Shown here piece after piece: positions 1 to 64,000 of a DNA stretch of 64,000 bases. Origin of the DNA: Methanoculleus frigidifontis (GTDB lineage Archaea > Halobacteriota > Methanomicrobia > Methanomicrobiales > Methanoculleaceae); the NCBI RefSeq assembly GCF_030464345.1, contig NZ_VCYH01000001.1, positions 434,001-498,000 of the forward strand, in the 5' to 3' direction. Within the stretch, counting starts at the first letter, position 1, and the number at the start of each line of letters is the position of its first letter. The position numbers and the translations under genes were made by a program. The notes beneath the pieces are model-generated. The model searched no databases. It worked only from the letters and a program-made list of their open reading frames with translations, and had not been told where the DNA came from.

Positions 1-31
1 CATCTCTCTGTTGTCGCCCCGTTGGTACAGT

Positions 32-103
32 GACGATCGATCGTCTACGATCCTCACGTATACCCTTTTGGGAGAGTAGAACAGGGCACCACTATATAAA
101 TTC
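32..103. promoter_or_regulatory. Palindrome and TATA-like sequence at window edge
   Basis: Bases 32-45 form the perfect palindrome GACGATCGATCGTC. Bases 91-103 contain an AT-rich box that reads as an archaeal TATA element on the minus strand (TTTATATAG). It could drive a gene lying to the left of the window. No gene is seen in bases 1-101. The GACGATC half-site recurs in the promoter motif found at 46-56 kb, but here it lacks the ACAGAAA core, so any link is only a guess. Confidence 0.3.
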
Positions 104-842
104 ATGGCAGAGCGGCATGCCGTTCATCCGCGTTCACTCCCGGCCGGGAGCGCGGCGCATCCACAGGATAGAACCGACGGGAGATGTCGTGCAGGAGGAC
201 ACCCGTGCAGATTCCCTGTCTGGCCGAACGATCCCGTCGCGATCTGCGAAACCCTTCTGCGCGGTTGCAGACTCTGCCAGGAGCCGGTTTTCCTGTGGAG
301 GTGGGGAAGAGATCGGCGATCGCGATGAAACCGGCGGCTGCGAGTGCCGTGATAGAGGGGCAAACTCCGCGGCGCCCGCAAGGAAGAAGTAGCCGAAAGC
401 CGCTCCTGCAAGCGTCCCGAGACTGGAGAGGGTGTCGTAGACGAACGCCTGCATCGCCGTGCAGCCGCTGCTTTAAGAGATGGCAAAGTTCCCCCTCCTG
501 CAAAACCTCGTGGGCGATGACCCCGAATGATATGGCGATGCCCGGCGGAGTGGACGTCTCGTACGCGTCGTCCTCCTCATGGCCGTGCCGCCGGATCATC
601 AGGTTCTCCCGGGTAAAGAAGAGGAGAACTCCTGCACGAACGGTGGCGAGAGCAGCATCGGCCGGCAGTTCCTCCAGCGTCTCGGGAATGAGCGCAAGAA
701 ATGCGGCCCCGAGGAGCGTCCCGGCGGCGTAACCGACCCGGACGGGAACCGGCACCAGGCGGTTTTCACCCGGGAAGAGGAGACGGATCCCTGATAGGAT
801 GACCGCCCCGGTGCTCGGGATGAGGCTGAGCGCAAACGACAT
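102..842 (-). pseudogene. Decayed ZIP-family metal permease
   Basis: The N-terminal half matches ZIP family divalent-metal permeases (zinc/iron uptake, cytoplasmic membrane). It has hydrophobic helices and the conserved stretch ISFGVIAHEVLQE, normally HEIPQE. The usual upstream metal-ligand segment (GDxxHNxxDG) is missing, and the His-rich loop runs straight into the next helix. After the HEVLQE segment the homologous protein moves between frames: a segment beginning MQAFVYDTLSSLGTLAG lies in a second minus-strand frame (about 454-350), and AGFIAIADLFPT is back in the first. At least one internal deletion and several frameshifts make this a non-functional remnant. It lies downstream of, and codirectional with, the Lon gene. 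Confidence 0.8.
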
Positions 843-862
843 GTCCGCCCTCTGCCGCGCAC

Positions 863-3259
863 CTACCTCGCAAGCGCCTGATACTCCCGCAGCCGCTCCG
901 CCATCTCGGAGAGCCGCCGGTTCACCAGATAGTTCACCGTCCCCTCGTCGTACGTCCCGCCCGGCCGTCGCTCCCCGGCAGGGATGCCGGTGAGGATCTC
1001 GATCCCCTCGTCGATCGTCCTGACCGGGTAGATCCGGAACATCCCCTCCTTCGCAGCCTCCACGACCTCTTCTTTCAGCATCAGGTTCTGGACGTTGCTC
1101 GCCGGTATCATCGCGCCCTGGTCGCCGGTGAGACCCTTCGCCTTGCAGACCTCAAAGAAGCCTTCCAGTTTCTCGTTGACCCCGCCGATGGCCTGGACGT
1201 TCCCGTCCTGGTCGACCGAGCCGGTGACGGCGAGAGACTGGGTCAGGGGCAGCCCGGAGAGGGCAGAGAGCAGGGCGTAGAGCTCGGTGCTCGAGGCGGA
1301 GTCGCCTTCCACCCCCTCGTAACTCTGCTCGAAGACGAGCCGTGCCGAGAGGCTCAGCGGCTTGTCCGGGGCGTACCTGGCGTTGAGGTAGCCGTAAAGG
1401 ATCATGACGCCCTTGGTATGGATCGGCCCGCCGAGCGCCGCCTCGCGTTCGATATCCACGATACCCTCCCGGCCGACGCCGATGCTCGCGGTGACACGGG
1501 ACGGACGGCCGAAAGCGAAATCCCCGGTGCTTACAACCGAAAGGCCGTTCACCTGGCCGACCCTGCTCCCCTCGGTCTCGATGATGAAGATGCCCCGCCG
1601 CATATACTCCTCGATCTTCTTCTGGATGAGATTTGAGCGGTAGATCTTCTCCTCGATCGCTTTTTTGACGTGGACTCTGGTTATCGTCTCCGTACCCTCC
1701 GCGCCGGCATAGAAGTTCGCCTCCCGGATGAGATCCGCCACCGAGGAGAACCGCGTGGAGAGTTTCTGCTGGTCTTCGGCAAGCCGCGAGCCGTATTCGA
1801 TGACCTTCGCGAGGGCTTCACCGTCAAGGTGCAGGAGTTTGTCGTCTCTGACCAGGCCGCAGACGAACTCCGCGTACTTCCGGGCATTCTCGTCGGTTCT
1901 GTCCATAACGACGTCGAAATCCGCCTTCACCTTGACAAGCTCCCGGAAGTCCGGGTCAAGGGTGTGCAGGACCTGATAGATCTGCGGCGTCCCGATCAGC
2001 GCCACCTTGACGTCGAGCGGGATGGGCTCCGGTTTGACGGTCTTTGCGGTGATGAATCCCATCCGTTCACCGGGCTCCTCGATCCGGATCTCCCCGGTCT
2101 TGAGTGCCGTCTTCAGCCCGTCCCAGGAGAGGGGTGCCCGCAGGAGATCGTCGGCCATGAGGATGAGGTAGCCGCCGTTGGCCTTGTGCATCGAGCCCGG
2201 CCGGATCATGGTGAAATCGGTTGTCAACGCGCCGAACTGAACCTCCCGCTCCACCTTCCCGAAGAGGTTCTGGTAGGAGGGGTTCTGCTCGAAGACCACC
2301 GGCGCCCCTTCTCCTCCGTCGTTCTCCACGAATGCGTTCACCTCATACCGCCGGAACGGGACCTCCCGCATCAGAGCCTGCAGCTGGGGCGGGAGCTGCT
2401 GCTGCGCCTGCTGGCCGCCGACGAAGAGCTGGATGTTGTCCAGCATATCCTTCTCCACCGCATCGATGAATGCAGCGATCTCGTCTATCCCGCCGTACCG
2501 TTCCTTGAGGTCTTCAACGAGGGGCTCGATTGCGTAGAGCGCGACTTCGCGGTTCAGGTTCTCCACCGCCTCGCCGCCCTCCTGCTCGACATTCCGGATC
2601 TCCCGCAGAACGTCACGGGCTTCGGCGTCGAGCTCCTCTTTCTTCTGGCGGATCTCCTCTTTCGTCTCGGGCGGGAGGGCGGCGAACTCCTCCTCGGAGA
2701 CCGGCTGGCCGTTCATCATCGGGACGGTCAGGACGCCGGTCGGGGTCGGCCGCATGACAAAACCTTTGTCCTGGGCGCTTTTGTTGATCCGGGTGATGAG
2801 TTTGTTCCGCTTCTCCTGCAGCGACCCGAGGGTCTCCTCTCTCCGGGAGGCATACTCTTCGCTCTGAAAGGCCCGGGGAAGGATCTGCTGTGCATTGTTG
2901 ATGAAGTCCGCCATATCCTTCCGAAACCGGCCGCCCGTTCCCGGCGGCATGCGGATCGCGTTCGGTTCGTAGGGGTTCGCAAAGCTGTTGACGTAGATCC
3001 AGTCGCTGGCCTGCGGCTTTTCCCGCCGAAGGCCGTCGATGAAACTCCTGACGGCTTTCAGCCGCCCGGTTCCCTGGAACCCTGCGGCGTAGACGTTGAA
3101 ACCCTTCTCCGGGATCTCAAGGCCGAACGCGAGCGCCCGGAGCGCCCGGTCCTGGCCGATGATCTCTTCAAGCGGTCGCATCTCTTCGGTGCTGACGCAC
3201 TCCAGATCGTCGGGACTGAATGCGTTCCGGTATTGTTCAAGCGGCAACGGTTCGGGCAT
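863..3259 (-). CDS. LonH/YcbZ-type ATP-dependent Lon family protease
   Basis: A 798-residue cytoplasmic protease with an AAA_32-type N-terminal ATPase region and a C-terminal Lon proteolytic domain. The P-loop is GFQGTGRLKA (residues 60-69), with Arg in place of the usual Lys, as in the LonH/YcbZ group. The catalytic dyad is Ser654 (EGDSASS) and Lys697 (GGVNEKLEG). The 43-residue spacing equals that of E. coli Lon (S679/K722). A coiled-coil-like insertion spans roughly residues 130-260. It is not the membrane-anchored archaeal LonB, since no TM pair interrupts the ATPase. The start is supported by GGTGAT seven bases upstream. Expected role: degradation of damaged or regulatory proteins. Substrates cannot be told from the sequence. 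Confidence 0.93.
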   Translation of the reverse strand: MPEPLPLEQYRNAFSPDDLECVSTEEMRPLEEIIGQDRALRALAFGLEIPEKGFNVYAAGFQGTGRLKAVRSFIDGLRREKPQASDWIYVNSFANPYEPNAIRMPPGTGGRFRKDMADFINNAQQILPRAFQSEEYASRREETLGSLQEKRNKLITRINKSAQDKGFVMRPTPTGVLTVPMMNGQPVSEEEFAALPPETKEEIRQKKEELDAEARDVLREIRNVEQEGGEAVENLNREVALYAIEPLVEDLKERYGGIDEIAAFIDAVEKDMLDNIQLFVGGQQAQQQLPPQLQALMREVPFRRYEVNAFVENDGGEGAPVVFEQNPSYQNLFGKVEREVQFGALTTDFTMIRPGSMHKANGGYLILMADDLLRAPLSWDGLKTALKTGEIRIEEPGERMGFITAKTVKPEPIPLDVKVALIGTPQIYQVLHTLDPDFRELVKVKADFDVVMDRTDENARKYAEFVCGLVRDDKLLHLDGEALAKVIEYGSRLAEDQQKLSTRFSSVADLIREANFYAGAEGTETITRVHVKKAIEEKIYRSNLIQKKIEEYMRRGIFIIETEGSRVGQVNGLSVVSTGDFAFGRPSRVTASIGVGREGIVDIEREAALGGPIHTKGVMILYGYLNARYAPDKPLSLSARLVFEQSYEGVEGDSASSTELYALLSALSGLPLTQSLAVTGSVDQDGNVQAIGGVNEKLEGFFEVCKAKGLTGDQGAMIPASNVQNLMLKEEVVEAAKEGMFRIYPVRTIDEGIEILTGIPAGERRPGGTYDEGTVNYLVNRRLSEMAERLREYQALAR

Positions 3260-3306
3260 ATGAAATCACCATCCTCCAGTGAGGTGCATGGGCTCGATAC
3301 CCCCTG

Positions 3307-3321
3307 GGCATATATAAAATG
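3307..3321 (-). promoter_or_regulatory. TATA box of the lonH-type gene
   Basis: The minus strand reads ATTTTATATATGCCC, a good archaeal TATA box about 50-60 bases upstream of the protease start. It predicts a short leader carrying the GGTGAT ribosome-binding site. Confidence 0.6.
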
Positions 3322-3364
3322 CTCCCTTTCCGGGGACGATCGGCCCTGCTCCGCACGCCGCTGT

Positions 3365-3736
3365 CTAGTCCGGTTTCTGCACCCAGTCCCAGGCTTCACT
3401 GAGCCGCTCTTCCCGGAAGAACTTCAGATCCATATCGGTGATACCTGCAAAGGCCTTCATCATCCAGGTCATCGCCGTGTCCCACGATTCGTCGCTGACG
3501 ACGGCCATCCGCTCGAAGTTTCGCATTTTCGGGAAGTTCTTCAGATCCTCCCAGGCACCCCCGGCAGTCCATCCTTCGAACTGCTCGACCTGGAGCAGCA
3601 GGCGGATCTCCTCGTGCCGCTCGATCGCCGCATCGAGTGCCGGCAGCAGGACTTCGGTGTAATCTGCCTCGGTGAGCCTGCCCCGGAGCAGAAACCCGAT
3701 GATGTTTCCTTCCTGTTTTGTTACCTCTACTGGCAT
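3365..3736 (-). CDS. SpoIIAA-like (STAS-fold) protein
   Basis: A 123-residue soluble protein beginning MPVEVTKQEGN. The pattern matches the SpoIIAA-like family (PF11964), a STAS-type alpha/beta fold: an early beta strand with GNIIGFLLRGRLT, a mid-protein FEGWT motif, and a C-terminal LSEAWDWVQ helix. The family is widespread, often membrane-associated, and has no firm biochemical role. A longer reading frame exists upstream, but this start has GGGAGG six bases before it and a TATA-like box at about 3776-3788. It is divergent from the DNA methyltransferase, and the two promoters overlap. Confidence in the family is good; the function is unknown. Confidence 0.8.
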   Translation of the reverse strand: MPVEVTKQEGNIIGFLLRGRLTEADYTEVLLPALDAAIERHEEIRLLLQVEQFEGWTAGGAWEDLKNFPKMRNFERMAVVSDESWDTAMTWMMKAFAGITDMDLKFFREERLSEAWDWVQKPD

Positions 3737-3812
3737 AAGCCTCCCTTCTGAGGGAGGGAAGAAAAACATACCGGAATTATTAAACTCTGCCGGGTGCCGA
3801 ATACTCTTTTTG

Positions 3813-5423
3813 ATGCACCCGCCCGTGCCAGGCCGCCCGGTTACCCCTGAAGCAGCAGCAGCCTGGGCGTCTGCGTACACGGGAAAGACGGTTACCCCCT
3901 CGAAGATCAGGTACCTGATCCAGTACGGCAGGCTGCGCAGACACTCGGACGGCGACGCAGGCGGCACCCTGGTCGATCTCGCCGAGCTTGCATCGTACTA
4001 CCGGGAGCAGCGGGAGCACCGGACCGCGTGGCAGGAGCAGCTCGGGGATGACCTGAACTGGGATCTATCCTTCGATCAGTGCAGCGAGACCGAGACGACG
4101 AAACACGTCCACCGCCTGCACCCCTACAAGGGCAAGTTCATCCCGCAGCTCGTGGAGTACTTCCTCGACGATCACACCGATGCGTTCAAGACCGGCGTCT
4201 TCTTCCGCAGGGGTGATATCGTCCTCGACCCCTTCATGGGGAGCGGGACGACCCTGGTGCAGGCGGCGGAGATGGGGTTGCATGCCGTCGGCATCGATAT
4301 CTCCGCGTTCAACTGTATGATCGTCCGGGCGAAGTTCACAAACGGCGACCTCATCCGGATTGGCAGTTCTCTCCGGGCGGCACGTGCCGGAACAGAGGCC
4401 TTCTCCCGCAGGAACTTCGACGATGCCTGCGATCGGGAGCTGAAAAAAAGCCTCGCCGCATTCAATGCCGTCCACTTCCCGCCCACTCTGTTCAGGCGGA
4501 GAATCCACGGAAAGCCTGAGGAGGAGCAGGCCTACGGCGAGGAGAGGCTGGCACTCTTCCTCTGCGAGAATGCATCCGTCGCTGCGAAAGACGAAACGCG
4601 GGACGATGTCCGTCTCATCGATGAGGACGGGGTGGCGGGATTCCTCTCCGAGTGGTTCAGCCCACGGATCCGGCAGGAGATGGCCTGCTATCTCCGGCTG
4701 ATTGATGGCGTGCCGGACGAGGATGCCCGGACACTGATGCGGATTATCTTAAGCCGCACCGCCCGCTCCTGCCGGGCGACGACCCACTACGACCTCGCGA
4801 CTTTGAAAGAGCGGCAGGTCGGCCCCTACTACTGTTACAAGCACAAGAAGCTCTGCACGCCGATAGGGAGCATCTGTAAGCACCTCCGGAAGAACACCCT
4901 TGATACGATAGCCCGCCTCGAGGCCTTCGCCGCGCTGCGGCAGGATGTGCAGGTCGCGGTCCTGCACGGCGATGCGCGGACGATCGATATCCCTGAGGCG
5001 GTCCGTGCCGAGGATCCTGCCTTCGCCGACCGTATCGCGACGAGGCAGATCGACGGTGTCTTCACCTCGCCGCCCTACGTCGGCCATATCGATTACCACG
5101 AGCAGCACGCCTACGCCTACGAGCTCTTCGGCATCCCCCGCCGGGACGCAGAGGAGATCGGCTCGCTCTCGTCGGGCACCGGCAGAGCGGCGCGGCGGCA
5201 GTACGTGGCAGGAGTCGCCCGGGTGCTTGCAAATGTCGCTCAGTTCGTCCGGGACGACGGGAACTTCTTCATCGTCGCGAACGACAAGTTCGATCTCTAT
5301 CCGGCGATCGCCCGGGAGAGCGGGCTTGCCATCGCCGACAGGTACAAGCGCCCCGTGCTCAACCGCACCGCGCGTGACCGCCGGCCGTATGCCGAGTTCA
5401 TCTTCCGGATGGTGAAGCGGTAG
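3813..5423 (+). CDS. Orphan DNA methyltransferase (probable N4-cytosine type)
   Basis: A 536-residue predicted SAM-dependent DNA methyltransferase. An N-terminal region (about residues 10-65) resembles a small helix-turn-helix. Next comes HPYKGKFIPQLVEYF, typical of the motif X region, then motif I DPFMGSGTT (139-147), then a long insert carrying a Cys/His-rich YYCYKHKKLC patch, and last the catalytic TSPPY (418-422). TSPPY is more typical of N4-cytosine than N6-adenine enzymes. Motif I precedes the catalytic motif with a large gap, where the target-recognition region probably lies. No restriction endonuclease or specificity gene is adjacent, so it may be a solitary methylase. The start at 3813 is the first ATG after the divergent promoter; the frame is open further upstream. 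Confidence 0.88.
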   Translation: MHPPVPGRPVTPEAAAAWASAYTGKTVTPSKIRYLIQYGRLRRHSDGDAGGTLVDLAELASYYREQREHRTAWQEQLGDDLNWDLSFDQCSETETTKHVHRLHPYKGKFIPQLVEYFLDDHTDAFKTGVFFRRGDIVLDPFMGSGTTLVQAAEMGLHAVGIDISAFNCMIVRAKFTNGDLIRIGSSLRAARAGTEAFSRRNFDDACDRELKKSLAAFNAVHFPPTLFRRRIHGKPEEEQAYGEERLALFLCENASVAAKDETRDDVRLIDEDGVAGFLSEWFSPRIRQEMACYLRLIDGVPDEDARTLMRIILSRTARSCRATTHYDLATLKERQVGPYYCYKHKKLCTPIGSICKHLRKNTLDTIARLEAFAALRQDVQVAVLHGDARTIDIPEAVRAEDPAFADRIATRQIDGVFTSPPYVGHIDYHEQHAYAYELFGIPRRDAEEIGSLSSGTGRAARRQYVAGVARVLANVAQFVRDDGNFFIVANDKFDLYPAIARESGLAIADRYKRPVLNRTARDRRPYAEFIFRMVKR

Positions 5424-5447
5424 AGACTCTTTTCAAAAAAAGTGGGG
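5424..5447. terminator. Oligo-T termination signal between convergent genes
   Basis: The short gap between convergent genes contains CTCTTTTC on the plus strand and a run of seven T on the minus strand (about 5436-5442). Archaeal termination commonly uses such U-tracts, so this plausibly serves both genes. Confidence 0.5.
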
Positions 5448-6791
5448 TTATTGCCAGGAGCCCACGCAGACGGAGCCGTTCATCGTCAGTATGGCCTGCT
5501 GTCCGTCGGTCGGGTCGTCGATTGCGATCACGTAGTACTGAACCGGCGGGTCGATCGCGAAGGTGTACTCCAGGCTGTAGGGCAGGTCGCAGCCGCAGAC
5601 GAAGAACGTCGGGTTCACGGTCGTCTCGTTGGTGTAGTAGTCGTCGTCAAGGATCAGCGTGAAGACGAGGTTGCCGTTCTCGCGTGAGACGGTAACGTCA
5701 CCGAACGTCATGGTGTCGTTGGCGACCTCGATCGTGACGGTGTCATTCTCAGCGAACGTGACGTTCTCTGACGTGATGTTGGCCAGCGTCAGGCATTCGA
5801 AGGTTGGATTGTCTTCAAGCGCTGCTATCGCCGGCGGACAGGTCGATGTCGGTGCACCGGGCTCGACGGGCGGGCAGGTCGGCGTCGGCGTGACGGTTGT
5901 CACGGTCGGCGTCGATGTGGGCGTCGGGGTCCGGGTCGGCGTGAACTCTTTAAGGAAATCGGTAATCTCGGGCAGCGCCGGCGTGGTTGTCGGGGTCGTT
6001 GTCGGTATCGTTGTGGTCGGGGTCGTTGTCGGTATCGTTGTGGTTGGAGTCGTCGTCGGGATTGTCGTTGTCGGCGTGGTTGTCGGGATCGTTGTGGTTG
6101 GGGTTGTTGTCGGTATCGTCGTGGTCGGGGTTGTTGTCGGTATCGTCGTGGTCGGGGTTGTTGTCGGTATCGTCGTGGTCGGGGTTGTTGTCGGTATCGT
6201 CGTGGTCGGAGTTGTCGTCGGGATTGTTGTGGTTGGAGTCGTTGTCGGGATTGTTGTGGTTGGAGTCGTCGTCGGTATCGTCGTGGTCGGGGTCGTCGTC
6301 GGGATCGTTGTCGTCGGCGTGGTTGTCGGCGGTGTTACGTCTATATTGCCGCAGAATTCAACGTTACTGATGGCATACGGCTCCCCGGTGTTGGGGTTGA
6401 TCGGTGCCACGAGGCCGGAATCGGAGTTTGCATTGACGTAGTTGTAGGGGTTCGCTACTCCTCCCCCATTCACCACGATTGTGCCGGTGTAGGTCACCCC
6501 TGCAGGGAGGCTCCAGCTCAATGTCCTTGCCTCCAGTACACCGTCCTCCTCTTCGTACTGGATGACCACCGTCATATCATACGTCATCCCGGTTTCGTCG
6601 TCTTCGATTGGGATTGTCGTAATATACTGCAGGTCGTCATTCAGTTGCTCGAGAGAGATGTCATCCACTTCATCGATCTTAAAGTCCGCCTCCTGTCCGC
6701 TGCAGTTGGGATTGTCCACGATATCTATCGCCAGAGCCCCTCCCACGAGCAGACCGGAGAGCAACAGTACAAGCAGAAGTATTCGTTTCAT
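5448..6791 (-). CDS. Secreted surface protein with Thr/Pro tandem repeats
   Basis: A 447-residue protein with a clear Sec signal peptide (Met-Lys-Arg, then a Leu-rich core ending near LVGGALA). An N-terminal domain of about 140 residues has beta-strand character and contains Cys30. It is followed by 12-13 units of the nine-residue repeat TTTPTTTIP, then a less regular Pro/Thr/Cys stretch, then a C-terminal beta-rich domain with many NxT/NxS sequons (NIT, NVT, NDT, NET). The Thr-rich linker is a plausible O-glycosylated stalk, and the sequons suggest N-glycosylation. No C-terminal anchor or PGF signal is visible. It may be an adhesin or S-layer-associated protein. RBS GGTGAT lies six bases before the start. 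Confidence 0.85.
   Translation of the reverse strand: MKRILLLVLLLSGLLVGGALAIDIVDNPNCSGQEADFKIDEVDDISLEQLNDDLQYITTIPIEDDETGMTYDMTVVIQYEEEDGVLEARTLSWSLPAGVTYTGTIVVNGGGVANPYNYVNANSDSGLVAPINPNTGEPYAISNVEFCGNIDVTPPTTTPTTTIPTTTPTTTIPTTTPTTTIPTTTPTTTIPTTTPTTTIPTTTPTTTIPTTTPTTTIPTTTPTTTIPTTTPTTTIPTTTPTTTIPTTTPTTTIPTTTPTTTIPTTTPTTTPALPEITDFLKEFTPTRTPTPTSTPTVTTVTPTPTCPPVEPGAPTSTCPPAIAALEDNPTFECLTLANITSENVTFAENDTVTIEVANDTMTFGDVTVSRENGNLVFTLILDDDYYTNETTVNPTFFVCGCDLPYSLEYTFAIDPPVQYYVIAIDDPTDGQQAILTMNGSVCVGSWQ
5980..6345 (-). repeat. 27-bp tandem repeat array coding for TTTPTTTIP
   Basis: About 13 head-to-tail 27-bp units inside the surface-protein gene. Units differ mostly at third positions (GTC/GTT, GTA/GGG variants on the plus strand). 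Protein sequence is therefore conserved while synonymous changes have accumulated. Copy number is likely to vary between strains. Confidence 0.9.
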
Positions 6792-7128
6792 GATGCATCA
6801 CCTGATACCCTCCCGGAGACTGTTTCAGGTTCCCGGGATGAAATGTGCCGGGAGAGGAGGGCACTGGACGGCTCCTCCGCTCCCCGGCACACAGCGATAG
6901 GGTCCGGCGTCTGAAGCATTTCGTCGGACATAAACTCTTCGGCGCGCCATTGCGGTTGTAATGGTTATTGCGCTGCGTTTTCCGGCGATTTCGCCGGCGC
7001 CGTGCACCGGCGGCAAAACGGTATTTCACAGAACTCCAGCCGCCGTCCCTGACGTTGGGAAAAAAAAGGATTTAGCGATGAAATCGCCAAAAATGGTACC
7101 GGGGGTGCCGGATCCGGCGATCTTTCTC
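6792..7128. other. Intergenic region with promoter, hairpin and terminator
   Basis: No gene is supported here. On the minus strand a TATA-like GTTTATGTCC near 6925-6935 could serve the surface-protein gene, leaving a leader of about 120 bases. A perfect stem CCGGCGA / TCGCCGG with a two-base loop lies at 6982-6997. A run of eight T on the minus strand (7060-7067) is placed to terminate the gene ending at 7129. Confidence 0.5.
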
Positions 7129-7476
7129 TTACTCGGAGGTGGCGCTCATCACGACCGGCAGCCAGTGATAATCACGGTAGATGTCCCGCGTCGGGTTCTC
7201 GGCCACGGGATAGGGCAGCACGACCCCTCTCTCGGTGTATGCCGAAAGGGCATCCGCCGAGTAGCGCATGCCGATCTTCCCCTCGAAGAGGAGTTCCCGG
7301 ATCGCGTCGATGAACGGAGCCGAGATCTCGCTCCAGAGGACGATCTTCGAACGCGGGGACGAAAACATCGTGTACTCGCCCTCGAAAACCTCTCCGAACG
7401 TCTCATGCAGTTCGACGAACGAAACCTCTCCCGTCGATTCAATAAATGCAAAAATTTCCTGTTTTAACGACTCCAT
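7129..7476 (-). CDS. Small hypothetical protein
   Basis: A 115-residue soluble protein beginning MESLKQEIFAFIEST. I do not recognise the family. The first half (SFVELHETFGEVFEGEYTMF) looks like a small winged-helix-type helical domain, followed by a hydrophobic/acidic middle and a tail with several Tyr and Trp residues. The start was chosen over an upstream in-frame Met because the longer N-terminus runs into an AT-rich promoter region. Upstream sequence is unusually AT-rich, and an oligo-T terminator follows the stop. It is a single-gene unit with no informative neighbours. Confidence 0.6.
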   Translation of the reverse strand: MESLKQEIFAFIESTGEVSFVELHETFGEVFEGEYTMFSSPRSKIVLWSEISAPFIDAIRELLFEGKIGMRYSADALSAYTERGVVLPYPVAENPTRDIYRDYHWLPVVMSATSE

Positions 7477-7968
7477 GAAATGCCACCAAATGAAATATTT
7501 TCTGGTACGTTCATGCATGCGTACTCATACAACAAATAAAAATATTGTCGTTCAAATTGTTGGGTCATAGGGGTTCTGAATTTCACGATTTACCCTAAAT
7601 ATCGTCAAAATATGTTTATTTTCAAATTTTATGAGGCGGCATCTATTGGTGAGAATTCGTTATAAAAACGGTTCCCATGCGGTGCTGTTTTTCGGCGTCA
7701 TCCGCTCTCCTGCCTGGAGATCGCCTGCCGGAGCGTGGTGTATCGCCCGGCAGGGTGAAGAGGCTTTCCGGAGCTTTTTTTGGCATTCAGTAATTCTTCG
7801 TGCCCGAGTCCTTCAGATATGCCGGGCAAAAAAAGAACTCCCATGTCTATCGGCCGTGAGCCCGGGAAGATTGTCACCTGCGAAACCGCCAGATGCAGAT
7901 CGGGCTTTCCTGGTTCTGGCGTCAGCTGCTGCCCGGGTTCGTGCACGGCAAAAAGAGTGTTCTTTGCC
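7477..7968. other. AT-rich intergenic region
   Basis: Bases 7480-7680 are clearly more AT-rich than the surroundings and hold several TATA-like stretches on both strands. The arms CAACA and TGTTG form a loose inverted repeat around 7530-7562, upstream of the small hypothetical gene. Bases 7690-7968 are GC-rich. The open frames there on both strands lack an RBS or recognisable protein and I regard them as non-coding. Confidence 0.4.
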
Positions 7969-8244
7969 TCACGTGAGCCCGGCGTCGTAGACCCGGCGTG
8001 CCGCCCGGCGAACGAGCCCATCCCACTCCCGATCGAGCGCGGCGCGGCCCCACGCAAACCCCCCTTCCCGCAGGAGGTCCTTCACGTACAGCCCGAGCGA
8101 GAGGTAGCGCACCGTCGTCCATACCGGGCTGCTCTGGGCTTCGTGGAAGATGAAGAGCAGGTGCTCGTCCGGCATCGCTGCTATCAGATACTGGACTGCC
8201 ATCTCCCGCTCATCAGCGTCGATCGTCTCCTGCACTCTCATCAT
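7969..8244 (-). CDS. Small hypothetical protein
   Basis: A 91-residue protein beginning MMRVQETIDADEREM. The family is not recognised. It looks soluble and mostly helical, with a hydrophobic strand (HLLFIFHEAQ) and a conserved-looking C-terminal segment rich in Arg, Trp and Leu. The start is set by GGAG five bases upstream of the first of two adjacent Met codons; the open frame extends further but without coding character. It is divergent from the ApeA-like pseudogene, about 125 bases away. The neighbour raises the idea of a defence-associated partner, but nothing in the sequence proves it. Confidence 0.55.
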   Translation of the reverse strand: MMRVQETIDADEREMAVQYLIAAMPDEHLLFIFHEAQSSPVWTTVRYLSLGLYVKDLLREGGFAWGRAALDREWDGLVRRAARRVYDAGLT

Positions 8245-8368
8245 ACCGTCTCCGCAAGGACACCCGTTCGACCTCCTGCCAGAAAAGGGAGTCGAAATGC
8301 ATCTCATGCCGCAGATACGAAGACTTATCGAGACACAGTGCGAAAACCCACGCGGGAGAAGGACGGGA

Positions 8369-9767
8369 ATGACCGAACCTGTTCGCATACACGGAAAGTG
8401 GTGGTGCCCCGCATCCCCGGAGAGGACGATCGACGATGTCCTCTTTCTCGACGCGGAGCGGTCTGCAGTACTGGAACTGCACGGCTCGTTTCACGCCCCT
8501 TCGTCCGTCGATGCCATCTCCCGGATGCTCGACGATGCGGAGATCGTCATCCTGGCGGTCAACGGAATCGGGCTTGACGGGAAGGCCTACACCCTGGCCG
8601 GCTGCCGGCTCGAGGACGAGGGGATCAATATCACCAACCCAAAGCTCGCTTCGCAGACCTACACTCCCCGTTCGGTCTACGAGGGCTGCCACGTATCCGC
8701 GCCGGAGGAGATCGCCTTCCGGGAGGTCGTCTTCCGGATCGCGGGCCTCGAAGAGTGGCTGGATACCTGCGGTCTTGACGTCAGCCGGACGGGAACCGGC
8801 GCCGATTACCTTGTCACGTACTCGAACCCGGAGACGCAGCGGTTCACCCTCGTGGACGGCACCGTCTGCACCGTCCGATCGCGGCCGACGTTCTCCCTGC
8901 ACGGGCGGTTCCGGATGGGGATCGGTCAGGAGTCGGAGACCGCGGTGGACTTCGGGAGAGCGCTCCCGATCGATGAGGTTCTGGCGTTTCTGCAGACGGT
9001 GCAGGGCTTCTTCACCTTCGCCCTCGGCCGCCCGACCTTTTTTACCCGGATCGTCGGCCGGGGCGATACGTGCATCGCGACCGTCCACATCTTCCGTTCC
9101 CGGCTGACCGAGCCGGTCGGGCCGTAGAGGTTCTCCTCGCAGGACGCCCTCTTCACCTATCCGGCGGTTGCAGAACGTATCACGTCGGTGCTCTCGGGCT
9201 GGTTCGCCTTCGCGGAGCGGTATCCAACGGTGCTGCAGAACTACTTCGCCACCGTGACCAATGCAGACCGGTATCCCGAGCACGGGTTCCTCAGCCTCTG
9301 CCAGTGCATGGAGATCTATCACCGGCAGGCGCCGCAGTTCTGCGACGCCGTCACCGACCCGGAGGTGCATGCCGAACGGATTGCCGTTGTGACCGAGGCT
9401 CTCAAGGCTGACGGAAGGCTGAACAGCGACACCCGGCGGACGTTGGTGCGGCTCCTGAAAAATTTGGCAACCGGCCGAACCTGGAGACCCGGGTACAGGA
9501 GATTGTCACGTTTTGCGGCAGCGACATATCCCTGCTCGCGGACGATCCTGCCCGGTTCGCAAAGGCCGTCTTCGTGAACCGGAACAACCTGACGCACCAC
9601 GACCCAAGCCCCGCGAGGAGTACGCGTCCCGGCAGGGCCTTGCCGCCCTCTCGCTGCAGCTGCAGGCAGTCGTAAGCATCGTCATCTGCCGCGAGATCGG
9701 GGTCGACGACGCTATCGTAGCGGCGTATGTCCATGCCGTTGCCGACGATCTCCGGGAGCGGGCGTAA
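8369..9767 (+). pseudogene. Decayed ApeA-like HEPN abortive-infection gene
   Basis: The N-terminal part resembles the ApeA N-terminal domain: GKWWCPASPERTIDDVLFL, then alternating beta strands (residues 1-250). The C-terminal part is an ApeA-like HEPN region with the RNase-type RN-x4-H motif (NRNNLTHH, about 9570-9600). ApeA-type HEPN proteins act as abortive-infection effectors against phage. The reading frame is broken three times: an in-frame TAG at 9125-9127, one base lost in an A-run near 9459-9465, and one base lost in a C-run near 9602-9607. Restoring these gives a continuous protein of about 466 residues ending at 9767. The start has GGGAGAAGG upstream. Family assignment is from remembered pattern, so moderately sure; the lesions are read directly. 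Confidence 0.72.
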
Positions 9768-9769
9768 GG

Positions 9770-10561
9770 TCACGCCGACGGTCTGACCGCCTCGACCTCG
9801 AGACGCACCATGGGGACGCGAATGCGGCCGTCGGGCGACGGACATCGCCGGACGTAGCGGTCCGCAAGGCCGGCAACGAACGCCGGCCGCGCCTCTTCGG
9901 GCAGCCGCTCCAGGTACAGGTGCCAGGTGGTCCGGATCCACCCGGCAAGGCCGCTCTCCTCTTCAAGGACTATGTCTTTTGGGATCAGTTCGACCCGGAG
10001 GGGCGTGAGCCCTGCCTCACGGAGCCGTATCTCCTCTTCTTCAGGGCCTTAAAAGGCGTAGCCGTTTGAAAAACCTGCGAAATATTCTCGCCAGGGCCCC
10101 TCCGTCACCATCTCGTCCGCGAGCGCGAGGATCGGCGCGGCGTTCCCTCTCCCGCCCATCTGGAGCAGCGCTCTCCCGCCGGGCCGGAGTGCACGCCCGA
10201 TGCCTGCAAAAACCCTGCCGTGGTCGGTGACCCAGTGCAGGGCGGCATTGGAGAAGACCACGTCGAACTTCCGCTCAAACGGCAGGTCGAGCATGTCGCC
10301 TTCGACGAACCGGAGGTTTTGGTACTCCTCCGGGGGCAGGCGCTGCCGGGCGAAGGAGATCATGTCGCGGGATACGTCCATGCCGAGCACCGAGCCGCGG
10401 GGCAGCAGGGCCGCGATCTCCGCCGTCACCTTCCCCTCGCCGCACCCGAGATCGAGCACTCGCTCGTCGCCTGCAAGCCGGAGCTTTGCGAGTAGCTCCC
10501 GGGCCCACGCCTGCTGAGCGGAAGAGTGCCGATGATAGTCCTCAGGATTCCATATGTGCAC
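9770..10561 (-). pseudogene. SAM-dependent methyltransferase (trans-aconitate methyltransferase-like) with internal stop
   Basis: A class I methyltransferase related to trans-aconitate/malonyl-ACP-type enzymes. It has HIWNPEDYHRHSSAQ at the N-terminus, motif I VLDLGCGEGKVT, GMDVSRDM, FDVVFSNAALHWV and LRPGGRALLQ. Translation stops at a TAA (10049-10051) after GFSNGYAF. The same frame continues without interruption for about 93 more residues of normal family C-terminus (LREAGLTPLRVELIPKDIV ... ) to TGA at 9770. The lesion is therefore one nonsense codon, probably from a Tyr codon. The GTG at 10561, with GGAGG ten bases upstream, is a better start than the open upstream frame. It is tail-to-tail with the broken ApeA-like gene, the two stops being three bases apart. 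Confidence 0.8.
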
Positions 10562-10678
10562 GATAGCGTTTCCTCCATCTATCTCTGTCCGACCGGAGCC
10601 CATGGTCCCGTTTTCCCGGGTACCGGTGGGGGGTGGAGGGCTAGTAAAGCCATCCGTGCCGGAGGCGCCTCCCGGCGC

Positions 10679-11227
10679 CTACGCTTCGCCGAGTTTCCGT
10701 TTTCCTTCCTCGTACTCCTCCTCTTTCTGCCTCCGCAGCGCAGCCGCCGTATCGGCCTCTTCCGAACTCGCAGAGCCGGCCTCTTCACCGACCGGGATCT
10801 CAATCCCCTGTTCTTCGGGTGTCTTCTGCAGCCGCACCGTCAGCACACCGTCCCGGAAGGCGGCCGTCGCCCCCTTCTCCGAGACGTCTGCAGGGAGGTT
10901 CACGGTTCGCGTCATCTCGCCGGTAACCCTCTCCCTGACGACGTAGCCTTTCTCTGCTTCCTCCGCCGTTCCTTTGCGACGGGCGGTTATCCGCAGCGTT
11001 TTATGGCCGAGGAGCCGCACCGCGACGTCCTCCCTCTTCACCCCCGGGAGATCGGCGACGACCATGACCGTGTCGTCAAGCTCCCTGACGTCGACCGGAA
11101 CCGCTGTCATTATCTGCTGTCCGGCTTTTTCCGCTCCCGCCATCATCTCCTGGAGCCGCCTCTGCATCTCGGATACCGTTGCATCGATATCCTTCCGAAG
11201 ACCGGCTGACGATTCTTTCTCTCCCAT
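10679..11227 (-). CDS. Hsp20 / alpha-crystallin small heat shock protein
   Basis: A 182-residue holdase chaperone. The alpha-crystallin domain covers about residues 40-135, with the family signatures VMVVADLPGVKREDVAVRL, VRERVTGEMTRTVNLP and the A-x-x-x-x-G-V-L motif (AAFRDGVLTVRL). The N-terminus is helical and Met/Gln-rich, as usual for oligomer contacts. The C-terminal tail is long, Glu/Lys-rich and coiled-coil-like. An IEIPV segment follows the core and may serve as the I-x-I/V anchoring motif. It should bind unfolding proteins in the cytoplasm under heat or oxidative stress. It is a single gene, divergent from the ICMT-like gene. Confidence 0.93.
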   Translation of the reverse strand: MGEKESSAGLRKDIDATVSEMQRRLQEMMAGAEKAGQQIMTAVPVDVRELDDTVMVVADLPGVKREDVAVRLLGHKTLRITARRKGTAEEAEKGYVVRERVTGEMTRTVNLPADVSEKGATAAFRDGVLTVRLQKTPEEQGIEIPVGEEAGSASSEEADTAAALRRQKEEEYEEGKRKLGEA

Positions 11228-11396
11228 ACTCCTGCACCACCTGGTGTGGAGAGTCCAGAATGCCCGCCGTCACATAAAGGTTCCCGTGCCCGGGGACGGT
11301 TCTCCGGCATCGGGAGGGGCGGCGCCAACCCGGTTCCTACGGCCTGCGATACCCGGGCGATCTGTTTTTAACCGGTGCCGACATGGTTGGGCATCT

Positions 11397-12083
11397 ATGG
11401 GAGGCGGGACTACCTTCCGGGTGCAGAGAGCCATCCTGGTCAGGTTCGCTACAGGGATTGTCGTCATCGCCCTGCTGCTCTTCGTTCCCGCCGGCTCGAT
11501 CGCTTACTGGGAGGGGTGGCTGTATATGGCCGTTCTCTTCGTCCCCACGGTGTTTGTCGTTCTGCACTTCCTGAAGCACGACCCAAAGTTCCTTGAGCGG
11601 CGCATGAAGATGCGGGAGTGGGAGAGCGAGCAGCAGGCGATCGTAATCCTTTCGGCGGTCATCTTCTTCGTTGGCTTTCTCATTCCCGGCCTCGATCACC
11701 GCTTCGGCTGGTCGGACGTGCCGGTCGCCGCCGTTCTGGTGGCTGACGGGGTGGTTCTCTCCGGCTACGCCATCGCCTTCCTGGCCATGCGGGAGAACAC
11801 CTACGCAGGCGCGGTGGTGGAGGTTGAGGCAGGGCAGGAAGTGATCGATACTAGTCCCTACGCGGTCGTTCGCCACCCTATGTATCCCGGAGCGGTTCTG
11901 GTGTTCCTCGCGCCGCCGCTCGCCATCGGATGGTTCTGGGCGCTTGTTACGTGTCTCCCCCTGCCCGCACTCCTCGTCCGGCGGATCAGGGGTGAGGAGG
12001 AGACTCTGGTTCGGGATCTGCGGCGTATCGGCGGAAAACACGCTACCGGCTTATCCCCCATCTGTGGTGAACGATCTGTGTAA
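11397..12083 (+). CDS. ICMT/PEMT-like membrane methyltransferase, C-terminus frameshifted
   Basis: A 228-residue integral membrane protein with about five hydrophobic helices and the ICMT/PEMT family core: MRENTYAGAVVEVEAGQEVI, then YAVVRHPMYPGAVL (the RHPxY SAM-binding motif), then a helix and RRIRGEEETLVRDL. Normal family members end in a short YRLIP-type tail. Here that tail (RYRLIPHLW, stop at 12068-12070) lies in another frame, so a small deletion near 12020-12035 replaces the last ten or so residues with an unrelated tail. The enzyme core is intact and may still work. A TATA-like TGTTTTTAACC (11361-11371) about 30 bases upstream fits a leaderless transcript. The substrate is unknown. 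Confidence 0.75.
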   Translation: MGGGTTFRVQRAILVRFATGIVVIALLLFVPAGSIAYWEGWLYMAVLFVPTVFVVLHFLKHDPKFLERRMKMREWESEQQAIVILSAVIFFVGFLIPGLDHRFGWSDVPVAAVLVADGVVLSGYAIAFLAMRENTYAGAVVEVEAGQEVIDTSPYAVVRHPMYPGAVLVFLAPPLAIGWFWALVTCLPLPALLVRRIRGEEETLVRDLRRIGGKHATGLSPICGERSV

Positions 12084-12191
12084 ATGTAATGTAGTTTCCG
12101 TATGCCTGAAAGGTAAATGTTTTTACTTTCCGGGGCAAAAATGCTCACGAGTTCGGCGGATCTGGGGGGGGACGCCTCAAAACGTGATACC

Positions 12192-12833
12192 ATGACAGAC
12201 ACAGCACAGGACCAGTTCACCGGCAGGGGTGCCGGAAAGATGGATACTATCGCAAAAGGACCGTTCGCGCCGATATACCCGGTCATCGCCCGGCAGATCC
12301 TGGAGACCTGCGGGATCGTCCGGGGCACCTGCATCGACCTCGGGTGCGGGCCCGGCCACCTCGCCCTGGCGCTGGCGGCCGAGAGCGATCTCTCCATCGA
12401 CGCTTTCGACGCCTCGCCCGACATGCTCGCGATTGCAGAGCAGAATATCCTGGATGCCGGGCTCTCTGCCCGTGTGCGTCCGATCCCGGGCGACGTCCAC
12501 GACCTGCCCTATCCCGACGGCTCCGTCGACCTGATCGTGAGCCGCGGTTCGCTCTTCTTCTGGGAGGACCGGGAGCGGGCGTTCGCCGAGATCTATCGGG
12601 TGCTCCGTCCCGGCGGAAGGACGTTTGTCGGCGGGGGTTTCGGCACTGCTGCCCTGAAGGCGGCGATCACCGAGAAGATGCGGACGATCGATCCCGAATG
12701 GGAAGCGAAAGCGGCAGAACGGATGAGCCGGCAGAACACCGATGCCATCCGCCGGGAACTGGAAACAGCAGGAATACCCGACTGCGAGGTCATCCATGAC
12801 GAGGCCGGGTTCTGGATCGTCATGCGGAAGTGA
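12192..12833 (+). CDS. Class I SAM-dependent methyltransferase, coupled to the radical SAM fusion gene
   Basis: A 213-residue Rossmann methyltransferase (Methyltransf_11 type). Motif I is CIDLGCGPGHLALALA, followed by DAFDASPDMLAIAEQN, PGDVHDLPYPDGSVDLIVSR and IYRVLRPGGRTFVGGG. The substrate is not evident. The stop overlaps the next gene's GTG start (GTGA at 12830-12833), so the two are translationally coupled and probably act together. The frame is open to 12117, and an ATG at 12141 behind TTTTTAC could be the true leaderless start; the 12192 start carries only a weak GTGAT. No methyl-acceptor protein is adjacent, which argues for a small-molecule or cofactor substrate. Confidence 0.85.
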   Translation: MTDTAQDQFTGRGAGKMDTIAKGPFAPIYPVIARQILETCGIVRGTCIDLGCGPGHLALALAAESDLSIDAFDASPDMLAIAEQNILDAGLSARVRPIPGDVHDLPYPDGSVDLIVSRGSLFFWEDRERAFAEIYRVLRPGGRTFVGGGFGTAALKAAITEKMRTIDPEWEAKAAERMSRQNTDAIRRELETAGIPDCEVIHDEAGFWIVMRK

Positions 12834-14587
12834 CCCGGATGCGCTGCACAATCTGTGAAGTCGGGTGCGATATCCCGCCGGGAGCGACCGGCAGGTGCCG
12901 GATGTACACAAACGACGGCACCGGGATCGTTGAGAGGTTCCCGGATGCCTTCCTGGCCGCCTTCCCCGTCGCCGTCGAGACGCTGCCGGTGCTGCACTTC
13001 TCCCCCGGCAGCACGTTCCTGCAGGTCTGCACCGTCGGGTGCAACCTCACCTGCGGCGGGTGTGTCTCGGAGGTGCTCGTCGGAAACGCCGAATCGCTGG
13101 CAGCGTCCAAGATCGCCCTGAAGACCGACGACCTCCTCCGCATGGCCGCCGGGCATGCCTGCACCGGGATCGCTTTCGCGCTGAACGACCCGATCGCCTC
13201 CTTCCCGACCTTCTGCACCCTCGCAGAGCGGGCGAAGGAGCAGGGTCTGCTCGTCGGCTGCTCCACGAACGGCTACATGACCGCCTCGTCTGCAGAGCGG
13301 CTCGCCGGGAGGATAGACTTCGCCAACATCGGGCTCAAGGGCGCCTCCGACGCATCGTACTGCGCCTGCGGTGCGACAAGCGCCGCACCGGTCTTCCGCA
13401 CGATCCGCACGCTCCATGAGGGCGGAGTGCACGTCGAGGTCTCGATCGTCTTCCGGAAGAGTGGCGAAGCCGAAGTGCTCGAGGCGGCACGGATGCTCGC
13501 TGCGATCTCGCCCGAGATCCCGCTGCAGGTGATGCGGTTCGTCCCCTTCGGCGACGCGGGGCTCGGAGAGGAGCCGACGATCTACGCAAGCGAGGATCTC
13601 TGCGATCGCCTCCGCGGGATTCTTCCCTGGACGTATCTCTTCAACTCACCGGGCACGGCCTACCTCACGACCGTCTGCCCTGCCTGCGGGACGCCCTGCA
13701 TCGAGCGGGAGTTCTTTGGCCCGATGGGCTCTCACCTCTCGGGAACGGCGCAGACGGTCTGTGCGTGCGGCGCCGCCCTGCCGGTCAGGGGCAGTGTCAG
13801 TACCGAGGTCTTCGCCGAACCCGGGATGATGGGCGGCTACCGGGTCACCCGGGGTCTCGAGATGGTCTGGGCGATCCTATCCTGCCTCGGGGTGCGCGAC
13901 CAGGCAGCGCTCGCCCGAATCTGGGGGGAGGTGCTCCGGAGCGGGATGCTCGGCAAAGAGCTCCACGAGCGGATGAACAACGTCGACGCCTACCTCGACC
14001 TCGTCATGGACTTTGCGCACCGGACGGACCGGGTGGAGGCGGGGCAGGATCTCTGCACCTACATCCGGGAACGGCTTGCCGTCATCCGGGAAGGGGTGGC
14101 GGACGCACCGCGCCCCCGCGTCTACTATGCCATGGGTCACCCGCTCTTCGCCCTCAACCCGGGGCGGTTTGAGGGCAAGCTTGTCGAGGCCGCCGGCGGC
14201 ACGTACGTCAACAGAGCCATCGGCAGGGAGGGAAAGCCGGGCGTCACCATCGGACGGGAGGAGTTCCTGGCGTTCAGCCCCGAGTACCTCGTCACCTCGG
14301 GCTTCCTCACCTCCACGGTGGAGGACACCCTCCGCTACTGCAGCGAACACGACCTCGCCGTGCCGGCGGTCAGGAACGGGCAGGTCTACGCGATGCATCC
14401 CTCGTGGGACTTCGGGAGCCCCCGGTGGATCCTCGGCCTGATGACGATCGCAAACATCCTCCATCCTGACCGCTTCTCCTTCGATATCGAGGAGGAGGCA
14501 GACGCCTTCTATCGCCGGTTCTACGGGGTGCCGTACCGGGCTGCCGCCGCAAACCGGTCGTTTGCTCACCCGGGAACGGAGCGGTGA
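12830..14587 (+). CDS. Radical SAM domain fused to a periplasmic-binding-protein-like domain
   Basis: A 585-residue fusion. The N-terminus has an extra Cys cluster (C6, C9, C13, C23) like that before AmmeMemoRadiSam/PflA-type enzymes. The radical SAM cluster follows in GCNLTCGGC (C71, C75, C78), then TIM-barrel features to about residue 270. A second Cys group (CPACGTPC and CACG, about 281-310) may hold a SPASM-like cluster or zinc. From about residue 425 the sequence resembles BtuF/FepB-type substrate-binding proteins (VYYAMGHPLFALNPGRFEGKLVEAAGG, then AFSPEYLVTSG). No signal peptide is present, so the binding domain should be cytoplasmic and may hold a metal chelate or corrinoid. The start is GTG 12830 (GTGA overlap) or ATG 12839. 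Confidence 0.82.
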   Translation: MTRMRCTICEVGCDIPPGATGRCRMYTNDGTGIVERFPDAFLAAFPVAVETLPVLHFSPGSTFLQVCTVGCNLTCGGCVSEVLVGNAESLAASKIALKTDDLLRMAAGHACTGIAFALNDPIASFPTFCTLAERAKEQGLLVGCSTNGYMTASSAERLAGRIDFANIGLKGASDASYCACGATSAAPVFRTIRTLHEGGVHVEVSIVFRKSGEAEVLEAARMLAAISPEIPLQVMRFVPFGDAGLGEEPTIYASEDLCDRLRGILPWTYLFNSPGTAYLTTVCPACGTPCIEREFFGPMGSHLSGTAQTVCACGAALPVRGSVSTEVFAEPGMMGGYRVTRGLEMVWAILSCLGVRDQAALARIWGEVLRSGMLGKELHERMNNVDAYLDLVMDFAHRTDRVEAGQDLCTYIRERLAVIREGVADAPRPRVYYAMGHPLFALNPGRFEGKLVEAAGGTYVNRAIGREGKPGVTIGREEFLAFSPEYLVTSGFLTSTVEDTLRYCSEHDLAVPAVRNGQVYAMHPSWDFGSPRWILGLMTIANILHPDRFSFDIEEEADAFYRRFYGVPYRAAAANRSFAHPGTER

Positions 14588-14845
14588 TACGGCTCCGGGA
14601 ACGTCACGGGCGACTATGCGGGAGGCACCATCTACGTTGCGGCGCTCGACGCTCCGGGTAGGGTTCCGGCGTCCGTCTCGGAGCAGTACTCGGGCACGAC
14701 CGAGTACAGCTTCATCGCGTATCCGGATGCGGGTGCGTTCGCCGTGGCAACGGAGGACCTCGAAGAGGGGATTCTGGACGCACCGTTCGCGAACTTCACG
14801 CACTTCACCTTCGACGAGGTGTTTCGGTGGCCTTCCCCGGCGTGA
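14588..14845 (+). pseudogene. Remnant of a secreted or surface protein
   Basis: After the radical SAM stop codon the same frame stays open for 85 codons with convincing protein character: GSGNVTGDYAGGTIYVAAL, then SFIAYPDAGAFAVATEDLEEG, ending NFTHFTFDEVFRWPSPA. There are N-glycosylation sequons (NVT, NFT) and beta-rich segments like a surface-protein C-terminal domain. There is no start codon with an RBS and no signal peptide. It is most simply the 3' end of a gene whose 5' part was lost. Readthrough from the upstream gene is less likely. Confidence 0.5.
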
Positions 14846-14916
14846 CCGGGAGAGATCCACACCTTTTTGCAGCCGAATTCCCAACCGTTTTCTCCCCTGA
14901 AACCAGATACTTTCTC

Positions 14917-15510
14917 ATGGACGAACCGCTGGAGGAGATCCGGGACTATGTCAGGACGGTCTTCCGCGATGCAGGGGCGCACGGGCTCGACCATGTGCAA
15001 CGGGTCACCCTTCTTTGCGAGGCGCTCGGCGCCCGCGAAGGCGCGGATATGAGCATCCTCATCCCGGCCGCCCTCTTCCACGACATCGCACGGCCGCGTG
15101 AAGAGGAGACGGGCGTTCCCCACGAAGAGGAGGGAGCACGGATGGCGGAGTCCTTCCTCCGGTCGATCGGCTACCCGGATGACCGCATCGCCGGGATCGC
15201 CCACGCCATCCGGGCGCACCGCTACAGCACCGGCATCGCCCCGGAAACGCTGGAAGCACAGATCCTCTCGGATGCAGACAAACTGGATGCGATGGGCGCC
15301 GTCGGCATCGCCCGCACGTTCATGCAGGCAGGGGAGCGGGGAGGAGGCATCGCGGACGCGACCGGCCACTTCCACGAAAAGCTGCTGCAGCTCTCCGGCC
15401 GCATGTACACCGAGAGCGCCCGGGTTCTTGCACAGCGCAGGCACGCGTTCCTCGCGGCGTTTCTCGAGGCCCTCGACGACGAGACGGACGGCACCGTCAC
15501 GCTGCCCTGA
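14917..15510 (+). CDS. HD-domain phosphohydrolase
   Basis: A 197-residue metal-dependent phosphohydrolase of the HD superfamily. The ligands are visible: His26 (GLDHVQRV), His55-Asp56 (LFHDIA) and Asp121 (SDADKLDAMG). The usual GARMAESFLR helix is also present. The closest style is the single-domain archaeal/bacterial HD proteins predicted to act on nucleotides or other phosphoesters; the substrate is unknown. The start is the Met within TTTCTCATGGACG. The frame is open upstream, but that stretch is shared intergenic sequence. A truncated second copy with about 200 bases of similar DNA, including this upstream region, is at about 29468-29690. Confidence 0.9.
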   Translation: MDEPLEEIRDYVRTVFRDAGAHGLDHVQRVTLLCEALGAREGADMSILIPAALFHDIARPREEETGVPHEEEGARMAESFLRSIGYPDDRIAGIAHAIRAHRYSTGIAPETLEAQILSDADKLDAMGAVGIARTFMQAGERGGGIADATGHFHEKLLQLSGRMYTESARVLAQRRHAFLAAFLEALDDETDGTVTLP

Positions 15511-15524
15511 GAGGGTGTTCCGGC

Positions 15525-15533
15525 ACATATATA
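15525..15533 (+). promoter_or_regulatory. TATA box of the potassium channel gene
   Basis: CATATATAC lies 25 bases upstream of the ATG at 15558. The spacing predicts transcription starting at or a few bases before the start codon. Confidence 0.6.
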
Positions 15534-15557
15534 CCCCCGGGAGCGGTGTACACCATA

Positions 15558-16364
15558 ATGGTCTCCGCAACCTCCCGGATAACGATCTCCTTCGCTCTGC
15601 TCGCCCTGATCGTCATCGGCGGCGTTCTCGGAGTGATGGCGACCGAAGGTCTCTCGCTCCCCGACGCCGCCTACTTCGTCATCGTCACCATCGCAACGGT
15701 CGGCTACGGGGACATCGTGCCGCAGACCGGCGCCGGCCGCCTGGTGGCCGCCCTGCTCATCATCGCCGGGGTGGGAACGTTCGTCTCCGTCTTCGCAACC
15801 GTCGTCGAGAGTTTCGTCTCCCGAAACGAGCGCCGGGCGCGCCGCCGGAAGATCACTATGATCGTGGGCGCCTTCTACAGCGAGGCCGGCACCGAGATCC
15901 TCAGGGCTTTTGCCCGTCTCGACCCGGAGGTCGACGCGATCCAGGAGAACCTGGACGTCCGGGGCGACGATTTTGTCCGGGTCCGGCAGTGTTTCGAGGA
16001 GCACCGCTACGGTATCGACGGCAATGTGGCGGACCTTGCAGGGCTGCAGATCCTCCTTGAAGGGAAGAAGGAGTATCTCCTGCGGCTCATGGAGAACCCG
16101 GCCATCTTCGAGCACGACGCCTTCACCGATCTTCTGTACGCGGTCTTCCACCTGCGGGAGGAACTCATGCTCCGCGACAATCTTGCCGCACTCCCCGACG
16201 CCGACCGTGCCCATCTGGCCAGCGACATCTCCCGGGCTTACCGGCACCTGGCACTCGAGTGGCTCGGCTACCTGCAGCACCTGCGCACTGCCTATCCGTA
16301 CATCTTCTCACTGGCAGTGCGGAGAAATCCGTTCGACGATCTGGCGTCTGCGACGATCCGGTGA
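15558..16364 (+). CDS. Two-TM potassium channel with unusual C-terminal domain
   Basis: A 268-residue channel subunit. TM1 spans about residues 7-28. The pore helix and selectivity filter TVGYGD are at 47-52, and TM2 spans about 60-85. After the pore the cytoplasmic part has no RCK Rossmann signature (no GxGxxG). It is a mostly helical domain of about 180 residues with a short basic linker (RNERRARRRK) after TM2. Most prokaryotic two-TM channels of this class (MthK-like) carry RCK domains, so gating here may differ. Four subunits are expected to form a K+-selective pore. The preceding gene is the HD hydrolase; there is no transporter context. Confidence 0.88.
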   Translation: MVSATSRITISFALLALIVIGGVLGVMATEGLSLPDAAYFVIVTIATVGYGDIVPQTGAGRLVAALLIIAGVGTFVSVFATVVESFVSRNERRARRRKITMIVGAFYSEAGTEILRAFARLDPEVDAIQENLDVRGDDFVRVRQCFEEHRYGIDGNVADLAGLQILLEGKKEYLLRLMENPAIFEHDAFTDLLYAVFHLREELMLRDNLAALPDADRAHLASDISRAYRHLALEWLGYLQHLRTAYPYIFSLAVRRNPFDDLASATIR

Positions 16365-16371
16365 CCGGCGA

Positions 16372-16638
16372 TTACACTCCCCGCTCGATTGCCATCCCCT
16401 GCTCGCGGAGTGTCTGCTCGATCCCGTCGAGGAGTTCGGCGTCGCCGAGGGCGTGGTCGAGCATCGGGAATTTGCCCACCAGCGGGATCGCCTTGAAGAG
16501 CGCCACCGGCTGCTTCCCACCGGCCTCGCCGGTATCCCCGGGAGCGACCTGTAGCGCCGTCCCGTCGCTGTAGACCGCGACGTTCCCGTAGCCCTGGGCA
16601 TCCCACAGTTTCCTGATGATATCACGCGTCGTTACCAT
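16372..16638 (-). CDS. Small conserved protein, copy 1 of a duplicated pair
   Basis: An 88-residue soluble protein (MVTTRDIIRKLWDAQGYG ... MAIERGV) of unknown function. It is almost identical to the 87-residue protein at 31820-32083; the differences are conservative (S/A, T/S, A/P, Q/R). DNA similarity continues about 80-100 bases upstream of the start, so gene and promoter were duplicated together. The Met at 16638 is supported by GGTGA eight bases upstream and an ATATAC box just before it, and the same arrangement is kept in the other copy. The longer open frame upstream is not needed. It is convergent with the channel gene. Confidence 0.75.
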   Translation of the reverse strand: MVTTRDIIRKLWDAQGYGNVAVYSDGTALQVAPGDTGEAGGKQPVALFKAIPLVGKFPMLDHALGDAELLDGIEQTLREQGMAIERGV

Positions 16639-17363
16639 AGCATCTTCACCGTATATGCGTTCTTTGCCCCGCTCTTCCATAAAGCCTCGCCTGTCCGGCG
16701 GCAGGTCTACAATCCCTGAAACATTGTTTTCCATCTTCATGTATGAGGAGGGTGTCCGCGGCTTATGTCTTCACAAAGGCGTGCCGCACCCTGCTGCCCC
16801 GTCAACGAATGTCGAAGAGAGGTGTGCGTGATTCATCCGGGCGTCTCGCAGCTGCACGGTGGCAGTCTGCCTCTGCCATTCTGCTGTTTTTGAGCGCTTT
16901 TACATGCTTTCACATCATTTCTGACCGTCTTGGGATTGTCGATTCTCCGGGATGAGCACTGCCTCGAGAGCACGCCCCACGCCTGCTGTCATGCTGGCAT
17001 CAGGTAATTTTGCGTGATACTGTATATGAATCACTTTTATAAAATTAAGGCGGATAAAAAACACGCCAATCGGCAACGGCCCTCTCTCACACCCCTGATC
17101 ACCCTGATCGTGAGGGAAACCTTTATTATATATGAGTCGATCTCTGTTGCGTCCATAAGTATGTCCATAACTATAACGTGGACGGCCGGGGTGTCAGCGT
17201 TCCTTCAGGCCAGGAGCGGATAGGGGCATACTGCACCCGGAGGCAGCGTCGAGACCGGCATTCCTGCAGGATCTCTCCATCATGGCGAAAAGCAGCCTCT
17301 TCAGGGTACCATGTGGTACAAAACTCTCCCGTGAGAGGAGTCACGGGATCATATGGGGGGAAC
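16639..17363. other. Long intergenic region and structured leader before the glycan island
   Basis: No protein gene is supported over 725 bases. Bases 17010-17070 are AT-rich. A strong TATA-like run (CTTTATTATATATGAG, about 17126-17141) points toward the DUF354 gene and predicts a leader of about 200 bases. The leader holds the direct repeat GTCCATAA at about 17151 and 17163, a perfect 14-base palindrome GTACCATGTGGTAC (17306-17319), and a perfect 8-bp stem TCCCGTGA / TCACGGGA with loop GAGGAG (17327-17348) just before the ribosome-binding site. A regulatory RNA leader is possible. Confidence 0.45.
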
Positions 17364-18548
17364 ATGAAAAATCAAAGTTTGCTGCCGAAAAAGACGTCTA
17401 TCGACAGCAATTATCCATCAGGACCCGGCTGTCTGGAGTATGGACAGCCCGTTGGCGGTTTCCCCGCCAGATCACTTCCGCAACCGTATTCTGAAGAATT
17501 CGTCATTCACCCGGCACCCGGTAAACGGCGGATATGGATCGACCTTATCAATCCCTCCGATGTGCTGTTTTTCAATGCGTTGATGCATGACCTCACCGAC
17601 TTCCAGATAGCCGTGACCTACCGGGAACGTGCAGAGACCGTTCATCTGGGGCATTCATTCGGGATTGAAGGGACGATAATCGGAAGAGATGGGGTACGGC
17701 CGGTGAGTAAGATCCTTCTCATGGCGGTTCGGACCGCGCAATTACTCACATCCGCGAACCGTTTCGACGTGTCGATGTCCTTTGAGAACGGAATGAGCAC
17801 ACTCATCTCGAAAGTGCGGGGGAAGACCTCGTTTCAGTTCTGCGACAACGATCTCAAGTTCATCCAGAAGACATCCCTGTACCAGGATCTCGAGACGAAG
17901 ATCAAACTGTCTGCGGACTATCTGGTCATCCCGCGTGCGTGCTCTGATACCTTCGGCAGGTACGTGGACGACGAGAAGATCGTAGTATATGATGGCTACA
18001 AGGAGGACATATACCTCGCAGACTACACCCCGGACGCTCGCTTTCGGGAAAAAGTGCCATACGAACGGTTTGTCGTTGTACGGCCAGAAGCCCTTGACGC
18101 CTTCTATGTGAAAGAGAAGCGAAGCATCGTTCCGGCGATTATCAAAGGCCTGGTGCGCGAAGGAATGAACATCGTTTATCTCCCGCGAAACGGGAGTGAC
18201 CGCCGGCATGTAAACGGCTCCTCGCAGGTATTCATCCCTGACGCCTCGCTCCACGGCCTTGACCTCTGCCACTATGCGGATGCCGTGCTGACCGGATCGG
18301 GGACGATGGCCCGTGAAGCGGCATGCATGGGAAAAAAATCGGTATCGTTCTTCCCGAGCGAGCACCTTCTCTCGGTCGATCGGCAGCTCGTCGACGACAG
18401 ACGCGTCCTCCACTCGCGAGACCCCGAAGAGATCGTGACGCATGTTCTGGATTCCGGGAGACCGCAGCAGCGGGTGGACCGGGATGCGTCACGGCTTGTG
18501 AAGCAGTCGATCCTGAACCAGATGGAGTCGATCCTTGCCGGAGAGTGA
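17364..18548 (+). CDS. DUF354 family GT-B-like glycosyltransferase
   Basis: A 394-residue protein. The DUF354 (PF04007) signature starts after a 50-residue extension: RRIWIDLINPSDVLFFNALMHDL, then TYRERAETVHL. The C-terminal GT-B half carries HYADAVLTGSGTMAREAACMGKKSV, equivalent to the UDP-sugar-binding end of GT-B folds. The family is found in archaeal surface-polysaccharide clusters and resembles UDP-GlcNAc 2-epimerase/GT-B proteins. It is probably a cytoplasmic glycosyltransferase or epimerase-like enzyme. The start at 17364 has GGGGGGAAC upstream. It is the first gene of a tightly packed cluster to 23.6 kb. Confidence 0.85.
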   Translation: MKNQSLLPKKTSIDSNYPSGPGCLEYGQPVGGFPARSLPQPYSEEFVIHPAPGKRRIWIDLINPSDVLFFNALMHDLTDFQIAVTYRERAETVHLGHSFGIEGTIIGRDGVRPVSKILLMAVRTAQLLTSANRFDVSMSFENGMSTLISKVRGKTSFQFCDNDLKFIQKTSLYQDLETKIKLSADYLVIPRACSDTFGRYVDDEKIVVYDGYKEDIYLADYTPDARFREKVPYERFVVVRPEALDAFYVKEKRSIVPAIIKGLVREGMNIVYLPRNGSDRRHVNGSSQVFIPDASLHGLDLCHYADAVLTGSGTMAREAACMGKKSVSFFPSEHLLSVDRQLVDDRRVLHSRDPEEIVTHVLDSGRPQQRVDRDASRLVKQSILNQMESILAGE

Positions 18549-18552
18549 AGAG

Positions 18553-18660
18553 ATGATCGCAGACAAGCCGGTCTCCGGAATCGGCATGCGGGCAGTGCCG
18601 GAACACTCGCCTCTGGGTGCGGAACATCTCGTCCCGGGGCTCGCTGGAGGAGGGCAATGA
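18553..18660 (+). CDS. Possible 35-residue small protein
   Basis: A short open frame (MIADKPVSGIGMRAVPEHSP...) exactly fills the gap between the DUF354 and GT2 genes. It begins four bases after the DUF354 stop behind GAGAGTGAAGAG, and its TGA overlaps the GT2 ATG (ATGA). No family is recognised. The tiling suggests either a real coupled microprotein or the scar of a lost gene. The Gly/Pro-rich sequence without hydrophobic or helical pattern keeps confidence low. Confidence 0.3.
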   Translation: MIADKPVSGIGMRAVPEHSPLGAEHLVPGLAGGGQ

Positions 18661-19601
18661 CCTATATCCTCATCACACCGGTAAAGAATGAAGCTGCAGT
18701 ACTGAAACAGGCTTTTGCCTGTATCCTCGGCCAGACGGTTCTGCCTGCGATCTGGGTACTCGTCGACGGCGGGAGCAGCGACGGCACGCTCGAGCAAATC
18801 CGGGAGCTGCAGGAGCGCCACGCCTGGATATACCTGAAGCAGCAGGAGGCCTTCTCGGCGCGTCAGGGGCACCTGAACTTCGCATTCGGCGTGTGGGAGG
18901 GATACGAGTATGCACGGCAGATCGCCCGTGAGCGGGGCATCGAGTACGACTACGTCGGCAAGACCGATGCAGACGTCCTGCTGCCGGGAGACTTCTTCGC
19001 ATCGCTCATCCGAAGGCTGGAGGAGGATGCCGGGATCGGTGTCGCAAGCGGGGCGTCGTATACGCTCAGGCCTGGCGCTCCCCTTCCCTCTCCCGATGCG
19101 ATCGGCGAAGCCCGGTTTGATCGCGACTACTTCCTGCCCTACGAGATGCCCGACAAACGGGTATACCGCAGAACAGCCCTCGAGCAGATCGGCGGATTCC
19201 CGGTGACGACCTTCGCTCCCGATAGTGTCGCCCTCGCAAAGCTTCTGACCAGTGGATGGCGTGTCGTGTCCTTCGGGGATGTCGGGATCTACAACCTGCG
19301 AAAGGACACATCCATCGAGAAAGACCGCTGGAAATCTTCGCTCCTCCTGGGGTATGAGAGTTACTACCTTGGCTGCCATCCGCTCTACGTGCTCATCAGC
19401 GGGATGTACCACCTGACGTCACCCTCGCAGTACAATGGCTTCGGGCTGATGATTGGCTATGCATCGGCCATCGTGCACCGGGAAGAGAAGATCGACGATC
19501 GCGGCGTGCGGCGGTACTACCGGATCACCCGGTTCGCAAAACTGAACCGTGTCGTTGCAACAGAGGTGCGACGGACGCTATCCCGTTTTCTCGGGAGCTG
19601 A
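18657..19601 (+). CDS. Family 2 glycosyltransferase
   Basis: A 314-residue GT-A fold glycosyltransferase without membrane segments. The N-terminal strand is YILITPVKNEAAVLKQAF. The nucleotide-binding VLVDGGSSDGT follows, then KTDADV (about residues 100-105) as the DxD metal site. FAPDSVALAKLLTSGWR is the acceptor-side ED-like region. It should add a sugar from a nucleotide donor to a lipid-linked glycan in the cytoplasm. A strong GGAGGAGGG precedes the ATG. It sits between the DUF354 gene and the large membrane protein, consistent with surface glycan assembly. Confidence 0.9.
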   Translation: MTYILITPVKNEAAVLKQAFACILGQTVLPAIWVLVDGGSSDGTLEQIRELQERHAWIYLKQQEAFSARQGHLNFAFGVWEGYEYARQIARERGIEYDYVGKTDADVLLPGDFFASLIRRLEEDAGIGVASGASYTLRPGAPLPSPDAIGEARFDRDYFLPYEMPDKRVYRRTALEQIGGFPVTTFAPDSVALAKLLTSGWRVVSFGDVGIYNLRKDTSIEKDRWKSSLLLGYESYYLGCHPLYVLISGMYHLTSPSQYNGFGLMIGYASAIVHREEKIDDRGVRRYYRITRFAKLNRVVATEVRRTLSRFLGS

Positions 19602-19604
19602 TGA

Positions 19605-21539
19605 ATGGGTATCGCATACACGACTGTTGCCATCGACAAAATCGTCGTTCTGCTGGTATTCCTCACCGGCTGCCTGATCTGTGCGGTATCGGTGCAGCAT
19701 CACCTGCAGCAGGAGTACATCGGCGTGACCCTCATCGGCGCGAGCCTTGTTTATCAGGCATTTCGCAGCCGGTTGCTCCGTTCCGGTTTTCCTTCAGAGA
19801 TCTGCCGCTCGAAATCTCGTATGTTCGTCGCCTGCGGCATCGTGTTTGCTCTTCTGTTTACCCTCTCCCTGCTCGTTCTGCGGCTTGAAGCCTACCACCG
19901 GCCCGCAGCCTTTTTCCTGCTGGTATCAGGCATGGCGGCACTCGTGGCGCTGCAGATTATGGGTGCCCGGACCGGGTTGGGTACGCTCCTGATACTGCTT
20001 GAAATCTTCGGTCTTTCTGCCCTCATCCGTTCGAGCCTCTATTATCTCTTCCCTGCTCTGCACGGTGTCGATCCCCTGTACCACTTCGGCCTCGTCACAG
20101 AGATCCTGCAGAACGGTTCTTTTCCCGCTGCCGGCTACGAAGCATACGCGGACTTCCCGCTTACGCATTACCTGCTTGCCGTTCTGGAGAGCGTTGCTCT
20201 CATGGGACTGAAGAACGCCTTCTTCGTGCTGGGCGTCCTGATGATCGTTAGCACACTCTTTGTCTTTCTCATCACCAGAGACCTCTTTCACGTAAAAGCA
20301 GGACTGCTGGCCGTCCTGCTGCTCAATATGTCGAGCTGGCACATCCTGTGGAGCGTCGACATCACCCCGATGTCGCTCGGGACAATCCTTTTCCTGGTGC
20401 TCCTCTTCCTGGTCTTCAGCAGAACGCTCTCCTCGGGCGGACAGTTCTCTCTGGTATCGATTCTCATCTTCTTCATTGCAGCAGTGGTTGTCTGCGTACA
20501 CGTCATCCCGACGATCGTTCTTTTCGTGGCATCCGTCTCGATCCTTGCCGGGGCACTGGCGCAGAGATTCAGCATCAGGAACCTGCGGATTGGAGCAGCG
20601 CAGATCCATCTCAACAGTAAATACGCAGCGTACTTCGGGCTCATCACCATTCTCTACTGGCAGCACGCGTACGGCACCGAAACCCGATCCTTCTATGAAA
20701 AAGTCGTCTTCTCCGTCTATGACTCCCTGCAGGGAGCAGCCATCGGCAATGTCGGAGCCGTGACACAGATTGCAAAGTTCGATCTGCTCCAGATTGTCCT
20801 CGACAACCTCGGGTATGCGCTCCTCGTCGCTCTCATGCTCCTCGGGCTCTTCAGCGTCCTTGCGCATGAGAACTCCCGTGGAACCGGCGTCACGCTGCTC
20901 GTCCTCACCGGCGCCCTCTTTGCGTTCATCTATATCCCCGCTCTCGTCGGATCGAATGCAAGCCTTCCGCACCGCTGGTTTTTATACGCATACGTTCCGG
21001 CATCCATTCTCGCCGCTATCGGCTGCTGGTCGATGCTCGCTATTCTGAAACGGCCGGGGGCGAAGATCGCCGCTATCACCGCCATCGCCCTCTGTTTTAC
21101 GTTCTTCATGACGACGAACTCTCTCGTCAACAGCGACAGTCCCCTCTATCCGAATGTCCGCGAAGATTCCATCACATGGGCACGGGAATACTATTACGAC
21201 TCGGAGGTCTATGCCGGCCGGTTCCTGGCAAAACGCAGTTGTAACGACAACATCGTGACCGACGGGCGGTTCACCAACGTCTTCACGGAATACTACGGCT
21301 ATGAGTGGGTGTATCCCATGTACCCGTCGGATCCGGGCTCCTATGCGAAGGGAGTCGTTCTCCTGCGGGAGAACGTCAGAAACGGCCGCATCGTCGACCG
21401 GCCTACCGGATACGTCTACACCTACGAGAAGGCTCCGAAGGCATTCCTCGACGGGTTCGAGGGAGCCCGGTACACCCGGGCCTACTCGTCGTCGAACGTC
21501 ACGACCTACGTCCCCTGCCCGAGCTATGAGGTGCATTGA
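19605..21539 (+). CDS. Polytopic membrane protein, possible GT-C or glycan polymerase
   Basis: A 644-residue protein with about 12-13 hydrophobic helices over residues 10-500 and a C-terminal soluble domain (about 500-644) that should face outside. Layout and position fit GT-C type glycosyltransferases or O-antigen-polymerase-like proteins. After the fourth helix a loop has HGVDPLYHFGLVTEIL, the kind of Asp/His-rich first extracellular loop seen in such enzymes. I see no definitive OST (WWDYG) motif. The gene starts three bases after the GT2 stop and ends overlapping the deacetylase start. The role in elongating or transferring the glycan is inferred from context. Confidence 0.7.
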   Translation: MGIAYTTVAIDKIVVLLVFLTGCLICAVSVQHHLQQEYIGVTLIGASLVYQAFRSRLLRSGFPSEICRSKSRMFVACGIVFALLFTLSLLVLRLEAYHRPAAFFLLVSGMAALVALQIMGARTGLGTLLILLEIFGLSALIRSSLYYLFPALHGVDPLYHFGLVTEILQNGSFPAAGYEAYADFPLTHYLLAVLESVALMGLKNAFFVLGVLMIVSTLFVFLITRDLFHVKAGLLAVLLLNMSSWHILWSVDITPMSLGTILFLVLLFLVFSRTLSSGGQFSLVSILIFFIAAVVVCVHVIPTIVLFVASVSILAGALAQRFSIRNLRIGAAQIHLNSKYAAYFGLITILYWQHAYGTETRSFYEKVVFSVYDSLQGAAIGNVGAVTQIAKFDLLQIVLDNLGYALLVALMLLGLFSVLAHENSRGTGVTLLVLTGALFAFIYIPALVGSNASLPHRWFLYAYVPASILAAIGCWSMLAILKRPGAKIAAITAIALCFTFFMTTNSLVNSDSPLYPNVREDSITWAREYYYDSEVYAGRFLAKRSCNDNIVTDGRFTNVFTEYYGYEWVYPMYPSDPGSYAKGVVLLRENVRNGRIVDRPTGYVYTYEKAPKAFLDGFEGARYTRAYSSSNVTTYVPCPSYEVH

Positions 21540-22582
21540 TGCAGCAGCGCACTGCAGTGCTGGAGCTGCTCCGGCAGGATACCGACATCTGGGACATCTT
21601 CACCCGGAAAGAGGAGTATGATTCCGGCTTCCGTGACGGCTTCGGCCGCTTTCCGCACTACCTGAGTTCGTCCGGGAGCCCGTTTGAACCCAGCGTCTCG
21701 GAGTACCTGCACGACCGCGGCTACAGGATCGAATATCCGGACGGCCATCCCTTTGCCGTCTGCCTGACGCACGACATCGATACCGTCTATCAGCCCTCCA
21801 TCGCCAAGGCGTATACTGCCCTGCGGTCCCTGAAGTCAGGAGACCTCCCGGGAGGCCTTGCCGGCATTCTGCAGCTACGGTCAAGAAAACTCCCTCTCTG
21901 CAATTTTCGGGATATTATGGCGCTCGAGGAGCAGTATGGCGCAACCTCCAGCTTCTACTTTCTGGCTCTTGCTCCCGGCGACGAGGACTACGCGTACGAC
22001 GTCAGGGAGCTTGAGGCGGAGGTCGGGGCGATCGCCGATGCCGGCTGGGAGGTCGGGCTCCACGGCGGCCACCGGGCATACTGCGACCTGCAGCAGCTGC
22101 AGGCCGAGAAGAAACGGCTGGAGGCGGTTCTCAACCGATCGGTTGTCGGCTACCGGAACCACTTTCTCAGGTTTCAGGTCCCAAAGACCTGGCGGTGCCT
22201 CGCCGAAGCGGGGTTTGCATATGATACCACCTTCGGCTACGCCGACTGCGTCGGGTTCCGGAACGGGATGTGCCACCCGTTCCGGCCCTACGACCGCACC
22301 GCCGGCAGGGAGATCGAGATTGTGGAGATCCCCCTGGCAGTTATGGATGTCACGCTGGACATCTATATGCGGCTTGATGCCCGGAGGGCGTGGGAGATTA
22401 CCCGCCGCATCATCGATGCGGCCGAGCGCTGCCGGGGTGTCGCCACCATCCTCTGGCATAATACGTCCCTGGGAGACGGGCAGCGGAGGTTCTATGAGAA
22501 GATCCTGAAGTACTCTGCGGAGAAGGGGGCATGGATGACGGGCGGTGCGGAGATAGCCCGGGTATGGAGGAACCATGACTAA
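21539..22582 (+). CDS. Polysaccharide deacetylase family protein (NodB-like)
   Basis: A 347-residue protein with the NodB/CE4 layout. FAVCLTHDIDTVY gives the catalytic Asp and metal Asp (residues about 79-82). WEVGLHGGHRAY supplies the metal His pair (about 179-186), and a C-terminal ILWHNT provides a late His. There is no signal peptide, as in several archaeal and XrtA-type EPS cluster deacetylases that act inside the cell or on lipid-linked intermediates. The start is the ATG overlapping the preceding TGA (TGATG). The stop overlaps the FemAB-like gene by eight bases, so the three genes are translationally linked. Expected chemistry is N-deacetylation of a GlcNAc-type residue. Confidence 0.82.
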   Translation: MQQRTAVLELLRQDTDIWDIFTRKEEYDSGFRDGFGRFPHYLSSSGSPFEPSVSEYLHDRGYRIEYPDGHPFAVCLTHDIDTVYQPSIAKAYTALRSLKSGDLPGGLAGILQLRSRKLPLCNFRDIMALEEQYGATSSFYFLALAPGDEDYAYDVRELEAEVGAIADAGWEVGLHGGHRAYCDLQQLQAEKKRLEAVLNRSVVGYRNHFLRFQVPKTWRCLAEAGFAYDTTFGYADCVGFRNGMCHPFRPYDRTAGREIEIVEIPLAVMDVTLDIYMRLDARRAWEITRRIIDAAERCRGVATILWHNTSLGDGQRRFYEKILKYSAEKGAWMTGGAEIARVWRNHD

Positions 22583-23564
22583 AATTGACGTCCGGGAGGT
22601 GCAGAGCGATGAGTATCGTGCATGGGACCGCCTGGCCGTGGATTCTCAGCAGGGCACGGTCTTTCATATGAGTGACTGGATACGCACGTGCGCCTCTCTA
22701 TCGCGTACGAGCGCACTGCCGGTCGGCTATTATGAGGACGATATCCTGACGGGGGGATGCCTGCTCTATGTTCGAGCAAAATTCGGTCTTCTTCACTTCG
22801 CCGACTCCACCGCACGATTGACCCCGTATGGGGGGTATCTCCTCCCAGAACCCGTCAGCACCCGGGTGCGAGAACGAGAGGGGCTGAACCGATCGATTAT
22901 TCTGGGTATCGCGGACGAGATCTCCAGGATGGGTTTTATCGATGTGAATATCGTCAACACACCGGCATTTCAGGATATCCTGCCGCTCACGCGGAACGAC
23001 TGGGCAAGCCGCGTATACTATACGTACATGCTCCCCCTGGTTGCAGATGTCGACTCCCGGCTCTCGAAGAAAGTGCGATGGGCCGTCCGCAAGGGAGAGA
23101 AGAACGGTATTCGTATCGGGAAATGCTATGATCCGGAGGTCTACTGGGATCTCAGCATCCATACCTATGCGAAGCAGAACCGCAAACCCCCGTATACAAA
23201 GGCGTTCCTGACAGGCATGCTTGAGATGATCGCGGAGAATACCTTCGGCGAGATGTGGATCGCGAGGATGCCGGATGGAGAAGCGATCGCTGCCGAAGTG
23301 ATCACCTGGAGCGGCCGCACGGCAGATCGATGGTCCGCCGTATCAAATTCTGCCAGGGGGGATACGGGTGCAACATCACTCCTCCTCTATGGGATATTTC
23401 AGGACCTGTGGGAACGAGGATTCGTGAGCATTAATTTAATGGCCGCCAACACGCCGAACCTCAGTACATTTGTTTCGAGCTTCAATCCGGAACTGGTCCC
23501 GTACTACGGCATCGAAAAATCGCGGTTCGGATTTGGTCTGGTAAAACCATCCCTGATGCCATAG
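22575..23564 (+). CDS. FemAB-like GNAT acyltransferase, copy 1
   Basis: A 329-residue protein of the FemAB/Acetyltransf_6 type (two GNAT folds). Hallmarks are GTVFHMSDWIRTC near the N-terminus, SRLSKKVRWAVRKGEKNGI before the second domain, and the C-terminal GATSLLLYGIFQDLWERGFVSINLM with NTPNLSTFVSSFNPEL. FemAB proteins use aminoacyl-tRNA or acyl donors; in EPS clusters they are thought to modify the sugar chain. A distant paralog lies at 29720-30730. The gene overlaps the upstream deacetylase, and a free amine produced by deacetylation would be a logical acceptor. That last link is inference. Confidence 0.8.
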   Translation: MTKIDVREVQSDEYRAWDRLAVDSQQGTVFHMSDWIRTCASLSRTSALPVGYYEDDILTGGCLLYVRAKFGLLHFADSTARLTPYGGYLLPEPVSTRVREREGLNRSIILGIADEISRMGFIDVNIVNTPAFQDILPLTRNDWASRVYYTYMLPLVADVDSRLSKKVRWAVRKGEKNGIRIGKCYDPEVYWDLSIHTYAKQNRKPPYTKAFLTGMLEMIAENTFGEMWIARMPDGEAIAAEVITWSGRTADRWSAVSNSARGDTGATSLLLYGIFQDLWERGFVSINLMAANTPNLSTFVSSFNPELVPYYGIEKSRFGFGLVKPSLMP

Positions 23565-23656
23565 ATGCAGGCGTCCGGCGAGCTCTTTTCGGTACACGGC
23601 ACGGATATGAAGTAGATAACCCTGGAAGCGAGCAGCAACAGCCGCCGGACGGCGAT

Positions 23657-24832
23657 TTAGCCCGCAGCACCCAGAGTGACTGTCTCTAGAAAACCCTTGA
23701 GTTTCTTCATCTTAACCGACCAGTCAAGGTGCTCTCGGGCATATGTGCGCATCTTCTGTGGGTGATCGGCATCGGCGCAGACCTCGCCGGCGAATGCCAG
23801 AATGCTCCTGATGTCGATGGGGCTTTCGTCGGGAGGAACCCTGAGGATATACGGGAAGTCTGCAGAGAAGTCAGGATCGGCGCATGCCATGATGTACGGG
23901 ATTCCCCGGGCGCAGTACTCCCGCGCCTTCAGTTCGGCCGTCTGCGTCAGCCCTTTCCGGTGCATCCCGAGGCTCCCGACGGCCACATGGCACCGGTCAA
24001 AGAGGGCGCTTAAATCCTCGCCGGCCAGAAACCCGTGGAAGACCACCCGCTCGCTGATGCCGAGGTCGCCGGCCAGGCTCCGCAGGCGGGGGATCTCGGG
24101 GCCGCCCCCGGCGATGTGGAGTGCGATCCCGGGCATCCCGCTGCAGGCGGCAATGCCCCTGATGAGACGGTCGAGACCGTGCCAGCGGCTTACGTTTGCG
24201 ACGCAGAGGATTCGGAGCTCCCCATCGCGCATCGCAGGGGCGTCCCGCTGCGGGACCGAGTCGACGGCAAACCCGTTTTCTATCGTGACATGGGGTATGG
24301 AAGAAGAGCCCGCCCGTTTCACCTGATATGCCGTGATCTCATCGGTAACCCCTACAATGCCGTCGATTTTCCGCCGCAGTATCCTGCCGAAGAGGATGTC
24401 GTGCAGGGCGATGAGATACTCGCCACTTGACCACCGCTCCCGGCTTTCGATGCACTGGAACTCGACAACCAGCCTGCAGCTTCGGGGTCTTTGCAGCGAG
24501 CGTATCGTTGAGATCGAGAGCGGGGGAACCCTGCAGTAGATGACGTCTGTCGGACCGAGCAACGCAAAAAGGTCGCGGAGAGCCTGGTTTATGCAGATGT
24601 CGCGCCGGAGCAGAGCGCCGAGGGTCATGCCCGGATCGCAGGCGGTCTTTGGACGGCTGTAGAAGATCTGATCGGGGGTTACTTCTCCCGGTTCCAGGCC
24701 GGCCCGGTCTCTGAAACTGAATATCTTTGCATCGACGCCCAGGCTCTGCAGGGAGCGTATCTGGGCGATCATCTTCTTCGAGACGCCTGGTTGAGCCTCC
24801 TCGAGCGGTCTTGTGAAATAGACGACCCGCAT
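23657..24832 (-). CDS. Family 4 glycosyltransferase
   Basis: A 391-residue GT-B glycosyltransferase. MRVVYFTRPLEEAQPGVSKKM forms the N-terminal Rossmann start. The C-terminal half carries LRILCVANVSRWHGLDRLIRGIA, ALHIAGGGPE, VVFHGFLAGEDLSALFDRCHVAVGSLGMHRKG and the Glu-type ELKAREYCARGIPYI motif. It should use a nucleotide sugar in the cytoplasm. The start at 24832 is chosen because a TATA box (GTATAAAGAG on the minus strand, about 30 bases upstream) predicts a leaderless transcript; the frame is open further but lies in this promoter. It follows the flippase gene on the same strand. Confidence 0.87.
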   Translation of the reverse strand: MRVVYFTRPLEEAQPGVSKKMIAQIRSLQSLGVDAKIFSFRDRAGLEPGEVTPDQIFYSRPKTACDPGMTLGALLRRDICINQALRDLFALLGPTDVIYCRVPPLSISTIRSLQRPRSCRLVVEFQCIESRERWSSGEYLIALHDILFGRILRRKIDGIVGVTDEITAYQVKRAGSSSIPHVTIENGFAVDSVPQRDAPAMRDGELRILCVANVSRWHGLDRLIRGIAACSGMPGIALHIAGGGPEIPRLRSLAGDLGISERVVFHGFLAGEDLSALFDRCHVAVGSLGMHRKGLTQTAELKAREYCARGIPYIMACADPDFSADFPYILRVPPDESPIDIRSILAFAGEVCADADHPQKMRTYAREHLDWSVKMKKLKGFLETVTLGAAG

Positions 24833-24935
24833 ACAGGAATCTTCAGAGGCACTACTCTTTATACTGGTTGTGGATCCGGCAGCGCCGATCCCCGCTGCGG
24901 AGCGCTGCCATGCCGTTTCTTTCAGTGGGAGCATG

Positions 24936-26309
24936 CTATTCGGCTCCCGGAGTGGGATGGTCGATGATTCGGGCGCTCTCCTCCTTCTCGATCAGGCCTT
25001 TTTCGAGTATGACCATGATTGCGAACCAGACGAGGCCGTATACCGCAACTGCGGCCACCGCCCCGACAAGATTGAATGCCTGCGTGAACAGCACCAGGAG
25101 GGGAAAGTAGACGGCCAGACTCAGGAGGTGAACCTGGAGCGTCATTCTCGGCATCCCGATCGACGCCATTGCAGGCGCAAGAGGAAAACCGAAGATGGCG
25201 ATGATCATTGTCGCCATATAGAGCACCGCGATCGGATACGCCTGAATATATGCCGTTCCGAAGAGGAAGCTGATGACGGGTGCGCCGAAGAGGGCGAACC
25301 CGAGCCATATCCCCGCTGCCAGGCTCCCGGCAACGATCCCCGACCGGATGATGAGGCGTTTGAACTGGACGATCTCTTGTTTTGCCCAGAGATGTGAGAG
25401 ATCCGGATAGATCGCCTGGTAGAGCGGGTCAGAAAGCATTGCGGGTATCCAGCCCAGCTGCTTGGCAATCTTGTAGATCCCCGCTCCCTCTGCGCCGACG
25501 ACGCCGCCGATGAGGATCGTGTCCACCTCCCGCGACCCGAGCAGCACCGAACTGTTCAGGTTCGTCGCCACGAGAAACCCCACGAGGCCGGGCGAGCGGG
25601 CGATGGACTCGTTCAGCGGCGTATTGAGGTATTCCAGATAGCCTCGCCGGGAGAGTTCGCGCCACCCGAGGATCAGGAGCAGCAGGTATCCCGCGACCGT
25701 TGCGACCATCCATACGATAAGGACCAGCCACAGGCCCGCCCCGAGGGCGAGGACGACGAGGATCCCGATGAACCTGATGACCGCCGATACGATGTTCTGA
25801 ACGGCAAAGAGCCGGAACCGCTTGAACAGCCGGAATATGCCGGTCGGGACGCCGGAGAGATTGAAGAGCATGACCAGGCTGTAGAGAGCCGCCATACGCA
25901 CCGTCTCCGGGTTCCAGGCAAACCACTGGCCGAGCAGTACAACAGCAGCAATGGCGATGAGGGTTCCGATGCATGCCGTGGCGAAATCCAGCAGGGTGCA
26001 GAATTTGACGAGACCCATGAACCGGTTGGGTTTCCCGTCTTCCAGTGCCTCTGTGCCGTACTTGATGAGCGCCGTCCATGACTGGAAGTTTACCAGGGCA
26101 TCGATGATGAAGGCAAACGTGGTGATGAGGACGAAGATGCCGAACTGTTCCGGGCCGAGCAGCCGTGCGGTGATGGCATATGTGATGAGACCGAGCACCC
26201 AGGCGACCATGTTGCCGGTGAGAAGCGTTCCGGCGTTCTGAAAGAGATGCCGCAGCAGGTCTTCCTCAAACCACCGGAGTACTCTGCAAAATCCGAGTTT
26301 CCCGATCAT
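24936..26309 (-). CDS. Wzx/MATE-type polysaccharide flippase
   Basis: A 457-residue membrane protein with about 12-14 hydrophobic helices, of the polysaccharide biosynthesis/MVF-type flippase family. Family features include TGNMVAWVLGLITYAITARLLGPEQFGIF near the N-terminus and a mid-protein VDTILIGGVVGAEGAGIYKIAKQLG. Its job would be to move the lipid-linked glycan across the cytoplasmic membrane. The start at 26309 follows GGTGAGG with six bases spacing; an ATG four codons earlier is possible. It lies between a hypothetical membrane protein and GT4, both on the minus strand. Confidence 0.88.
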   Translation of the reverse strand: MIGKLGFCRVLRWFEEDLLRHLFQNAGTLLTGNMVAWVLGLITYAITARLLGPEQFGIFVLITTFAFIIDALVNFQSWTALIKYGTEALEDGKPNRFMGLVKFCTLLDFATACIGTLIAIAAVVLLGQWFAWNPETVRMAALYSLVMLFNLSGVPTGIFRLFKRFRLFAVQNIVSAVIRFIGILVVLALGAGLWLVLIVWMVATVAGYLLLLILGWRELSRRGYLEYLNTPLNESIARSPGLVGFLVATNLNSSVLLGSREVDTILIGGVVGAEGAGIYKIAKQLGWIPAMLSDPLYQAIYPDLSHLWAKQEIVQFKRLIIRSGIVAGSLAAGIWLGFALFGAPVISFLFGTAYIQAYPIAVLYMATMIIAIFGFPLAPAMASIGMPRMTLQVHLLSLAVYFPLLVLFTQAFNLVGAVAAVAVYGLVWFAIMVILEKGLIEKEESARIIDHPTPGAE

Positions 26310-26412
26310 ATGTGCCCTCACCGGCTGTGACGCTCATCGGCGTGCAGACACATGCAGGCTGTCCCGGTGAAACGTTCGCGCCGCATCGATACCTCCCCGT
26401 CTCAGCTCTTCG

Positions 26413-27555
26413 TCAGCTCCGGATATCCCCCGCCTTTCTCTGAACCCTGTCCCGGTGGTCGATCCGTCCTCCCCGGTGACGCTTCAGGAGCGATTGCAGG
26501 GATTCCGCTGCTCCGGAATTTGAGGGCAGATGCTGATCCTCCGGAGACTGCAGGATCTCGTTCAGATTCAGGCGAGGCTGGGATGCTCTGATCTCGCTCA
26601 GGTCCGGGAGTGGCTGCAGGATTTCGTTCATGTCCGGGTGAGGCTGGGAGGATGCCCTGATCTCGCTCAGATCCGGGAGTGGCTGCAGGATCTCGTTCAT
26701 GTCCGGGTGAGGCCGGGATGCCCGAACCTCGCTCGGGTCCGGGAGTGGCTGGGGCGCCGGGGACTCGTGAGAGTGGACGGAGGACGCGGGCATTCTCTCC
26801 ATGAACCGAACCTGGAGGTGAAGCGACCGGTCATCAGGGTTAATCGTCACCCTGTCGATCGTCGTGACCTTCCCCATGCCTTTCGCAAATGCACAGGCGA
26901 CCAGACTGCAGATGGGGCAGGGGGATATCGTGCAGCATTCCGGTTTTTCTGCCCGGGCAACAGCGCAGCCGGAGAAGAGCCGGTAGCCGATGATATCAAC
27001 GAAGACCCGATCGCTGACCTGCCTGCCGGTTACTTGATCCGCAACCTCAAGTGTGTCGGTGAGGATCTCTTTCAGGGCAACAAATATCTGAGATTTCTCT
27101 GATGGGAGGGCGAGAGCATGGTTCTCTTCGAGATGCTTGAGGAGGGGAGCGGCTGTCGGGGGCAGGAGGATGCCGTGGCCGGATCTGTCGGCGGTCAGGG
27201 AAATATCCGGCGGAAGCCCTCCCCCGTCTGCAGGCACAAACTGTCGAACCTCTCTGTCAGGAGGGATAAAGAAGGCATTTCCTTCTGCATTGAGGCCGGT
27301 GCATGCCTGCGAGGCAGCATACGTATACGTGTACGAGGATGCAAGGCAGCTGGCGAGCTCCGGATTGACCGGGTTGTCGCGGCCGAGGGTGACGGCGAAA
27401 GCTCCCCCGACCAGGCAGGCTATTCCTGCGAGGGAGAGTGTGGCTCTCGTAGTGTCCCCTACCTCGGTGAACAGTATGCATAAGAATGCGAGAAGCGCAG
27501 TCGCGAACAGAAGGATTCCCAGAACTCCGGATTTCGGATGCGACAATATACCCAT
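26413..27555 (-). CDS. Hypothetical membrane protein with C-terminal tandem repeats
   Basis: A 380-residue protein with two TM helices near the N-terminus (about residues 9-30 and 38-57). A region of about 190 residues follows that includes a Cys-rich patch (FSGCAVARAEKPECCTISPCPICSL), then a basic tail. The last 110 residues hold three copies of a 22-residue repeat centred on NEILQPLPDLSEIRAS. The family is not recognised. The Cys patch could bind a metal or form disulfides. RBS GGGAG is four bases before the ATG. It sits inside the glycan island, so a role in export or chain-length control is possible but unproven. Confidence 0.65.
   Translation of the reverse strand: MGILSHPKSGVLGILLFATALLAFLCILFTEVGDTTRATLSLAGIACLVGGAFAVTLGRDNPVNPELASCLASSYTYTYAASQACTGLNAEGNAFFIPPDREVRQFVPADGGGLPPDISLTADRSGHGILLPPTAAPLLKHLEENHALALPSEKSQIFVALKEILTDTLEVADQVTGRQVSDRVFVDIIGYRLFSGCAVARAEKPECCTISPCPICSLVACAFAKGMGKVTTIDRVTINPDDRSLHLQVRFMERMPASSVHSHESPAPQPLPDPSEVRASRPHPDMNEILQPLPDLSEIRASSQPHPDMNEILQPLPDLSEIRASQPRLNLNEILQSPEDQHLPSNSGAAESLQSLLKRHRGGRIDHRDRVQRKAGDIRS
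26556..26755 (-). repeat. Three tandem repeats of about 66 bp
   Basis: Three head-to-tail units of about 66-69 bp inside the preceding gene. The shared core on the plus strand reads CTCGCTC followed by TCCGGGAGTGGCTG. Unit 1 is the most diverged. They encode the NEILQPLPDLSEIRAS repeat. Confidence 0.85.
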
Positions 27556-27713
27556 TATTCTCCCTCATGTCTGGTGCCAGGAACGCACCTGGCTGCCGGA
27601 TACACCCTACAAGGATTGGGAGGTAATAAATGTATCTCCTCTTCGCCGCGGGGGCACCCGCAGGCTCAGGGAAAACAGGCCGTTGCCACCGTCGTGTTGC
27701 TGACCTGTCTGGT

Positions 27714-27977
27714 TCACTGAACCGCTCTGAAAATACCTATGGCAACGGCCGCCGAGACGAGCACGATTCCTGCTGCAACAATATATTGCAGGCGGAAAAG
27801 GTATGTCGATCTGACATATCGCGTTTCAGCAAGTTCGGCGATGATCAGAAAGCCCAGAAACCCAAGGAATGGATAGACTTCAGGGGATATGCCGGGCATC
27901 TGCACCGTAAGGTATGCCGCGAGCAGCAGCCAGGCCATGAGCGCGATCAGGGCGCCGTGTCTCTTCCGCAACCCCAT
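27714..27977 (-). CDS. Small membrane protein
   Basis: An 87-residue protein with a basic N-terminus (MGLRKRHG) and three hydrophobic segments (about residues 9-27, 34-50 and 64-84). The family is not recognised. Size and context (glycan island, upstream of the repeat-bearing membrane protein on the same strand) would fit a small accessory subunit, but no motif supports a function. The ATG at 27977 is preferred over the TTG two codons earlier. A TTTAAGTAATATGG box lies about 25-35 bases upstream. Confidence 0.6.
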   Translation of the reverse strand: MGLRKRHGALIALMAWLLLAAYLTVQMPGISPEVYPFLGFLGFLIIAELAETRYVRSTYLFRLQYIVAAGIVLVSAAVAIGIFRAVQ

Positions 27978-28188
27978 CAGCAACGACTGCTAATCCATAT
28001 TACTTAAATTTATCTCATCAGCGGCTCTCCGGTGAAATGGCCGGGATAATCGGGAGGCTGCTGGCTTCCGGAGCCGCAGGCCACGTATTCCGGAAATCAC
28101 ACCGAATCTCGCCGTAAAGCAGTGTCCGGGCGATACTGGCCTCCCTAAACCGGCGGTTTTCAGAGCCCCGGCCTGTGGAAAGGTATAT

Positions 28189-29433
28189 ATGAAACATGCG
28201 CCAGTCTCCTGCATGCTTCATTCCGGGACGGCAGAGGGGCTGAAAGGGCAGACATCCTTCATTGAACTGGTATACGGACACCTCACAGACTATAAGCATC
28301 CCGCCGGTACAAACGAGGAGCACCTGCGGGCGGTGATGGTGTGGCTCTGCAGCGCCCAGGACGCAACCGGGTGCGGGGGTGTCGCTGCAGCCTACTATCC
28401 GTACGTGGGCTGGGCACCCCCCTATCCCGAGGTCACGGGGTACATCATTCCGACGTTCCTGCATTACGCGGCGTTTTCGGGGGACGGCAGATACATCGAA
28501 CGGGCGATCGGCATGGGGGAGTGGGAGCTTTCTATCCAGATGCCGGACGGAGCGGTGCGGGGAGGATGGGGCATCAATGACTACCCGCTTGTCTTCGACA
28601 CCGGCCAGGTCATCTTCGGCTGGCTCTCCCTGTTTGAGAAAACCGGGCGGGAGGAGTTTCTGGCGGCGGCAGTACACGCGGCAGACTGGCTGGCCGACTG
28701 CCAGGACGCGGACGGCAAATGGTCCCGTTTTGTATACAAGAAGATCGCGACGACCTACCACACCCGTGTGGCCTGGCCGCTGCTCCTGGTCTACCGGCGT
28801 ACCGGTGACCCCCGGCACCGGGATGCGGCAGAGCGACATCTCCGCTGGACGCTGGATCAGGTGCACGAGGACGGCTGGATCGACAACATGGGTTTTACGC
28901 AGAGCAGGCCGCCGTTCACCCATACCATCGCCTACACCCTGGAGGGGCTGCTTGAGTCCTCACACTCCGTCCCGGAACCCCTGGCCGGCAGGATCCGCGC
29001 CACCGTCCGGCGGGCATGCGACGCCATCATGGAGAGCTACAACCGCCACTATCCCCTCCCGATGCCCGGGACGTTCTCCCGGGGATGGCGGCCGTCGCAC
29101 CGTTACACCTGCGTGACCGGCGATGCACAGATGGCAATTCTCTTTCTCCGGCTCTATCAGCTCTTCGGCAGTCCGCAATACTCCGATGTCGCTGATCGAC
29201 TGTTGCAACAGATCAAGGAAGTCCAGTGCCGCACCTGTGCGGACGCCGGGATCCGGGGAGGGCTGCCCGGTTCGTGCCCGATCTGGGGAAGGTACCGGCG
29301 ATTCTCGTACCCGAACTGCGGACCGAAGTTCTTCGCCGACGCGCTTATGCTCAGAGAGAGCATCGTGCAGAATCGGTGCATCGATCCCGTCTACCGGCCG
29401 TTTCACGGTGCCCCTTCTGCCGCCGGCTTTTGA
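28189..29433 (+). CDS. Alpha/alpha-toroid protein, possible polysaccharide lyase, hydrolase or epimerase
   Basis: A 414-residue soluble protein built of repeated helical pairs: FLHYAAFSGDGRYIERAIGMGEWEL, then a similar VHAADWLADCQDADGKW, then RHRDAAERHLRWTLDQ. The pattern fits an (alpha/alpha)6 toroid, as in glycoside hydrolases, uronate epimerases and lyases. Conserved-looking His, Trp and Tyr residues (GWGINDYPLVFDTGQV, FTHTIAYTLEGLLES) line where the cleft should be. There is no signal peptide. It is found with deacetylase, FemAB and GT genes, so it probably acts on the same glycan or a lipid-linked precursor. The start is at the end of a GTATATATG box preceded by GGAAAGG; Met 28213 is an alternative. 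Confidence 0.7.
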   Translation: MKHAPVSCMLHSGTAEGLKGQTSFIELVYGHLTDYKHPAGTNEEHLRAVMVWLCSAQDATGCGGVAAAYYPYVGWAPPYPEVTGYIIPTFLHYAAFSGDGRYIERAIGMGEWELSIQMPDGAVRGGWGINDYPLVFDTGQVIFGWLSLFEKTGREEFLAAAVHAADWLADCQDADGKWSRFVYKKIATTYHTRVAWPLLLVYRRTGDPRHRDAAERHLRWTLDQVHEDGWIDNMGFTQSRPPFTHTIAYTLEGLLESSHSVPEPLAGRIRATVRRACDAIMESYNRHYPLPMPGTFSRGWRPSHRYTCVTGDAQMAILFLRLYQLFGSPQYSDVADRLLQQIKEVQCRTCADAGIRGGLPGSCPIWGRYRRFSYPNCGPKFFADALMLRESIVQNRCIDPVYRPFHGAPSAAGF

Positions 29434-29467
29434 TCGCTGGGCCACACCGTCTGACAGTAGAAAAAAT

Positions 29468-29690
29468 ATCATTTTCTCCCGTGATGCCAGATGTCTTTCA
29501 TGGACGAAGCAGTGCAGCCGATCCCGGATCATGCCGGGACGGTCTTCCGGGACGCGGGGGCGCACGGGCTCGAGCACGTCCTGCGGGTCACCCGCCTCTG
29601 TGAAGCGCTCGGCGCCCGTGAAGGCGCGGATATGATCGTCCTCATCGCGGCCGTCCTTTTCCATGGCAAAGCACGCACCTCCCTGCAAGC
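29468..29690 (+). pseudogene. Truncated second copy of the HD hydrolase gene
   Basis: From a Met at 29500 the frame matches the HD protein at 14917 through residue ~55 (VFRDAGAHGLEHV, RLCEALGAREGADM, LFHGKAR). The HD dyad has become HG, and the frame then runs into unrelated sequence. DNA similarity includes about 30 bases before the start (TTTTCTCCC ... CAGAT ... TTCATGGACG). Everything after about 29690 is lost; the 3' end of the FemAB-like gene on the other strand begins at 29720. It is a decayed duplicate, in the same orientation as the intact gene. Confidence 0.8.
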
Positions 29691-29719
29691 GTATGAGAGG
29701 CAGAAGATCTGCGCAGACA

Positions 29720-30730
29720 TTAAACCGGGATCCCATCGCCTCCGGCCAGTGCATTCTTCATCCGGTAGGGCAGCGCAGCCATCTTCGAGAGCAGAACAAC
29801 CCTCGAATAGATCGGTACATGATCTGCCCCGAAGTCTGCTTTTATCCGAAACCGGGTATTGGTCGGGTCAAGTTTCTGCCGGCCGAGGAATATCGTGTCG
29901 TATCCGTTGTTCCACGCCCAGACAAGCCCCTCCCAGAAGAGAGGATAGGTAGGGTGAAAGGTGCCCGGCAAGTTTCGGTTCAGGGAAAGGTACTGAAAAT
30001 ATGCCGTCCTGCCGGCCGGGTGCAGAAAGGTGAGCAGCCCCCCGGCGTAGAGATCACCCTTCGCCAGCGACGTTATCCGCATATCAGCCGGTGAGAACGT
30101 CTCCAGAAGTCTCTGGAAGAAGGAAAGCGGCAGGATATCTCCCTGCATCCGCGTGAGGTTCTCGACGTAGTAGCGGTAAAATTGTTGTATCGCCTCTTCG
30201 CGGCAAATCTCCCGGATTGTAAAGCTCTTCTCATCGAATCTGCGGATGAATTTCCTCTGCCCTTTCTTTGCAGGGAAGCTCTCCCAGATGCTGTCGGGAG
30301 GTCTCTGGCGCAGGTTGAGAATCATGTTGCCGGTATCATCTGCAGGGTAGTGGTCGTATCCGATATGATCCACCAGCGACGCTTCATTCACGTTCAGAAA
30401 AAGATATCTGTATTTTTGCGCGAACAGGGAGAGTATCGCGTTCAGATCATGGGGATTGAAATCGGTATCCAGCAGGATGCTATTGCACTCGGAATACGGG
30501 ATGGGATCCAGCCCTTTCAGAAACGGCAGTCTTCGGGTCTTCGAAGGGAGAATCCCGACTGCTTCCCGGCCTTTGTAGAGTATCCAGTACTTCAGATCGA
30601 GGTTGAGCGCATCCTCGAGCACGCTCTTCCATTTCAGGCTGTGGAAGAACGTCCCCTCCGGGGACCGGTTGTTGAACGATTCCCAGACCGCTGCATTCTC
30701 TTCCGACAGTTCCTGCAGGGAATATTCCAT
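29720..30730 (-). CDS. FemAB-like GNAT acyltransferase, copy 2
   Basis: A 336-residue FemAB/Acetyltransf_6-type protein. GTFFHSLKWKSVLEDAL at the N-terminus, KKGQRKFIRRFDEKSF before the second GNAT fold, and PTYPLFWEGLVWAWNNGYDTIFLGRQ near the C-terminus are family features. It is distantly related to the protein at 22575-23564. It is likely a modifier of the same surface glycan. A TTTTTTATACC box on the minus strand about 25-30 bases before the ATG indicates its own leaderless promoter, so it is not simply part of the upstream unit. Its 3' end abuts the truncated HD copy, suggesting it arrived with, or after, a recombination event. Confidence 0.78.
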   Translation of the reverse strand: MEYSLQELSEENAAVWESFNNRSPEGTFFHSLKWKSVLEDALNLDLKYWILYKGREAVGILPSKTRRLPFLKGLDPIPYSECNSILLDTDFNPHDLNAILSLFAQKYRYLFLNVNEASLVDHIGYDHYPADDTGNMILNLRQRPPDSIWESFPAKKGQRKFIRRFDEKSFTIREICREEAIQQFYRYYVENLTRMQGDILPLSFFQRLLETFSPADMRITSLAKGDLYAGGLLTFLHPAGRTAYFQYLSLNRNLPGTFHPTYPLFWEGLVWAWNNGYDTIFLGRQKLDPTNTRFRIKADFGADHVPIYSRVVLLSKMAALPYRMKNALAGGDGIPV

Positions 30731-31007
30731 GGGGGCTCATGCTCTGTCGGTATAAAAAATACTTTCTCTGCGGCACAGGGTGGACGCCTGCCCGCCTGTA
30801 ATTCCGGCTGGACGGTAGCAGAGCAGTCTCTCCGAACCTCTGTCGACTCGCCGTCTCTGAGCACCTCTCTCCTTGCAGGCGTCCGGCTGCAACGTGCGAT
30901 CTCTTCTCGTTGCTACCGGCGCCCAGGCATCGTCCTTTGTGCAGATTCACCAGCGGAGATGAGGCGGTGCGTCGAAGCACAGGAGCAGGAAAAAGAGGTG
31001 TCAGAAG

Positions 31008-31568
31008 TCAGATCCGTTTCAGCCAGGCTTCCCTCCAGAAGAGCAGGCACGACCTGTCACAGTTATTGTGCCGTTTCCCGTCGCAGTACACCCCCTCCAG
31101 AAATACGGTGGGACTTCTGAGCTTCCGTACTTCACCGTTGGATTCAAGGGTGATTGAGCGCACTTGCTTAAACACGTGGTATTCTTTTCCGCAGAAGGTC
31201 TTCATCTCAGGCATGAAGAGCAGACCTTTGTACTTCCCGTTTTCGTCGAGTGTAGAGCGGATCTCTTCCAGGGATCTGACCCGTACCCTGTCGCCGGGCT
31301 GCAGGTTGAGCACGTCGTCCACGGGCAGATCCCCGGTATGCATGCTGGCTGGTAGATCTTTGGCGTGGGCGGCGACACTTGCAGGAGAGATCACCTGCAG
31401 AATCCGTTTTCCCACCGGAGTGACGTATGGAATCTGTTTCACAGCAGATATCAGAGGAGTCTTGAGTGAATCGTTCCATGCCCTCTGTGTGAGCGATAGA
31501 TATGATGGCCGGGTAAACCCGTATACCTCCTGAACCATGAAGGTGCAGGGTATTGCATGTTCGTCCAT
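31008..31568 (-). CDS. Uncharacterised SH3-like protein with Cys/His-rich tail
   Basis: A 186-residue protein. Residues about 75-130 look like a small beta-barrel (GDRVRVRSLEEIRSTLDENG, then YKGLLFMPEMKTFCGKEYHVFKQV). The C-terminus has VFLEGVYCDGKRHNNCDRSC followed by FWREAWLKR. The spaced Cys-x4-His-x2-Cys-x3-Cys looks like a metal site. I recall similar LEG-V-C-DG-H-C-x-R-C-WREAWL proteins in bacteria near surface-lipid or secondary-metabolite genes, with no proven function. The start at 31568 has GGGGGAAAT upstream. It is the last gene of the glycan island on this side. Confidence 0.65.
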   Translation of the reverse strand: MDEHAIPCTFMVQEVYGFTRPSYLSLTQRAWNDSLKTPLISAVKQIPYVTPVGKRILQVISPASVAAHAKDLPASMHTGDLPVDDVLNLQPGDRVRVRSLEEIRSTLDENGKYKGLLFMPEMKTFCGKEYHVFKQVRSITLESNGEVRKLRSPTVFLEGVYCDGKRHNNCDRSCLLFWREAWLKRI

Positions 31569-31819
31569 ATTTCCCCCATATTTCGTTGGACACCACCGGT
31601 ATACTTCAGGGTCGTGCAGAGTGCAGCCACGCACGCGTGTACCCTTCAGCCAATCGCATGATCAGCAGGAGCCTCCCGGTATATCCGGGTTTCAGGACGC
31701 CATATTATATATTATTTGCTGCGGATGCGCCTCTGTGCTGCTCTGCAGTAGAGGCGGCAGGAAGATCGGTTTCTCTCTTCGCCCGAGCGCCATATCTCCT
31801 CTATTTCTCCTTTCTGCTG

Positions 31820-32083
31820 CTATCCCCGCTCGATCGCCATCCCCTGCTCGCGGAGCGTCCGCTCGATCCCGTCGAGAAGTTCGGCATCGCCGAGGGCATG
31901 GTCGAGCATCGGGAACTTGCCCACCAGGGGTATCGCCTTGAAGAGCGCTACCGGCTGCTTCCCGCCGGCCTCGCCGGCGTCGCCGGGAGGGACCTGGAGC
32001 GCCGACCCGTCGGCGTAGACCGCGACGTTCCCGTAACCCTGTGCGTCCCAGAGCTTTCTGATGATATCACGCGTCGTTACCAT
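31820..32083 (-). CDS. Small conserved protein, copy 2 of a duplicated pair
   Basis: An 87-residue protein, nearly identical to the one at 16372-16638 and lacking only the final Val. The start Met, the upstream GGTGA and the ATATAC box are conserved, and DNA similarity runs to about 32150. Both copies lie on the minus strand and both sit downstream of an HD gene copy on the plus strand (1.3-2.3 kb away). The two loci therefore look like direct repeats around the glycan island. Function is unknown. Strong protein conservation with synonymous differences suggests both copies are functional. Confidence 0.75.
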   Translation of the reverse strand: MVTTRDIIRKLWDAQGYGNVAVYADGSALQVPPGDAGEAGGKQPVALFKAIPLVGKFPMLDHALGDAELLDGIERTLREQGMAIERG

Positions 32084-32239
32084 AGCATTTTCACCGTATA
32101 TGCCCTCTTTGCCCCTCTCTTTGATAAAGCCTCGCCTGTCCCGGCGCCGGAACCGCTCTATTGGAGACTGCCGGAAAGAGGACGCAAAACGAATGGAAAA
32201 GATGATATGCGCATCGGACTGTATTCCTGTTGTGTAACT

Positions 32240-33067
32240 ATGGAAGAGATCTCTTCTCTGGATATCTACGACGAATTCCGTGAGGAAATTCAGGCGATCT
32301 TCCGGTCGAGGCTGTTAACCCAGATGCTGGTCGCCCTGGGAAGCGGAGCGAAGTCACTCTCGGATCTCCGTGATATCACCGGCAGTTCCTCGCAGGCGCT
32401 CATCCCGAAGATCCGGCAGCTGGAGTCGGCTCATTACATCGAGTCCGAGCGGGGAGATTATGTCCTCACTCCCCTCGGCAGGATCGTGGAACCTGAGATC
32501 GAGCGGTTGGTGACACTGATGGGCGTGCTCCAGCGTCACCGTGATTTCTGGACGCAGCATGACATCGAGAGCATCCCGGCGGAGATGCTGAAAGAGATCG
32601 GCGACCTCTACAGCTCGGAGGTCGTCAGGGACGTTGAAGAGAATATATTTGCAGTCTATACCACGTTTTTGAACCTCTTGCAGAATGCGAAGTGGATCCA
32701 TGCCGTATCCTCGATAATGAGCCCGGCTCACGCTGAAGCGATGATGGGAACGGTGCGGCATGGGAAATCGGTCGAGCTGGTCATATCCGCAGATCTCGCA
32801 GACACGCTCATTGCCGACCCGTACAGCACCATGCTCCGGTCCCTGGAGGATTGCCACGATTTCAGGATTTATGTCTCTCCGGTCCCCGTCAGGCTTGGCA
32901 TGACCGTAACCGACAGCTGCCTGTCGCTCGGGCTCTATAAGCGGGGAACCGATGCCTACGATACCTCCGTCGATCTCATCAGCTTCGATGCGACCGCGAA
33001 CGCCTGGGGCGAGCGGCTCTTCCAGTACTACCGGCAGGTATCCGAACCGCTGGTTTACGACCCCTGA
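32240..33067 (+). CDS. FilR1/DUF1724-type winged-helix transcriptional regulator
   Basis: A 275-residue cytoplasmic regulator. The N-terminal winged helix (about residues 15-90) has the recognition region SLSDLRDITGSSSQALIPKIRQLESAHYIE and a wing ending YVLTPLGRIVEPEI. The C-terminal domain matches the methanogen FilR1-like DUF1724 sensory domain, with HDFWTQHDIESIPAEMLKEIGDL and a late beta-rich part. The family is specific to methanogens. The Met at 32240 matches the family start; 32207 is also possible. The UbiA gene follows about 150 bases downstream with two palindromic sites in between, which may be its target. Confidence 0.82.
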   Translation: MEEISSLDIYDEFREEIQAIFRSRLLTQMLVALGSGAKSLSDLRDITGSSSQALIPKIRQLESAHYIESERGDYVLTPLGRIVEPEIERLVTLMGVLQRHRDFWTQHDIESIPAEMLKEIGDLYSSEVVRDVEENIFAVYTTFLNLLQNAKWIHAVSSIMSPAHAEAMMGTVRHGKSVELVISADLADTLIADPYSTMLRSLEDCHDFRIYVSPVPVRLGMTVTDSCLSLGLYKRGTDAYDTSVDLISFDATANAWGERLFQYYRQVSEPLVYDP

Positions 33068-33131
33068 ATACCCTTTCTCCCTCATGTGTAGCAGGAGAGG
33101 TTCTTTGTTTTCGCTCGGTTAGCTGCGGTGT

Positions 33132-33174
33132 TGAATATTCATCGGGCAGCTTAATCGGACAGATGAATTTTCAT
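33132..33174 (+). promoter_or_regulatory. Two palindromic candidate operators before ubiA-like gene
   Basis: TGAATATTCA (33132-33141) and ATGAATTTTCAT (33163-33174) are perfect inverted repeats 21 bases apart. The second ends just before an AATAAATG TATA-like box that lies about 30 bases upstream of the 33214 start. A related site with arms GATTCAT / ATGAATC is at 34189-34209. Confidence 0.55.
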
Positions 33175-33213
33175 GGTCATAATAAATGTTAACTCTCTTT
33201 CTGAAAGCTATGC

Positions 33214-34125
33214 ATGTCCGAAACTGCATATCGACCGAAAGCCGTTCAATTCGATCTCCAGGGGATCATTCAGCCCCTGATATACAGCTCTGCATACCTC
33301 TCGCTCGCCGGGGCGGCGATGGTCTGGATCTCCTGCGTTCTGCAGGGCATTGCCTTCGACCCCGCCGCCGCCGCCGTCATGGTGCTCGTCACGTTCTCCA
33401 TCTACAACCTCAACCGGAAGACGGACGAAAGTGAGGACGCCATCAATCATGCCGAGCGCTACGCGTTTACGAAAAAGTACGGAAAAGTCCTCTTCGCTTC
33501 CGCAATCGCAGCATACATTCTTGCACTTCTCCTCGCCGTCTTCCAGGGTCTCGACAGTCTCCTGGTAGCGGCCATACCGCTGATCGGTGGCGTCGCCTAC
33601 AGCATCCCCTTCTTCCCCACACGGAGCGGACTCATACGCCTCAAAGAGATCCCGGTGATGAAAAGCCTGATCGTGGCCGTTGCTTGGGCGGTCCCGCCCG
33701 CTCTCCTGCCGATCTGCCATGCCGGTCTCCACGCAGACCTCTCGACCGCCATCGTCGGCATCTTCTACTTCTCGCTGGTCTTCATCAACACTGTGGTCTT
33801 CGACATGCGGGACGTGGAGGGTGATGCGGCCACCGGCGTCCGGACAATCCCGGTGATCCTCGGTATGAGACGGACAAAGATCGCCCTCACGGTTCTCAAC
33901 GTCTGCCTTGGCGCTGCGTTCGTCTACGGTGGCCTCGCCGTCATGGGCCTTCCGGCAACCCTGCTGCTGATCGCGAGCGTGACCTATGCCCAGTGGTACA
34001 TTCTCTCCTTTCACCGCCTCAGCACCGCGAAGATCCTCTGCGAGGCGCTGGCGGACGGGCAGTTTATTCTGCTCGCCGGGGTGCTCTTCATCATCGTTGG
34101 TCTGGTGCCTATCGGCCTGACCTGA
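33214..34125 (+). CDS. UbiA-superfamily prenyltransferase
   Basis: A 303-residue membrane protein with about eight TM helices. The two Asp-rich prenyl-diphosphate motifs are recognisable: a modified NLNRKTDESED after helix 2 and DMRDVEGDAATGVRTIP after helix 6. The second is canonical. UbiA enzymes attach a prenyl chain to an acceptor such as a quinone ring, glycerol phosphate ether lipid or (bacterio)chlorophyll. The acceptor here cannot be told. The atypical first motif, with Asn where Asp is usual, is worth noting. It is a single-gene unit with palindromic upstream sites and a T-run terminator (34179-34185). Confidence 0.88.
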   Translation: MSETAYRPKAVQFDLQGIIQPLIYSSAYLSLAGAAMVWISCVLQGIAFDPAAAAVMVLVTFSIYNLNRKTDESEDAINHAERYAFTKKYGKVLFASAIAAYILALLLAVFQGLDSLLVAAIPLIGGVAYSIPFFPTRSGLIRLKEIPVMKSLIVAVAWAVPPALLPICHAGLHADLSTAIVGIFYFSLVFINTVVFDMRDVEGDAATGVRTIPVILGMRRTKIALTVLNVCLGAAFVYGGLAVMGLPATLLLIASVTYAQWYILSFHRLSTAKILCEALADGQFILLAGVLFIIVGLVPIGLT

Positions 34126-34178
34126 ACCTGGCATGCAGCCGGATTCATGCCCGGAGATCTCCGCTCCCCCCGCCCCGA

Positions 34179-34209
34179 TTTTTTTAAAGATTCATACACG
34201 CGATGAATC
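34179..34209 (+). terminator. T-tract terminator followed by inverted repeat
   Basis: Seven T (34179-34185) follow the UbiA gene by about 50 bases. Directly after is the inverted repeat GATTCAT-n7-ATGAATC (34189-34209), related to the two sites upstream of the UbiA gene. It may be an operator for the small gene at 34306 or part of the termination structure. Confidence 0.5.
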
Positions 34210-34305
34210 TTCATCAACGGAATATATGTCTATGACTTCGGAGAATTGTTCAGTGCGTGATGATACCCATCCCGCCAGGTCGTCCCGGAGATATGTGATG
34301 CGGAG

Positions 34306-34530
34306 ATGAGCCCGAACCCAGTTCTCCCCGGTCCCGCCGAACCGGTAACCGGGAGGTATGCGGCACGGGGCAGCGCATCGTTTCCGGCAGAGGAACTCCG
34401 AAAGAAGCCGAGCCGGTCCTGGTGCGCCCTCTGCGCCTACTACGACCCCGAGCGTGCCTACTGCCTGTACGTGCATACTCCTGCCGGTATCCTCTTCGTC
34501 TGTCCGAGAGTCCTTGACCAGCAGGAATAG
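34306..34530 (+). CDS. Small Cys-containing hypothetical protein
   Basis: A 74-residue open frame. The C-terminal half has protein character: SWCALCAYYDPERAYCLYVHTP, then FVCPR. The four Cys (CxxC, then two single) could bind zinc or iron. The first 35 residues are low complexity. GGAG ten bases upstream of the ATG is a moderate RBS. It lies in the gap between UbiA and the serine hydrolase, where the opposite-strand frame looks spurious. No family is recognised. Confidence 0.45.
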   Translation: MSPNPVLPGPAEPVTGRYAARGSASFPAEELRKKPSRSWCALCAYYDPERAYCLYVHTPAGILFVCPRVLDQQE

Positions 34531-34583
34531 GCCTCTGTGTTTACGCGGCCGCAACGATGCTTTTTGAAAAAAGGGTGCCCTCT

Positions 34584-36536
34584 TCAGAGGCAGAAAATCC
34601 AGAGGTTCCATGCGCTTGCCCACCAGAGCAGGGCAAGCAGGGCGACGGTGACGATCGCGTAGTGCACCCGCTCCGGCACCGTCCAGTACCGCTCCTTCCA
34701 GGCAAGGGCGGCAAAGACGACGCTCGCCACCGTCATCACGGTCGCAACAACCGGCAGCGTGAGCGCTCCGGCGAGCGGCGACGGGGCTGCCGGTTCGTAG
34801 AGGTAGGCGGTGATGAGCGCTCCCTGCGCCCGGATCCACGGCACGAGGACGAACGCGAAGAGGAGGAGAACCAGCGCCGCCGCCCCGGCTACCCACCGTG
34901 CGATCCGGGCGGGCACCGGCACCGGAGGCTCCGTGATAGCGTAGGACCGGCGGAACGCGGCAAGCAGCGGCCAGAGCAGGACGGTCGCGAGGACAATCCC
35001 GGCCGCCGTTTTGAGCGCGTTGAGGAAACCGACCGTCGCGTACCACGGGACGCGCTCGAAGACCATGATGGGGACGTTCTGTATGCAGAAGTAGTCTGCC
35101 GTGCCGTCGGCCGCCTGGTGGAAGACGATCTCGTGGACGGCAGGTGACCCTCCTGCTGTCTTTGTAAAGACCCCCTGCTCGACCTCGGCGAACTCGAGCG
35201 TCCTGCCGCCGCGGTTCAGGAGCAGTGTTCCGTCCGGGCTGACCGTGACCGCAATCTCCTCCGGGGGAGCCAGGAACATCTCGAAGGTGGCGTAATTGCG
35301 GCGGTTGCTTGCGTAGGTGCCGGCGTAGGCCTGCAGACGGGCGGCCGCGGACGGATCAGGTTCCGAAACGCTCGACGGCTCCGCCGGATAGTAGTGGTTC
35401 ATGAACGCGGCGAGCAGCTCTTCCCGCGCCTCGCCGCCCCCCGCACTGTTGTAGGAGACGAAGAACCCGGCCCGCTGCTCCGGGATGATCGCGAGCAGGG
35501 AGTGGAAGGTGTTCGTGTCCCCGCCGTGTACGATAATCCGCCGCCCGTTGATGAAATTCTCATAGAACCCAAGGCACATCCCCGCGACCCGCGGGTCGTT
35601 GGCGAACGTGCGGGCGTGCATCTCGCGGGCGGCGGCGGGAGAGAGGATGGTCGCGTTCCGGTAGGTTCCCCCATCCATGTGGGCGGTGAGGAACCGTGCC
35701 ATGTCGGGTGCTGAGGAGGTGATCATCCCCGCCGGGCCTATCACAAAGATCGTGTCTGGGATGGGTTCGTTCTGCGGGCCGGCATACGCGTAGCCCTGCG
35801 CGAGGTCGGCGGCCAGTTCCGGCGGGAGGTCGGCGGCGATGCTGGTGCGGTTCATCCCGAGCGGGTCGAGGATGCGGGACGCGAGATACTCCTCGAAGGG
35901 GATGCCGGTGACGTCCTCGACGACGACGGCGGCAAGCGTCGTGCCGTAGTTTGAGTAGGAGGAGACGGTTCCCGGCGGGCGGACGCGGGCCGGAATGTTC
36001 TCCCTGCAGTAGTCGCGAAACGAGACGACCTCGTTCAGGCTTGCGGCCGCGAAGTGCCGTTCCGAATCCTCGAACCCGGCGGTGTGGGTCATGAGATGGC
36101 GCAGGGTCACGGGCTGTCCGGGATAGGTGTCCGGGATGGTGATGTCCGTCAGATACCCGTTCACGTTGGTATCGAGGTCAATCCGGCCTTCGCTTGCGAG
36201 CTGCATCACCGCGGTCCAGGTGAAGAGTTTCGTGATCGAGCCGATGTGAAAGAGCGTCCGGTCCGCATCGACCGGTGTCGCGTTCTCGATATTGGAGAAC
36301 CCGTATCCCTTTGTAAGCACCAGGTTGCCGTCTTTGACGACCGCGACCGCTGATCCGGGAACGTTGTACTTCGCGAGGTTTGCCGGCACCGTCGCGTCGA
36401 AGAACGCCTCCACCTCGGCGGGATCGGACGGGCCGTCGGTACTGGCAGAGGCGGCGGCCGGGGCGGCGAGAGCGCAGATGAGCAGGACGAGCAGGACGAG
36501 CAGGACTGCTGCGGTCGTCCTGAGGCTTCGAACCAT
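34584..36536 (-). CDS. Secreted class C beta-lactamase-like serine hydrolase with membrane tail
   Basis: A 650-residue protein. Signal peptide residues 1-30. The beta-lactamase/PBP4*-type hydrolase domain spans about 35-400: Ser100-x-x-Lys103 (HIGSITK), Tyr194-Ser-Asn (SSYSNYGTT) and a late HGG (IIVHGGDTNTF), the three active-site elements. A beta-rich lipocalin-like linker (about 410-500) follows, then four C-terminal TM helices (about 510-645). Archaeal members are usually peptidases or esterases rather than antibiotic hydrolases. The catalytic domain should face outside. It is a single gene, divergent from the Tfx-like regulator. Confidence 0.9.
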   Translation of the reverse strand: MVRSLRTTAAVLLVLLVLLICALAAPAAASASTDGPSDPAEVEAFFDATVPANLAKYNVPGSAVAVVKDGNLVLTKGYGFSNIENATPVDADRTLFHIGSITKLFTWTAVMQLASEGRIDLDTNVNGYLTDITIPDTYPGQPVTLRHLMTHTAGFEDSERHFAAASLNEVVSFRDYCRENIPARVRPPGTVSSYSNYGTTLAAVVVEDVTGIPFEEYLASRILDPLGMNRTSIAADLPPELAADLAQGYAYAGPQNEPIPDTIFVIGPAGMITSSAPDMARFLTAHMDGGTYRNATILSPAAAREMHARTFANDPRVAGMCLGFYENFINGRRIIVHGGDTNTFHSLLAIIPEQRAGFFVSYNSAGGGEAREELLAAFMNHYYPAEPSSVSEPDPSAAARLQAYAGTYASNRRNYATFEMFLAPPEEIAVTVSPDGTLLLNRGGRTLEFAEVEQGVFTKTAGGSPAVHEIVFHQAADGTADYFCIQNVPIMVFERVPWYATVGFLNALKTAAGIVLATVLLWPLLAAFRRSYAITEPPVPVPARIARWVAGAAALVLLLFAFVLVPWIRAQGALITAYLYEPAAPSPLAGALTLPVVATVMTVASVVFAALAWKERYWTVPERVHYAIVTVALLALLWWASAWNLWIFCL

Positions 36537-36705
36537 AACAAAGCGTATTTTTCACCGGGGCTGTAATAACGCTGCTGGTTTTCGCCACCGGCGCCGGGAG
36601 GGCTTTCGGCAATTGGTCAGTTTGAGAGGCGATTGCTTCCACAGATCCGTTGCCGGTTTCCTGCCGCCCCATCGGTATCGGCGGCACCTGCATGCCGGAT
36701 CATAA

Positions 36706-36735
36706 CGTTTAAAAAGTCAACTCGCATATGTTGAC
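36706..36735 (+). promoter_or_regulatory. TATA box and palindromic operator of the DUF1673 operon
   Basis: A GTTTAAAAA TATA-like box (about 36707-36715) is followed by GTCAAC-n8-GTTGAC (36716-36735), a perfect inverted repeat ending two bases before the ATG at 36738. A repressor bound here would block initiation. The encoded HTH protein is the natural candidate for autoregulation. Confidence 0.6.
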
Positions 36736-36737
36736 GC

Positions 36738-37184
36738 ATGCCCCTCCCGCTGAGTGACCGGCAGTTCGAGTTCTGGAGGCTCCGCAGAAGCGGCTTCGCC
36801 AATATCCGGATCGCCGGCCTCTTCCAGGTATCCCGCCAGGCAGTCTCAAAGGCGCTCCTCACCATGGACCGGAAGGTCGAGGAGACGCTCCTCGAGATGG
36901 CCTCTGCAAACCAGATCGACGTGGAGCGCATGAACGCTGAGAAGGGGATCCTCTTCGGCCGCTCCGCCCCGCTCAACGTGAACGCCATCGTCTTTGTCTC
37001 CGCCAGGCGCGGTGTGCAGGTCTGGTACGAGCACGAGGGGGACTGCGGGGCATGCCCCCGGTATGCCCAATGCATCGAGCTTCTCTGGGATTTTGCCGAC
37101 GAGATGGGCGTTTCCCTGACGAAGACCGACGACCCGACGCGGATGGCGGACGAACTCTTCGCGAAACTGAAGGAGATCGTATGA
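36738..37184 (+). CDS. Tfx-like helix-turn-helix regulator
   Basis: A 148-residue DNA-binding protein. The N-terminal sigma-70-region-4-like HTH reads LSDRQFEFWRLRRSGFANIRIAGLF followed by QVSRQAVSKALLTMDRK. It resembles the archaeal Tfx family start (LTERQ...VLRLR...). The C-terminal half contains CGACPRYAQC (about residues 116-125), a likely metal or redox site, so the protein may sense metal or oxygen. It is the first gene of an overlapping array. Its stop overlaps the next ATG (ATGA), so it is produced with the DUF1673 membrane proteins. Confidence 0.75.
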   Translation: MPLPLSDRQFEFWRLRRSGFANIRIAGLFQVSRQAVSKALLTMDRKVEETLLEMASANQIDVERMNAEKGILFGRSAPLNVNAIVFVSARRGVQVWYEHEGDCGACPRYAQCIELLWDFADEMGVSLTKTDDPTRMADELFAKLKEIV

Positions 37185-37825
37185 CCATGCCTCTCACTGA
37201 GACGATACGGGCGTACCTCGGCTGGTGCCCTGCGGCGAGGCATGTGCAGGCGAGCCTGCCGGCGCACCCGGAGTTCCGGACAGACGACGTACCGGGTGGG
37301 CCGGGCGGGCCAGACGGACGAGCGGCAACCGATGCCGGTTGGCGGAGCCGCTACCATAACCAGGTCCTGGTCCCGGCGGTGGTTCTGTCGGCTGCGTCAG
37401 CGACCGCTCTCCTCCTGATTGAGGAGACGCCCGGCTATCCAATCGTGTCGACTGCCATCGCCATCGGAGTTGGATCGGCCATCGGATTCCTGATCAGTTA
37501 CCAGAAGTGGTTCGGACGGGTCGCAGCCGGTGAGTTCGTCCGGATCCGCGGAACCGGGAGGCAGCAGATCGTCCGGCGCGTAAGAGCACTTGCTCTCTCC
37601 ATGCCGGCGTTTTTCGTGGTTCTCATCGCCGGTGTGGTGGGTTTTGCGCTGTACGGCACGGTCGGCCAGGCTCCCGCGTTTCTGCTGGGCGGGAGCCTCA
37701 TCTGCTGGGAGCAGTACTGCTTCACGCTCATCTGGGAGCGGCAGCACCGGGCGGTCCTGATCGCAGAGCGAGGCTCGTTGTATACCATTGAAACGGCAGT
37801 ACGCGCTGAGGAGGAGGCGGTATGA
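37181..37825 (+). CDS. DUF1673 family membrane protein 1
   Basis: A 214-residue protein with the DUF1673 opening pattern (LTETIRAYLGWCPAARHV), a short linker, then four hydrophobic helices in two pairs. The family occurs as tandem arrays in methanogens and its function is unknown. The WCP motif before the first helix is the best-conserved feature of all three copies here. Start and stop overlap the neighbours (ATGA at both ends), so this is one translationally coupled operon with the Tfx-like regulator. Confidence 0.8.
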   Translation: MTMPLTETIRAYLGWCPAARHVQASLPAHPEFRTDDVPGGPGGPDGRAATDAGWRSRYHNQVLVPAVVLSAASATALLLIEETPGYPIVSTAIAIGVGSAIGFLISYQKWFGRVAAGEFVRIRGTGRQQIVRRVRALALSMPAFFVVLIAGVVGFALYGTVGQAPAFLLGGSLICWEQYCFTLIWERQHRAVLIAERGSLYTIETAVRAEEEAV

Positions 37826-38524
37826 CGCCGAGTTTCTCCGAAGCGATACGAAAGTGGGCGGGATGGTGCCCGAACCGGGATGCTTTCACACAGATCCGGA
37901 GGGTTCACCCGTACGCCGGTGCCAGCGCTTCGGGACCTTTTGACCGCGATATACAGACGGTGAGCGGCGTGATCGTGGACTATGGGGGGATCGGGATTTC
38001 CGTCCGCCTTTTTATCGCAGTGATCGTGGGCCTTGCTGTGATCGTTGCCGGCCTTTTTATCCTGTTGCGTCCCGTGCCGGCTCTCTCTCAGCTTATCCCC
38101 GCCACCGTCATTGCCGCGATGGTGGTGTACGGAAGCAGAAAGGCAGCCCGGATCGTTGTCGACGCAAAGGCTATCACCATCCGGCGACCGCTCTTCCCGC
38201 CTCTGGTCATCCCTCGGGATGCCGTTGCGAGGGCAGCGGTGAAGGAGAACAGGGTGCCGGTCTCCCCGCGGCACCTTGCGGTAGTACTGACCCTGTGTCT
38301 CGCGTCGTACTTTGCCGTCACCTGGGGGGGATCTGTTGCAGCCGGATGGCAACACCGTGGGATTCTGGATCGCTATCGTGCTCTTCACCCTGGCGATGTT
38401 CTATCACGCCGGTACCCGGGCACGCTACCCGCAGGTCGTGACCGTCACGACGGCGGACAGCAGACTGATCGCGATCTACACCGACGATCCCGAACGGGTA
38501 GCCCGGATGCTGGGGGTGACCTGA
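37822..38524 (+). pseudogene. DUF1673 family membrane protein 2, frameshifted at a G7 tract
   Basis: The DUF1673 opening (FSEAIRKWAGWCPNRDAF) and the first helices read in one frame to about 38330, then the frame slips at a run of seven G (about 38324-38330). With six G the protein would continue TWGDLLQPDGNTVGFWIAIVL through a last helix to MLGVT, with TGA at 38522-38524 overlapping the next ATG. As sequenced, the frame runs without a stop into copy 3 and would yield a garbled fusion. Homopolymer slippage, phase variation or sequencing error are all possible. The intact product would be about 233 residues. Confidence 0.75.
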
Positions 38525-39255
38525 TGGCGATCTCCCTCGAGTACGTCAGGAAAAAACTCGGCTGGTGCCCGAATGCGGTGGTGCAGCCGGATCGGAGATT
38601 GGATACGGCGTACCCGGACTACTATGGTGCACATGACGCTGCAACGCCCTTAAAACGGGGGATGGCTGTTGATTACCAGCTTGTCAACAACAGATCCATA
38701 CTGCTCGGACTGCTCGCCCTGTTTGGATACTTCATACTCTCTGTGATAGGCTTATGCATACCCGACCTGCGCCCCGGTTTCTATACGCTTTCGGGCATCT
38801 CCCTTCTGGCATATGCTGCGGTGCGCTTCTATCTCGATACGAAACGGGCTGCAATAGAGTTTAATCAGAGCTCCATTACTATCAGAAGGCCTCTCTTCGG
38901 ACCTCTCGTCTTTGACAAGAGTTTCATCCGGTCGATCGAGGCGAAAAAGACGTATCTTCCCATACCCCGCTGGGCGTTTGCGGTTCTCTCCCTTCTGTCG
39001 GCTTTGATACTGTTCTTCAGTATGATACAGGTCAATGTGATGCGATGGGTGAACGGCTATGCTGTGACCCCGGATTTTGCATTTAGCCTTTTCTTCGCAG
39101 CCGGCTTTGCGGCCGTTATGCTGGAACTGAGCTACCGTTCCCATGCTATGCTGTCCTACCCCGGCTTTCTGAAAGTAAAACTGAACCCTGACGGAACGCT
39201 CCGCCTCTATGCAAAGGATCCCGACGATCTCGCCGCGATACTGGGAGCGCCGTGA
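38524..39255 (+). CDS. DUF1673 family membrane protein 3
   Basis: A 243-residue intact family member: LEYVRKKLGWCPNAVV opening, two helix pairs (about residues 58-100 and 145-195), and between them an extramembrane beta-type segment AIEFNQSSITIRRPLFGPLVF. Copy 2 has the matching AITIRRPLFPPLVIP, which shows the two are recent paralogs. The start overlaps the upstream stop (TGATG), and the stop overlaps the next start. No function is known; a surface-sensing or stress role would be a guess. Confidence 0.8.
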   Translation: MAISLEYVRKKLGWCPNAVVQPDRRLDTAYPDYYGAHDAATPLKRGMAVDYQLVNNRSILLGLLALFGYFILSVIGLCIPDLRPGFYTLSGISLLAYAAVRFYLDTKRAAIEFNQSSITIRRPLFGPLVFDKSFIRSIEAKKTYLPIPRWAFAVLSLLSALILFFSMIQVNVMRWVNGYAVTPDFAFSLFFAAGFAAVMLELSYRSHAMLSYPGFLKVKLNPDGTLRLYAKDPDDLAAILGAP

Positions 39256-39533
39256 TGCCGAAAACGTGGTTTCGGGTCGATGCGATCCTGAAAGAAGAGC
39301 TGATGCGCTCCATCGTCGTATGGTTCGTCTCGTTCCTTGCAATCGGCGGACTGACGGCGACGGGATACATCCGCGTTCCCGGATTCTGGCCGTTTGTCCT
39401 CGCACTCGTTCCCACCGCAATACACGTTGCTCTCATGACCCGGTACCGGCGAAGGGAAGGGATCGCCGATCCCTCGATCCCGGCTATCGTATGTCACCTC
39501 ATGGGGTCGCGTTCCGAACGTAATGAGAAATAG
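39255..39533 (+). CDS. Small two-helix membrane protein at the end of the DUF1673 operon
   Basis: A 92-residue protein with a short soluble N-terminus (MPKTWFRVDAILKEELMRS), two hydrophobic helices (about residues 19-37 and 43-60) and a polar tail. The family is not recognised. The ATG overlaps the upstream TGA (TGATG), so it is coupled to DUF1673 copy 3 and probably belongs to the same complex. Confidence 0.65.
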   Translation: MPKTWFRVDAILKEELMRSIVVWFVSFLAIGGLTATGYIRVPGFWPFVLALVPTAIHVALMTRYRRREGIADPSIPAIVCHLMGSRSERNEK

Positions 39534-39774
39534 ATCGGCTCAGTCCGGATCGCAGCACGAAAAGCGTTCGATATCCTCACGGTCGTCGTCTTCGCTCTCG
39601 ACTACATCTCCACTGCTGCTTGTTGCCCGGCAGTCAGGCCTCTCTGGATCGTCGTCCTCGTCGGCGCCGCGAAACCGGGCACATCCTCTTCGAGTGATGT
39701 GCTGCCGGGGTCACTCTGCTCGCACGGCAAAAGGAGATGGACGGGAGTTACAGTGCGTCGGCACCAGCTCAGAC
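39534..39774. other. Intergenic region, possible membrane-protein remnant
   Basis: No intact gene. One plus-strand frame encodes RKAFDILTVVVFALDYIS and then PLWIVVLVGAAKPG, which looks like pieces of TM helices, but there is no start or continuation. This could be the scar of another member of the upstream array. Confidence 0.3.
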
Positions 39775-40089
39775 TTATTCGGCCACCTTTGCTAGGATCC
39801 CTTCGATGGTGTCGACCTTCTTCTCGATACGTTCGAGCGACTGCCGGAGTGCCGCAAGGTCGGCAGCAGCACTCGATGATGCCACCGCACTCAGATGTTT
39901 CTCAAGCCACTGCTCTGCCCTGACGGCGATGACGAGCAGGAGGGCGATGACCACGGCCCAGTAGAAAACCGTGAGCACCGACGAGTCGATCAGGGACAGA
40001 AGATCGATGCTGAAGAGTGAGGCTCCGACAACGAGAGCAGCCAGCAGAAGAGCGGCCGCTGCCCTGGCGGATGGCATCTTCTCTCTCAC
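39775..40089 (-). CDS. Small membrane protein with C-terminal coiled coil, paralog A
   Basis: A 104-residue protein: basic start (MREKMPSARA), two TM helices (about 9-28 and 36-56), then a cytoplasmic-looking coiled coil ending RIEKKVDTIEGILAKVAE. It is related to the next gene upstream (same layout, same heptad-rich ending). The start overlaps the upstream stop (ATGA), so both are made together and may form a hetero-oligomer. No enzymatic motif is present. Confidence 0.7.
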   Translation of the reverse strand: MREKMPSARAAAALLLAALVVGASLFSIDLLSLIDSSVLTVFYWAVVIALLLVIAVRAEQWLEKHLSAVASSSAAADLAALRQSLERIEKKVDTIEGILAKVAE

Positions 40090-40430
40090 TCCGCCACGTT
40101 CTCGAGGATCGCCAGGATGCGATCGGTCTTCTGCTCAAGGGAATCTACTTTGGTGCGGAGCACCCGAATTTCGGCGTCCGTCTCCGCCGTGTCGGGAGCA
40201 CGGCTCGCGAGATTGTCCATGCGCTGCTCGACCCATTCCTTGAACTTGACAACGACGTAGACGAGCAGCGTAAAGGCAGCCAGATTGATCGTCACCCAGG
40301 CAATGCCCATCACACCGTAACCGAGTATCCGGGGTTCGATGAGCAATCCGCCGAGAATCACGCCCGCCCACAGTACGAGAACGGCGGCCCACGCCGCCAT
40401 AAAGAATTTTTTCACCAGATCTTCCGCCAT
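40086..40430 (-). CDS. Small membrane protein with C-terminal coiled coil, paralog B
   Basis: A 114-residue protein with two TM helices (about 11-30 and 42-62), the amphipathic FKEWVEQRMDNLA, and a coiled coil ending DSLEQKTDRILAILENVAE. It is paired with paralog A downstream and starts three bases after the ArsR-like regulator's stop, so the three genes form one operon. Function is unknown. The shared ending (D-x-I-x-x-IL-x-x-VAE) suggests direct pairing of the tails. Confidence 0.72.
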   Translation of the reverse strand: MAEDLVKKFFMAAWAAVLVLWAGVILGGLLIEPRILGYGVMGIAWVTINLAAFTLLVYVVVKFKEWVEQRMDNLASRAPDTAETDAEIRVLRTKVDSLEQKTDRILAILENVAE

Positions 40431-40433
40431 ATT

Positions 40434-40742
40434 TTACTCTCTCCGTAATTTTTCGATCGTCTCCGTGTTCACCACCAGTTCGAACGGCACCGCCCGGTAG
40501 TACCGCCGGAGATACGGCGGCTCTTCCGACGTCCTGCTGGTCGCTTCCACCAGCCCGAGTTTTTCGAGCTGCTTGAGGTAGATGTTCACCAGCGGGCGTG
40601 AGATGCCGAGTTCCTCCGCGATCTCGCGGGCGTACTTTGCATCGCCCGAAACCGACCCGAGAATGGCGAGACGCTGCTCGTTTCCCAGCATGCTCAGCAC
40701 CCGTGCCAGCTCGGGGATTGTGTTGAAAGATAATGTCAACAC
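40434..40742 (-). CDS. ArsR-type winged-helix regulator
   Basis: A 102-residue HTH_20/ArsR-like protein. LARVLSMLGNEQRLAILGSV is followed by the recognition helix region YAREIAEELGISRPLVNIYLKQLEKLGLVE and a Tyr-rich wing (YLRRYYRAVPFELVV). No Cys pair is present, so metal sensing of the ArsR/SmtB kind is not indicated. The ATG-initiated frame begins far upstream in sequence without coding character. GTG 40742 (or TTG three bases on) is the likely start, behind GGTGTAAATATT. A perfect palindrome AACACGTGTT covers the start region, fitting autorepression of this regulator and the two membrane proteins. Confidence 0.75.
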   Translation of the reverse strand: MLTLSFNTIPELARVLSMLGNEQRLAILGSVSGDAKYAREIAEELGISRPLVNIYLKQLEKLGLVEATSRTSEEPPYLRRYYRAVPFELVVNTETIEKLRRE

Positions 40743-40747
40743 GTGTT
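40738..40747 (-). promoter_or_regulatory. Palindrome at the start of the ArsR-like gene
   Basis: AACACGTGTT is a perfect 10-base palindrome overlapping the proposed GTG start, with AT-rich TATA-like sequence (TAATATTTAC on the plus strand) immediately beyond. It is a candidate autoregulatory operator. Confidence 0.45.
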
Positions 40748-40829
40748 TAATAATATTTACACCAATATAGTTCTTTCGTTTCTGCCGATTCTGTGGTCCG
40801 TTCCGGGGGGTTGTGCACGTATCCGGCGT

Positions 40830-41216
40830 TACAACAGATAGATTCAGAAAAAGATGAGAGAAAGGGAGTGTATCCCCCGTCCCCATACGCGCTACCGTAC
40901 CCTCTGGGCGCACTGAATTCCTGTTGCTGTGGCGGGGTTCAGGCAATTGATGAGGTTCCCTCTCTTGCTCCGGATGGCCGCACTCCGGGGTATTCGGAGC
41001 ACGGCTTTCCCTTGGGTATCGTCATGACTGTCCCCGCCCCTTGAGGGGCGGGGGAGGAGGCCGGAGGCCGGGTGGGGCGGGGTTGATGATGTCTGTGGAT
41101 CTTCGCAGTAGACGGGGTAGGGGAGACGCCCGGGACAAGCCCGGTCCGGCGCCAGCCCGGTCAGGGGAAGAACGCGGTATACGCTTGAATCCCTGTATCG
41201 AAGGGTAGCGCTCATG
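40830..41216. mobile_element. Possible end remnant of an IS200/IS605-type element
   Basis: The 530-base gene-free stretch 40743-41272 holds a perfect hairpin CCCCGCCCC-TTGA-GGGGCGGGG (41032-41053), preceded by GTCATGACTG and followed by a G-rich tract. Such GC-rich hairpins mark the right ends of IS200/IS605 (TnpB) elements and the non-autonomous PATE elements of archaea. No tnpA or tnpB is present. A second GC-rich segment with near-palindromic CCCGGGACAAGCCCGG lies at about 41127-41145. Short open frames on both strands here are not convincing genes. Assignment is tentative. Confidence 0.35.
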
Positions 41217-41272
41217 TCCCCCGTCCCCGCGAAGATTCCTCTCGCGGAAGAGAGCGTTCGGAAGCGGCGCTG

Positions 41273-42250
41273 CTACCCCCGCCCCACTGCAATGCTGATC
41301 GCCGCCGTCCCGCCGTCTGCGGCCGGCAGGGCTATCCCGCCCGCCGGGCCGTGGGTGACCGTGGCGATATACCCGCCGTCATTTGTCCTGACGAGCGATC
41401 CCGTCTGACTCCCTTCGCCGAAATCGACGGAGGTGTCCCGGACCACCGCCCCGGACTCGTCGAGCAGGATGAGGTGCAGTTCCTCCCCATAATGGTACCA
41501 ACTGCCCGCTCCCTCGATCCGCATCGGGAACGCGGCGAAGGCGTAACCGCCGCCCGGCAGCCGGATCACCGGGGTGAAGGCATCCAGCGTCCGGCGACCG
41601 GCAGGCGTCCCGTCCGGCCCGAACGTGGCAACGACGGTCTCGAAGCTGCCGTCGTTCCCGAGCCGGATGACCTCGTAGACCACGCCGATCTCCCCTTTGG
41701 TCTCCCAGAGATCCGAGATGTCCCAGATGAGGGCACCATCTCCCTCGTCCACCGTCTGCTCCCAGAGCACGGCGCCGTCGGCGCCGATGCGGGTGACGAT
41801 GATGCTTCCGATGGCACGCTCCGCGACCAGGCGTCCGCCGGAGCCGTCGGGCAGCACCGTCTCCCACGACGCCGCGGTGTCCGGGCCGGTGAACGGCGCC
41901 AGCGTCCGGTTCCAGAGGAGCGAGCCGTTCGCATCGAGCATCGCCGCGAAAGAACAGGGCGGGCTGAGGTTCTCACCGCCCGGCACCGTCTGGCCGGCGA
42001 TGGCGTAGCTGCCGTTCGGCATTGCCGTTACCGACGATGGGACTGTGTCGCGCCCGAAAGAGAGGCGGGTCTGCCACGCGATGCTCCCGTCCAGGTTGAA
42101 TTTGATCACCGAGGCGTCGCGGAAGGGTGGCTCTGGAAGATCCGCCGGAGCCGACGCGGTGAAGAGGCACCCGGAGATCATGACCGCTCCGATGAGCAGC
42201 CCGATGGCCGGCAGGGCGTATCGCATATATGTCTGCTTTCTCTCACGCAT
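41273..42250 (-). CDS. Lipoprotein with beta-propeller-like repeats
   Basis: A 325-residue protein. The N-terminus is an archaeal lipoprotein signal (lipobox MISGC at about residue 28). The rest has repeated blades of the type IKFNLDGSIAWQTRLSFG, MLDANGSLLWNRTLAPF and RIGADGAVLWEQTVDEG, alternating with DGGYIATV-like strands; these are PQQ/kelch-like propeller repeats. It is anchored outside the membrane and probably binds a ligand or partner. It is last in a minus-strand unit that begins at 45491. Related propellers occur at 50645-52348 and 53906-55471. Confidence 0.8.
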   Translation of the reverse strand: MRERKQTYMRYALPAIGLLIGAVMISGCLFTASAPADLPEPPFRDASVIKFNLDGSIAWQTRLSFGRDTVPSSVTAMPNGSYAIAGQTVPGGENLSPPCSFAAMLDANGSLLWNRTLAPFTGPDTAASWETVLPDGSGGRLVAERAIGSIIVTRIGADGAVLWEQTVDEGDGALIWDISDLWETKGEIGVVYEVIRLGNDGSFETVVATFGPDGTPAGRRTLDAFTPVIRLPGGGYAFAAFPMRIEGAGSWYHYGEELHLILLDESGAVVRDTSVDFGEGSQTGSLVRTNDGGYIATVTHGPAGGIALPAADGGTAAISIAVGRG

Positions 42251-42268
42251 AGAAATAGCCTCCTTTTT

Positions 42269-44158
42269 TCACCCGGAGACGGCCGCCGGCGGCGCGGGCG
42301 ACCGGTGCGGCACGGACCGCACCCACGGGTAGTAGTGAACCTCTCCGCTGGGCGGCGGGGCGGCGGAGAGGAAGACCGTATACCCGCTGCCGTCCGGGTC
42401 GACCACGCTGAACCATTCGTAGGGCGGAGCAGTCGCATTCGCCGGAACCCGGACTTCCCCGTCGCCGACGTATCTGCCGTCGACGTACACGCTCGCCCCT
42501 TCGTCGCGGGGGTGAATGACGTACCAGCCTGCATCGTCTCCGATCGCATCAGGCGGCGGTTCCGTCACGATATTCTGCGGAAAGAGGTCGATCGTCTCTC
42601 CCGGTTCCGGCACGGCGGTGATGCAGCCGGTATAAGCTGCAGACCCCTCGCTCCGGATGGAGTAGCGCGTAACGAGAGGGGCTGCGGGGTCCATCTCGAG
42701 AGCGAGCGACGTCCCGTCGATCGTTCCCTGATACTCACCGTCGAACCGGACCTCCGCTCCGTCGGCGTTGTACCAGTGTACCACGTAGCGGCCGGCGGGC
42801 TGCACGCCCATCGGTACACTTCCGGATGCATTGGCAACGGAGACGAGCGTCGTCCTCCCGGTCTCCCGGTCGTGCACGAAGACGTCCGCATACCCGTTCG
42901 TGTCGCCCTCCACCAGATTGCTGGCCTCCGAGACGAACGTGACGTACCGGCCGTCGGCGGAGATGTCCGGAGATCCGGACGTGCCGTTTCCCGGTGTGCG
43001 GTCGGAGGCGACGGAGACGAGCGTGGTCGATCCGGTCTGCATGTCATAGACGAAGACATCCTCTCTCCGGTTGGCATCGCCGGCCGTCAGCGAGGCGTCG
43101 GATGAGAATGCAACGAAGCGGCCGTCCGCCGAGACTGCCGGTGCCCGCGACCATCCGCTCGCATGCGTACCCGGGGGGTAATCGGTGATCCTCGTGGTGC
43201 GCCCGGATGCCCGGTCGCGGACGAAGATGTCGACAGGGGGAGAGGTTCCGGGAGGATTCTCTTCGGCAAACGACCGAAACACGATACGGCTTCCATCGCT
43301 TGAGATTGCCGGAGAGACGGACGGACCTATCAGCTGCACTCCTGCAGGAGAGTGCGAGACGAGCGATGTCTCGCCGGTCTCCCGGTCGTGCAGGAAGACG
43401 TCCGTCTCACCGTTCGCATCGCCGAACGCGAGATTGTCGGCACACGATGCGAATACCACCCACCGCCCGTCCCCGGAGATCCATGAGGGGTATGACTCGC
43501 CGTTTCCCTGCATGCCGTCCGATGCCGTCGAGACCCTCCCTGTCTCACCGGTCTCGCGGTCGTGGACGAAGACGTCGACCACCCCGTTCGTGTCCCCCGG
43601 AACCAGATTGTCGGCCCACGACGAGAAGGTGACGAAGCGGCCGCCCGCAGAGATCACCGGATCGATCGACCGGCTGTTGCCCCCCGTGCCGTCGGAAGCC
43701 CTTGAGATCAGTTCCGCTTCCCCCGTCACCCGGTCAACGACGCAGACCTGGTGCGACTGGTTGCCCGCCTCCATACTATACGGGTTCTTCGGCAGCGGCG
43801 CGATCGCCTCGAACGCGATGTACCGCCCGTCGCTGGAGAGGGAGGGGTACGTGAAGCTCGAGTACTCCTCCCGCAGGTCGGTCGTGTTCACGATGCTGAA
43901 CGTCTCGCCGCTCTCCCGGTCGTGGAGGAAGATGTCACCGGGCGATCGCACCCGCCAGAGCGTGGGGATATACTCGCCTGCCGTGACGAAGCCCACGAAC
44001 CTGCCGTCGGCGGAGATGGCAGGATACCCTGCCCAGCCATCGAACTGCGTTCCCTGCACGGCATCCTTCTGCGGCAGATCCCCGCTCCCGGTGCACCCGG
44101 CAGCGAGCAGCACGGCGATGAGCACCGCCGCAGGCCAAATGCCGCGATACGCTCTCAT
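42269..44158 (-). CDS. TolB/PD40-type beta-propeller lipoprotein
   Basis: A 629-residue protein. Lipoprotein signal with lipobox LLAAGC (Cys about 18). Seven or more PD40/WD40-like blades follow, each with the pattern ISADGRFVAFSS ... DVFVHDRETGETTLVS, covering about residues 40-430. The C-terminal 200 residues are beta-rich and carry a PEGA-like part (GASVYVDGRYVGDGEVRVP). It is extracellular and lipid-anchored; such propellers usually mediate protein or glycan contacts. The ATG overlaps the stop of the upstream lipoprotein gene by four bases, so the operon is translationally coupled. Confidence 0.85.
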   Translation of the reverse strand: MRAYRGIWPAAVLIAVLLAAGCTGSGDLPQKDAVQGTQFDGWAGYPAISADGRFVGFVTAGEYIPTLWRVRSPGDIFLHDRESGETFSIVNTTDLREEYSSFTYPSLSSDGRYIAFEAIAPLPKNPYSMEAGNQSHQVCVVDRVTGEAELISRASDGTGGNSRSIDPVISAGGRFVTFSSWADNLVPGDTNGVVDVFVHDRETGETGRVSTASDGMQGNGESYPSWISGDGRWVVFASCADNLAFGDANGETDVFLHDRETGETSLVSHSPAGVQLIGPSVSPAISSDGSRIVFRSFAEENPPGTSPPVDIFVRDRASGRTTRITDYPPGTHASGWSRAPAVSADGRFVAFSSDASLTAGDANRREDVFVYDMQTGSTTLVSVASDRTPGNGTSGSPDISADGRYVTFVSEASNLVEGDTNGYADVFVHDRETGRTTLVSVANASGSVPMGVQPAGRYVVHWYNADGAEVRFDGEYQGTIDGTSLALEMDPAAPLVTRYSIRSEGSAAYTGCITAVPEPGETIDLFPQNIVTEPPPDAIGDDAGWYVIHPRDEGASVYVDGRYVGDGEVRVPANATAPPYEWFSVVDPDGSGYTVFLSAAPPPSGEVHYYPWVRSVPHRSPAPPAAVSG

Positions 44159-44889
44159 CTCCCCTCCATCCGCACGACGGTCTCCGCCTGTGCAAGTTCG
44201 CCTGGCGTGAAGACCGTGAAGGACGACCGCCGGCCGGGAGGTTCGGGGACGGTCGATGCCCGGGAGACGACCCCCGTCGTGTCCCCTTCGGTCGTCACGA
44301 GGTCCGGGGCCGTCCGCCGGGCGACGATGATGGTGTACCATGGCCGGTCGGTCGAGAAGGCCACCTCGCTGAGCGGCTCGAGGGTTCCGTTCTCGAGCAG
44401 GAACAGGTCGCTGTACTCGGCCGTGTAGCGGAGGCTTCCCGACTGGCTTTCGGCGAAGATGGCAAGGCCTTCCTCCCCGAAGGCGATCTCGCGGAACGGC
44501 AGATCCTCGATCGCCGCGAGCACGGCGATCGGGTGGACGCCGGATGCGGGATGAATGGCCGTACCATCCTGCCAGATAGAGAGCTCTGCCTGCTCTGGAA
44601 CATACCTGGCCGAACAGAACTGTTCTGCTCCCTCTGCGACACCGAAATACTCCAGGAAGACCGATTCGAGCGAACCCTCAGCATCGAGATTGACCCGGCA
44701 CTGGTCGAGCACCACCGTCCGGTTGTCCACCCCGCTCGCCGCAACCGTCGCGTTCCAGACTGCTGCAAGGGGAGGGGCGCAGGTGTTCTGCGGTGCGGCA
44801 AACGCCACCGTCTGCACCCCTTCCCCGGGAACAGAGCACCCGGCGGCGAGCGCGGATGCGAGGAGCAGTATGCACATAAACCCTCTCAT
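44155..44889 (-). CDS. Lipoprotein, paralog of the 53178 protein
   Basis: A 244-residue lipoprotein (lipobox LAAGC). It shares several segments with the protein at 53178-53909: CAPPLAAVW vs CNPPLLEAW, HPIAVLAAIEDLPFREIAFGEEG vs HPLGVLTAVDDIPFGEISYGERG, and near the end FTPGELAQAETVV vs FAPREIGLAEKVV. Both also have a pair of Cys residues in the first third. The family is not recognised. The parallel positions, each beside a membrane protein and a propeller, suggest two versions of one surface complex. Confidence 0.75.
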   Translation of the reverse strand: MRGFMCILLLASALAAGCSVPGEGVQTVAFAAPQNTCAPPLAAVWNATVAASGVDNRTVVLDQCRVNLDAEGSLESVFLEYFGVAEGAEQFCSARYVPEQAELSIWQDGTAIHPASGVHPIAVLAAIEDLPFREIAFGEEGLAIFAESQSGSLRYTAEYSDLFLLENGTLEPLSEVAFSTDRPWYTIIVARRTAPDLVTTEGDTTGVVSRASTVPEPPGRRSSFTVFTPGELAQAETVVRMEGR

Positions 44890-44894
44890 CTCCG

Positions 44895-45491
44895 TCAGGC
44901 CTCCCGTACCGGAACGCCCGCCGGTCCTGCGGCGACGATCCGGACGAGCCCGCAGATGCCGGTCGCGACGATCACGAGTTCGAGGTAGAACCCGATATCG
45001 AGGAGCAGGGCAAAGACCGGATCGAACCCGAAGACCTCGACGGGCGGCACGGCAGTCATGATGCCGTCGAAGAGCCACCCGACGAACAGCGGCAGCCGGT
45101 CGGCGAGCAGCGGGGGAGGTCCGCCCGCCCAGGTTTCCGGGTTGACGAAAAGAGCGAAGATCAGCGGACCGGCCGCGAAGAACGTGCAGACCACTGCCGC
45201 GACCTTTCCCCGGAGCGATACGAGGCCTTCGATGATCGGCAGCGGTGTTGCAGCGGCTGCCACAATGATATCGAATATCACAGCGAACATGATGCCGATA
45301 GACCAGGGCGGCGCAGGGGCTCCGGCGGTGACGGCGGTGACGCCCATCATGATCCCGCACGCGGCAGCTGCGAGGAGCGGCGGCAGGACCCGTGAAGCCC
45401 GGTCGAGGAGGCGAAGGGAGAGAACGGCGAGCCCGACCGCACAGACTGTCATGGGGAGCATGGCGGCGGCGATATCAGGCAGCGTTGTCAC
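44895..45491 (-). CDS. Polytopic membrane protein of surface operon A
   Basis: A 198-residue protein with five hydrophobic helices and few charged residues, starting with GTG (GTG ACA ACG). The family is not recognised. It is first in the minus-strand unit 45491 to 41273 and ends five bases before the lipoprotein gene start. It may anchor or export the lipoproteins encoded downstream. The promoter motif described for this block lies about 50 bases before its start. Confidence 0.7.
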   Translation of the reverse strand: MTTLPDIAAAMLPMTVCAVGLAVLSLRLLDRASRVLPPLLAAAACGIMMGVTAVTAGAPAPPWSIGIMFAVIFDIIVAAAATPLPIIEGLVSLRGKVAAVVCTFFAAGPLIFALFVNPETWAGGPPPLLADRLPLFVGWLFDGIMTAVPPVEVFGFDPVFALLLDIGFYLELVIVATGICGLVRIVAAGPAGVPVREA

Positions 45492-45537
45492 TTCCAGGAC
45501 GGTCTCGACCTTTCATGTCAGTCCGTTTTGTTTCCTG

Positions 45538-45564
45538 CCATAAAGCATTTCTGTGCCAACTCTC
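45538..45564 (-). promoter_or_regulatory. Surface-regulon motif before operon A
   Basis: The minus strand reads GAGAGTTGGCACAGAAA followed by TGCTTTATGG. This shows the shared GGCACAGAAA core next to a TATA-like CTTTAT, about 50 bases upstream of the GTG start at 45491. Confidence 0.6.
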
Positions 45565-45613
45565 TTCCTAACCGGCTAAAGAGACCGGGGCGGACGCTGC
45601 AATCGGCGGTGCA

Positions 45614-46327
45614 TCAGCCTGCGAGGTGCTTCTGCACCAGACCTGCCGAATCGCTGGCGATCGCGTAGGTAGCACCGCGCCCATTCCGGTCGACCCGCAC
45701 GATCCCGTCGGCAGCGAGACGCCGCATGTGCCAGGAGACCGACGGACCGGTGATGCCGAGCTCCTCTGCGATCTCCTTTCGTGATCCGGCGGGTGCCTGC
45801 AGAAGCATCTCCAGGATCGCACGCTCCGTCCGGTTCCGGAGATGTACGAGGATCGTTCGTTCGCGCTCTCCGATGGTGCCGTGGTTCTCAAAGTAGCGGG
45901 TGCAGCCGCCGGCCGTATGGGAGACGATCTTCCCCTCCCGCTCGAGCACGGCGAGGTGATAGTGCAGGGTTCCCGTGTTGATGCCGGTCGCACGGTGCAG
46001 CCCGCTGAAGTGAATGCCCGGGTTGTCCCTGATCTGCTCGAAGAGCGTGCGGCGGGTGGCGTGGTCGAGGAGACGCTTGCGTTCGAGAAGTTTGTACCCG
46101 ACGAAGAGCCAGAGCGGCGTGGTAAAGAGGAACAGGATGACGATCGGGACCCGGTCCGCAAGGTCGGGGGAGACCGACGCGGCGGCGTGCCACAGCAGAT
46201 AGCGCAGCCCGAGCTGCCAGTGCGGCACCGGTTCGCCGTCCACTGCGGGCGGGGGCATATCGTATGCGCCTTTGAAGAGACAGATGCAGACGAGGACGAT
46301 CGCCGCCCGCTTTGAGAGTACCCGCAT
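45614..46327 (-). CDS. Membrane-anchored double winged-helix regulator A
   Basis: A 237-residue protein. An N-terminal signal-like helix (residues 6-20), a short extracellular loop, and a second TM helix (about 60-80) place the rest inside the cell. Two winged-helix domains follow: TRRTLFEQIRDNPGIHFSGLH followed by RATGINTGTLHYHLAVLEREGKI, then ERAILEMLLQAPAGSRKEIAEELGITGP followed by SVSWHMRRLAADGIV. The layout is that of a one-component membrane-bound transcription factor sensing an outside signal. The paralog is at 55681-56448. The start has GAGGTATGG just before it. It is divergent from the secreted protein at 46489. Confidence 0.82.
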   Translation of the reverse strand: MRVLSKRAAIVLVCICLFKGAYDMPPPAVDGEPVPHWQLGLRYLLWHAAASVSPDLADRVPIVILFLFTTPLWLFVGYKLLERKRLLDHATRRTLFEQIRDNPGIHFSGLHRATGINTGTLHYHLAVLEREGKIVSHTAGGCTRYFENHGTIGERERTILVHLRNRTERAILEMLLQAPAGSRKEIAEELGITGPSVSWHMRRLAADGIVRVDRNGRGATYAIASDSAGLVQKHLAG

Positions 46328-46368
46328 GTTCCATACCTCCTCAGCCTGTTCGAGAGGTTGTCTGGACA

Positions 46369-46442
46369 CCATGTAAGGTTTGTGTACCGATCGTCTACGC
46401 ATCCGGCGATCGGTAGATGATCGGCACAGAAGAGGTTTATCC
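46369..46442. promoter_or_regulatory. Divergent surface-regulon motifs between regulator A and a secreted protein gene
   Basis: Two oppositely oriented copies. Minus strand 46398-46369: GTAGACGATCGGTACACAAA followed by CCTTACATGG, toward regulator A. Plus strand 46413-46442: GTAGATGATCGGCACAGAAG followed by AGGTTTATCC, toward the 46489 gene. The outer arms CCGATCGTCTAC and GTAGATGATCGG form an inverted repeat across the centre. Regulator A may control its own gene here. Confidence 0.65.
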
Positions 46443-46488
46443 GCAGGTGTCGCGATCTCGATTGCAATCGGATTGAACGGTGAATCAC

Positions 46489-47313
46489 ATGAACGGAACA
46501 TGGTATGCAGCCGCACTGGTATGTGCGGCCGTGATTGTCGGCATTTGTATTGCCTCCGCACCTCTTCAACCGAGTGCCGGGTTTTCGGCCGCCGCCGAAG
46601 GTGCCCGACCGCCCGGCCAGGAGATCCCTCCCATCATTGTGAAGGGGTATCCGTACTCGCTATCGGGGGAAGGCGGCGGAGCGGAAACGGTTGTAGTATG
46701 GTTGATCGGACGAAACTGCTTCGAGCAAACCGTCGTGGATGCCGGGGACGGCGGGTTGTTTTCGTTCGCCCTGCCGGCGGAGCGGACGGCCGGACTCGAG
46801 AGCGGTCCGTATTCTCTCATCGTCCAGAACCCCGGAGCGGACGGCGTCTTCGATCCCGGCGCCGGTGCAGCCGTCCGCGTGATCGGGAACCGGAGCACCG
46901 CTTCTGTGGACTCCCTGTCAGCCGTTGCGGGCGAATTCGTGGCGGTTTTCGAGAGTTCAGAGATCGACGATACGGTGACGGCCTATAGGTTCCTCCTCGA
47001 AGAGCCCTGGATCCGGGTCGACGGCGCTGAAGGCTGCCTGCTCCCGGACGTCCGCGCCGGCGTTCGGATGACCGTCTCCGGAACGACGAACCTGCCCGCA
47101 GGCGAGCTGTTGACCGCCGATTTCAGCCGGGTCGAACCGCGCCGTGACGGCCTGAAGGTGGTGGCGCTGACCGTCTCCGGGGGCGATCCCTACAACGCCT
47201 GGTCGCTTGAGACCGATACCGGGGAGTTCGAACCAGGGGAGTATTTCCTTACCGTGGGGCGGAGCCGGCCCGGGGCGATGACGGTCGCCTTCACGGTCAC
47301 GGGTGACCGATAG
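46489..47313 (+). CDS. Secreted beta-rich protein, possibly DUF3821-like
   Basis: A 274-residue protein with a signal peptide (residues 1-28). It has at least two beta-sandwich-like regions: IIVKGYPYSLSGEGGGAETVVVWLIGRN, where a Gly/Tyr-containing strand precedes a nucleophile-free loop, and a second region beginning AGVRMTVSGTTNLPAGELLTADF. The GTTNLPAG stretch recalls the DUF3821-type domain common in Methanomicrobiales surface proteins. There is no C-terminal anchor. A GTG three codons upstream is an alternative start. The gene has a regulon-motif promoter about 50 bases upstream. Confidence 0.72.
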   Translation: MNGTWYAAALVCAAVIVGICIASAPLQPSAGFSAAAEGARPPGQEIPPIIVKGYPYSLSGEGGGAETVVVWLIGRNCFEQTVVDAGDGGLFSFALPAERTAGLESGPYSLIVQNPGADGVFDPGAGAAVRVIGNRSTASVDSLSAVAGEFVAVFESSEIDDTVTAYRFLLEEPWIRVDGAEGCLLPDVRAGVRMTVSGTTNLPAGELLTADFSRVEPRRDGLKVVALTVSGGDPYNAWSLETDTGEFEPGEYFLTVGRSRPGAMTVAFTVTGDR

Positions 47314-47339
47314 ACGATCCGTACAGAAAACGTTTATCC
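47311..47339 (+). promoter_or_regulatory. Surface-regulon motif before the 47361 gene
   Basis: TAGACGATCCGTACAGAAAA followed by CGTTTATCC. It is the clearest copy of the motif. It begins inside the stop codon of the preceding gene, and its TTTAT lies 24 bases before the next ATG, which fits a leaderless transcript. Confidence 0.65.
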
Positions 47340-47360
47340 GGCGCGGTCCTGATCCCCTGT

Positions 47361-48698
47361 ATGGATGCGGAGACGACAGGAAGGAGCGTATGCACCATCG
47401 TCCTGCTCGCTCTGCTCGCGGCGCCGGCAGCAGCCGCGGACGCGTACGAAGATGCACCGGGAAGCAGCGTTCTGACCATACCGGTCTTCGGCCCTCTTCC
47501 CTGGGTCTGGCCGATTGATGTCGACGCGAACCGCGTCGTCTGGGTCGAAGACGAGGGGAGCCACGTGGGAAACTCTTCCGTCCGTGTCTGCACCCTCACC
47601 ACCGGCGAGGAGAGAACGGTCGCGGAGAGCCTGCAGGAGACCGCGTACTGCAGCGGCCGCCGGGCCGTCACGCCGGGAGTATCCGGCGATCTGGTCGTCT
47701 GGACCGAGAACCTGGGCGCCGCCGTCCACGTATTCGACCTGGCCTCCGGTGGAGAGCGGATTCTGTTGCGTGGAGAGGTATTTCGGGGGCGCAGCATCAC
47801 CCAGAATGACGGATCGCAGAGGACGGTCTGGGAAGCCGTAGCCTACGAAGGCCCGGTATACCTCTCCGGCCCCGAGGATATGCAGGGGTGGGACACGATA
47901 CACGGGGACGTTTTCTTCGACTTCCCGGCCGTCGACGGTGACCGGATCGTCTGGGTAGAGGGGAACGGCGCCGACAGGGGTTCGAGTGATATTTACCTCT
48001 ACAACCTCACCTCAGAAGAACTCGTTCCGGTCTGCACGGCTCCCGGAGAACAGACCCGCCCGAAGATCTCCGGCGACCGGGTTGTCTGGCAGGATATGCG
48101 GAGCGGGAACTGGGACATTTACTCCTACGATCTCACGACCGGCGAAGAGCGGGCAGTCTGCACCGATCCCGCCCGGCAGATCCATCCCGATATCGACGGC
48201 GACGATATCGTCTGGCAGGACCGGCGCAACGCCTACCTCGGAAGAGACTGGGACAATTCGGACGACATCTACCACTTCGACCTCGCCGCCGGAACCGAGC
48301 GGCCACTGGCGACGGGGCGGGAGGAACAGCATGACCCCGCCGTTGCCGGCGGCCGGGTGGTCTGGGTGGAGAGCGTCCGGTGGAAGGACGATCCGCTGCA
48401 CGAGGGGAACCGGCTCCTGGTGTACGATCTTGTCACGGGCTCGACCCGGTGCATCCCGGCAGAAGGCGGCACCGTCATGGATCCGGTCATCTCCGGCAGC
48501 CATGTCGCTTTCTGCGTGATCCGCGACACTGGGGAATCCTGGAGCGTCTCCGTATTCGCCCTCGACGAGGAACGCCCCAACCGGACTTTGGCCGCCCCCG
48601 CAGCTACTGCGGAACCGGTGCCGACCGCCGCGCCGGGGTACGCGGCTCTTTCGGCGATTGCCGCCCTTGCGGCGCATGCGTGCCGCCGGCGACAGTGA
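47361..48698 (+). CDS. Secreted beta-propeller protein with PGF-like C-terminal signal
   Basis: A 445-residue protein. Signal peptide to about residue 26 (PAAAADAYE). Seven propeller blades follow the pattern ISGDRVVWQDMRSGNWDIYSYDLTTGEE (DxxVVWxD strands at regular spacing of about 45 residues). The C-terminus is TAAPGYAALSAIAALAAH plus CRRRQ, a variant of the archaeal PGF-CTERM sorting signal (PGF-type motif, helix, basic end). Such signals are processed by archaeosortase and may link the protein to a lipid. The promoter motif is directly upstream. Confidence 0.82.
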   Translation: MDAETTGRSVCTIVLLALLAAPAAAADAYEDAPGSSVLTIPVFGPLPWVWPIDVDANRVVWVEDEGSHVGNSSVRVCTLTTGEERTVAESLQETAYCSGRRAVTPGVSGDLVVWTENLGAAVHVFDLASGGERILLRGEVFRGRSITQNDGSQRTVWEAVAYEGPVYLSGPEDMQGWDTIHGDVFFDFPAVDGDRIVWVEGNGADRGSSDIYLYNLTSEELVPVCTAPGEQTRPKISGDRVVWQDMRSGNWDIYSYDLTTGEERAVCTDPARQIHPDIDGDDIVWQDRRNAYLGRDWDNSDDIYHFDLAAGTERPLATGREEQHDPAVAGGRVVWVESVRWKDDPLHEGNRLLVYDLVTGSTRCIPAEGGTVMDPVISGSHVAFCVIRDTGESWSVSVFALDEERPNRTLAAPAATAEPVPTAAPGYAALSAIAALAAHACRRRQ

Positions 48699-48746
48699 GC
48701 GACGGCACACGTCAGGCTCCCGCTTTGCAAGCAGGCCGACAGGAAG

Positions 48747-48773
48747 AGAGATCGTACAGAAACCTTTTGTCCC
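48747..48773 (+). promoter_or_regulatory. Surface-regulon motif before the 48802 gene
   Basis: GAGATCGTACAGAAACC followed by TTTTGTCCC. The GATCGTACAGAAA core is intact while the TATA-like part is weaker. The ATG at 48802 is about 35 bases downstream. Confidence 0.55.
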
Positions 48774-48801
48774 GGCGGCCTGAATTTACCTCTGAAGGAG
48801 C

Positions 48802-49820
48802 ATGAAGCGGTTTGCAGGTGCAGTCATTCTCATAGTGCTCGTCGGCGCGATCTTCGCGGCCGGGTGCACATCCCCACGGTCCCACCCGGGGTACGGAGCG
48901 TGGACCTGGCCATCCCCGACGGCCAGCCGGCATCGAACATCACCGAGGTCGTGGTGAGCCCGTACCTCGACGCCGTATACGCGGAAGTGAGCGACGTTGC
49001 GCTGCAGATCAGCGCAAAAGACTACGGCACGGATATCGTCGCGGCCGAGACGACCGTTCCCGTCGGCAACCTGACGCCTGGAAAGACCGGGAAAGAGCCG
49101 GTATCCCTCCGGCTCGAGAACGGCAGAAAGTACGACGTCTGGGTGATGGTCTGGCAGGGCGGCCGGATGCAGGAGAAAGGGTCGGTGGACGTCTCCCTCC
49201 CGGACCGGACGGTTCCGGAGCGGAAACTTGCCTACTCGCTGCTCACCATCACCGCCGTCGACGTCATGACCCCCGATCTCGATGCCGACCCGATCACCCT
49301 GGATATCATCACCGGGATTACGAACAGCGGCCGGAGCCAGTCCGGCGATCTCGCGATGGAGGTCCGGCTCGTCAACCTCCAGACCGGGATCACGGCTGTC
49401 CGCGAGTCCCGCCCGCTCGGGATGGTCGCTGCAAATACGGCGACAGAGAAGCAGGTGAGCGTGACGGTGCCGAATGGCTACGACTATACGGTCACCGTCC
49501 GGCTCACCGAAGACGGCGCACCATTTGCGTCCAGCACCGGCCGGGTCACCTTCGCCCCGCAGCCGCAGGTGGTCGTCGCCGGCGGGCAGTCGGGGGTTGT
49601 GCCGGACAGCCTTCTCTCCCATACGGATGGGCTGTCCTTCGGCCTGACAGTCCCGACCCCGGCACTGACGGCGCCCTGCCCGTCGACGGCGCAGATCGGG
49701 CAGTTCCGCGTCCAGAGCGGCGGCGCACCGGTGCCGACCACAGCCGCACCCGGGTTTCCGGCAGCAGCAGCCATCGGGACGCTCGCGGCCGCTCTTCTCC
49801 TGCTGCGCCGGAGGAAATAG
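48802..49820 (+). pseudogene. Secreted lipoprotein/PGF-type protein with early frameshift
   Basis: The start (RBS GAAGGAG) gives a lipoprotein signal MKRFAGAVILIVLVGAIF followed by AAGCTSP, in one frame. At about 48869-48873, in a C-run, the frame must change by one missing base to continue as TVPPGVRSVDLAIPDGQPAS and through a 315-residue beta-rich secreted protein. The C-terminus is a typical PGF-CTERM-like signal (AAPGFPAAAAIGTLAAALLLLRRRK). With five C instead of four the gene would be a 339-residue intact protein. As sequenced, the mature part lacks a start and export signal. The family of the main domain (SDVALQISAKDYGTDIVA ...) is not recognised. Confidence 0.75.
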
Positions 49821-49822
49821 GG

Positions 49823-50068
49823 ATGGTGTTCGACGGGCCGACAGCGCGGAGGGTCTACCTCATCGCCGCATCCGCCATCTCGCTGATCGTCGTGCTCTTC
49901 GGGGCGGCAAACCTCATCGCCATCCTGATCGAGGTCTTCGCTTACCCGCCGCCCCAGCCCTACCCGGTTCCGCAGTACTATCCGGGTCTGCCGGGAAGCG
50001 CGGCGCAGGTGGCCGTCGGGCTGGTGGTCTGGGGCTACCACTGGGCGAAGCTGCAGGCGGAGCGGTGA
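49823..50068 (+). CDS. Small membrane protein with Pro/Tyr-rich segment
   Basis: An 81-residue protein. A TM helix (about residues 12-38) is followed by YPPPQPYPVPQYYPG and a second short hydrophobic stretch. It starts two bases after the stop of the PGF-type protein and is probably cotranscribed with it. The family is not recognised. Confidence 0.55.
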   Translation: MVFDGPTARRVYLIAASAISLIVVLFGAANLIAILIEVFAYPPPQPYPVPQYYPGLPGSAAQVAVGLVVWGYHWAKLQAER

Positions 50069-50081
50069 CGGCTGGACGCCA

Positions 50082-50648
50082 CTACCGGCACCGCACTCCC
50101 GCCCAGATGAGGAGCAGCCCGACGAGCGGCATCAGGTATGCAATATAGAGGATGCCGACGACTTCGTTCAGACCGCCCGTGACGACCGGGTTTGCGGGGT
50201 CGGCGGCGAAAACGACGGCCTGGTGGTAGATGAGATACCCGGACGCGATACTGACGAGCGCGGTAACGGCCACCGGTCCGCGAATGGTGTGTCTGCACCG
50301 CTCCGGAAACGTGTACAGGAACAGAGCGGCGGTAGGCACAAGAAGCGCCAGAAGGAGCGTCTCAAACTGCCCCGGGTGGATGCCGGTCAACGCCGCCGCA
50401 CCGCCCCGCAGAACGAGGAGCGCTATCACCACGGCGAGCGGGATGCCCCGGAGCCACCGGGTGGATTCGCCTTTGATAGTCCTGAGGAACTGCGCCGCGC
50501 CGATCAGGGAGGCTATCGAGAGTGCGGATACGACGACCGACGGGCCGAAGACGCCGCCTGATGCGAGCGCCACCGCAACCGTCCCCCAGAGAAAGAAGAA
50601 GACCGCGCTCGTTGCAACGAGCAGGAGGGCAAACGGCCCGGCCTTCAT
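50082..50648 (-). CDS. Five-to-six-helix membrane protein
   Basis: A 188-residue hydrophobic protein with about six TM helices (starts MKAGPFALLLVATSAVFFFL). The family is not recognised. It is last in the minus-strand unit that starts at 53101. The ATG at 50648 overlaps the stop of the propeller gene (ATGA); an ATG two codons earlier is possible. Like the membrane protein at 44895, it accompanies secreted propeller proteins and may be a membrane partner. Confidence 0.65.
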   Translation of the reverse strand: MKAGPFALLLVATSAVFFFLWGTVAVALASGGVFGPSVVVSALSIASLIGAAQFLRTIKGESTRWLRGIPLAVVIALLVLRGGAAALTGIHPGQFETLLLALLVPTAALFLYTFPERCRHTIRGPVAVTALVSIASGYLIYHQAVVFAADPANPVVTGGLNEVVGILYIAYLMPLVGLLLIWAGVRCR

Positions 50649-52348
50649 CGCCATTTCGCTCCTCTGCGGCGGATCAGCAATATCCCGAAGCAGCAGGCAA
50701 CCGCCGCTGCGACCGCCCCAAACCCGGGGGCACGGCCGGGCATCACCGTCCACCCATGCTCTCCAAACGACCGGGTCGTCCCGGCAAGGATATATCCACC
50801 GTCTGATGTCGGCGCAAGAGCAGAGACAGCATCCGTCGCGTCCCCGCCAAGCGAGATCGCCGAGGTCACGTTTCCGGTGTGATCGGCCAGCACCAGCCAC
50901 CCGTCGTCCGGCCCGCCGGTGTAGGCCGTGCCGGTGAATGCGTATCTCCCGGGAGACGGCGCCGCAGCTGCCGTGACCACGAAGAGGCCGTCGGGCATAT
51001 CCGGTATCCGGCTCCAGACGGTATCACCGCCCCCACCGATCAGGACGAGACGGGTCTTTGGAAGATCGCTTTCGGGGAGGACGGCTCCGCCGATGCTGAG
51101 GTAGCCGACGAGACCACCGCCCGGTACCCGGAGCAGCACAGTGGGGGCGCTGCAGTCCGTATCGTCAAGCGTCCTCGTCCAGAGCGCCTCACCCGATGCG
51201 TCGGTCTTGATCAGCCGGAGCGGCACGGCTCCGGAACTTCCCGCTCTCCAGGGATTCTTCACCGCCACCAGGTAGCCGCCGTCGACGGGCGTCCGGATAA
51301 GATCGTCCACCATCCCGGCATCGTTGCCTCCGATACACCTGTTCCACTCCTCTTCCCCGTCCCGGTCGACCTTGAGCAGCCAGGCGTTGTCGGTTTGGGT
51401 CGCACCGGTTGTCCTCTTCCCACCGAGGATGAAACCGCCGTCACCGGTCTGGATGACCGTCGAGAAGACGAGGTACTCGTCGTCCTCCCCGAACGTCCGG
51501 CTCCAGATTTCCCCGCCGTCGGATCCGACCCTGAGTATCCAGGCGTCGGCAGTGTCTTTCTCAGGTGTCCACCCGGTGTTCCCGGCGACGACGTAGCCGC
51601 CGTCGGAGGTCCGGATCATGTCGAGCACGTTCTCCCAGTCCGGTCCGCCGTAGGTCTTCCTCCAGAGTTCGGTGCCGTCGGTGTCCGTCCGGATAAGGAG
51701 GACGTCATGCTCGCCGCTTCTCCGGTGATTGTTGGCAGCGATCAGGTATCCGCCGTCACCGGCCTGCACCACCGAGGCAACGTCGACGTTATCTCCTGCA
51801 CGGTAGGTCCGGTTCCAGACCTCGGTGCCCTGCGCGTCCGTTCTGATCAGCCAGACGGACTGCTCGTACCAGGTCACCGGCGTACCGGTGGGCGCCGGAG
51901 TCGTGTACGCTTCAGCCATTGCCCGGGAGATCTCGGCGAGCCGGGCGTTCTCCCTCCCGGTCAGGCACATATCCGGGCCTGCTGCCGGATCAAACGAGAT
52001 CCTGGTTACCGAACCGCCGTCCTCTGTGGCTACGGTCTCGTGCAGCACCGGATACTTCCGCCAGATCTCCCGCAGTTCCTCCTTCATCGCCGCTTTCTCT
52101 GCATCCGGGCGGAGAGACCGGTCGACGGAGGCAAGCAGGTTCTCCTGCTCCTCCGCGGCCCCGACGAGCATCACCCAGTACGGCGAAGCCTGCTTAACGG
52201 CATCGTCGATCTCTATCAGGTCGACGGGCAGTTCTCCCGGCGCCGGTTCGGTGAGCGTGATCGGGCGGGGAGTATCGGCGGCGGCTGCCGGGAGAACGAC
52301 CATGCCGGCCAGCAGAAGAACGCACGCACAACAGAGAAGGTACTTCAT
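50645..52348 (-). CDS. Secreted beta-propeller protein with PGF-CTERM-like signal
   Basis: A 567-residue protein. Signal peptide (residues 1-23, ending LPAAAA). A helical region (about 45-130) precedes a propeller of repeated blades such as DGGYLIAANNHRRSGEHDVLLIRTDTD and DGTELWRKTYGGPDWENVLDMIRTS. The C-terminus APGFGAVAAAVACCFGILLIRRRG matches the PGF-CTERM plan. It is extracellular and likely processed by an archaeosortase. The blades resemble those of the 41273 and 53906 proteins. It follows the 52358 gene by nine bases, with its own weak RBS (GGCAATCCG). Confidence 0.82.
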   Translation of the reverse strand: MKYLLCCACVLLLAGMVVLPAAAADTPRPITLTEPAPGELPVDLIEIDDAVKQASPYWVMLVGAAEEQENLLASVDRSLRPDAEKAAMKEELREIWRKYPVLHETVATEDGGSVTRISFDPAAGPDMCLTGRENARLAEISRAMAEAYTTPAPTGTPVTWYEQSVWLIRTDAQGTEVWNRTYRAGDNVDVASVVQAGDGGYLIAANNHRRSGEHDVLLIRTDTDGTELWRKTYGGPDWENVLDMIRTSDGGYVVAGNTGWTPEKDTADAWILRVGSDGGEIWSRTFGEDDEYLVFSTVIQTGDGGFILGGKRTTGATQTDNAWLLKVDRDGEEEWNRCIGGNDAGMVDDLIRTPVDGGYLVAVKNPWRAGSSGAVPLRLIKTDASGEALWTRTLDDTDCSAPTVLLRVPGGGLVGYLSIGGAVLPESDLPKTRLVLIGGGGDTVWSRIPDMPDGLFVVTAAAAPSPGRYAFTGTAYTGGPDDGWLVLADHTGNVTSAISLGGDATDAVSALAPTSDGGYILAGTTRSFGEHGWTVMPGRAPGFGAVAAAVACCFGILLIRRRGAKWR

Positions 52349-52357
52349 CGGATTGCC

Positions 52358-53101
52358 TCATTCCCTCAGTCTCCGACGCGACCGGGCGGCAAGCAGCCCG
52401 CCCGAAACCGCAATCGCAGCGATCCAGGCACCAAACCCGGGCACTGCTTTCTCCTCCGGCTCCGGCTCCAGCGTAAGCTCGAGCCGGTTTGTGGTGTTTT
52501 CAAAGACGACCTCGCGGTGGAGGGTGATATATCCGTCCCGCTCGACCGTGATAGTCTGTGCGTAGCCGAACGCGTTCTGTATCAGGTAGCCGCCGTCGCC
52601 GTCGGTCTCGGCCGTCACGTGTTTCGAAGTGCCGCTCAGCGGGAGGACGGAAGCAAACGTCACCGTCGCACCAGGGATCCGGTGCCCGTCGGTATCGGTC
52701 ACCTTTCCGATGACAGTGATGAACGGCGGCGGGGGAATGTCGACATTGACGTAGACGGGCAGGACCGCCTCCGACGTCTTGCCCCGGGTGTCGGTGAGCG
52801 TGACGGTGATCGTCTCGTTCCCTTCAGCGACCGGGACGGTGCACGAGAACTCCGCCGCGTCTCTGCACGACACCTCGCCGACGCTGCTCCTGACTACCAG
52901 ACTCTGTATCCCGGTCGAGGCGTTGGCCATGCCGACGACCGTGGCCTGCGGCGGGACGGCGTTGCTCCAGATCGTCTCATACTGCTTCGGCGACGTGACG
53001 GAGAGCATCATCCTCGTCTCGGTCGGTTCGTCCCCGGCCGCTGCCGGGACCGTGGCCACCGCCAGCAGCAGGAGGATGAGAATACAGGGAACCGTTCGCA
53101 T
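52358..53101 (-). CDS. Secreted protein with carboxypeptidase-regulatory-like domain and PGF signal
   Basis: A 247-residue protein. Signal peptide to about residue 22. An Ig-like beta region contains two Cys (GEVSCRDAAEFSCTVPVAEG, probably a disulfide), then a CarboxypepD_reg-like fold (FITVIGKVTDTDGHRIPGATVTF, GGYLIQNAFGYAQTITVERDGY), then the PGF-CTERM-like AVPGFGAWIAAIAVSGGLL plus RSRRR. The start at 53101 is preferred over the open upstream frame, which crosses the promoter motif. It heads the unit 53101 to 50082. Confidence 0.82.
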   Translation of the reverse strand: MRTVPCILILLLLAVATVPAAAGDEPTETRMMLSVTSPKQYETIWSNAVPPQATVVGMANASTGIQSLVVRSSVGEVSCRDAAEFSCTVPVAEGNETITVTLTDTRGKTSEAVLPVYVNVDIPPPPFITVIGKVTDTDGHRIPGATVTFASVLPLSGTSKHVTAETDGDGGYLIQNAFGYAQTITVERDGYITLHREVVFENTTNRLELTLEPEPEEKAVPGFGAWIAAIAVSGGLLAARSRRRLRE

Positions 53102-53135
53102 TGTTCTTTTCTCCGAAAGAGCAATTGGAGGGACG

Positions 53136-53166
53136 GGTTTATACGTTTTCTGTGCGATGCGTCTTC
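53136..53166 (-). promoter_or_regulatory. Surface-regulon motif before the 52358 gene
   Basis: The minus strand reads GAAGACGCATCGCACAGAAA followed by ACGTATAAACC. The core and TATA are well conserved. The TATA is about 40 bases before the ATG at 53101. Confidence 0.65.
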
Positions 53167-53177
53167 GCATCCGCCGG

Positions 53178-53909
53178 TCACGCGTAGACGACCTTCTCCG
53201 CAAGCCCGATCTCCCGCGGGGCGAAGACGACCCGCGCCCGGGGGTCTTCATCGATCCGGGTCGCCTTCAGGTTCTCGTTCTGCTGCTTGCCGTTCGCCTC
53301 GATGATCAGCGGCTCCCGGATAGGGTAGATCTCGATGGTGTGCCAGACCTCGGCGGTGGCGAAGGATATCTCCCGCAGGGGATGGAACGTGCCGTTCTCG
53401 ATGGCGTAGATGTTCCCGTAGGTGTCATCGTAGGTCCGGTTCTCCTCGTGGTGAAAGACTTTCAGGTTCATCCCGCGCTCACCGTAGGAGATCTCCCCGA
53501 ACGGGATATCATCGACGGCGGTGAGGACTCCGAGCGGGTGCGGGCGGGGCGGCCGGTAATCGAGCCGCTGGGACGAGAGGTAGGCGCTCCCATTCCGGAG
53601 AACGAAGGCGGAGTGTACCCACGGTTCTCCCTCCATATCGGCGAAGAAGTGGAACTGGAGGTAGGTGACCGATCCGTTGGCGTCAAAGCCCATATCGAGC
53701 ATCGCACCTCTCGCCGTCTCGTTCTCGAACGGTATCCCGCTCGCCATCGCCTCCCAGGCCTCGAGAAGCGGGGGGTTGCACCGCTCTACCGGGAGAAGCG
53801 GTACGGTAGCGTAGTCTATCGTCTCGTAGCCGGGCGGGACGTAGAGGGCACGGCCGAGCACGAGCGCCACTGCGATGAGAATCCCGACCGCAAGCCACCG
53901 GTCCTTCAC
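53178..53909 (-). CDS. Signal-anchored protein, paralog of the 44155 lipoprotein
   Basis: A 243-residue protein with an N-terminal hydrophobic helix (WLAVGILIAVALVLGRALYV) but no lipobox Cys, unlike its paralog. Shared segments with the 44155 lipoprotein include CNPPLLEAW, HPLGVLTAVDDIPFGEISYGERG and FAPREIGLAEKVV. Its ATG overlaps the stop of the upstream membrane-propeller gene (ATGA). The family is not recognised. Membrane anchoring by helix instead of lipid is the main difference between the two versions. Confidence 0.75.
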   Translation of the reverse strand: MKDRWLAVGILIAVALVLGRALYVPPGYETIDYATVPLLPVERCNPPLLEAWEAMASGIPFENETARGAMLDMGFDANGSVTYLQFHFFADMEGEPWVHSAFVLRNGSAYLSSQRLDYRPPRPHPLGVLTAVDDIPFGEISYGERGMNLKVFHHEENRTYDDTYGNIYAIENGTFHPLREISFATAEVWHTIEIYPIREPLIIEANGKQQNENLKATRIDEDPRARVVFAPREIGLAEKVVYA

Positions 53910-55471
53910 GCGGCCACGCTCCCGGCGACGAGATAGCCGCCGTCCGCCGTGCCGATACCACGGATCGCGTGCCGATTCAGATCGATCGCCCGCTCCTGCC
54001 GCCAGACCCCGGTGCCGGTGACGTCGTGGCCGGTGAGGGTGATCCCCGCATCCCCGGTCACGATCGAAAGGTAGCCGCCCGACGACGGGACCACGACACC
54101 GCCGTCGTCCCCGACGGCACGGGATCCCGTCACGTCGCCGTGACTGTCCAGGGAAAACGCATAGCCCTGGTGAGCCGGCACAACGCTGCCCATGAGATCC
54201 TCCGGGAACGTCGTCGACCGGTAGAGGACACCGAACCGTCCCGGCGCCGTCTCCCAGACACCCAGGAGTTCGTCAAGCCCCTCGCTCCCGAAGTCCCGCT
54301 TCCAGAGGACGGTGCCGTTTGCGTCCAGGCGGACCGCCTGCAGGTACGTCTCGAAGTGATCGCCGGCAAAGACGCCTTTCGCCTCCGTAACGACGAGCAC
54401 GCCTCCCTCAGAGGCGGGGTAGACCGGGTGATACCCGATGCCGCCCGCGGTAGCAAGCGAGGTCTTCCAGATCCGGGTGCCGTTGTCGCTATAACAGGCG
54501 GTCGTATCGCCCCAGACCGCGACATACCGGTCGTCGGCAAGAGCAATCAGGGAGACGGGGGTCATTCCCTGACTCTCGTCGGCGAGCGACCGCCGCCAGA
54601 GCACCGCTCCCCCGGTATCGATGCGAACGATCTCAGGGGTCTCTACGGCCATCAGATACCCTTCGTCAGGCATCGGGACGAGTGCGGTCACCCGCCCGAA
54701 CCCGGTCTCCACTGCCGATTGCCGGCGGATGCTCCCGTTCTCGTCGAGAACCACGATATGCACCGTGTTCTCCTCCTGACCGGGCTCCGTGACCGCGAGG
54801 GCATAACCGCCGTGGTGCTCGGCAAGGACGTCAGGCCGATCGTAGGCATCGAGATCAATCCGTGCCTCCCACACGATGTCGCCGGCGGCCGAGACTTTGA
54901 GAAGCCGGATGTCGGTCTCCGCCGCGGGCGCACCCCCGGAGTAGGGCACAGGGGGGATGACGCCTGCTGCGATTCCGGCAGCAGCCAGGAGTGGCGGGGC
55001 GGCGATGACCAGGACGGCGACCGCCATAACCGGGAGGACGCTGCGGTATCCTTCTGTCCCGTCTCTCCCGAGGAGCGAGCCGATGAGCCCCCCGAGTGCG
55101 GCGATCAGCGCTGCGCCGATCACAAAGAGGAGATCCCGAAACCACATCCTGCAGAGCGATCCGATGAGGTAGGCGGGATCGGGAATGAAGAGGAGGGTGC
55201 GGGCGGTTATCATGGCGACTGCGCCTGCCAGGGCGGCGGAGAGGATTTGTGTGTCCCGCCCCTCCGTTCTGGTGCAGTACGAGGCGAAGAATCCCGCAAC
55301 GAGGATAACCAGCATCAGCGAGACGTACGTCTGTGTGATCCCGATTCCCGATAGGTTCTGGTTGTAGACAAACGCGCCGTTCCAGGTGCGTGAAAGCGCC
55401 TCCACCACCGCGAGGAAGGCTACTCCGGCGAGAAATCCAGTCCCGACCACGGTACCGGCGGTGCTTCGCAT
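53906..55471 (-). CDS. Membrane protein fused to an extracellular beta-propeller
   Basis: A 521-residue protein. Five TM helices lie in residues 1-170 (including FLAGVAFLAVVEALS, VSLMLVILVAGFFASYC, VLPVMAVAVLVIAAPPLLAA). They are followed by an extracellular propeller of about 340 residues with blades such as LLKVSAAGDIVWEARIDLDAY, VLDENGSIRRQSAVETG and RLDANGTVLWKRDFG. In operon A a separate membrane protein and a separate propeller lipoprotein occur, so this may be the fused equivalent. Met 55471 (GGAATG context) is chosen; GTG 55495 is also possible. It is divergent from regulator B. Confidence 0.8.
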   Translation of the reverse strand: MRSTAGTVVGTGFLAGVAFLAVVEALSRTWNGAFVYNQNLSGIGITQTYVSLMLVILVAGFFASYCTRTEGRDTQILSAALAGAVAMITARTLLFIPDPAYLIGSLCRMWFRDLLFVIGAALIAALGGLIGSLLGRDGTEGYRSVLPVMAVAVLVIAAPPLLAAAGIAAGVIPPVPYSGGAPAAETDIRLLKVSAAGDIVWEARIDLDAYDRPDVLAEHHGGYALAVTEPGQEENTVHIVVLDENGSIRRQSAVETGFGRVTALVPMPDEGYLMAVETPEIVRIDTGGAVLWRRSLADESQGMTPVSLIALADDRYVAVWGDTTACYSDNGTRIWKTSLATAGGIGYHPVYPASEGGVLVVTEAKGVFAGDHFETYLQAVRLDANGTVLWKRDFGSEGLDELLGVWETAPGRFGVLYRSTTFPEDLMGSVVPAHQGYAFSLDSHGDVTGSRAVGDDGGVVVPSSGGYLSIVTGDAGITLTGHDVTGTGVWRQERAIDLNRHAIRGIGTADGGYLVAGSVAA

Positions 55472-55552
55472 TCCAGGCCGGGAACCTTCAGGCACGGGGC
55501 ACCCCCGCAGGCGACCCTGCCCCCATCCGCATCATAGAGGGAACTGGGACGC

Positions 55553-55586
55553 GGGATTATATACTGTTTCTGTCCCGATCGTCTAC
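55553..55586 (-). promoter_or_regulatory. Surface-regulon motif between operon B and regulator B
   Basis: The minus strand reads GTAGACGATCGGGACAGAAA followed by CAGTATATAATCCC. It has the best TATA of the set. It lies between the divergent operon B (start 55471) and regulator B (start 55681), so it could influence both. Confidence 0.65.
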
Positions 55587-55680
55587 CTGAACGCGCCGAG
55601 GCCTCAATTTCGTTACAACCGGGCTGGGGCGCCTGCTAAAAAAACGCAAAGGTCAAGTGGCGGCGTTCCGATCTCGTAGC

Positions 55681-56448
55681 ATGCGAAACCGGGCGGCGGC
55701 TCTCATTCTCATAACCCTCCTCTCTCTTCTTCCCGCCGGCGCAGCAGCCGAATCCAGCTACACGGTTACGTCGGCGGGCGGCTTTGTGCCCGACGGTCCG
55801 CCGGGAGACGCAGTGCCCATCGAGTGGTGGCAGGTCCCGGTCTCGATCCTGCTGTCCGGTTTTCTCTCAATCCACGCCCCGGAGCTCGTTGTCGTCGTCA
55901 ACATTCTCGTTCTGCTGAATATCTGGCTCTTCTTCGGCTATCGGCGGATTGCCAAACGTGCCGCACTCGAACACGATACCCGGACCGCGATCTACGACCG
56001 GATCGTCGCCTGCCCCGGCATCCACGCAGGCGCCCTCGTCCGCGACCTCGGGGTGAACCGGGGGACGCTACAGTATCACCTGGAGCGGCTGCAGGAGTTC
56101 GGGATGGTCACCGCTGCCAGTGTCGAGGGGCACACCGGCTACTTCGAGAACCGGCAGAAGTACTCCGCCCTTGAGGAGAAGATGCTCATCCACCTCAGAA
56201 ACCGGAATGCCCGGGAGATTCTCTCGATTCTGCATGCGAGCCGGGCGGCATCGCGCCGGGAACTCGCCGCCCGGCTCGGGATCGCCGGCCCTTCGGTCTC
56301 ATGGCACATGCACCGGCTCGCGGCAGACGGGATCGTGGAGGTCGAGAAGGATGGACGGGAGAAGCGATACCTGCTCGCCGATGCGACTGCAGCGGCGCTC
56401 AAACGGCACCTGCCGGCATCGGGCAATCGAGGGGAGGGGAGGGGATGA
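55681..56448 (+). CDS. Membrane-anchored double winged-helix regulator B
   Basis: A 255-residue paralog of the regulator at 45614-46327. Signal-like helix (residues 4-20), an extracellular loop of about 45 residues, a TM helix (about 58-85), then two winged-helix domains. These are TRTAIYDRIVACPGIHAGALV and LGVNRGTLQYHLERLQEFGM, and AREILSILHASRAASRREL with LGIAGPSVSWHMHRLAADGIV. The SVSWHM-RLAADGIV recognition region is almost the same in both, so they may bind the same DNA motif while sensing different outside signals through the dissimilar loops. The Met at 55681 is chosen over 55657. Confidence 0.82.
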   Translation: MRNRAAALILITLLSLLPAGAAAESSYTVTSAGGFVPDGPPGDAVPIEWWQVPVSILLSGFLSIHAPELVVVVNILVLLNIWLFFGYRRIAKRAALEHDTRTAIYDRIVACPGIHAGALVRDLGVNRGTLQYHLERLQEFGMVTAASVEGHTGYFENRQKYSALEEKMLIHLRNRNAREILSILHASRAASRRELAARLGIAGPSVSWHMHRLAADGIVEVEKDGREKRYLLADATAAALKRHLPASGNRGEGRG

Positions 56449-56565
56449 GCACCCTGCGGAGTTACGGTTTTGCAGGCCGTCTGAGGGGCGGGATGCCGCC
56501 GGGATCTCTGTTCCACCGGAGATCTTTAGTGGAAGGAGAACAATCACGAAGATCGGAGGAGCACG

Positions 56566-57327
56566 ATGGCACAGGTGATTCTGCTGCGGCACGGCGAGAG
56601 CCTCTGGAACCGGGAGGGCATATTTACGGGATGGACAGATGTTGATCTCTCTGAGCAGGGCATCGCCGAAGCCCAGCATGCTGCGGCGCTCCTGCGGGAC
56701 GGCGGGTATACGTTCGATCTCGCCTATACGTCCGTGCTCAAACGCGCGATCCGAACGCTCTGGATCGTCATGGACGATATGGACCTGATGTATGTCCCGG
56801 TGCAGAGGTCATGGCGGCTGAATGAGAAGAGTTACGGCGCTCTTCAGGGGCTTAACAAACGCGAAACCGCCGAAAAATACGGGGAAGAGCAGGTGCATCT
56901 CTGGCGGCGCGGCTACGATGTGCGGCCGCCGCCGCTGCCGTGGGACGATCCGCGGCACCCCCGGTTCGATCCCCGCTATGCGGACATGCAGCCCGGCGAG
57001 CTGCCGGCGACCGAGTCGCTGCAGGACACGCTCGACCGGACGCTCCCGTACTGGCACGAGCAGATAGCGGGAAGCCTGCGGGACGGGAAGACCGTTCTTA
57101 TCTCGGCGCACGGCAACAGCCTCCGGGCACTGGTCAAATACCTCGACGACGTTCCGGACGAGACGATAGCGGGCCTCAACATCCCCACGGGCTATCCGCT
57201 GATCTACGAGATGGACGACGACCTGAACGCCGTCCGCCATTTCTACCTCGGCGATCCGGACGAGATTGCACGGGCTGCGCAGGCGGTGGCGAAGCAGGCC
57301 GCGCCTGAGACGAAAACCGGGCGATGA
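56566..57327 (+). CDS. gpmA: 2,3-bisphosphoglycerate-dependent phosphoglycerate mutase
   Basis: A 253-residue dPGM interconverting 3- and 2-phosphoglycerate in glycolysis/gluconeogenesis. Motif [10 protein letters not shown] contains the phosphorylated His9. [13 protein letters not shown], Glu87 ([12 protein letters not shown]) and His182 ([11 protein letters not shown]) complete the active site. The length equals that of bacterial GpmA. Most archaea use the cofactor-independent ApgM, so a bacterial-type enzyme suggests horizontal transfer. RBS GGAGGA is five bases before the ATG. It is a single gene ahead of glnA. Confidence 0.95.
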
Positions 57328-57410
57328 ACTCTCCGGCGCATTCCAGGCCGGCGCCCCTCCGGATGCACGATGCAAAGTGTTAAACTCGAGCAAGAGGCAA
57401 CGCTTCTCGT

Positions 57411-58739
57411 ATGTCCCCGGATACCGTTTCAACACTCCTCAAAAGGATCGAGCAGGACAACGTACGGTTTCTGCGCCTCCAGTTCACCGATCTCCTCGGC
57501 ATGCCCAAGAACGTCGCGATCCCCGTCAGCCAGGCTGAGAAGGCGCTGACCGACGGTATCGGGTTCGACGGCTCCTCGATCGAGGGGTTCGCCCGGATCG
57601 AAGAGTCGGATATGCTCCTGAAGCCGGATTTTGACACCTACACCATCCTCCCGTGGCGGCCGCACGAGAACACGGTCGCCCGGTTCGTCTGCGACGTGAC
57701 CGGGCCCGACGGCCGGCCGTTCGAGGGCGACCCGCGCTGCGTCCTGCGGCGCGTGACGGAGGATGCGAGGAAGGACGGCTACACCTTCAACACCGGCCCG
57801 GAGCTTGAGTTCTTCCTCTTCCGGATGGTCGATGGCCGGCCGACGACGCTCTTCCAGGACGTCGGCGGCTACTTCGATCTCGCCCCGACCGATCTCGCCG
57901 AGAACGTCCGCAGCGACATTATCCTTGCTCTCGAGGCGATGGGCTTTGAGATCGAGGCGTCCCACCACGAGGTTGCCGAGAGCCAGCACGAGATCGACTT
58001 CAAGTACAGCGACGCCCTGACGACTGCAGACCGCGTCATGACCTTTAAATTCGCGGTCAAGACGCTCGCCCTCATGAACAATCTCCACGCGAGTTTCATG
58101 GCCAAACCGATCTACGGCATCTGCGGCAGCGGTATGCACGTGAACTGCTCGCTCGCCAGGGACGGGAAGAACGCCTTCTATGACCCCGACGGCTGGCAGC
58201 AGCTCTCCGAGACCTGCATGCACTTCATCGGCGGCGTCCTTGCCCACGCAAAAGCGATCACCCGGGTGGCGAACCCGACGGTCAACTCCTACAAACGGCT
58301 GGTGCCCGGCTACGAGGCGCCGTGCTACATCACCTGGAGCACCTCCAACCGCTCAACGCAGGTTCGGATCCCCGCACCCCGCGGCAACAGCACCCGCGCC
58401 GAGTTCCGGAGCCCCGATCCGACCTGCAACCCCTACCTGGCGTTCGCCGCGCTCCTTGCGGCGGGTATGGACGGCGTCCGGAACCGGACCGAGCCCCCGG
58501 CGAGCACCAATACGAACATCTACCACATGACCGCCGCCGAGCGGCAGAAAGCCGGGATCGAGACGCTGCCGGCGAACCTCTACGAGGCGAACCAGGCGCT
58601 CCTCGCCGACGACGTCATCTGCAGAGCGCTCGGCAGCCATGTCGTCGACGCACTCGCGTCCATTGCAGACCTTGAATGGGACTCCTTCCGGACAGCGGTG
58701 CACCCCTGGGAGCTCGACCGCTACCTCGCGACCTACTGA
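57411..58739 (+). CDS. glnA: Glutamine synthetase type I
   Basis: A 442-residue GSI making glutamine from glutamate, ammonia and ATP; it should form dodecamers in the cytoplasm. Signatures are the beta-grasp DGIGFDGSSIEGFARIEESDM, GPELEFFLF, VNCSLARDGK preceded by GICGSGMH, the ATP-site NPTVNSYKRLVPGYEAP, and the R-x-PxxxG loop RIPAPRGNS. The short length and lack of the adenylylation-loop Tyr segment put it with the GSI-alpha group. A GTGTTAAAC TATA-like box about 35 bases upstream gives a short leader. No PII gene is adjacent. It ends convergently with the isoprenoid enzyme pair. Confidence 0.96.
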   Translation: MSPDTVSTLLKRIEQDNVRFLRLQFTDLLGMPKNVAIPVSQAEKALTDGIGFDGSSIEGFARIEESDMLLKPDFDTYTILPWRPHENTVARFVCDVTGPDGRPFEGDPRCVLRRVTEDARKDGYTFNTGPELEFFLFRMVDGRPTTLFQDVGGYFDLAPTDLAENVRSDIILALEAMGFEIEASHHEVAESQHEIDFKYSDALTTADRVMTFKFAVKTLALMNNLHASFMAKPIYGICGSGMHVNCSLARDGKNAFYDPDGWQQLSETCMHFIGGVLAHAKAITRVANPTVNSYKRLVPGYEAPCYITWSTSNRSTQVRIPAPRGNSTRAEFRSPDPTCNPYLAFAALLAAGMDGVRNRTEPPASTNTNIYHMTAAERQKAGIETLPANLYEANQALLADDVICRALGSHVVDALASIADLEWDSFRTAVHPWELDRYLATY

Positions 58740-58760
58740 GCATACCCCCAAATCTCTTTT

Positions 58761-60275
58761 CTACCCCGCATCGTTCGTGCAGGGCGGTTGCCGGTTTTTC
58801 ATCTCAAGGGCGAGCGTTGTGCATTCCCGCGCGATCTCGGTTTCAAAATCCGTCACCATGCAGTACTCGCGGCCTCCCCTGCACAGTTCGTTCGGTATTC
58901 GTTCATCGGGAAACTGCATGTCACGGAAGAATATGCAGAGGTCTCCACCCTGGTTGCTCATCTGCAGGGCTTTGAGCGACTGGAAGATGCACGTCATATA
59001 GAGCCTGCAGGCATCCTTCATCTCCGGATAGTCGACGTATGCCGTCCGGGACAGTGCCGTAAGAAGGATGTCGATCGGGTGATGCTGGAGCCGGCCGACC
59101 CCGTTCGGGTAATACGTAAACGCCGTCACGATTCCGGTGCGCAGGTCGTCGGGAATATCGCGCAGATCGTCGGGCAGCTGAAAGAGGTATCCTGATCGCA
59201 GACAGTGTGCCACGAATCTCCCGGTGATCTTGCAGTCTGCAAGAACTGCAGGAATAATGCGTGTATATGCTCCTTTGAGGGCTGCGTGCACGTACAGATT
59301 TTCATCCGAGAGTGAACGATCACCGGCCCATCCCGCACCCATCACCGATACTTCGGCGAGGACGGCATATGCCTTCGCTGCCATATTCCATCGCTCTTCC
59401 GAGAGTGTTTCCCGCAGGGTGATCAGTGCATCTTCGGTGTACGCCATGAGCGCGTCCTGCGAGAACTGTGGTCTGTCTCCTCTCCTGCTTGAGAGTATCT
59501 GCAAAATATTCCGGTAATATGCTTCTTTCTCTGCAGCGGAGTATGCCGGATCGTCGATGATCTCGTCAAAAAGATAGGTCTTGCCGAAAGAGGATCCGAT
59601 CCGAAACTTTTGGAGATACTCAATCTCTGGGGCCTGGTGGTTGAATTTCATTGCGCCGAAGAATGAACCGAGATATTTTGCAAAGAGTCCCCGCCGGATG
59701 TATTGTTCGGGACAGACTGCAACAAATCTGCAGACTTCGCTCTGGAGCAGTGCAGCCTCTTCGCTGCCGATTCCTGTCAGTTTGCCGAAGAGCTTTACCA
59801 GAGCATCAGGCTGAATGATGCGGTCCGGATCCGCACCTGCGACAAGATCTCTGTTTTGGAGGTATTTTCCCTTCAGGTCTTTTTTGAATTGCCGTACTTC
59901 GTTTTCCCGGCGTACAATCCCCTTATCTCTGAGTGAGGAATACCGGTAGTAGGTGACGGCTTCACGGTACATCGTGGAGTATCCCCGATACTGTTCGAGG
60001 TTCGTCGTGAGGAGCCCGTCTATGGATCTGACAGCCCGGGCGATGCGCCGCCGGTTGCAAAGCCTCCTCTGCTCCTGCCGTATGATGTTCGCGATCCTGT
60101 CGGGATCATATCCGTTGTTTCTGTACTGCAGGAGGTCGGCAAAGTCCCGGAGAACGTATCGGTGCGAGGCAGCATAGAGATCGGCACTGTCGTGAGCGCC
60201 GTAGAGTGCATCCAATACTTCCTGAACCGTGATACCCGCCTCCTCTGGCCTTCTGATGGTTCCAAAACGTTTCAA
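58761..60275 (-). CDS. Class I isoprenoid synthase-like enzyme 1
   Basis: A 504-residue soluble protein. The C-terminal 300 residues have the all-alpha class I terpenoid-synthase pattern with two Asp-rich motifs: DEIID at 237-241 (YLFDEIIDDP) and DDLRD at 369-373 (FQLPDDLRDIPDDL). They are 132 residues apart, about the spacing of trans-prenyl transferases. The first 160 residues are helical and match nothing I know. The second motif is reminiscent of phytoene/squalene synthases. The first motif is slightly divergent (DE instead of DD). The start is TTG at 60275, overlapping the stop of the upstream paralog. Substrate and product are unknown. Confidence 0.75.
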   Translation of the reverse strand: MKRFGTIRRPEEAGITVQEVLDALYGAHDSADLYAASHRYVLRDFADLLQYRNNGYDPDRIANIIRQEQRRLCNRRRIARAVRSIDGLLTTNLEQYRGYSTMYREAVTYYRYSSLRDKGIVRRENEVRQFKKDLKGKYLQNRDLVAGADPDRIIQPDALVKLFGKLTGIGSEEAALLQSEVCRFVAVCPEQYIRRGLFAKYLGSFFGAMKFNHQAPEIEYLQKFRIGSSFGKTYLFDEIIDDPAYSAAEKEAYYRNILQILSSRRGDRPQFSQDALMAYTEDALITLRETLSEERWNMAAKAYAVLAEVSVMGAGWAGDRSLSDENLYVHAALKGAYTRIIPAVLADCKITGRFVAHCLRSGYLFQLPDDLRDIPDDLRTGIVTAFTYYPNGVGRLQHHPIDILLTALSRTAYVDYPEMKDACRLYMTCIFQSLKALQMSNQGGDLCIFFRDMQFPDERIPNELCRGGREYCMVTDFETEIARECTTLALEMKNRQPPCTNDAG

Positions 60276-61735
60276 TGGCCATAGACCGGCTTGCTGCTCC
60301 AGCCGCCCCGCATGGTAACGGCGCTGTCCGAAGAGGTCTTCGCCGCTTCAGCCTCGATATCGACGATCACGCTGCTGTATTCACCTATGCGCGCCATTTC
60401 GGTGGTACAGGCATCGTCAGGGAAATGCAGTTCGCGAAAGAGTGTCTGCAGGTTCTCTTCCCCGTGCTTCATCTGGAGCATGCGGAGGGAGTGCGATATT
60501 CGGAGTACCCAGAGATCCCGTGCATCAGGTATGTTCCGGAGGTTTTCTTCCGAGATTCTGCGCACTGCCGCAAAGAACACCTCAACCGGGTGGACATCCA
60601 TGGCGCTGATGCCGTAGCGATAGTAATTGAACGGCGTGATGGTTTCTTCCTCCAGATCGTCGGTGATGTCGCGGAGGTCATCCGTAAGCTGATAGATGAG
60701 GCCCGCTCGCATGCAGTGTGCCAGAAACCCGGAATCGATGGTGTGGCCTGCAAGGATTGCCGGAATGATCCGGGTATATGCCGCTTTTATGGTGGCAATG
60801 GCGTACAGATCCGCCTCGGTAAGCGGCGTGGTATACTTCCAGTGGGATCCTGTGTAGGTCGCCTGCGCAATCGCGTGGTATGACTGCGCGACCATTCGTC
60901 CTCGCCGTTCATCAAGGATATCGCGCATATCCGTAAATGCCCGCTCCGAGAAGGCCATTACCGGATCGTTCGAATACTCCTGTTCGTCATACTTTTTGCT
61001 CGCGAGAATCTGCAGGACGTTCTGGAAATAGTCTGTCTTCTCCTCATCCGGATATCCCGGATCGTCGAGAATATCATCGAAGAGATACGTTGTTGCAAAG
61101 TGTCCTGAAAGCCGTGCAATACTCGTATAATCGGTGTTGCCGGCAGTCCGTGCAAAGAAGAACACCCCAAAAACAGATCGCATGAACTTTCCGAATACGC
61201 CCTTTTCAAGATAGGATTTTGGGCAGATGTCTATGAATTCACGGATGTATGCATGCAGCCATACAAAAGGTTCTTCTTGCTCTGTTCTACAGAAATACTG
61301 TGCAATCTGAATAAATTCTTCCTGCGACTCCAGAAAACTGTGATTCTCGCTCCGGCTTCCTGCAAGCAGCATCTCAACCCATCCGTGTATCTCGTCCTTC
61401 TCACGGTCCTGGTCCGCATTGATACCGAGATCCCGCATCATTGCAAATCGGTATATCCGCTCCTCAGCCAGCAAAAGCTCCCTGCGCTGCAGTCCCTTTT
61501 CGATATCGGTGGATAGGATCCGATCGGTGTACCCCACAACCGCTCGAACCCTCTTTAGATTCATGAGCCGTCTGCGCTCTCTTTTGAGAGACACAAGTAC
61601 GCGTTCCGGGTGATGCCTCTCCCTTCGGAATGCCAGCAGGTTCTGATAGTCATGTTCTGCATACGCATACGAGGCGCGGAATATATCGTGTTCCGGCGTT
61701 TCTCCAAAAAGGGCAATTCTCAAGTCTTCCGTCAT
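60272..61735 (-). CDS. Class I isoprenoid synthase-like enzyme 2
   Basis: A 487-residue paralog of the next gene downstream. It has canonical motifs DDILD at 220-224 (YLFDDILDDP) and DDLRD at 352-356 (YQLTDDLRDITDDLEEE), also 132 residues apart. The same kind of helical N-terminal domain (residues 1-150) is present, with QNLLAFRRERHHPERVLVSL resembling QYRNNGYDPDRIANIIRQE in enzyme 1. It is probably a prenyl-diphosphate-using enzyme: a synthase, cyclase or head-to-head coupling enzyme. It is the first gene of the pair and coupled by overlap (TTGA). An IS21 element begins 12-13 bases before its ATG, so its native promoter is displaced. Confidence 0.78.
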   Translation of the reverse strand: MTEDLRIALFGETPEHDIFRASYAYAEHDYQNLLAFRRERHHPERVLVSLKRERRRLMNLKRVRAVVGYTDRILSTDIEKGLQRRELLLAEERIYRFAMMRDLGINADQDREKDEIHGWVEMLLAGSRSENHSFLESQEEFIQIAQYFCRTEQEEPFVWLHAYIREFIDICPKSYLEKGVFGKFMRSVFGVFFFARTAGNTDYTSIARLSGHFATTYLFDDILDDPGYPDEEKTDYFQNVLQILASKKYDEQEYSNDPVMAFSERAFTDMRDILDERRGRMVAQSYHAIAQATYTGSHWKYTTPLTEADLYAIATIKAAYTRIIPAILAGHTIDSGFLAHCMRAGLIYQLTDDLRDITDDLEEETITPFNYYRYGISAMDVHPVEVFFAAVRRISEENLRNIPDARDLWVLRISHSLRMLQMKHGEENLQTLFRELHFPDDACTTEMARIGEYSSVIVDIEAEAAKTSSDSAVTMRGGWSSKPVYGH

Positions 61736-61753
61736 ACAATGCCCGGATGTTTT

Positions 61754-61809
61754 GGCTCATCGTAAACTGATCCACTTTCCCCAAAAAGGCTCACCATAAA
61801 TTGATCCAC
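61754..61809 (+). repeat. IS21 left-end direct repeats
   Basis: Two 22-base copies start GGCTCATCGTAAACTGATCC and GGCTCACCATAAATTGATCC and are spaced 34 bases apart. They differ at four positions. They are probable IstA binding sites. Confidence 0.85.
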
Positions 61810-61864
61810 CTATCCCCCCTCCGGTTCCATCATCCGATCTGGAGGGGTCCTGTAGGTGAAATCG

Positions 61865-63343
61865 ATGAGCGATATCCGACGCATTGTAGAGCTCTATAAT
61901 CTCTATGGATCCAAGAGACGAGTCGCCAGAGAACTCAATATCTCCCGGAATACCGTAGCACGGTATCTCCAGCGGGTTCAGGAGGTCAAAGATGGAATCG
62001 AAGAAACAATTCTTCCCCGGGATCGTCAGATTCAGCGTTCCTGCACTGCTCTCACTCCCGAGATTCGAGACCAGATCCATGCGATCTTAAAGGCGAATGC
62101 TGACCTCCCGAAGAAACAGCGGTGGACTGGACGGAAGATCTGGGATCATCTCGTCAAAGAGGGTTATACCATCAGTCATAGCACCGTCAAACGGGAGGTT
62201 GCTTTATGGAAAGACCAGTATGGTCATCGGGAAGTCTACATCGCTCAGGAAACGGATCCCGGGTGCCGCGCAGAGTTTGACTTTGGCAAGACGGATCTCC
62301 AGGTCAATGCCCGCTGGGGCAAGTTTCCCATGGCCTCCATGGTGCTCAACCATTCCCTGTATCGGTTCTCCTACCTTTACCATCGTGAGACATTGCTTGA
62401 GGTTCTTGATGCGCACATTCGGTTCTTCAACGAGATCGGTGGCGTACCGGAGACCATCTTCTACGATAACATGGCGGCCATCATCAACCCCAGAACCAAA
62501 GAGTGGAACTCCCGGTTTCTTGAGTTTTCCCTCCACTATGGGTTTGAACCCCATGCCTGCAATCCCCGGTCTCCGCACGAGAAAGGAACAGATGAGCAGT
62601 CTGTCGGCTACGTGAGACGGCGGGCATTCAGTGAGCGAACCACGTTCTCATCCCTAAAGGAAGCAAACCAGTATCTGGCAACAGCGGTCAAAGAGATCAA
62701 TGAGGGTTTCGTGTATCGCCGACCATCCCCTCCCAGTACAGGCCTCCTTCACGAGCAAGAAACATTTGCTCCTCTCCCGGCTCTTGAGTGTTCAACCTAT
62801 CAATCCCGTTCAGCCAGGATCTCAAAATACTCACATGTTGTCTTCGAGTCAAACTACTATTCGGTGCCGGATACCTATCCCGGGAATTATCTCACCCTGA
62901 ACTACTCTCCCGACACCGTTGAGCTGGTCGGTGGCAATGAGTTGCTTGCATGTCACGAACGCCGATTCGGAAAAGGGGAATTGGCCTACGACCTCACGCA
63001 CTTTCTCAAAACCTTTTCACGAAAACCGGGTGCACTCCAGCATTCCCGGGTATTCCGGCAGTTAGACGAGGCAATTCAGCACCTGCTCCATCAGCACTAT
63101 GCCGGGAGACACAAAGACTTCCTGCCGATCCTCTCGCTGTTCCATGAAGCATCGGAAGAGGAACTCGTTGCCGCGATCCGACTCCTGGAAGATCATGGCA
63201 TGGTTCCTACCTATGAGACCCTGCGATGCGTCATCATGCACCAGGCAGTTCAGCTGCCGGAGACCTCGTTTCCTCCGGATCGTATCAGCATGGAGGAACC
63301 GAATTTCTCTCACTACGATGGCTATCTCCGGGGTGTTCTCTGA
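61865..63343 (+). CDS. istA: IS21 transposase IstA
   Basis: A 492-residue DDE transposase. N-terminal HTH (IRRIVELYNLYGSKRRVARELNISRNTVARYL). The rve-type catalytic core starts at AEFDFGKTDLQV (first Asp), then YDNMAAIINP (second Asp) and SPHEKGTDEQSVGYVRR (Glu). The C-terminal Mu-transposase-like beta domain carries YQSRSARISKYSHVVFESNYY. ATG 61865 with AGGTGA five bases upstream is the better start; GTG 61856 is in frame. The stop overlaps the istB ATG (TGATG-type overlap at 63341-63345). Confidence 0.94.
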   Translation: MSDIRRIVELYNLYGSKRRVARELNISRNTVARYLQRVQEVKDGIEETILPRDRQIQRSCTALTPEIRDQIHAILKANADLPKKQRWTGRKIWDHLVKEGYTISHSTVKREVALWKDQYGHREVYIAQETDPGCRAEFDFGKTDLQVNARWGKFPMASMVLNHSLYRFSYLYHRETLLEVLDAHIRFFNEIGGVPETIFYDNMAAIINPRTKEWNSRFLEFSLHYGFEPHACNPRSPHEKGTDEQSVGYVRRRAFSERTTFSSLKEANQYLATAVKEINEGFVYRRPSPPSTGLLHEQETFAPLPALECSTYQSRSARISKYSHVVFESNYYSVPDTYPGNYLTLNYSPDTVELVGGNELLACHERRFGKGELAYDLTHFLKTFSRKPGALQHSRVFRQLDEAIQHLLHQHYAGRHKDFLPILSLFHEASEEELVAAIRLLEDHGMVPTYETLRCVIMHQAVQLPETSFPPDRISMEEPNFSHYDGYLRGVL

Positions 63344-64000
63344 TGCCTGCCGGAATTGAAGAACTCTGTCATATCCTGCGTCTCTCAGGGCTTGCTGCGG
63401 CAGTACGGGAACTTGAACCCGGTCCATGCTCCGAAGAGATTACGGGTTTTCTCCTTCATGCTCTGGAGTCTGAATACGAACTGAGATTAGCACGAAAACG
63501 GCTGAATGCCATCCGAATCGCGGGGTTTCCCACGATGAAGCGGTTTGATGAGGTTGTGGTCGATCTGTTGCCGGACGATGGACGAGCGTATCTTGCTGTC
63601 CTGAAACAGTTGCAGTTCATCGAAGAGCATCAGAATATCCTGATGATCGGGAACTCGGGAACCGGGAAGACCCATCTGGCGATCGCCACGGGAGTCCTGG
63701 CCTGTGAACACGGGTATCGGGTGATGTTCAAGACGACGGCGGGACTTGTCAATGAGTTGGTTGAAGCGAAACAGGAGCGGCGATTGACGTATCTTCTCCG
63801 ACAGCTGAAACGAGTGGATCTCCTGATCCTGGATGAATTGGGGTATATTACCTTTGACCTTGCAGGAGCGGAACTGCTCTTCCAGTTGCTTGCGTCTCGG
63901 TATGAGACCGCGAGCACGATGATTACGTCAAACCTGGTCTTCTCCGAGTGGGTGAAGATCTTTCACGATAAGGCACTGACAGCTGCCGTGCTTGACCGAA
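63343..64000 (+). CDS. istB: IS21 helper ATPase IstB, cut by the window end
   Basis: 219 codons are visible of a protein normally about 250 residues long. An N-terminal helical region is followed by Walker A GNSGTGKTH (residues about 103-111) and Walker B LLILDELGY, then SRYETASTMITSNLVFSEW, all typical of the DnaA/DnaC-like IstB ATPase. It assists IstA in target selection and strand transfer. The reading frame is open to base 64000 and continues outside the window. Confidence 0.93.
   Translation, partial: MPAGIEELCHILRLSGLAAAVRELEPGPCSEEITGFLLHALESEYELRLARKRLNAIRIAGFPTMKRFDEVVVDLLPDDGRAYLAVLKQLQFIEEHQNILMIGNSGTGKTHLAIATGVLACEHGYRVMFKTTAGLVNELVEAKQERRLTYLLRQLKRVDLLILDELGYITFDLAGAELLFQLLASRYETASTMITSNLVFSEWVKIFHDKALTAAVLDR

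Follow-up and report, generated by a model that had tools for sequence, protein, structure and literature searches.

How did a methanogen come to carry a surface-glycan gene cluster between two copies of the same pair of genes, and do these copies still act on the cluster? Surface glycans matter for virus attachment. The initial annotation had proposed that the cluster arose by duplication plus insertion, and that recombination between the repeats could still cause its loss or exchange. The window is a 64,000-nucleotide stretch (C1:434001-498000) of a 3.17-Mb genome (G000; 30 contigs, 99% complete, 2.9% contamination). The organism is identified as a methanogen because its genome contains two McrA genes. 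The genus is represented by G000 and one sister species (G001), which provided the same-genus comparison. The search for the block at the family level covered 40 genomes, and HD orthologues were counted in 150 genomes of the order.

Aligned by BLASTN, 14.0-17.8 kb and 28.5-33.5 kb gave two strong, collinear matches in the same orientation. The first pairs 14888-15092 with 29472-29675 (164/205, 80% identity, E 4e-48) and covers the beginning of an HD-domain phosphohydrolase gene (HD) and of its second copy (HD'). The second pairs 16378-16700 with 31823-32146 (292/324, 90% identity, E 3e-125) and covers a gene for a protein of 87-88 amino acids, here called the small gene. Neither repeat has a further copy elsewhere in the G000 genome. 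Upstream DNA is shared as well, about 60 bp for the small gene and about 60 weakly alignable bp for HD. HD' keeps 60 codons followed by unrelated sequence, and its motif has changed from FHDIARP to FHGKART. The arrangement first described, namely direct repeats with a truncated HD copy and an intact small protein, both with their upstream DNA, was thus borne out. In copy 1, HD and the small gene are separated by an ion-channel gene; in copy 2, the genes of FemAB2 and u208 occupy this position, and no remnant of the channel or of the rest of HD was detectable. A simple tandem repeat with a clean insert was rejected, because copy 2 lacks the channel and has been invaded by glycan genes. Of the 150 genomes of the order, 77 have an HD orthologue. 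A conserved functional pairing of HD with the small gene was rejected: 81 kb separates them in G001, and in the other relatives fetched they are non-adjacent.

The limits of the insertion were taken from the comparison with G001, in which HD, the ion channel, the FilR1-like regulator, and UbiA directly follow one another and ~225 bp separate the genes on either side of the island site. BLASTN homology ends at 16367, just past the channel stop codon, and restarts at 32190, 50 bp before the regulator; the insert is therefore 16368-32189, a block of 15.8 kb (Table 1). The small-gene repeats lie within the island, 10 bp from its left edge and ~43 bp from its right edge, and HD' is internal. The claim that a glycan cluster lies between the repeats is correct in essence, but the island defined against G001 includes the small-gene copies at its edges, and the genes between HD' and the second small gene (29720-31571) also belong to the glycan cluster. 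The GC content of the island (58.4%) differs modestly from that of its flanks (62%). Extra DNA relative to G001 is also found at 34126-41350 and 43106-57410, between conserved genes (UbiA, a gene at 41.3-42.3 kb, and a glutamine synthetase at 57411), and the whole region is therefore plastic. The start of HD (14888-14916) is a further synteny breakpoint with G001, the upstream DNA differing between the two species.

Table 1. Features of the island, its repeats, and its flanks (window positions).
Feature	Position	Strand	Basis or remark
Direct repeat 1a, HD 5' part and upstream DNA	14888..15092	+	80% identity to 29472-29675
HD-domain phosphohydrolase, intact native copy	14917..15510	+	PF01966, E 8e-17; G001 synteny
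Ion-channel gene, last before the insertion	15558..16364	+	PF07885; 79-81% identity to G001 orthologue
Inserted block	16368..32189	.	Absent from orthologous site in G001 (BLASTN)
Small protein copy 1, 88 aa from ATG at 16638	16372..16740	-	Family alignment
Direct repeat 2a, island left edge	16378..16700	.	90% identity to 31823-32146
DUF354 protein, glycosyltransferase-like (putative role)	17364..18548	+	PF04007, E 2e-25
GT2 glycosyltransferase	18657..19601	+	PF00535
Membrane GT-C type glycosyltransferase, 644 aa	19605..21539	+	~13 TM by hydropathy; AlphaFold model
Sugar/polysaccharide deacetylase-like enzyme, VimE-like	21536..22582	+	NF053580, E 1e-30, below model cut-off
GNAT/FemAB-like transferase 1	22575..23564	+	PF13480, E 3e-9
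GT4 glycosyltransferase	23657..24934	-	PF13692/PF00534
Wzx-type polysaccharide flippase	24936..26321	-	PF01943, E 7e-23
Membrane-anchored 380-aa protein (u380), no assigned family	26413..27555	-	Homologues in relatives' glycan clusters
Alpha/alpha-toroid protein, glycosidase- or cyclase-like fold	28189..29433	+	PF13243, PF07944
Direct repeat 1b, HD' fragment, inactive remnant	29472..29675	+	60 codons, HD motif lost
FemAB-like transferase 2 (FemAB2)	29720..30730	-	TIGR03019, E 8e-17, below cut-off
u208, FemAB2 partner	31008..31571	-	Inverted relative to eight relatives
Small protein copy 2, intact	31820..32083	-	Protein 94% identical to copy 1
Direct repeat 2b, island right edge	31823..32146	.	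BLASTN; G001 homology restarts at 32190
FilR1-like regulator, first after the island	32240..33067	+	PF08350, E 6e-27; 84% identity to G001
UbiA prenyltransferase, conserved right flank	33214..34125	+	PF01040; 78% identity in G001

The gene families present form what we take to be a surface-glycan assembly cluster, and its products probably build, modify, and flip a lipid-linked glycan destined for the S-layer or a surface polysaccharide. The DUF354 gene likely starts at the ATG at 17364, in the 17178 frame. The 644-aa membrane protein had no Pfam match and no match in the sequence search of solved structures; its AlphaFold model (pLDDT 76) matches AftA, STT3/AglB, and ArnT, with a best E value of 6e-7. 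Homologues of u380 (28-36% identity) were found in 11 fetched cluster loci, and short degenerate tandem repeats (36-82 bp) occupy 26535-26751 at the 3' end of its gene. No integrase or transposase was found among the annotated island genes and no tRNA in the window; a mobile-element origin was rejected on these grounds. The only transposase found is an IS21-like enzyme (Mu-type C domain, rve integrase core) at 61856-63343, 30 kb from the island.

The island block is absent from all 40 family genomes searched; its individual genes have counterparts in clusters dispersed among different species. For the deacetylase, a copy on contig C3 of G001 shares 72% identity. FemAB2 (61-69%) and u208 (66-72%) have linked counterparts in eight genomes, one of which belongs to another family (G121); the pair is divergent in all eight, and the u208 block (30966-31583) is inverted in G000. 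The island also highlights FemAB2-u208 as a conserved glycan-cluster gene pair. On this evidence the island is a mosaic, probably built up in steps. G000 has another VimE-like deacetylase gene, disrupted by a frameshift and stops, near a contig end at L167:9716-10733 (G000 C7:166718-167735).

The divergence of the repeats indicates when they formed. The dS value is 0.54 for HD and HD' and 0.38 for the two small genes, as compared with 0.69 for HD between G000 and G001. The two repeat values are similar (Fisher p 0.41), as a single duplication event would predict, and both are below the interspecies HD value, in keeping with a duplication around or after the species split. By these estimates the duplication is old (dS ~0.4-0.5). 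HD' is 79.4% identical to the HD of G000 and 72.8% to that of G001, and it shares with the former upstream DNA that is absent from G001; duplication of the resident HD is favoured for this reason. Private changes number 22 in HD' and 11 in HD (p 0.08), and dN/dS between the small genes is 0.083. Judged from the sequences, HD' is dead and both copies of the small gene are maintained.

Here, we propose that a resident HD-channel-small segment was duplicated and that glycan genes then accreted stepwise, a reading to which we assign a probability of about 0.55. The ancestral order would have been HD, ion channel, small gene, FilR1 regulator, and UbiA. The HD-channel-small segment would have been duplicated around or after the split of the sister species, most likely in tandem; we infer rather than observe the tandem arrangement, because neither an intact second HD-channel-small segment nor a channel remnant is present. 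Glycan genes may then have accumulated between and inside both copies, the main cluster landing between the first small gene and HD', and the FemAB2-u208 pair standing where the second channel and the remainder of HD' had been. The outcome would be the 15.8-kb mosaic glycan cluster, both edges of which carry an intact small gene, with the dead HD remnant in its interior. The idea of duplication plus insertion is supported: the flanks are joined without the island in G001, the repeats mark its edges, and HD' has its nearest match in the resident HD. The picture of one duplicated pair around one insert is too simple, since copy 2 was invaded and rearranged.

The polarity of this scheme depends on one sister genome, and the island could be older and have been lost in G001. 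According to this alternative, the island was ancestral in the genus and was removed from G001 by recombination between the small-gene copies. The repeats would permit exactly this deletion, and G001 retains a possible small-gene remnant at the site: its channel-FilR1 gap contains a stretch collinear with the 5' end of that gene, a match equalled by only 2-3 of 1558 other G001 stretches. A simple crossover, however, would leave one intact small gene and not a vestige. The repeat dS is below the species-split value, the upstream DNA of HD' is common only to the HD of G000, and none of the relatives examined carries the island here. We therefore regard ancestral presence followed by loss as improbable. 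The match in the gap suggests that the small gene was there before the island.

The family of the small gene (16375-16638 and 31823-32083 in the window) is conserved in many genomes of the order and carries a WDAQGYGN motif; related genes in named records belong to Methanoregula, in keeping with a placement in Methanomicrobiales. The protein had no Pfam or NCBIfam match and no match in the sequence search of solved structures; its AlphaFold model is confident (pLDDT 91.6), and Foldseek against the PDB returned no significant fold match. It is thus a conserved but unnamed protein of the Methanomicrobiales, confidently modelled and structurally without a significant counterpart. In most genomes of a large sister genus (g5) the gene occupies one conserved locus, and in G000 and G001 it lies away from that locus. 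In the tree, both G000 copies group with the gene of a distant genome (G031), and not with the small gene of G001, the branches being long. That G001 gene was rejected as their orthologue: identity is ~55% as against ~80% for neighbouring genes, and it groups elsewhere in the tree, a placement to be read cautiously given the long branches. The G000 counterpart of its G001 neighbourhood is on another contig and holds no small gene. In G031, the small gene may be linked, loosely and in a different orientation, to a channel-like gene. Because of the grouping with the long-branched G031, the small gene itself was perhaps imported.

Import across the small gene by homologous recombination is a fair rival to resident duplication. 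In this Campbell-type event, foreign DNA would have come from a related methanogen, bringing a small gene of its own, part of an HD gene, and glycan genes; its recombination with the resident small gene would have left one small-gene copy at each end. The copies do lie exactly at both island edges, so that a host gene is duplicated at both borders in the same orientation, and a dS of 0.38 is of between-species size. The FemAB2-u208 pair has spread across families (69% identity to the genome of a different family), and the GC content of the island is lower than that of the flanks. On the other hand, HD' is closest to the HD of G000, no donor was found, the block occurs in none of the 40 family genomes, and the small gene is absent from the plasmid and phage collections searched. 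We hold this explanation as a tentative one.

Do the repeats act on the island today? Same-orientation direct repeats flank a surface-glycan cluster, and a crossover between the small-gene copies would in principle delete the block and leave channel-small-FilR1. At 90% identity such an event should be rare: the copies differ at 10% of positions, identical runs reach at most 31 bp in the small-gene repeats and 17 bp in the HD repeats, the repeats are old, and no alternative or rearranged form is known. From the sequences, ongoing recombination or surface switching appears unlikely, and we consider it very doubtful that the island is at present being lost or exchanged through the repeats. The suggestion of continuing surface variation is thus not upheld. 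A related idea, that the small genes at the edges are a recurrent landing and exit point through which homologous recombination brings glycan cassettes in and takes them out, seems to us a long shot; if true, the surface type of a methanogen lineage would change without any integrase.

We compared the island with established classes of variable regions. Like additive surface-glycan islands, the block is absent from the orthologous site of a relative and differs in composition from its flanks. An integrase-type mobile island is disfavoured by the lack of a tRNA in the window and of an annotated integrase in the island. It is not a composite transposon, since the repeats code for part of HD and for a small protein without known family, and a recombinational surface switch would have near-identical repeats, whereas those found here are 90% and 80% identical. 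Several strains with alternative contents at one site are known for the cell-wall-associated genomic island of the haloarchaeon Haloquadratum walsbyi (PMC4535781) and for replacement flexible genomic islands, the latter proposed to be exchanged by homologous recombination (PMC4033161). The present locus resembles both in being a surface-structure cluster that varies between relatives and was likely gained by homologous recombination. It differs in that one island and one empty site are known here, and in the duplicated genes at the island edges, of which there is no mention in the parts of those two accounts drawn on here. As in the N-glycosylation gene clusters of Haloferax, glycan genes vary between close relatives, but the gene set is different and AglB was not identified in the island (PMC5867893); the predicted fold of the 644-aa GT-C protein is distantly similar to AglB. 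Closer counterparts are the glycan clusters of the same family (G001 C2:312-332 kb, G008, G014, G015, G022, G145, and G151) and that of G121 from another family. Up to five gene families are shared with them (FemAB2, u208, the deacetylase, GNAT, and u380), including the FemAB2-u208 pair; these clusters differ in being located elsewhere, with u208 divergent and neither HD nor the small gene in the stretches fetched. Set beside these systems, the island appears to represent a fairly ordinary route to the gain of a surface-sugar cluster, and it offers a readable example of a methanogen gaining such a cluster without an integrase, in which the site is empty in the sister species and duplicated host genes mark the edges.

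Follow-up and report, generated by a model that had tools for sequence, protein, structure and literature searches.

The window is a stretch of 64,000 nucleotides from Methanoculleus frigidifontis and carries, on the minus strand, a small gene for a protein of 186 aa designated P0001. The preliminary description placed this gene in a glycan island, and its surroundings bear this out: a family 2 glycosyltransferase (GT2), a VimE-like deacetylase, two FemAB/GNAT-like genes, a group 1 glycosyltransferase (GT4) and a flippase lie around it. In order of position, the features are these (D1 and D2 denote the first and second repeats of tandem family members):

18657-19601, plus strand: glycosyltransferase, family 2 (GT2); PF00535, E 1.5e-10
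21536-22582, plus strand: sugar deacetylase-like protein (VimE-like); NF053580, E 1.3e-30, below cut-off
22575-23564, plus strand: second FemAB/GNAT-like gene of the island; PF13480, E 2.6e-9
23657-24934, minus strand: glycosyltransferase, group 1 (GT4); PF13692, E 8.1e-10
24936-26321, minus strand: MOP-family oligosaccharide flippase (Wzx-like); PF01943, E 6.8e-23; NF007773 below cut-off
26413-27555, minus strand: unassigned 380-aa protein, unmatched in Pfam and NCBIfam; 6 other loci have related ORFs
28189-29433, plus strand: 414-aa protein with weak GH127, squalene-cyclase and glucuronyl C5-epimerase matches
29720-30730, minus strand: next gene downstream of P0001, FemAB/GNAT-like transferase; PF13480, E 8.4e-7; TIGR03019 FemAB-like, 7.5e-17, below cut-off
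31008-31568, minus strand: family gene P0001, 186 aa, stop codon included; ATG at 31566-31568
31011-31313, minus strand: predicted SH3-like barrel domain, residues 86-186 (model pLDDT mostly >90; fold comparisons)
31047-31085, minus strand: tail C162-x4-H167-x2-C170-x3-C174 (three Cys 119/119; His 89/119)
31191-31193, minus strand: FCG-motif cysteine C126, a candidate ligand (110/119 single or D1 domains, 63/72 D2 domains)
31203-31217, minus strand: FMPEM motif, residues 118-122
31545-31547, minus strand: C8, linker cysteine, CTF motif (kept in at least 90% of 75 rows)
31573-31577, minus strand: GGGGG, possible ribosome-binding site just 5' of the ATG, by eye only

Relatives of the 380-aa protein are encoded at 7/88 loci, the window included. 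A DUF354 protein (17178-18548, E 2e-25) lies at the island edge. Two other window ORFs, 28960-29754 and 28018-28923, were taken as spurious: Pfam recognised neither, and neither has a relative elsewhere. On the other side of P0001 are a FilR1-type regulator and a UbiA prenyltransferase. The longest frame of the regulator (31553-33067) overlaps the P0001 start on the opposite strand; its true start is therefore probably later than the start of that frame.

The stretch 31008-31568 is a real gene, since it is conserved at the protein level (identities of 66-72% with near relatives) and its codon changes fall mostly in the third position: 85 against 40 and 27 in comparison with L002, 79 against 36 and 31 with L005. 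It is present in one copy in its own genome. The protein contains FMPEMKTFCGKEY, as first stated, and the C-x4-H-x2-C-x3-C tail followed by FWREAWLKR was read exactly; the tail runs C162-DGKR-H167-NN-C170-DRS-C174, then FWREAWLKRI.

The protein was first called uncharacterised, and so it proved. Nothing in Pfam matched P0001, nor did any sequence in the PDB; its one NCBIfam match (FliM, E 0.0074, far below cut-off) and its sole PHROGs match (PHROG 7488, E 0.097) are at chance level and were taken as such. Searches of the PDB with family profiles gave weak, short-stretch matches only, to designed DPBB proteins (best E 0.006), and a literature search found nothing on the family. An origin in phages or viruses was rejected: the phage search returned zero relatives, and of 19 pattern matches in viral contigs none encodes one.

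Relatives are encoded in 12/61 related genomes, the M. frigidifontis genome included, and in 3/246 genomes across the phylum; the distribution is thus patchy. The wider genome collection holds 385 loci that encode relatives. The best-scoring 80 of these were analysed, and they span methanogens, Bacteroidota, Acidobacteriota, Planctomycetota, Pseudomonadota and Actinomycetota, among others, so that the first mention of similar proteins in bacteria, and of a protein crossing domains of life, was sound. Longer relatives occur in plasmid records of Mesorhizobium, Bosea and Nonomuraea. Sampling around individual loci gave 13/297 genomes for the phylum of L050, 19/200 for the order of L035, 2/247 for the phylum of L024 and 2/14 for the order of L056. 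Judged by sequence, P0001 is a member of a conserved family, common to archaea and many bacteria, for which Pfam and NCBIfam have no model.

By the domain profile, archaeal members and some from bacteria have a single copy; most bacterial members have two in tandem. P0001 itself consists of a linker and one barrel. It carries the family signature (FxPEM-x2-[FY]C, then C-x7-C-x3-C with the WxExWL tail) and, upstream of the barrel, the linker cysteine motif (C8); in the alignment, its CTF motif occupies the position of the CQ[AS]TEL linker motif of bacterial members. Tandem hypothetical proteins encoded beside LPS/EPS flippases, such as WP_024505408.1 (Mesorhizobium ciceri) and WP_089172913.1 (Bosea), share the domain and cysteine motifs of P0001, and the flippase gene adjoins theirs; they differ in having two barrels instead of one, and F or Y in place of the tail His. 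A membrane anchor in P0001 was considered and rejected, its best hydrophobic stretch being too weak (0.9 over 19 residues). Some tandem-protein linkers reach 1.6 to 2.25, so those forms may contact the membrane.

In a tree of the domains, from which copies shorter than 70 residues or containing X were left out, the D2 copies lie on one side, the D1 copies form one group, joined by L054 (cut by its contig end), and the singles lie in between. Archaeal and Bacteroidales singles make up a supported group of 23 (98/85), in which four Bacteroidales copies (L024, L025, L032 and L033) are nested among those of methanogens. This nesting, in an alignment of 100 columns only, suggests transfer between domains of life. 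The clusters around these four copies contain sugar transferase and DegT genes. Two architectures stand apart: L023, from a Methanoregula MAG, has two adjoining single-domain genes (8989-9426 and 9800-10312), like an unfused tandem protein; and the tandem protein L139 has the full tail cysteine set in both repeats, unlike most D2 copies. The long upstream frame of L139 (an open frame of 602 aa in the locus) contains, as judged by eye, no recognisable added domain.

The small beta-barrel-like part of the preliminary description is matched by a predicted SH3-like barrel. AlphaFold models it confidently, both in P0001 (residues 87-186 mostly with pLDDT >90) and in a tandem protein (mean 89, pTM 0.87); the alignments used for the models (A5 and A6) left out L053, L056, L093 and a few others. 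Neighbours in Foldseek and VIA-align comparisons are SH3-like barrels, including those of nitrile hydratase beta, the Mind bomb REP domain and eL21. The C-terminal domain of nitrile hydratase beta is the top Foldseek match (E 4e-3 for P0001, 6.7e-4 for the tandem model; Z about 6). As scores are modest (no Foldseek E below 0.001 for P0001; best Z 7.8), the likeness is best regarded as one of predicted fold only. A nitrile hydratase subunit (PF02211) was rejected, as there is no Pfam match and the profile comparison gave 16% over 14 columns. P0001 may share its predicted fold with these barrels, and with PetP and the variable chain of ferredoxin-thioredoxin reductase (FTR), but it has a cysteine set of its own and no sequence-profile relation to nitrile hydratase beta.

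That cysteine set was counted across the family after second loci of the same genomes had been dropped (a step taken also before the tree and GNAT-adjacency counts), together with L012, a partial 81-aa frame with an internal TGA that is the only locus of its genome (G002); L053 and L054, with second halves masked or cut, were assigned by hand to the tandem or D1 class here and in the GNAT count, and L147 likewise in the GNAT count. The expectation that the tail ligands are conserved was borne out for the cysteines but not for the histidine. C162, C170 and C174 are each present in 119/119 single and D1 domains; H167 is kept in 89/119, and in 21/46 among singles, its place being taken in many homologs by Q, S, F, Y, L, W or a gap. 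C126 is kept in 110/119. A linker cysteine occurs as CQ in 71/72 tandem linkers, and the looser pattern C[QNTHV] is found upstream in 46/46 singles. The idea of His as a fixed fourth tail ligand is therefore to be given up: these counts argue that H167 is not one, and the FCG-motif and linker cysteines, kept far more often, appear the better candidates. Among 72 D2 domains, C162 and C170 remain in 69 each and C126 in 63; C174 remains in 5. Co-loss does not prove a single four-cysteine site, because D2 domains with I, L or S at C126 keep C162 and C170. Nor does C126 appear to be essential, as fused L035-like proteins have Ala or Phe there. We infer from these patterns that the linker cysteine, C162, C170 and C174 make up the best conserved set, to which C126 is additional. 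The FMPEM, C126-G127, CDG and WREAWL motifs are very highly conserved, and the charged residues D108, E121 and E180 strongly so. CDGSH iron-sulfur domains have the motif C-x-C-x2-[ST]-x3-P-x-C-D-G-[SAT]-H; P0001 has only CDG in common with it, and such a domain was rejected, since the C-x-C and the spacing are absent and Pfam gave no match.

The glycan setting extends beyond the window. Twelve glycan seed profiles, taken from the family loci, served as markers: one or more matched near 66/84 family loci, as against 4/40 control stretches, and two or more near 50/84 and 0/40, respectively. Near-identical Methanoculleus loci inflate the counts. The controls came from ten of the same genomes, at round positions chosen by hand, one of them about 24 kb from a family gene, and neighbour distances refer to stop-to-stop frames. 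The neighbour alignments (A3 and A4) cover 130 of the 158 immediate neighbours that were called; some were excluded for length, and all those of L017-L023 and L039 as short or from near relatives. For one survey, of 10 flank proteins, the neighbours were picked by hand. The proposed link to lipid or secondary metabolism was not seen as a main context in the neighbour surveys, most loci (66/84) being surface-polysaccharide clusters; a few have other neighbours, for example L060, where an AMP-binding enzyme gene adjoins. No glycan seed family occurs at 18/84 loci, so some branches may not be glycan-linked and may have another role. A DUF4910 gene is present at 13/84 loci, often with genes for PIG-L, a nucleotidyltransferase and a C-methyltransferase. 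The DUF4910 surface-carbohydrate cassette (CA_C2195 and kin) was proposed in PMC4000134, section 10 of which names no P0001-family protein; it is a partner gene set, not a relative.

Within this setting one partner recurs. The FemAB/GNAT-like transferases (PF13480, PF02388; XrtA-associated TIGR03019) are neighbours or fusion partners of single-domain members: 34/46 singles and 12/73 tandem members have a PF13480-type gene at most 1.5 kb away or share an ORF with one, and the same five GNAT seeds found nothing in 40 control stretches. PF13480 genes are rare, with 3-7 per genome in G000, G001, G008, G014, G022, G034 and G043, and one lies no more than 1.5 kb from the family gene in 5/5 other genus or family genomes searched (G001, G008, G014, G022 and G034). 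In G043 no PF13480 gene was found near the family gene, which sits near a contig end. The neighbour in the window (29720-30730) was found by hmmscan, not by the genome-wide PF13480 search. Five singles are in-frame GNAT fusions (L035, L188, L189, L190 and L191), all from the sample of the order to which the L035 genome, a Bryobacterales MAG, belongs. The L035 fusion (PF13480, E 6e-5, above cut-off) was refound as one 515-aa frame. L191 has a clear PF13480 part (E 1.4e-25) different from that of L035; the N-terminal parts of L188, L189 and L190 match that of L035 at E 1e-101 or better and have no Pfam match of their own. A tandem member, L056, is fused to a GT2 (E 9.7e-29); it and L035 come from MAG contigs. 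The recurrent adjacency or fusion expected of a GNAT accessory subunit is what was found, in 34/46 singles, five of them fused. P0001 itself differs from these transferases in having, by Pfam, no GNAT domain, which sits instead in the neighbour or the fused part. The four nested Bacteroidales singles, in their glycan clusters, have no GNAT nearby.

Fusion, adjacency and context therefore argue for an accessory part in GNAT/FemAB-type glycan modification, and for the tandem forms in glycan assembly more broadly. On balance, with confidence a little above even, we take P0001 to be an adaptor subunit, probably non-catalytic and perhaps with a bound metal, that serves GNAT/FemAB-type enzymes in modifying surface glycans. 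It would be an accessory subunit, probably cytoplasmic, of a surface-glycan assembly machine: one SH3-like barrel, its end probably pinned by the conserved cysteine cluster, most simply around a zinc ion. Its partner would be an acyl- or aminoacyl-transferase of the FemAB/GNAT-like (PF13480) type, encoded in the window by 29720-30730, which it would keep in place on the donor, or else on a sugar acceptor bound to the membrane. In bacteria, the tandem form would serve glycosyltransferases and exporters in the same way. The metal, the complex, the location and the choice of adaptor over enzyme are what we infer. The PF13480 GNATs are a large group, with substrates mostly not known, and the fusions make them a testable partner for an unnamed, strongly conserved protein that occurs in the surface-glycan islands of methanogens and of many bacteria from soil and sediment. 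Were the barrel to fix their donor or acceptor, this would offer a route to what these GNATs do and would reveal a glycan-modifying module common to archaea and bacteria.

Several observations count against an adaptor: the 18/84 loci with no glycan seed family, the four Bacteroidales singles with no nearby GNAT, the Ala or Phe at C126 in fused L035-like proteins, the retention of C174 in only 5/72 D2 repeats, and L188-L190 with their lack of any Pfam match. The conserved charges D108, E121 and E180 would fit an enzyme too. P0001 might, indeed, itself be an enzyme acting on a sugar or a lipid-linked one, its cysteines serving as ligands of a catalytic metal; the very high conservation of its FMPEM, C126-G127, CDG and WREAWL motifs is consistent with that, as is the usual nearness of family genes to sugar-modifying genes. 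This seems unlikely, however, for a small domain that matches no enzyme family, whose closest counterparts in fold are small barrels or subunits without catalytic activity, and whose D2 repeats degrade the cysteine set while the fold motifs persist.

Four to five conserved cysteines could also belong to a redox or iron-sulfur sensor, or to an electron carrier, that tunes glycan production, and the barrel does resemble those of the electron-transport accessory proteins PetP and the FTR variable chain. The barrels that it resembles are not known to carry a cluster themselves; the family is found in strict anaerobes and aerobes alike; and in the neighbour surveys no regulator or oxidoreductase partner stood out. 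This makes such a role very improbable. It is slightly easier, though still a distant prospect, to imagine an adaptor that binds RNA or a carrier and delivers aminoacyl-tRNA, or some other acyl donor, to the GNAT. FemAB enzymes use aminoacyl-tRNA, the domain has a basic pI (9.4; family median 8.3), and ribosomal eL21 is among the proteins of similar fold (Z up to 6.9); but a Z below 8 may mean just a common arrangement, the tandem forms mostly lack a GNAT neighbour, and for most PF13480 GNATs no donor is known. A bolder extension of the adaptor role, which we rate as quite unlikely, is a class of barrel adaptors spanning both domains of life through which GNAT/FemAB-like enzymes receive an activated donor, aminoacyl-tRNA perhaps; archaea and bacteria would then have a common, undescribed mechanism for adding amino acids or acyl groups to lipid-linked surface sugars.

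One single-domain branch (L038, L045, L037, L039 and L042) lies outside glycan clusters; the neighbour of L038 is a pentapeptide-repeat gene, and those of L037 are WD40 and TPP-enzyme genes. In some relatives the gene appears to be decaying: the copies L010, L013 and L022 (G024) look damaged, with the N-terminal part in another frame, a TGA, and C126 replaced by Y, and L012 (G002) is a short piece interrupted by a stop.

Follow-up and report, generated by a model that had tools for sequence, protein, structure and literature searches.

Why do seven promoters in one block of genes for secreted, lipid-anchored and membrane proteins, within a 64,000-nt stretch of the Methanoculleus frigidifontis genome (contig NZ_VCYH01000001.1, positions 434,001 to 498,000; hereafter the window), carry the same sequence element, and what might read it? 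A preliminary description proposed that this element defines a cell-surface regulon and that two double winged-helix paralogs are candidates to bind it. We found that a shared 28-base promoter element lies before dozens of unrelated cell-surface protein genes in this methane-producing archaeon and its relatives, and next to genes for DNA-binding proteins that are putatively membrane-anchored, which points to an apparently undescribed regulatory network for the archaeal cell surface.

We first examined whether the sites are real. All seven are present on the strands originally proposed and align without gaps as G[T/A/G]AGA-N8-ACAGAAA-N3-T[A/T]TA (Table 1). The upstream part given in the preliminary description, GTAGACGATC, is complete in only two of the seven (sites 2 and 7) and one substitution away in two more (sites 3 and 4). 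The near-invariant part is instead AGA-N8-ACAGAAA, with ACACAAA in site 2 and ACAGAAG in site 3, and the gap to the TATA-like box is 3 nt, rather than two or three. Distances to the most likely start codons are about 21–82 nt, in agreement with the range first proposed. By contrast, regulator A does not flank the block, as had been suggested, but lies inside it, with the four-gene operon driven by site 1 beyond it; regulator B does flank the block and is the one transcription unit with no site of its own.

Table 1. Promoter sites and genes of the block, in window coordinates; matrix scores are given, together with those from the matrix trained only on relatives.
Position	Strand	Feature	Sequence	Score	Relatives-only score	Remarks
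45540..45567	-	Site 1, before the four-gene operon 45491-41273	GAAGAGAGTTGGCACAGAAATGCTTTAT	35.4	28.5	
46371..46398	-	Site 2, before regulator A (its own promoter)	GTAGACGATCGGTACACAAACCTTACAT	25.2	24.8	Head-to-head with site 3
46413..46440	+	Site 3, before the S-layer-domain gene 46489	GTAGATGATCGGCACAGAAGAGGTTTAT	36.1	35.9	
47310..47337	+	Site 4, before the beta-propeller gene 47361	ATAGACGATCCGTACAGAAAACGTTTAT	39.8	33.8	
48743..48770	+	Site 5, before the DUF7490 lipoprotein	GAAGAGAGATCGTACAGAAACCTTTTGT	21.5	14.0	Weakest TATA of the seven; relatives-only score within background range
53139..53166	-	Site 6, before the operon 53101-50082	GAAGACGCATCGCACAGAAAACGTATAA	38.8		Conserved at the orthologous promoter in relatives
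55559..55586	-	Site 7, before the operon 55471-53178	GTAGACGATCGGGACAGAAACAGTATAT	39.7		Divergent from regulator B
45614..46327	-	Regulator A, 237 aa				Putative N-terminal membrane segments; HTH_HVO_0163_N plus a second winged helix; Pfam PF24266, PF13412
55681..56448	+	Regulator B, 255 aa				Putative signal/TM segment; predicted long helix 67-95 and two winged helices; Pfam; AlphaFold2 model, pLDDT 85-92 per 10-residue block over residues 101-240
44895..45491	-	Membrane protein, first gene of the site 1 operon				Family found only in site-bearing loci
44155..44889	-	Lipoprotein of the same family as 53178-53909				28.6% identity over 220 aa; family in 24 site-bearing loci and 0 of 20 background loci
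42269..44158	-	Lipoprotein				WD40-like PD40 propeller and weak PEGA match
41273..42250	-	Lipoprotein				Weak PQQ-propeller match
46489..47313	+	Secreted protein				Stretch similar to the S-layer glycoprotein family S_layer_MEMAR (NCBIfam NF041431, E 1.8e-24, far below the family cut-off)
47361..48698	+	Secreted beta-propeller repeat protein				TIGR04275 beta_prop_Msarc, above cut-off
48802..49820	+	DUF7490 lipoprotein				Signal peptide and body in different frames (apparent frameshift)
49823..50068	+	Small membrane protein				Downstream in the site 5 unit
52358..53101	-	Secreted CarboxypepD_reg-domain protein				First gene of the site 6 operon
50645..52348	-	Secreted propeller-like protein				In the site 6 operon; has its own site in several relatives
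50082..50654	-	Membrane protein				End of the site 6 operon
53906..55471	-	Membrane protein with PQQ-like propeller				First gene of the site 7 operon
53178..53909	-	Secreted protein				Second gene of the site 7 operon; family recurs beside the regulators

To determine whether the sites exceed chance, we searched the 3.17-Mb genome for TAGACGATCGGTACAGAAA with ≤3 mismatches, which occurs four times, all in the block, compared with 0 times for the reversed control. Consistent with this, a matrix trained only on other species recovered all seven sites with scores of 14.0–37.9, against a maximum of 15.1 in 400 kb of the same genome, with only site 5 inside the background range, and column-permuted matrices gave no hit ≥18 in the block in 200 trials. 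A genome-wide search with a sequence model returned eight matches at E≤1, comprising five in the block, one beside a third regulator paralog (C4) and two before membrane-protein operons (C18). The regulon is therefore wider than the block.

We next asked whether the element is spread over unrelated promoters or coding DNA. Every genome-wide model hit in this genome (G000) lies in a surface or membrane cluster, and none of 30 exact-TATA promoters of other genes carries ACAGAA, so that the element is not the generic BRE/TATA of this genome. Only 16 of 155 sites have their centre in a predicted CDS, in DNA that is 86% coding, and 147 of 155 lie within 250 nt before a gene, against 13% for random positions. 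The element is conserved at orthologous promoters: identity to relatives is 83% within site 7 versus 31% in the 70 nt upstream, and 76% versus 36% at site 6. Moreover, 95% of the targets start with a signal or membrane segment (an N-terminal hydrophobic segment), against 22% of 369 background genes, and the spacing to the TATA-like box is 3 nt in all 107 (of 124) sites in which a listed TATA-like word was found. The element occurs 1–15 times per genome in 15 of 19 family genomes, whereas the four genomes without a close regulator paralog (G001–G004) lack intact sites.

Given these properties, we consider it almost certain that the sites are one conserved regulatory element, a composite promoter in which an upstream element (G[T/A/G]AGA-N8-AC) is fused without a gap to an AGAAA stretch at the BRE position, followed exactly 3 nt further on by a TATA-like box. 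In the absence of binding or expression data, we propose that its most likely reader is the family of regulators with two winged-helix domains (A, B and the C4 paralog), which would sit in the membrane by N-terminal hydrophobic segments, probably sense a state of the envelope there, and bind the element with their cytoplasmic winged helices, helping TFB/TBP to load on these promoters (probability of about 0.6 for this reading as a whole). The membrane topology rests on hydrophobicity and on a structural model with low confidence in that part. In support of this family as the reader, which we regard as more likely than not, 61 of 112 strict sites lie within 10 kb of a dual winged-helix gene, with 2.7 expected, and 17 of 21 multi-site clusters contain one. 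Sites precede regulator A and the C4 regulator, most orthologs of B are divergent from a site, and in two other families site-like sequences lie beside regulators. The sister species G001, which lacks a close regulator, shows one degenerate site before a truncated operon, a natural case of co-decay. However, four multi-site clusters (C1 of the genome G017, C1 of G012, C3 of G014 and C18 of G000) have no dual winged-helix gene nearby, regulator B and its orthologs have no site before their own gene, and 20 of 41 regulator paralogs have no strict site within 12 kb, so the family must contain other specificities. A comparison of recognition helices between site-linked and site-free regulators was not discriminating: NxGTLRYHL is commoner near sites, but two of those compared (L090 and L198) share a near-identical helix without strong sites. 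Activation seems somewhat more likely than not; published archaeal activators bind upstream of BRE/TATA (PMC5937170, PMC4706686, PMC10665913).

The foremost alternative, which is possible although less likely, is that the same regulators act as repressors, covering the BRE/TATA region and keeping TFB and TBP off until an envelope signal releases them. The conserved ACAGAAA lies where TFB contacts DNA, and TrmB represses by covering BRE and TATA (PMC4706686). Sites before regulator A and the C4 regulator are as in autorepression, and ArsR-like folds, which are the nearest solved structures for one domain in a fold search that gave only generic winged-helix matches, are mostly repressors. By contrast, much of the conserved part is upstream of the BRE, the position reported for archaeal activators (PMC5937170), and orientation and spacing to TATA do not change, which an operator would not need.

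A less probable alternative is that the cognate factor is a conserved MarR-family protein encoded next to a Lon protease (G000:C18:10894-11313), the dual winged-helix genes being only neighbours of the same surface clusters. One close copy, 75–86% identical, is present in all motif-positive genomes of the family tested and in the four clusters that lack a dual winged-helix gene, and a strong site is divergent from it, 116–147 nt away, in four genomes. Outside the family it was found in G025, G044 and G089, three of the five genomes there with pattern hits. However, G001 keeps the MarR at 81% identity yet has no intact site; no site was seen near it in G001, G025, G044, G089 or G098, and no strict site in G006 or G016. 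It is absent from the window block, C4, all nine B loci and all orphan loci examined. G062 and G115 have pattern hits without it, and G029 has a good site beside a dual winged-helix gene and no close MarR. Other DNA-binding proteins of the relatives' islands (a 157-aa wHTH and an XRE-like protein) occur in islands only and are absent from the block, C4, the B loci and the orphans.

A specialised core promoter read by an alternative general factor is very unlikely: although the element includes BRE and TATA at invariant spacing, each of 23 genomes, with and without the motif, has a single TFB gene, which excludes an alternative TFB although TBP copy number was not tested, and the conserved part reaches about 13 nt further upstream than a BRE. 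That the sites are merely copies carried along by duplicated promoter–gene blocks can be all but dismissed, because although some targets are paralogs and the two C18 promoters both resemble one G001 stretch of about 80 nt, targets include many unrelated families, flanking DNA has diverged while the 28 nt are kept, and G001 shows its degenerate site together with the truncated operon.

Very little is known about how methanogens control their cell surface, and no description of this motif or regulon was found in the open-access literature searched. The element groups dozens of unannotated surface proteins, and an ABC exporter in relatives, into one regulon. A more speculative and doubtful possibility is that this is an archaeal envelope-response system, in which membrane-anchored one-component regulators sense the cell surface and switch on a dedicated promoter class for surface proteins and exporters, doing with winged helices and a composite UAS-BRE-TATA promoter what bacteria do with ECF sigma factors and membrane anti-sigma factors.

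Regulators A and B and the C4 paralog match the Pfam family PF24266 (HTH_HVO_0163_N) with 62.2, 66.4 and 52.7 bits, respectively, against a cut-off of 31, each with HTH_24/HTH_20 following. The element provides a candidate regulon for this family, for which we found no function or binding site in the literature searched, HVO_0163 being named there only in an acetylome study. Among characterized systems, the archaellum activator EarA of Methanococcus and Pyrococcus is also a winged-helix protein with a short motif at fixed distance upstream of BRE, controlling a surface structure and thought to help TFB at a weak BRE (PMC10665913, PMC13286277). However, EarA is described as a regulator of the archaellum operon with the motif A(C/G)(C/G)TACA(T/C) nine nt upstream of BRE, whereas the consensus here is GTAGACGnnCGnCACAGAAAnnGTATATA, the element is fused to the BRE position and serves many units, no archaellum gene was seen among the targets inspected, and the candidate regulators have putative membrane segments and two winged helices. 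TFB-RF1 of Pyrococcus furiosus binds just upstream of BRE/TATA and activates promoters with weak BRE by recruiting TFB (PMC5937170), but it has a palindromic TCTG-N5-CAGA site and two known targets, whereas the element here is asymmetric and has over 100 sites across genomes. TrmB and TrmBL1 of P. furiosus are archaeal regulators whose effect depends on position relative to BRE/TATA (PMC4706686), with a palindromic TATCAC-N5-GTGATA site (TrmBL1) and a sugar regulon. Finally, ArnR and ArnR1 of Sulfolobus are paralogous transmembrane proteins with helix–turn–helix motifs that control a surface structure (PMC13286277); they carry the HTH in the N-terminal region, are phosphorylated by kinases and act on archaellum genes, whereas here two winged helices follow the putative membrane segments.

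To test whether the proposed promoter element is real, we first re-examined its seven sites in the window. All seven stretches reported in the preliminary description were confirmed in position and strand. In register, they share AGA, eight free bases, ACAGAAA, three free bases and a TATA-like box, although site 2 has ACACAAA and site 3 has ACAGAAG. The upstream word GTAGACGATC, which the preliminary description gave as the first part of its rough reading of the seven sites, is complete only in sites 2 and 7. Gene starts predicted with a codon-usage script lie about 21-82 nt downstream of the sites. If closely spaced genes on one strand are read as operons, all transcription units of the block carry a site at their head; regulator B has no site of its own but is divergent from site 7. 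By contrast with the earlier view that both regulators flank the block, regulator A lies inside it rather than at its edge.

Coordinates of features in the window, elsewhere in its genome and in related genomes
Feature	Location	Coordinates
Transcription units with a site at their head	window	41273-55471
Regulator B	window	55681-56448
DUF7490 lipoprotein gene, apparently frameshifted	window	48802-49820
DUF7490 lipoprotein gene, one intact frame	locus L129 (relative)	6507-7511
ABC-2 exporter ATPase and permease preceded by a site, followed by a CARDB/NEW3-type secreted protein	locus L129 (relative)	2589-6111
MarR-Lon pair	contig C18 of G000 (locus L072)	10894-13753
Degenerate site and truncated remnants of the C18 operon	locus L182 (contig C2 of G001)	8698-9220

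We next investigated whether these sites exceed chance expectation in the 3.17-Mb genome (G000). The sequence TAGACGATCGGTACAGAAA with up to three mismatches was found four times, all in the block, whereas the reversed control was never found. ACAGAAA-N2/3-TTTAT was found four times, twice in the block and twice on contig C18, and AGA-N8-ACAGAAA was found nine times (five in the block, two on C18, one on contig C4 and one on contig C10) against three reversed-control hits. A sequence model searched against the whole genome returned eight hits at E<=1, namely five of the seven block sites, the C4 site and the two C18 sites, and nothing else. Because that model contains sites from this genome, a matrix trained on relatives alone is the cleaner test; it gave the seven sites scores of 14.0-37.9, with a maximum of 15.1 in 400 kb of the same genome, and only site 5 fell within the background range.

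The strict pattern AGA-N8-ACAGAAA-N3-TWTA occurs 1-15 times in each of G000 and the related genomes G005-G018 (112 sites), with no reversed-control hit in any of these genomes. Across 199 genomes of the class, a slightly stricter form is nearly confined to one genus (g5) and the window's genome. Moreover, at the orthologous promoter of site 7, identity of the window to nine relatives is 83% in the site, 31% in the 70 nt upstream and 59% in the 70 nt downstream; at site 6, the corresponding values are 76, 36 and 45%. Many island-type sites in genus g5 (loci L088, L089, L091 and L122-L157) are also flanked by an imperfect inverted repeat, CGACGTG before and AACGTCG after the TATA box, which extends the conserved stretch to about 45 nt.

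To investigate what the element controls, we read 109 strict sites in context. Of these, 101 lie within 200 nt before a gene, and 95% of those genes start with a hydrophobic signal or membrane segment, against 22% of 369 genes of the background sample. Over 155 matrix sites, 147 are within 250 nt before a gene (13% for random positions), and 16 have their centre in a predicted CDS where 86% of the DNA is coding. Targets in the window include an S-layer-like protein, beta-propellers, DUF7490 and CarboxypepD_reg proteins and membrane proteins. The DUF7490 lipoprotein gene of the window appears frameshifted, in that its signal peptide (MKRFAGAVILIVLVGAIFAAGC) and its body are in different frames, whereas relatives have one intact frame. 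In relatives, the targets include an ABC exporter operon near a DUF7490 lipoprotein, and a site precedes an ABC-2 exporter ATPase and permease at loci L129, L166 and L173, including in G025, a genome of another family. The 53178/44155 protein family, named after the lower coordinates of its two window genes, occurs in 24 site-bearing loci and in none of the 20 background stretches; its only two other loci each contain a dual winged-helix gene.

We then considered which factor might read the element. Regulators A, B and the C4 paralog match HTH_HVO_0163_N and carry a second winged helix, and the predicted structure of B shows both domains with high confidence and a long helix before them. Of the 112 strict sites, 61 are within 10 kb of such a gene (2.7 expected under uniform placement), and 17 of 21 multi-site clusters contain one, although these figures are descriptive because orthologous clusters are not independent. 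On C4, a site precedes two secreted-protein genes, relatives of block genes, and a weaker second site lies 38 nt before the regulator. Loci L090 and L198 encode dual winged-helix regulators with a 53178-family neighbour but no strong site, perhaps paralogs with another specificity. Genomes G001-G004 of the family lack both a close regulator and intact sites; the sister species G001 keeps one degenerate site at the place orthologous to a C18 site, before a truncated operon. In G029 and G025, from other families, site-like sequences lie beside regulators, as they do in the MAG contig L030.

The spacing from ACAGAAA to the TATA-like box is 3 nt in all 107 of 124 sites in which a listed TATA-like word was found, and general promoters of this genome do not carry ACAGAA. 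Published archaeal activators bind upstream of BRE/TATA (PMC4706686; EarA in PMC10665913), whereas TrmB, bound over BRE and TATA, represses (PMC4706686). The element does both: it reaches about 13 nt above the BRE position and includes it. We favour activation (probability of about 0.6) because orientation and spacing do not vary; that the signal comes from the envelope is inferred from anatomy alone.

A MarR-family protein encoded next to a Lon protease is a possible but unlikely alternative reader. It is 75-85% identical in the other 14 motif-positive family genomes of the first set, lies in the four clusters without a dual winged-helix gene and in four genomes is divergent from a strong site. 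Outside the family, it is found in G025, G044 and G089, which had pattern hits, but not in G062 and G115, which also had hits, and the genomes tested without hits have no close match; this comparison is biased, because G044, G062, G089 and G115 were chosen for their hits. However, G001 keeps the MarR without intact sites, no site was seen near it in several genomes, and it is absent from the block, C4 and all B loci. The conserved MarR-Lon pair lies next to the motif clusters in many relatives but on its own in others, and is possibly a hot spot for insertion of surface clusters. A second TFB cannot explain the promoter class, because each of 23 genomes has one TFB gene.

We found no description of the motif, the regulon or the function of the HVO_0163 family in the open-access literature, to which our search was confined. 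Regulons with an element next to BRE are known in archaea; the one described here differs in its unusual extent, in its fused UAS-BRE-TATA layout and in having apparently membrane-anchored tandem winged helices as candidate readers.

Follow-up and report, generated by a model that had tools for sequence, protein, structure and literature searches.

A coupled pair of class I isoprenoid synthase-like proteins in Methanoculleus frigidifontis and its place in a new protein family

The window analyzed here is a stretch of 64,000 nucleotides from Methanoculleus frigidifontis (contig NZ_VCYH01000001.1, positions 434,001 to 498,000). It contains two adjacent genes, referred to as A and B, which lie next to an insertion element. 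The features at the locus, in window coordinates, are as follows.

60272..61735, minus strand: gene A, the first gene of the pair, 487 residues, ATG start, class I isoprenoid synthase-like (open reading frame and translation)
58761..60275, minus strand: gene B, a paralog of A, 504 residues, TTG start (open reading frame; 4-nucleotide overlap with the stop of A)
61748..64000, plus strand: IS21-family element, continuing past the window to 64152 (terminal repeats, far end, and target duplication)
61856-63343, plus strand: istA of the IS21 element (Pfam)
from 63226, plus strand: istB-like gene of the IS21 element
61742-61747: left copy of the 6-bp IS21 target duplication, CCCGGA
58740..64000, no strand assigned: accessory segment (blastn against the sister genome G081)

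Both open reading frames, which the first-pass annotation had described as coupled and as encoding proteins of 487 and 504 residues, were confirmed on the minus strand. The start codon of B is uncertain because its relatives begin at approximately residue 16. Full-length relatives of A, with amino acid sequence identities of 47-64%, are encoded in six other genomes, and thus A and B can be taken as real genes rather than chance open reading frames. The IS21 element ends 12 bp ahead of the start codon of A. In the sister genome, the homologues of positions 58739 and 64390 are only 31 bp apart by blastn. Given its absence from the sister species at this site and its low GC content, the pair is located on exchanged, or accessory, DNA in this genome. 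Because of this setting, and because the IS21 element is positioned where a promoter would be, the pair may be poorly expressed here. No isoprenoid-tailoring gene was recognized among the 20 neighboring proteins that were scanned, a subset of all neighbors, and hence the locus gives no sight of a whole pathway.

The family occurs in 7 of 232 genomes of the order Methanomicrobiales, including that of a named isolate, Methanocalculus taiwanensis. The A-B pair is present in five of these carriers and probably in a sixth, in which A lies at the end of one contig and the tail of another family copy at the end of a different contig. The seventh, G112, has an 84% complete genome that shows A alone, such that A may work without B. 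The two proteins of the pair share 33% sequence identity across 476 residues, and the A and B clades are each supported at 100/100 in the tree. By these measures they are old duplicates kept as a pair, in keeping with their initial description as coupled, divergent paralogs. That description had also set them apart from ordinary GGPP synthases, and the genome of M. frigidifontis indeed encodes its own ordinary GGPP synthase elsewhere, with two PF00348 genes in all. Two other genomes with weak matches were left out of the carrier count: G003, the protein of which is an ordinary GGPP synthase by sequence, and G118, the match of which had 26% identity across 112 residues at an E-value of 3.7e-5. 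The genes surrounding the latter match look, by eye, like chemotaxis genes. No family member was found in viral contigs or plasmids. A defense function was also considered and rejected; PADLOC gave two single-member matches, the best of which (0.0013, to a type II methyltransferase model) was judged, like the other, to be due to chance.

The family set consists of 12 proteins, seven of type A and five of type B, and none of them scored above any Pfam or NCBIfam cut-off. Indeed, a comparison with the polyprenyl synthetase, phytoene/squalene synthase, and terpene cyclase profiles revealed no membership in a curated family. The PF00348 profile, with a gathering cut-off of 27 bits, is the best Pfam match, below threshold, for six of the seven A proteins, the top score being 24.8 bits (1.5e-5) for one protein. 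Weak matches to PF19086 (Terpene_syn_C_2) were observed in three of the 12 proteins, all of type B (three of five), with a best score of 17.9 bits against a cut-off of 23.7 bits. For PF00494 (cut-off 26 bits), no family member was listed at E-values up to 10. These scores hint weakly at the class I superfamily, and PF00348, as the Pfam family matched most often, points towards the prenyltransferases. A search of sequence profiles against solved structures found no class I enzyme. When the family core was compared by profile, without realignment, the resemblance was weak, with P-values of 3.4e-4 to the GGPP synthases and 0.028 to the squalene/phytoene synthases, although the latter two groups matched each other at only 0.018. 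Other archaeal PF19086 proteins did not match the family (E-values of 34 or worse at Z=1000). A and B belong to a new family within a known superfamily.

The features within the two proteins are as follows.

61466..61735, minus strand: N-terminal extension of A, approximately residues 1-90, shared with B (starts of the structure alignments; boundary approximate)
61061..61078, minus strand: first Asp-rich motif of A, DDILDD, residues 220-225 (D220, D224, and D225 invariant in 12 of 12)
60770..60805, minus strand: helix of A ahead of the second motif, YAIATIKAAYTR, residues 311-322 (Y311, K317, Y320, T321, and R322 invariant)
60656..60682, minus strand: second Asp-rich motif of A, DDLRDITDD, residues 352-360 (D352, L354, R355, D356, and D360 invariant)
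59550..59567, minus strand: first Asp-rich motif of B, DEIIDD, residues 237-242 (invariant in five of five B proteins)
59145..59171, minus strand: second Asp-rich motif of B, DDLRDIPDD, residues 369-377 (motif kept in five of five B proteins)

The AlphaFold2 model of A is confident, with a pLDDT of 87.1 and a pTM of 0.88. All 50 matches listed by Foldseek for this model are class I enzymes by title, with probabilities of 0.96-1.00, and include trichodiene synthase, FPP and GGPP synthases, BjKS, pentalenene synthase, and CrtM. The best E-value to a solved structure is 1.4e-3, with no match at 0.001. Likewise, the 50 matches listed by structure alignment (VIA) are all terpene synthases with Z-scores of 12.7-14.0, the best being 14.0 over 254 residues at 10% identity, a level that unrelated helical models can reach. 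The model thus supports the assignment of A to the class I isoprenoid-synthase fold, as first proposed, and B would be expected to share it. Most of the solved class I enzymes listed align to A from approximately residue 88-96 onward, as judged from alignment ranges that provide first and last residues only. Relative to these enzymes, A has approximately 90 additional N-terminal residues and a second extra stretch at approximately 105-145. The first-pass annotation had envisioned a helical N-terminal domain of about 150 residues. The additional residues are there, but a free-standing domain was rejected: residues 1-152 predicted alone gave a poor model (pLDDT 64, pTM 0.43). Since this region folds confidently only within the whole protein, it is more likely to be an integral extension. 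Sequence identity to A within residues 1-152 is 24-51% for the A proteins and 21-27% for the B proteins.

Both Asp-rich motifs are present in all five B proteins, and the spacing between the motifs is 132 residues in all 12 members of the family. The motifs and spacing noted at the outset are thus correct, but the spacing is not unusual, and it was dropped as a distinctive mark: 18 of the 21 GGPP synthases from related genomes have the same value, with 133 in two and one not scored. For comparison, all 21 GGPP synthases and all seven second PF00348 copies were kept, together with 14 of 30 squalene/phytoene synthase loci, the other 16 lacking either the selecting motif pattern or an open reading frame. 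The GGKRxR and DDxxD..RRG sequences, which we take to be the isopentenyl-diphosphate-site motifs of chain-elongating synthases, occur in 21 of 21 GGPP synthases, in none of the 14 squalene/phytoene synthases, and in none of the 12 family members. The pattern Q[LM]x[DN]x[LIV]RDxxxD at the second motif is found in 12 of 12 family members, none of the 21 GGPP synthases, and 13 of 14 squalene/phytoene synthases, although the latter sequences were selected by a pattern for that motif and their counts lean towards it. In the family the motif reads QLxDDLRDxxxD, as in the squalene/phytoene synthases. A tyrosine is invariant 41 residues ahead of it (12 of 12), and all 14 squalene/phytoene synthases have a tyrosine at 35-41. 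According to the alignment, the intervening helix has the length observed in those enzymes and lacks the KT turn of the GGPP synthases. The RxYxP stretch that follows the second motif in squalene/phytoene synthases is absent from the family, which has [IV]T[PA]F[NT]Y at the aligned positions.

It seems probable, on balance, that A and B represent a new class I isoprenoid synthase family whose members ionize an allylic diphosphate, likely GGPP, and condense or cyclize it, probably in cooperation. GGPP is the C20 diphosphate that these archaea make for their membrane lipids. In each protein, the two Asp-rich motifs would hold the Mg2+ through which the allylic diphosphate is bound. Expulsion of the diphosphate would yield a carbocation, which would be quenched when it either cyclizes or condenses with another prenyl chain. 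Because the duplicates have been kept as a pair, A and B probably cooperate, whether within a heteromer or in two successive steps by analogy to HpnD and HpnC, which act in succession in bacterial squalene synthesis. Catalysis, substrate, and cooperation are deduced here from sequence and model.

Two routes fall within this proposal. Cyclization, by which each protein or the pair would form a diterpene from one GGPP (or a sesquiterpene from one FPP), either cyclic or linear, is a serious candidate with somewhat less than an even chance. It is favored by the structure alignments listed, by the weak Terpene_syn_C_2 matches of the B proteins, and by the lack of isopentenyl-diphosphate-site motifs. 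The family shares its overall fold with the class I terpene synthases (PF19086; BjKS, 4xlx; epi-isozizaene synthase), and Asp 352, Asp 356, and Asp 360 of A follow the i, i+4, i+8 spacing that we assume for the NSE/DTE triad. In those enzymes, however, the triad is NxxxSxxxE rather than DxxxDxxxD; an aspartate in place of Ser/Thr, preceded by an invariant arginine, is presumably not the usual triad, the name of which appears in PMC10563020. The sub-threshold PF19086 score and the failure of other archaeal PF19086 proteins to match the family also argue against this route. It is fairly unlikely that A and B each perform one half-reaction of a squalene/phytoene-type 1'-1 coupling, in which two molecules of FPP or GGPP are joined, with the steps shared out as between HpnD and HpnC. 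Here the second motif (QLx[ND]xLRDxxxD), the tyrosine position, the length of the preceding helix without a KT turn, and the lack of isopentenyl-diphosphate-site motifs resemble those of the squalene/phytoene synthases (PF00494; CrtM, HpnC/HpnD). HpnC and HpnD are, like A and B, tandem divergent paralogs, although hpnC, hpnD, and hpnE can also lie apart (both points from PMC5462960). In contrast to these enzymes, the family does not match PF00494, lacks RxYxP, is well over 100 residues longer, and has an aspartate replacing their asparagine. In addition, neither hpnE nor any hopanoid gene was observed among the 20 neighboring proteins scanned, again a subset of all neighbors. A PF00494 gene is absent from six of the seven carriers, but most sampled genomes of the order also lack one, so this absence means little.

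Judging from their motifs, A and B are not chain-elongating synthases of the GGPP type, and it is improbable that they form a heteromeric polyprenyl diphosphate synthase like HexPS or heptaprenyl diphosphate synthase, with A in charge of catalysis and B as a modifying subunit. The family does resemble the trans-polyprenyl diphosphate synthases (PF00348; archaeal GGPP synthase) in fold, DDxxD motifs, motif spacing, and sub-threshold Pfam score, and the GGPP synthase alignment is its best profile match. Heteromeric trans-prenyltransferases with two genes for two subunits are known (mint GPPS, HexPS, HepPS). Yet the family lacks GGKRxR, the RRG after the first motif, and the KT turn, has extra N-terminal helices, and occurs in a genome with two PF00348 genes already; moreover, the mint small subunit is without Asp-rich motifs, whereas A and B both keep them (heteromers and mint subunit as given in PMC7839719). 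Similarly improbable is a non-catalytic role in which the fold has been reused for sensing or binding. PAS/histidine-kinase or response-regulator genes adjoin the family in four of the seven carriers (G096, G016, G120, and G112), a pattern noticed after the fact and carrying no significance figure. The other three carriers have no such immediate neighbor, PAS matches number from 24 to at least 150 per genome, and both paralogs keep the metal-binding acids without exception.

To our knowledge, little is known of the terpene chemistry of methanogens beyond membrane lipids, and searches of an open-licence paper library turned up no characterized archaeal terpene synthase pair. Returning to the proposal of a new catalytic family, its boldest form, rather doubtful at present, is that of an archaeal two-component terpenoid synthase in which both subunits are catalytic and unite a squalene synthase-like active site with a novel extension at the N terminus; the product would be a C20-C40 terpenoid, head-to-head or cyclic, that is unknown in methanogens. 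The family is invisible to Pfam and NCBIfam and would be missed by genome mining. Its occurrence in the isolate Methanocalculus taiwanensis makes direct testing possible. A pair with complete active sites in both subunits would be a useful case of paralogs dividing isoprenoid steps, and it may make a compound that nobody has looked for in methanogens.

The two open reading frames described in the first-pass annotation were confirmed as follows.

60272-61735, minus strand: gene A, 487 residues, ATG start
58761-60275, minus strand: gene B, the paralog of A, 504 residues, TTG start

Gene B overlaps the stop codon of A by 4 nt, and the two proteins show 33% identity over 476 aligned residues (E = 1e-96). 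The start codon of B is uncertain, since in four relatives the B reading frame opens at a separate ATG or similar codon, 54 to 96 bases past the stop codon of A, and the N-termini of the relatives' B proteins match about residue 16 of B. All seven A proteins terminate in Val-x-Gly-His (window positions 60272-60286), an ending not seen in the B proteins.

The family comprises 12 proteins (seven A and five B), and every one of them has D220, D224, D225, K183, Y311, K317, Y320, T321, R322, D352, L354, R355, D356, and D360 (numbered as in A). The spacing of 132 residues between the Asp-rich motifs, to which the annotation had drawn attention, is present in all 12 but is not a distinctive trait, since 18 of 21 GGPP synthases display it as well. 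The motifs GGKRxR and RRG bind isopentenyl diphosphate. Both GGKRxR and DDxxD followed by RRG occur in all 21 GGPP synthases, and neither occurs in the family (0/12) or in the squalene/phytoene synthases (0/14). The pattern Q[LM]x[DN]x[LIV]RDxxxD was found in 12 of 12 family proteins, in 0 of 21 GGPP synthases, and in 13 of 14 squalene/phytoene synthases, the last value being biased towards the motif because that set (14 of 30 loci kept) was chosen by a pattern for the second motif, which leaves the GGPP synthase value unaffected. In a joint alignment, the helix preceding the second motif lies in register, with little gap, with that of the squalene/phytoene synthases, whereas the GGPP synthases contain four extra residues there, KT included. 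The RxYxP located past the second motif in the squalene/phytoene synthases is missing from the family, which speaks against placing it with those enzymes.

The AlphaFold2 model of A, calculated with a 12-row alignment, has a pLDDT of 87.1 and a pTM of 0.88. The 50 Foldseek matches listed among solved structures are all titled as class I enzymes (probability 0.96 to 1.00) and include trichodiene synthase, FPP and GGPP synthases, BjKS, pentalenene synthase, and CrtM; the best E value is 1.4e-3, with none reaching 0.001. Structural realignment yielded a Z of 14.0 over 254 residues for BjKS and 12.7 to 13.7 for the remainder of the 50 matches listed, every one of them a terpene synthase; helical models can attain such values by chance, and these values do not tell the nearest branch of the superfamily. 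The two Asp-rich motifs coincide with helix ends in the model (218-223; 335-355 with 357-363). Given this placement, and that every match listed belongs to one superfamily, the predicted class I fold of A is persuasive. The alignments with the matches listed mostly begin at model residues 88-96 (145 for BjKS), and thus the extra part of A seems to consist of about 90 N-terminal residues and an inserted stretch around 105-145, which is less than the full N-terminal domain of about 150 residues proposed earlier. When residues 1-152 of A were predicted by themselves, the model was poor. Two fold matches to A, and no others, had E values under 0.001; both were uncharacterised giant-virus proteins in BFVD, A0A481ZCB8 of Pithovirus LCPAC403 (4.3e-5) and A0A6G8MX44 of Cedratvirus kamchatka (1.3e-4), which outscored every solved structure.

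Searches with Pfam gave no match to PF00494 (squalene/phytoene synthases) in the family proteins. Six of the seven A proteins matched PF00348 (polyprenyl synthases) under its cut-off of 27 bits (best 24.8), and three of the five B proteins matched PF19086 (Terpene_syn_C_2) under its cut-off of 23.7 (best 17.9). No NCBIfam match was found in the 12 proteins. Core profile comparisons of the family yielded P values of 3.4e-4 with GGPP synthases, 0.028 with squalene/phytoene synthases, and 0.26 with archaeal PF19086 proteins; two accepted relatives, the GGPP and squalene/phytoene synthases, gave 0.018 with one another. By these values the family is about as distant from the known branches as those branches are from each other. 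A separate archaeal PF19086 family (loci L103-L112 of the compared genomes), mostly of about 320-340 residues and marked by a GNWxxTWxRE-like motif, is present in 13 of the 294 genomes sampled from the phylum, three of them in this order, and does not match the A/B family.

Within the order, 8 of 232 genomes contained matches to A. That in G118 was a weak stretch (26%) and was dropped, so that seven carriers remain, spread over 5 of the 40 genera. When the 232 genomes were searched with a profile, these seven came back together with G003, whose match is by sequence an ordinary GGPP synthase. In a phylum sample the family was found in only 4 of 392 genomes, all four within this order. A motif scan of one genome per species (84,980 species) reduced 66 candidate stretches to four loci, titled Methanomicrobiaceae or Methanocalculus and the same as carriers G096, G016, G019, and G112; it demands exact motifs and so may have overlooked distant relatives. 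No member was found in the viral contigs or plasmids searched. Five carriers (this genome, G096, G119, G120, and G019) have A and B side by side. In G016 two contig ends are involved: one carries A, and the other carries part of a second copy, its C-terminal portion. In G112 (84% complete) A alone is visible. In the maximum-likelihood tree a single branch (support 100/100) divides the seven A from the five B proteins, and thus either the duplication predates the divergence of the carrier genera or the pair was transferred between them as a unit.

The sister species (G081) lacks the DNA between 58740 and a point just short of 64390; homologues of the two flanks stand 31 bp apart in its genome. 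At 53.6%, the GC content of the pair is lower than that of any of the 221 segments of the same length in the first 58 kb (lowest 55.4%, average 61.7%); its third-position GC is 61-63% versus 88% for glnA. Inserted 12 bp upstream of the ATG of A is a mobile element:

61748-64152, extending past the window end: IS21-family element whose terminal repeats are doubled, with CCCGGA (from 61742) as its 6-bp duplication

Both reading frames are still open, and the native promoter and leader have been displaced by this element. Elsewhere the genome carries an ordinary GGPP synthase gene (contig C2), a second PF00348 gene (C5), and one squalene/phytoene synthase gene (C4), the only one among the seven carriers. 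No common gene neighbour was noticed across the carriers except in G119 and G120, of one genus, which share the same locus with a protein directly downstream of the pair. This protein, on the same strand (L015:4856-6829 and L017:5011-6960), is a methyltransferase fused to an ATP-grasp (D-Ala-D-Ala ligase C-terminal) domain, as called by Pfam on the G119 copy (L015) only. PAS, histidine-kinase, or response-regulator genes adjoin the pair in four of seven carriers (L014:8429-9868, L016:7042-8211, L017:10455-12215, L019:5772-8621); with 24 to at least 150 PAS matches per genome, this adjacency may be due to chance.

As judged from the sequences, the complete sets of metal-binding acids in both A and B favour two active enzymes, and the missing isopentenyl-diphosphate-site motifs disfavour chain elongation. 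The class I chemistries left to the pair would be cyclisation or head-to-head coupling, and from archaeal lipid biochemistry the substrate would be GGPP. Cyclisation is a tentative assignment, though the likelier of the two. In termites, terpene synthases arose from GGPP synthase-derived proteins, according to PMC13143122. For head-to-head coupling, the somewhat less likely of the two, HpnD and HpnC offer a precedent: according to PMC5462960, these tandem paralogs carry out such a synthesis in two steps.

No such pair is described in the portions consulted of the literature on archaeal and methanogen terpene synthases (including PMC6779861, PMC10563020, PMC7839719, and PMC13001223), a body of text drawn mainly from open-licence papers. 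The A/B family is real, conserved, and uncurated; it belongs inside a known superfamily and is not categorically new. The pair merits expression.
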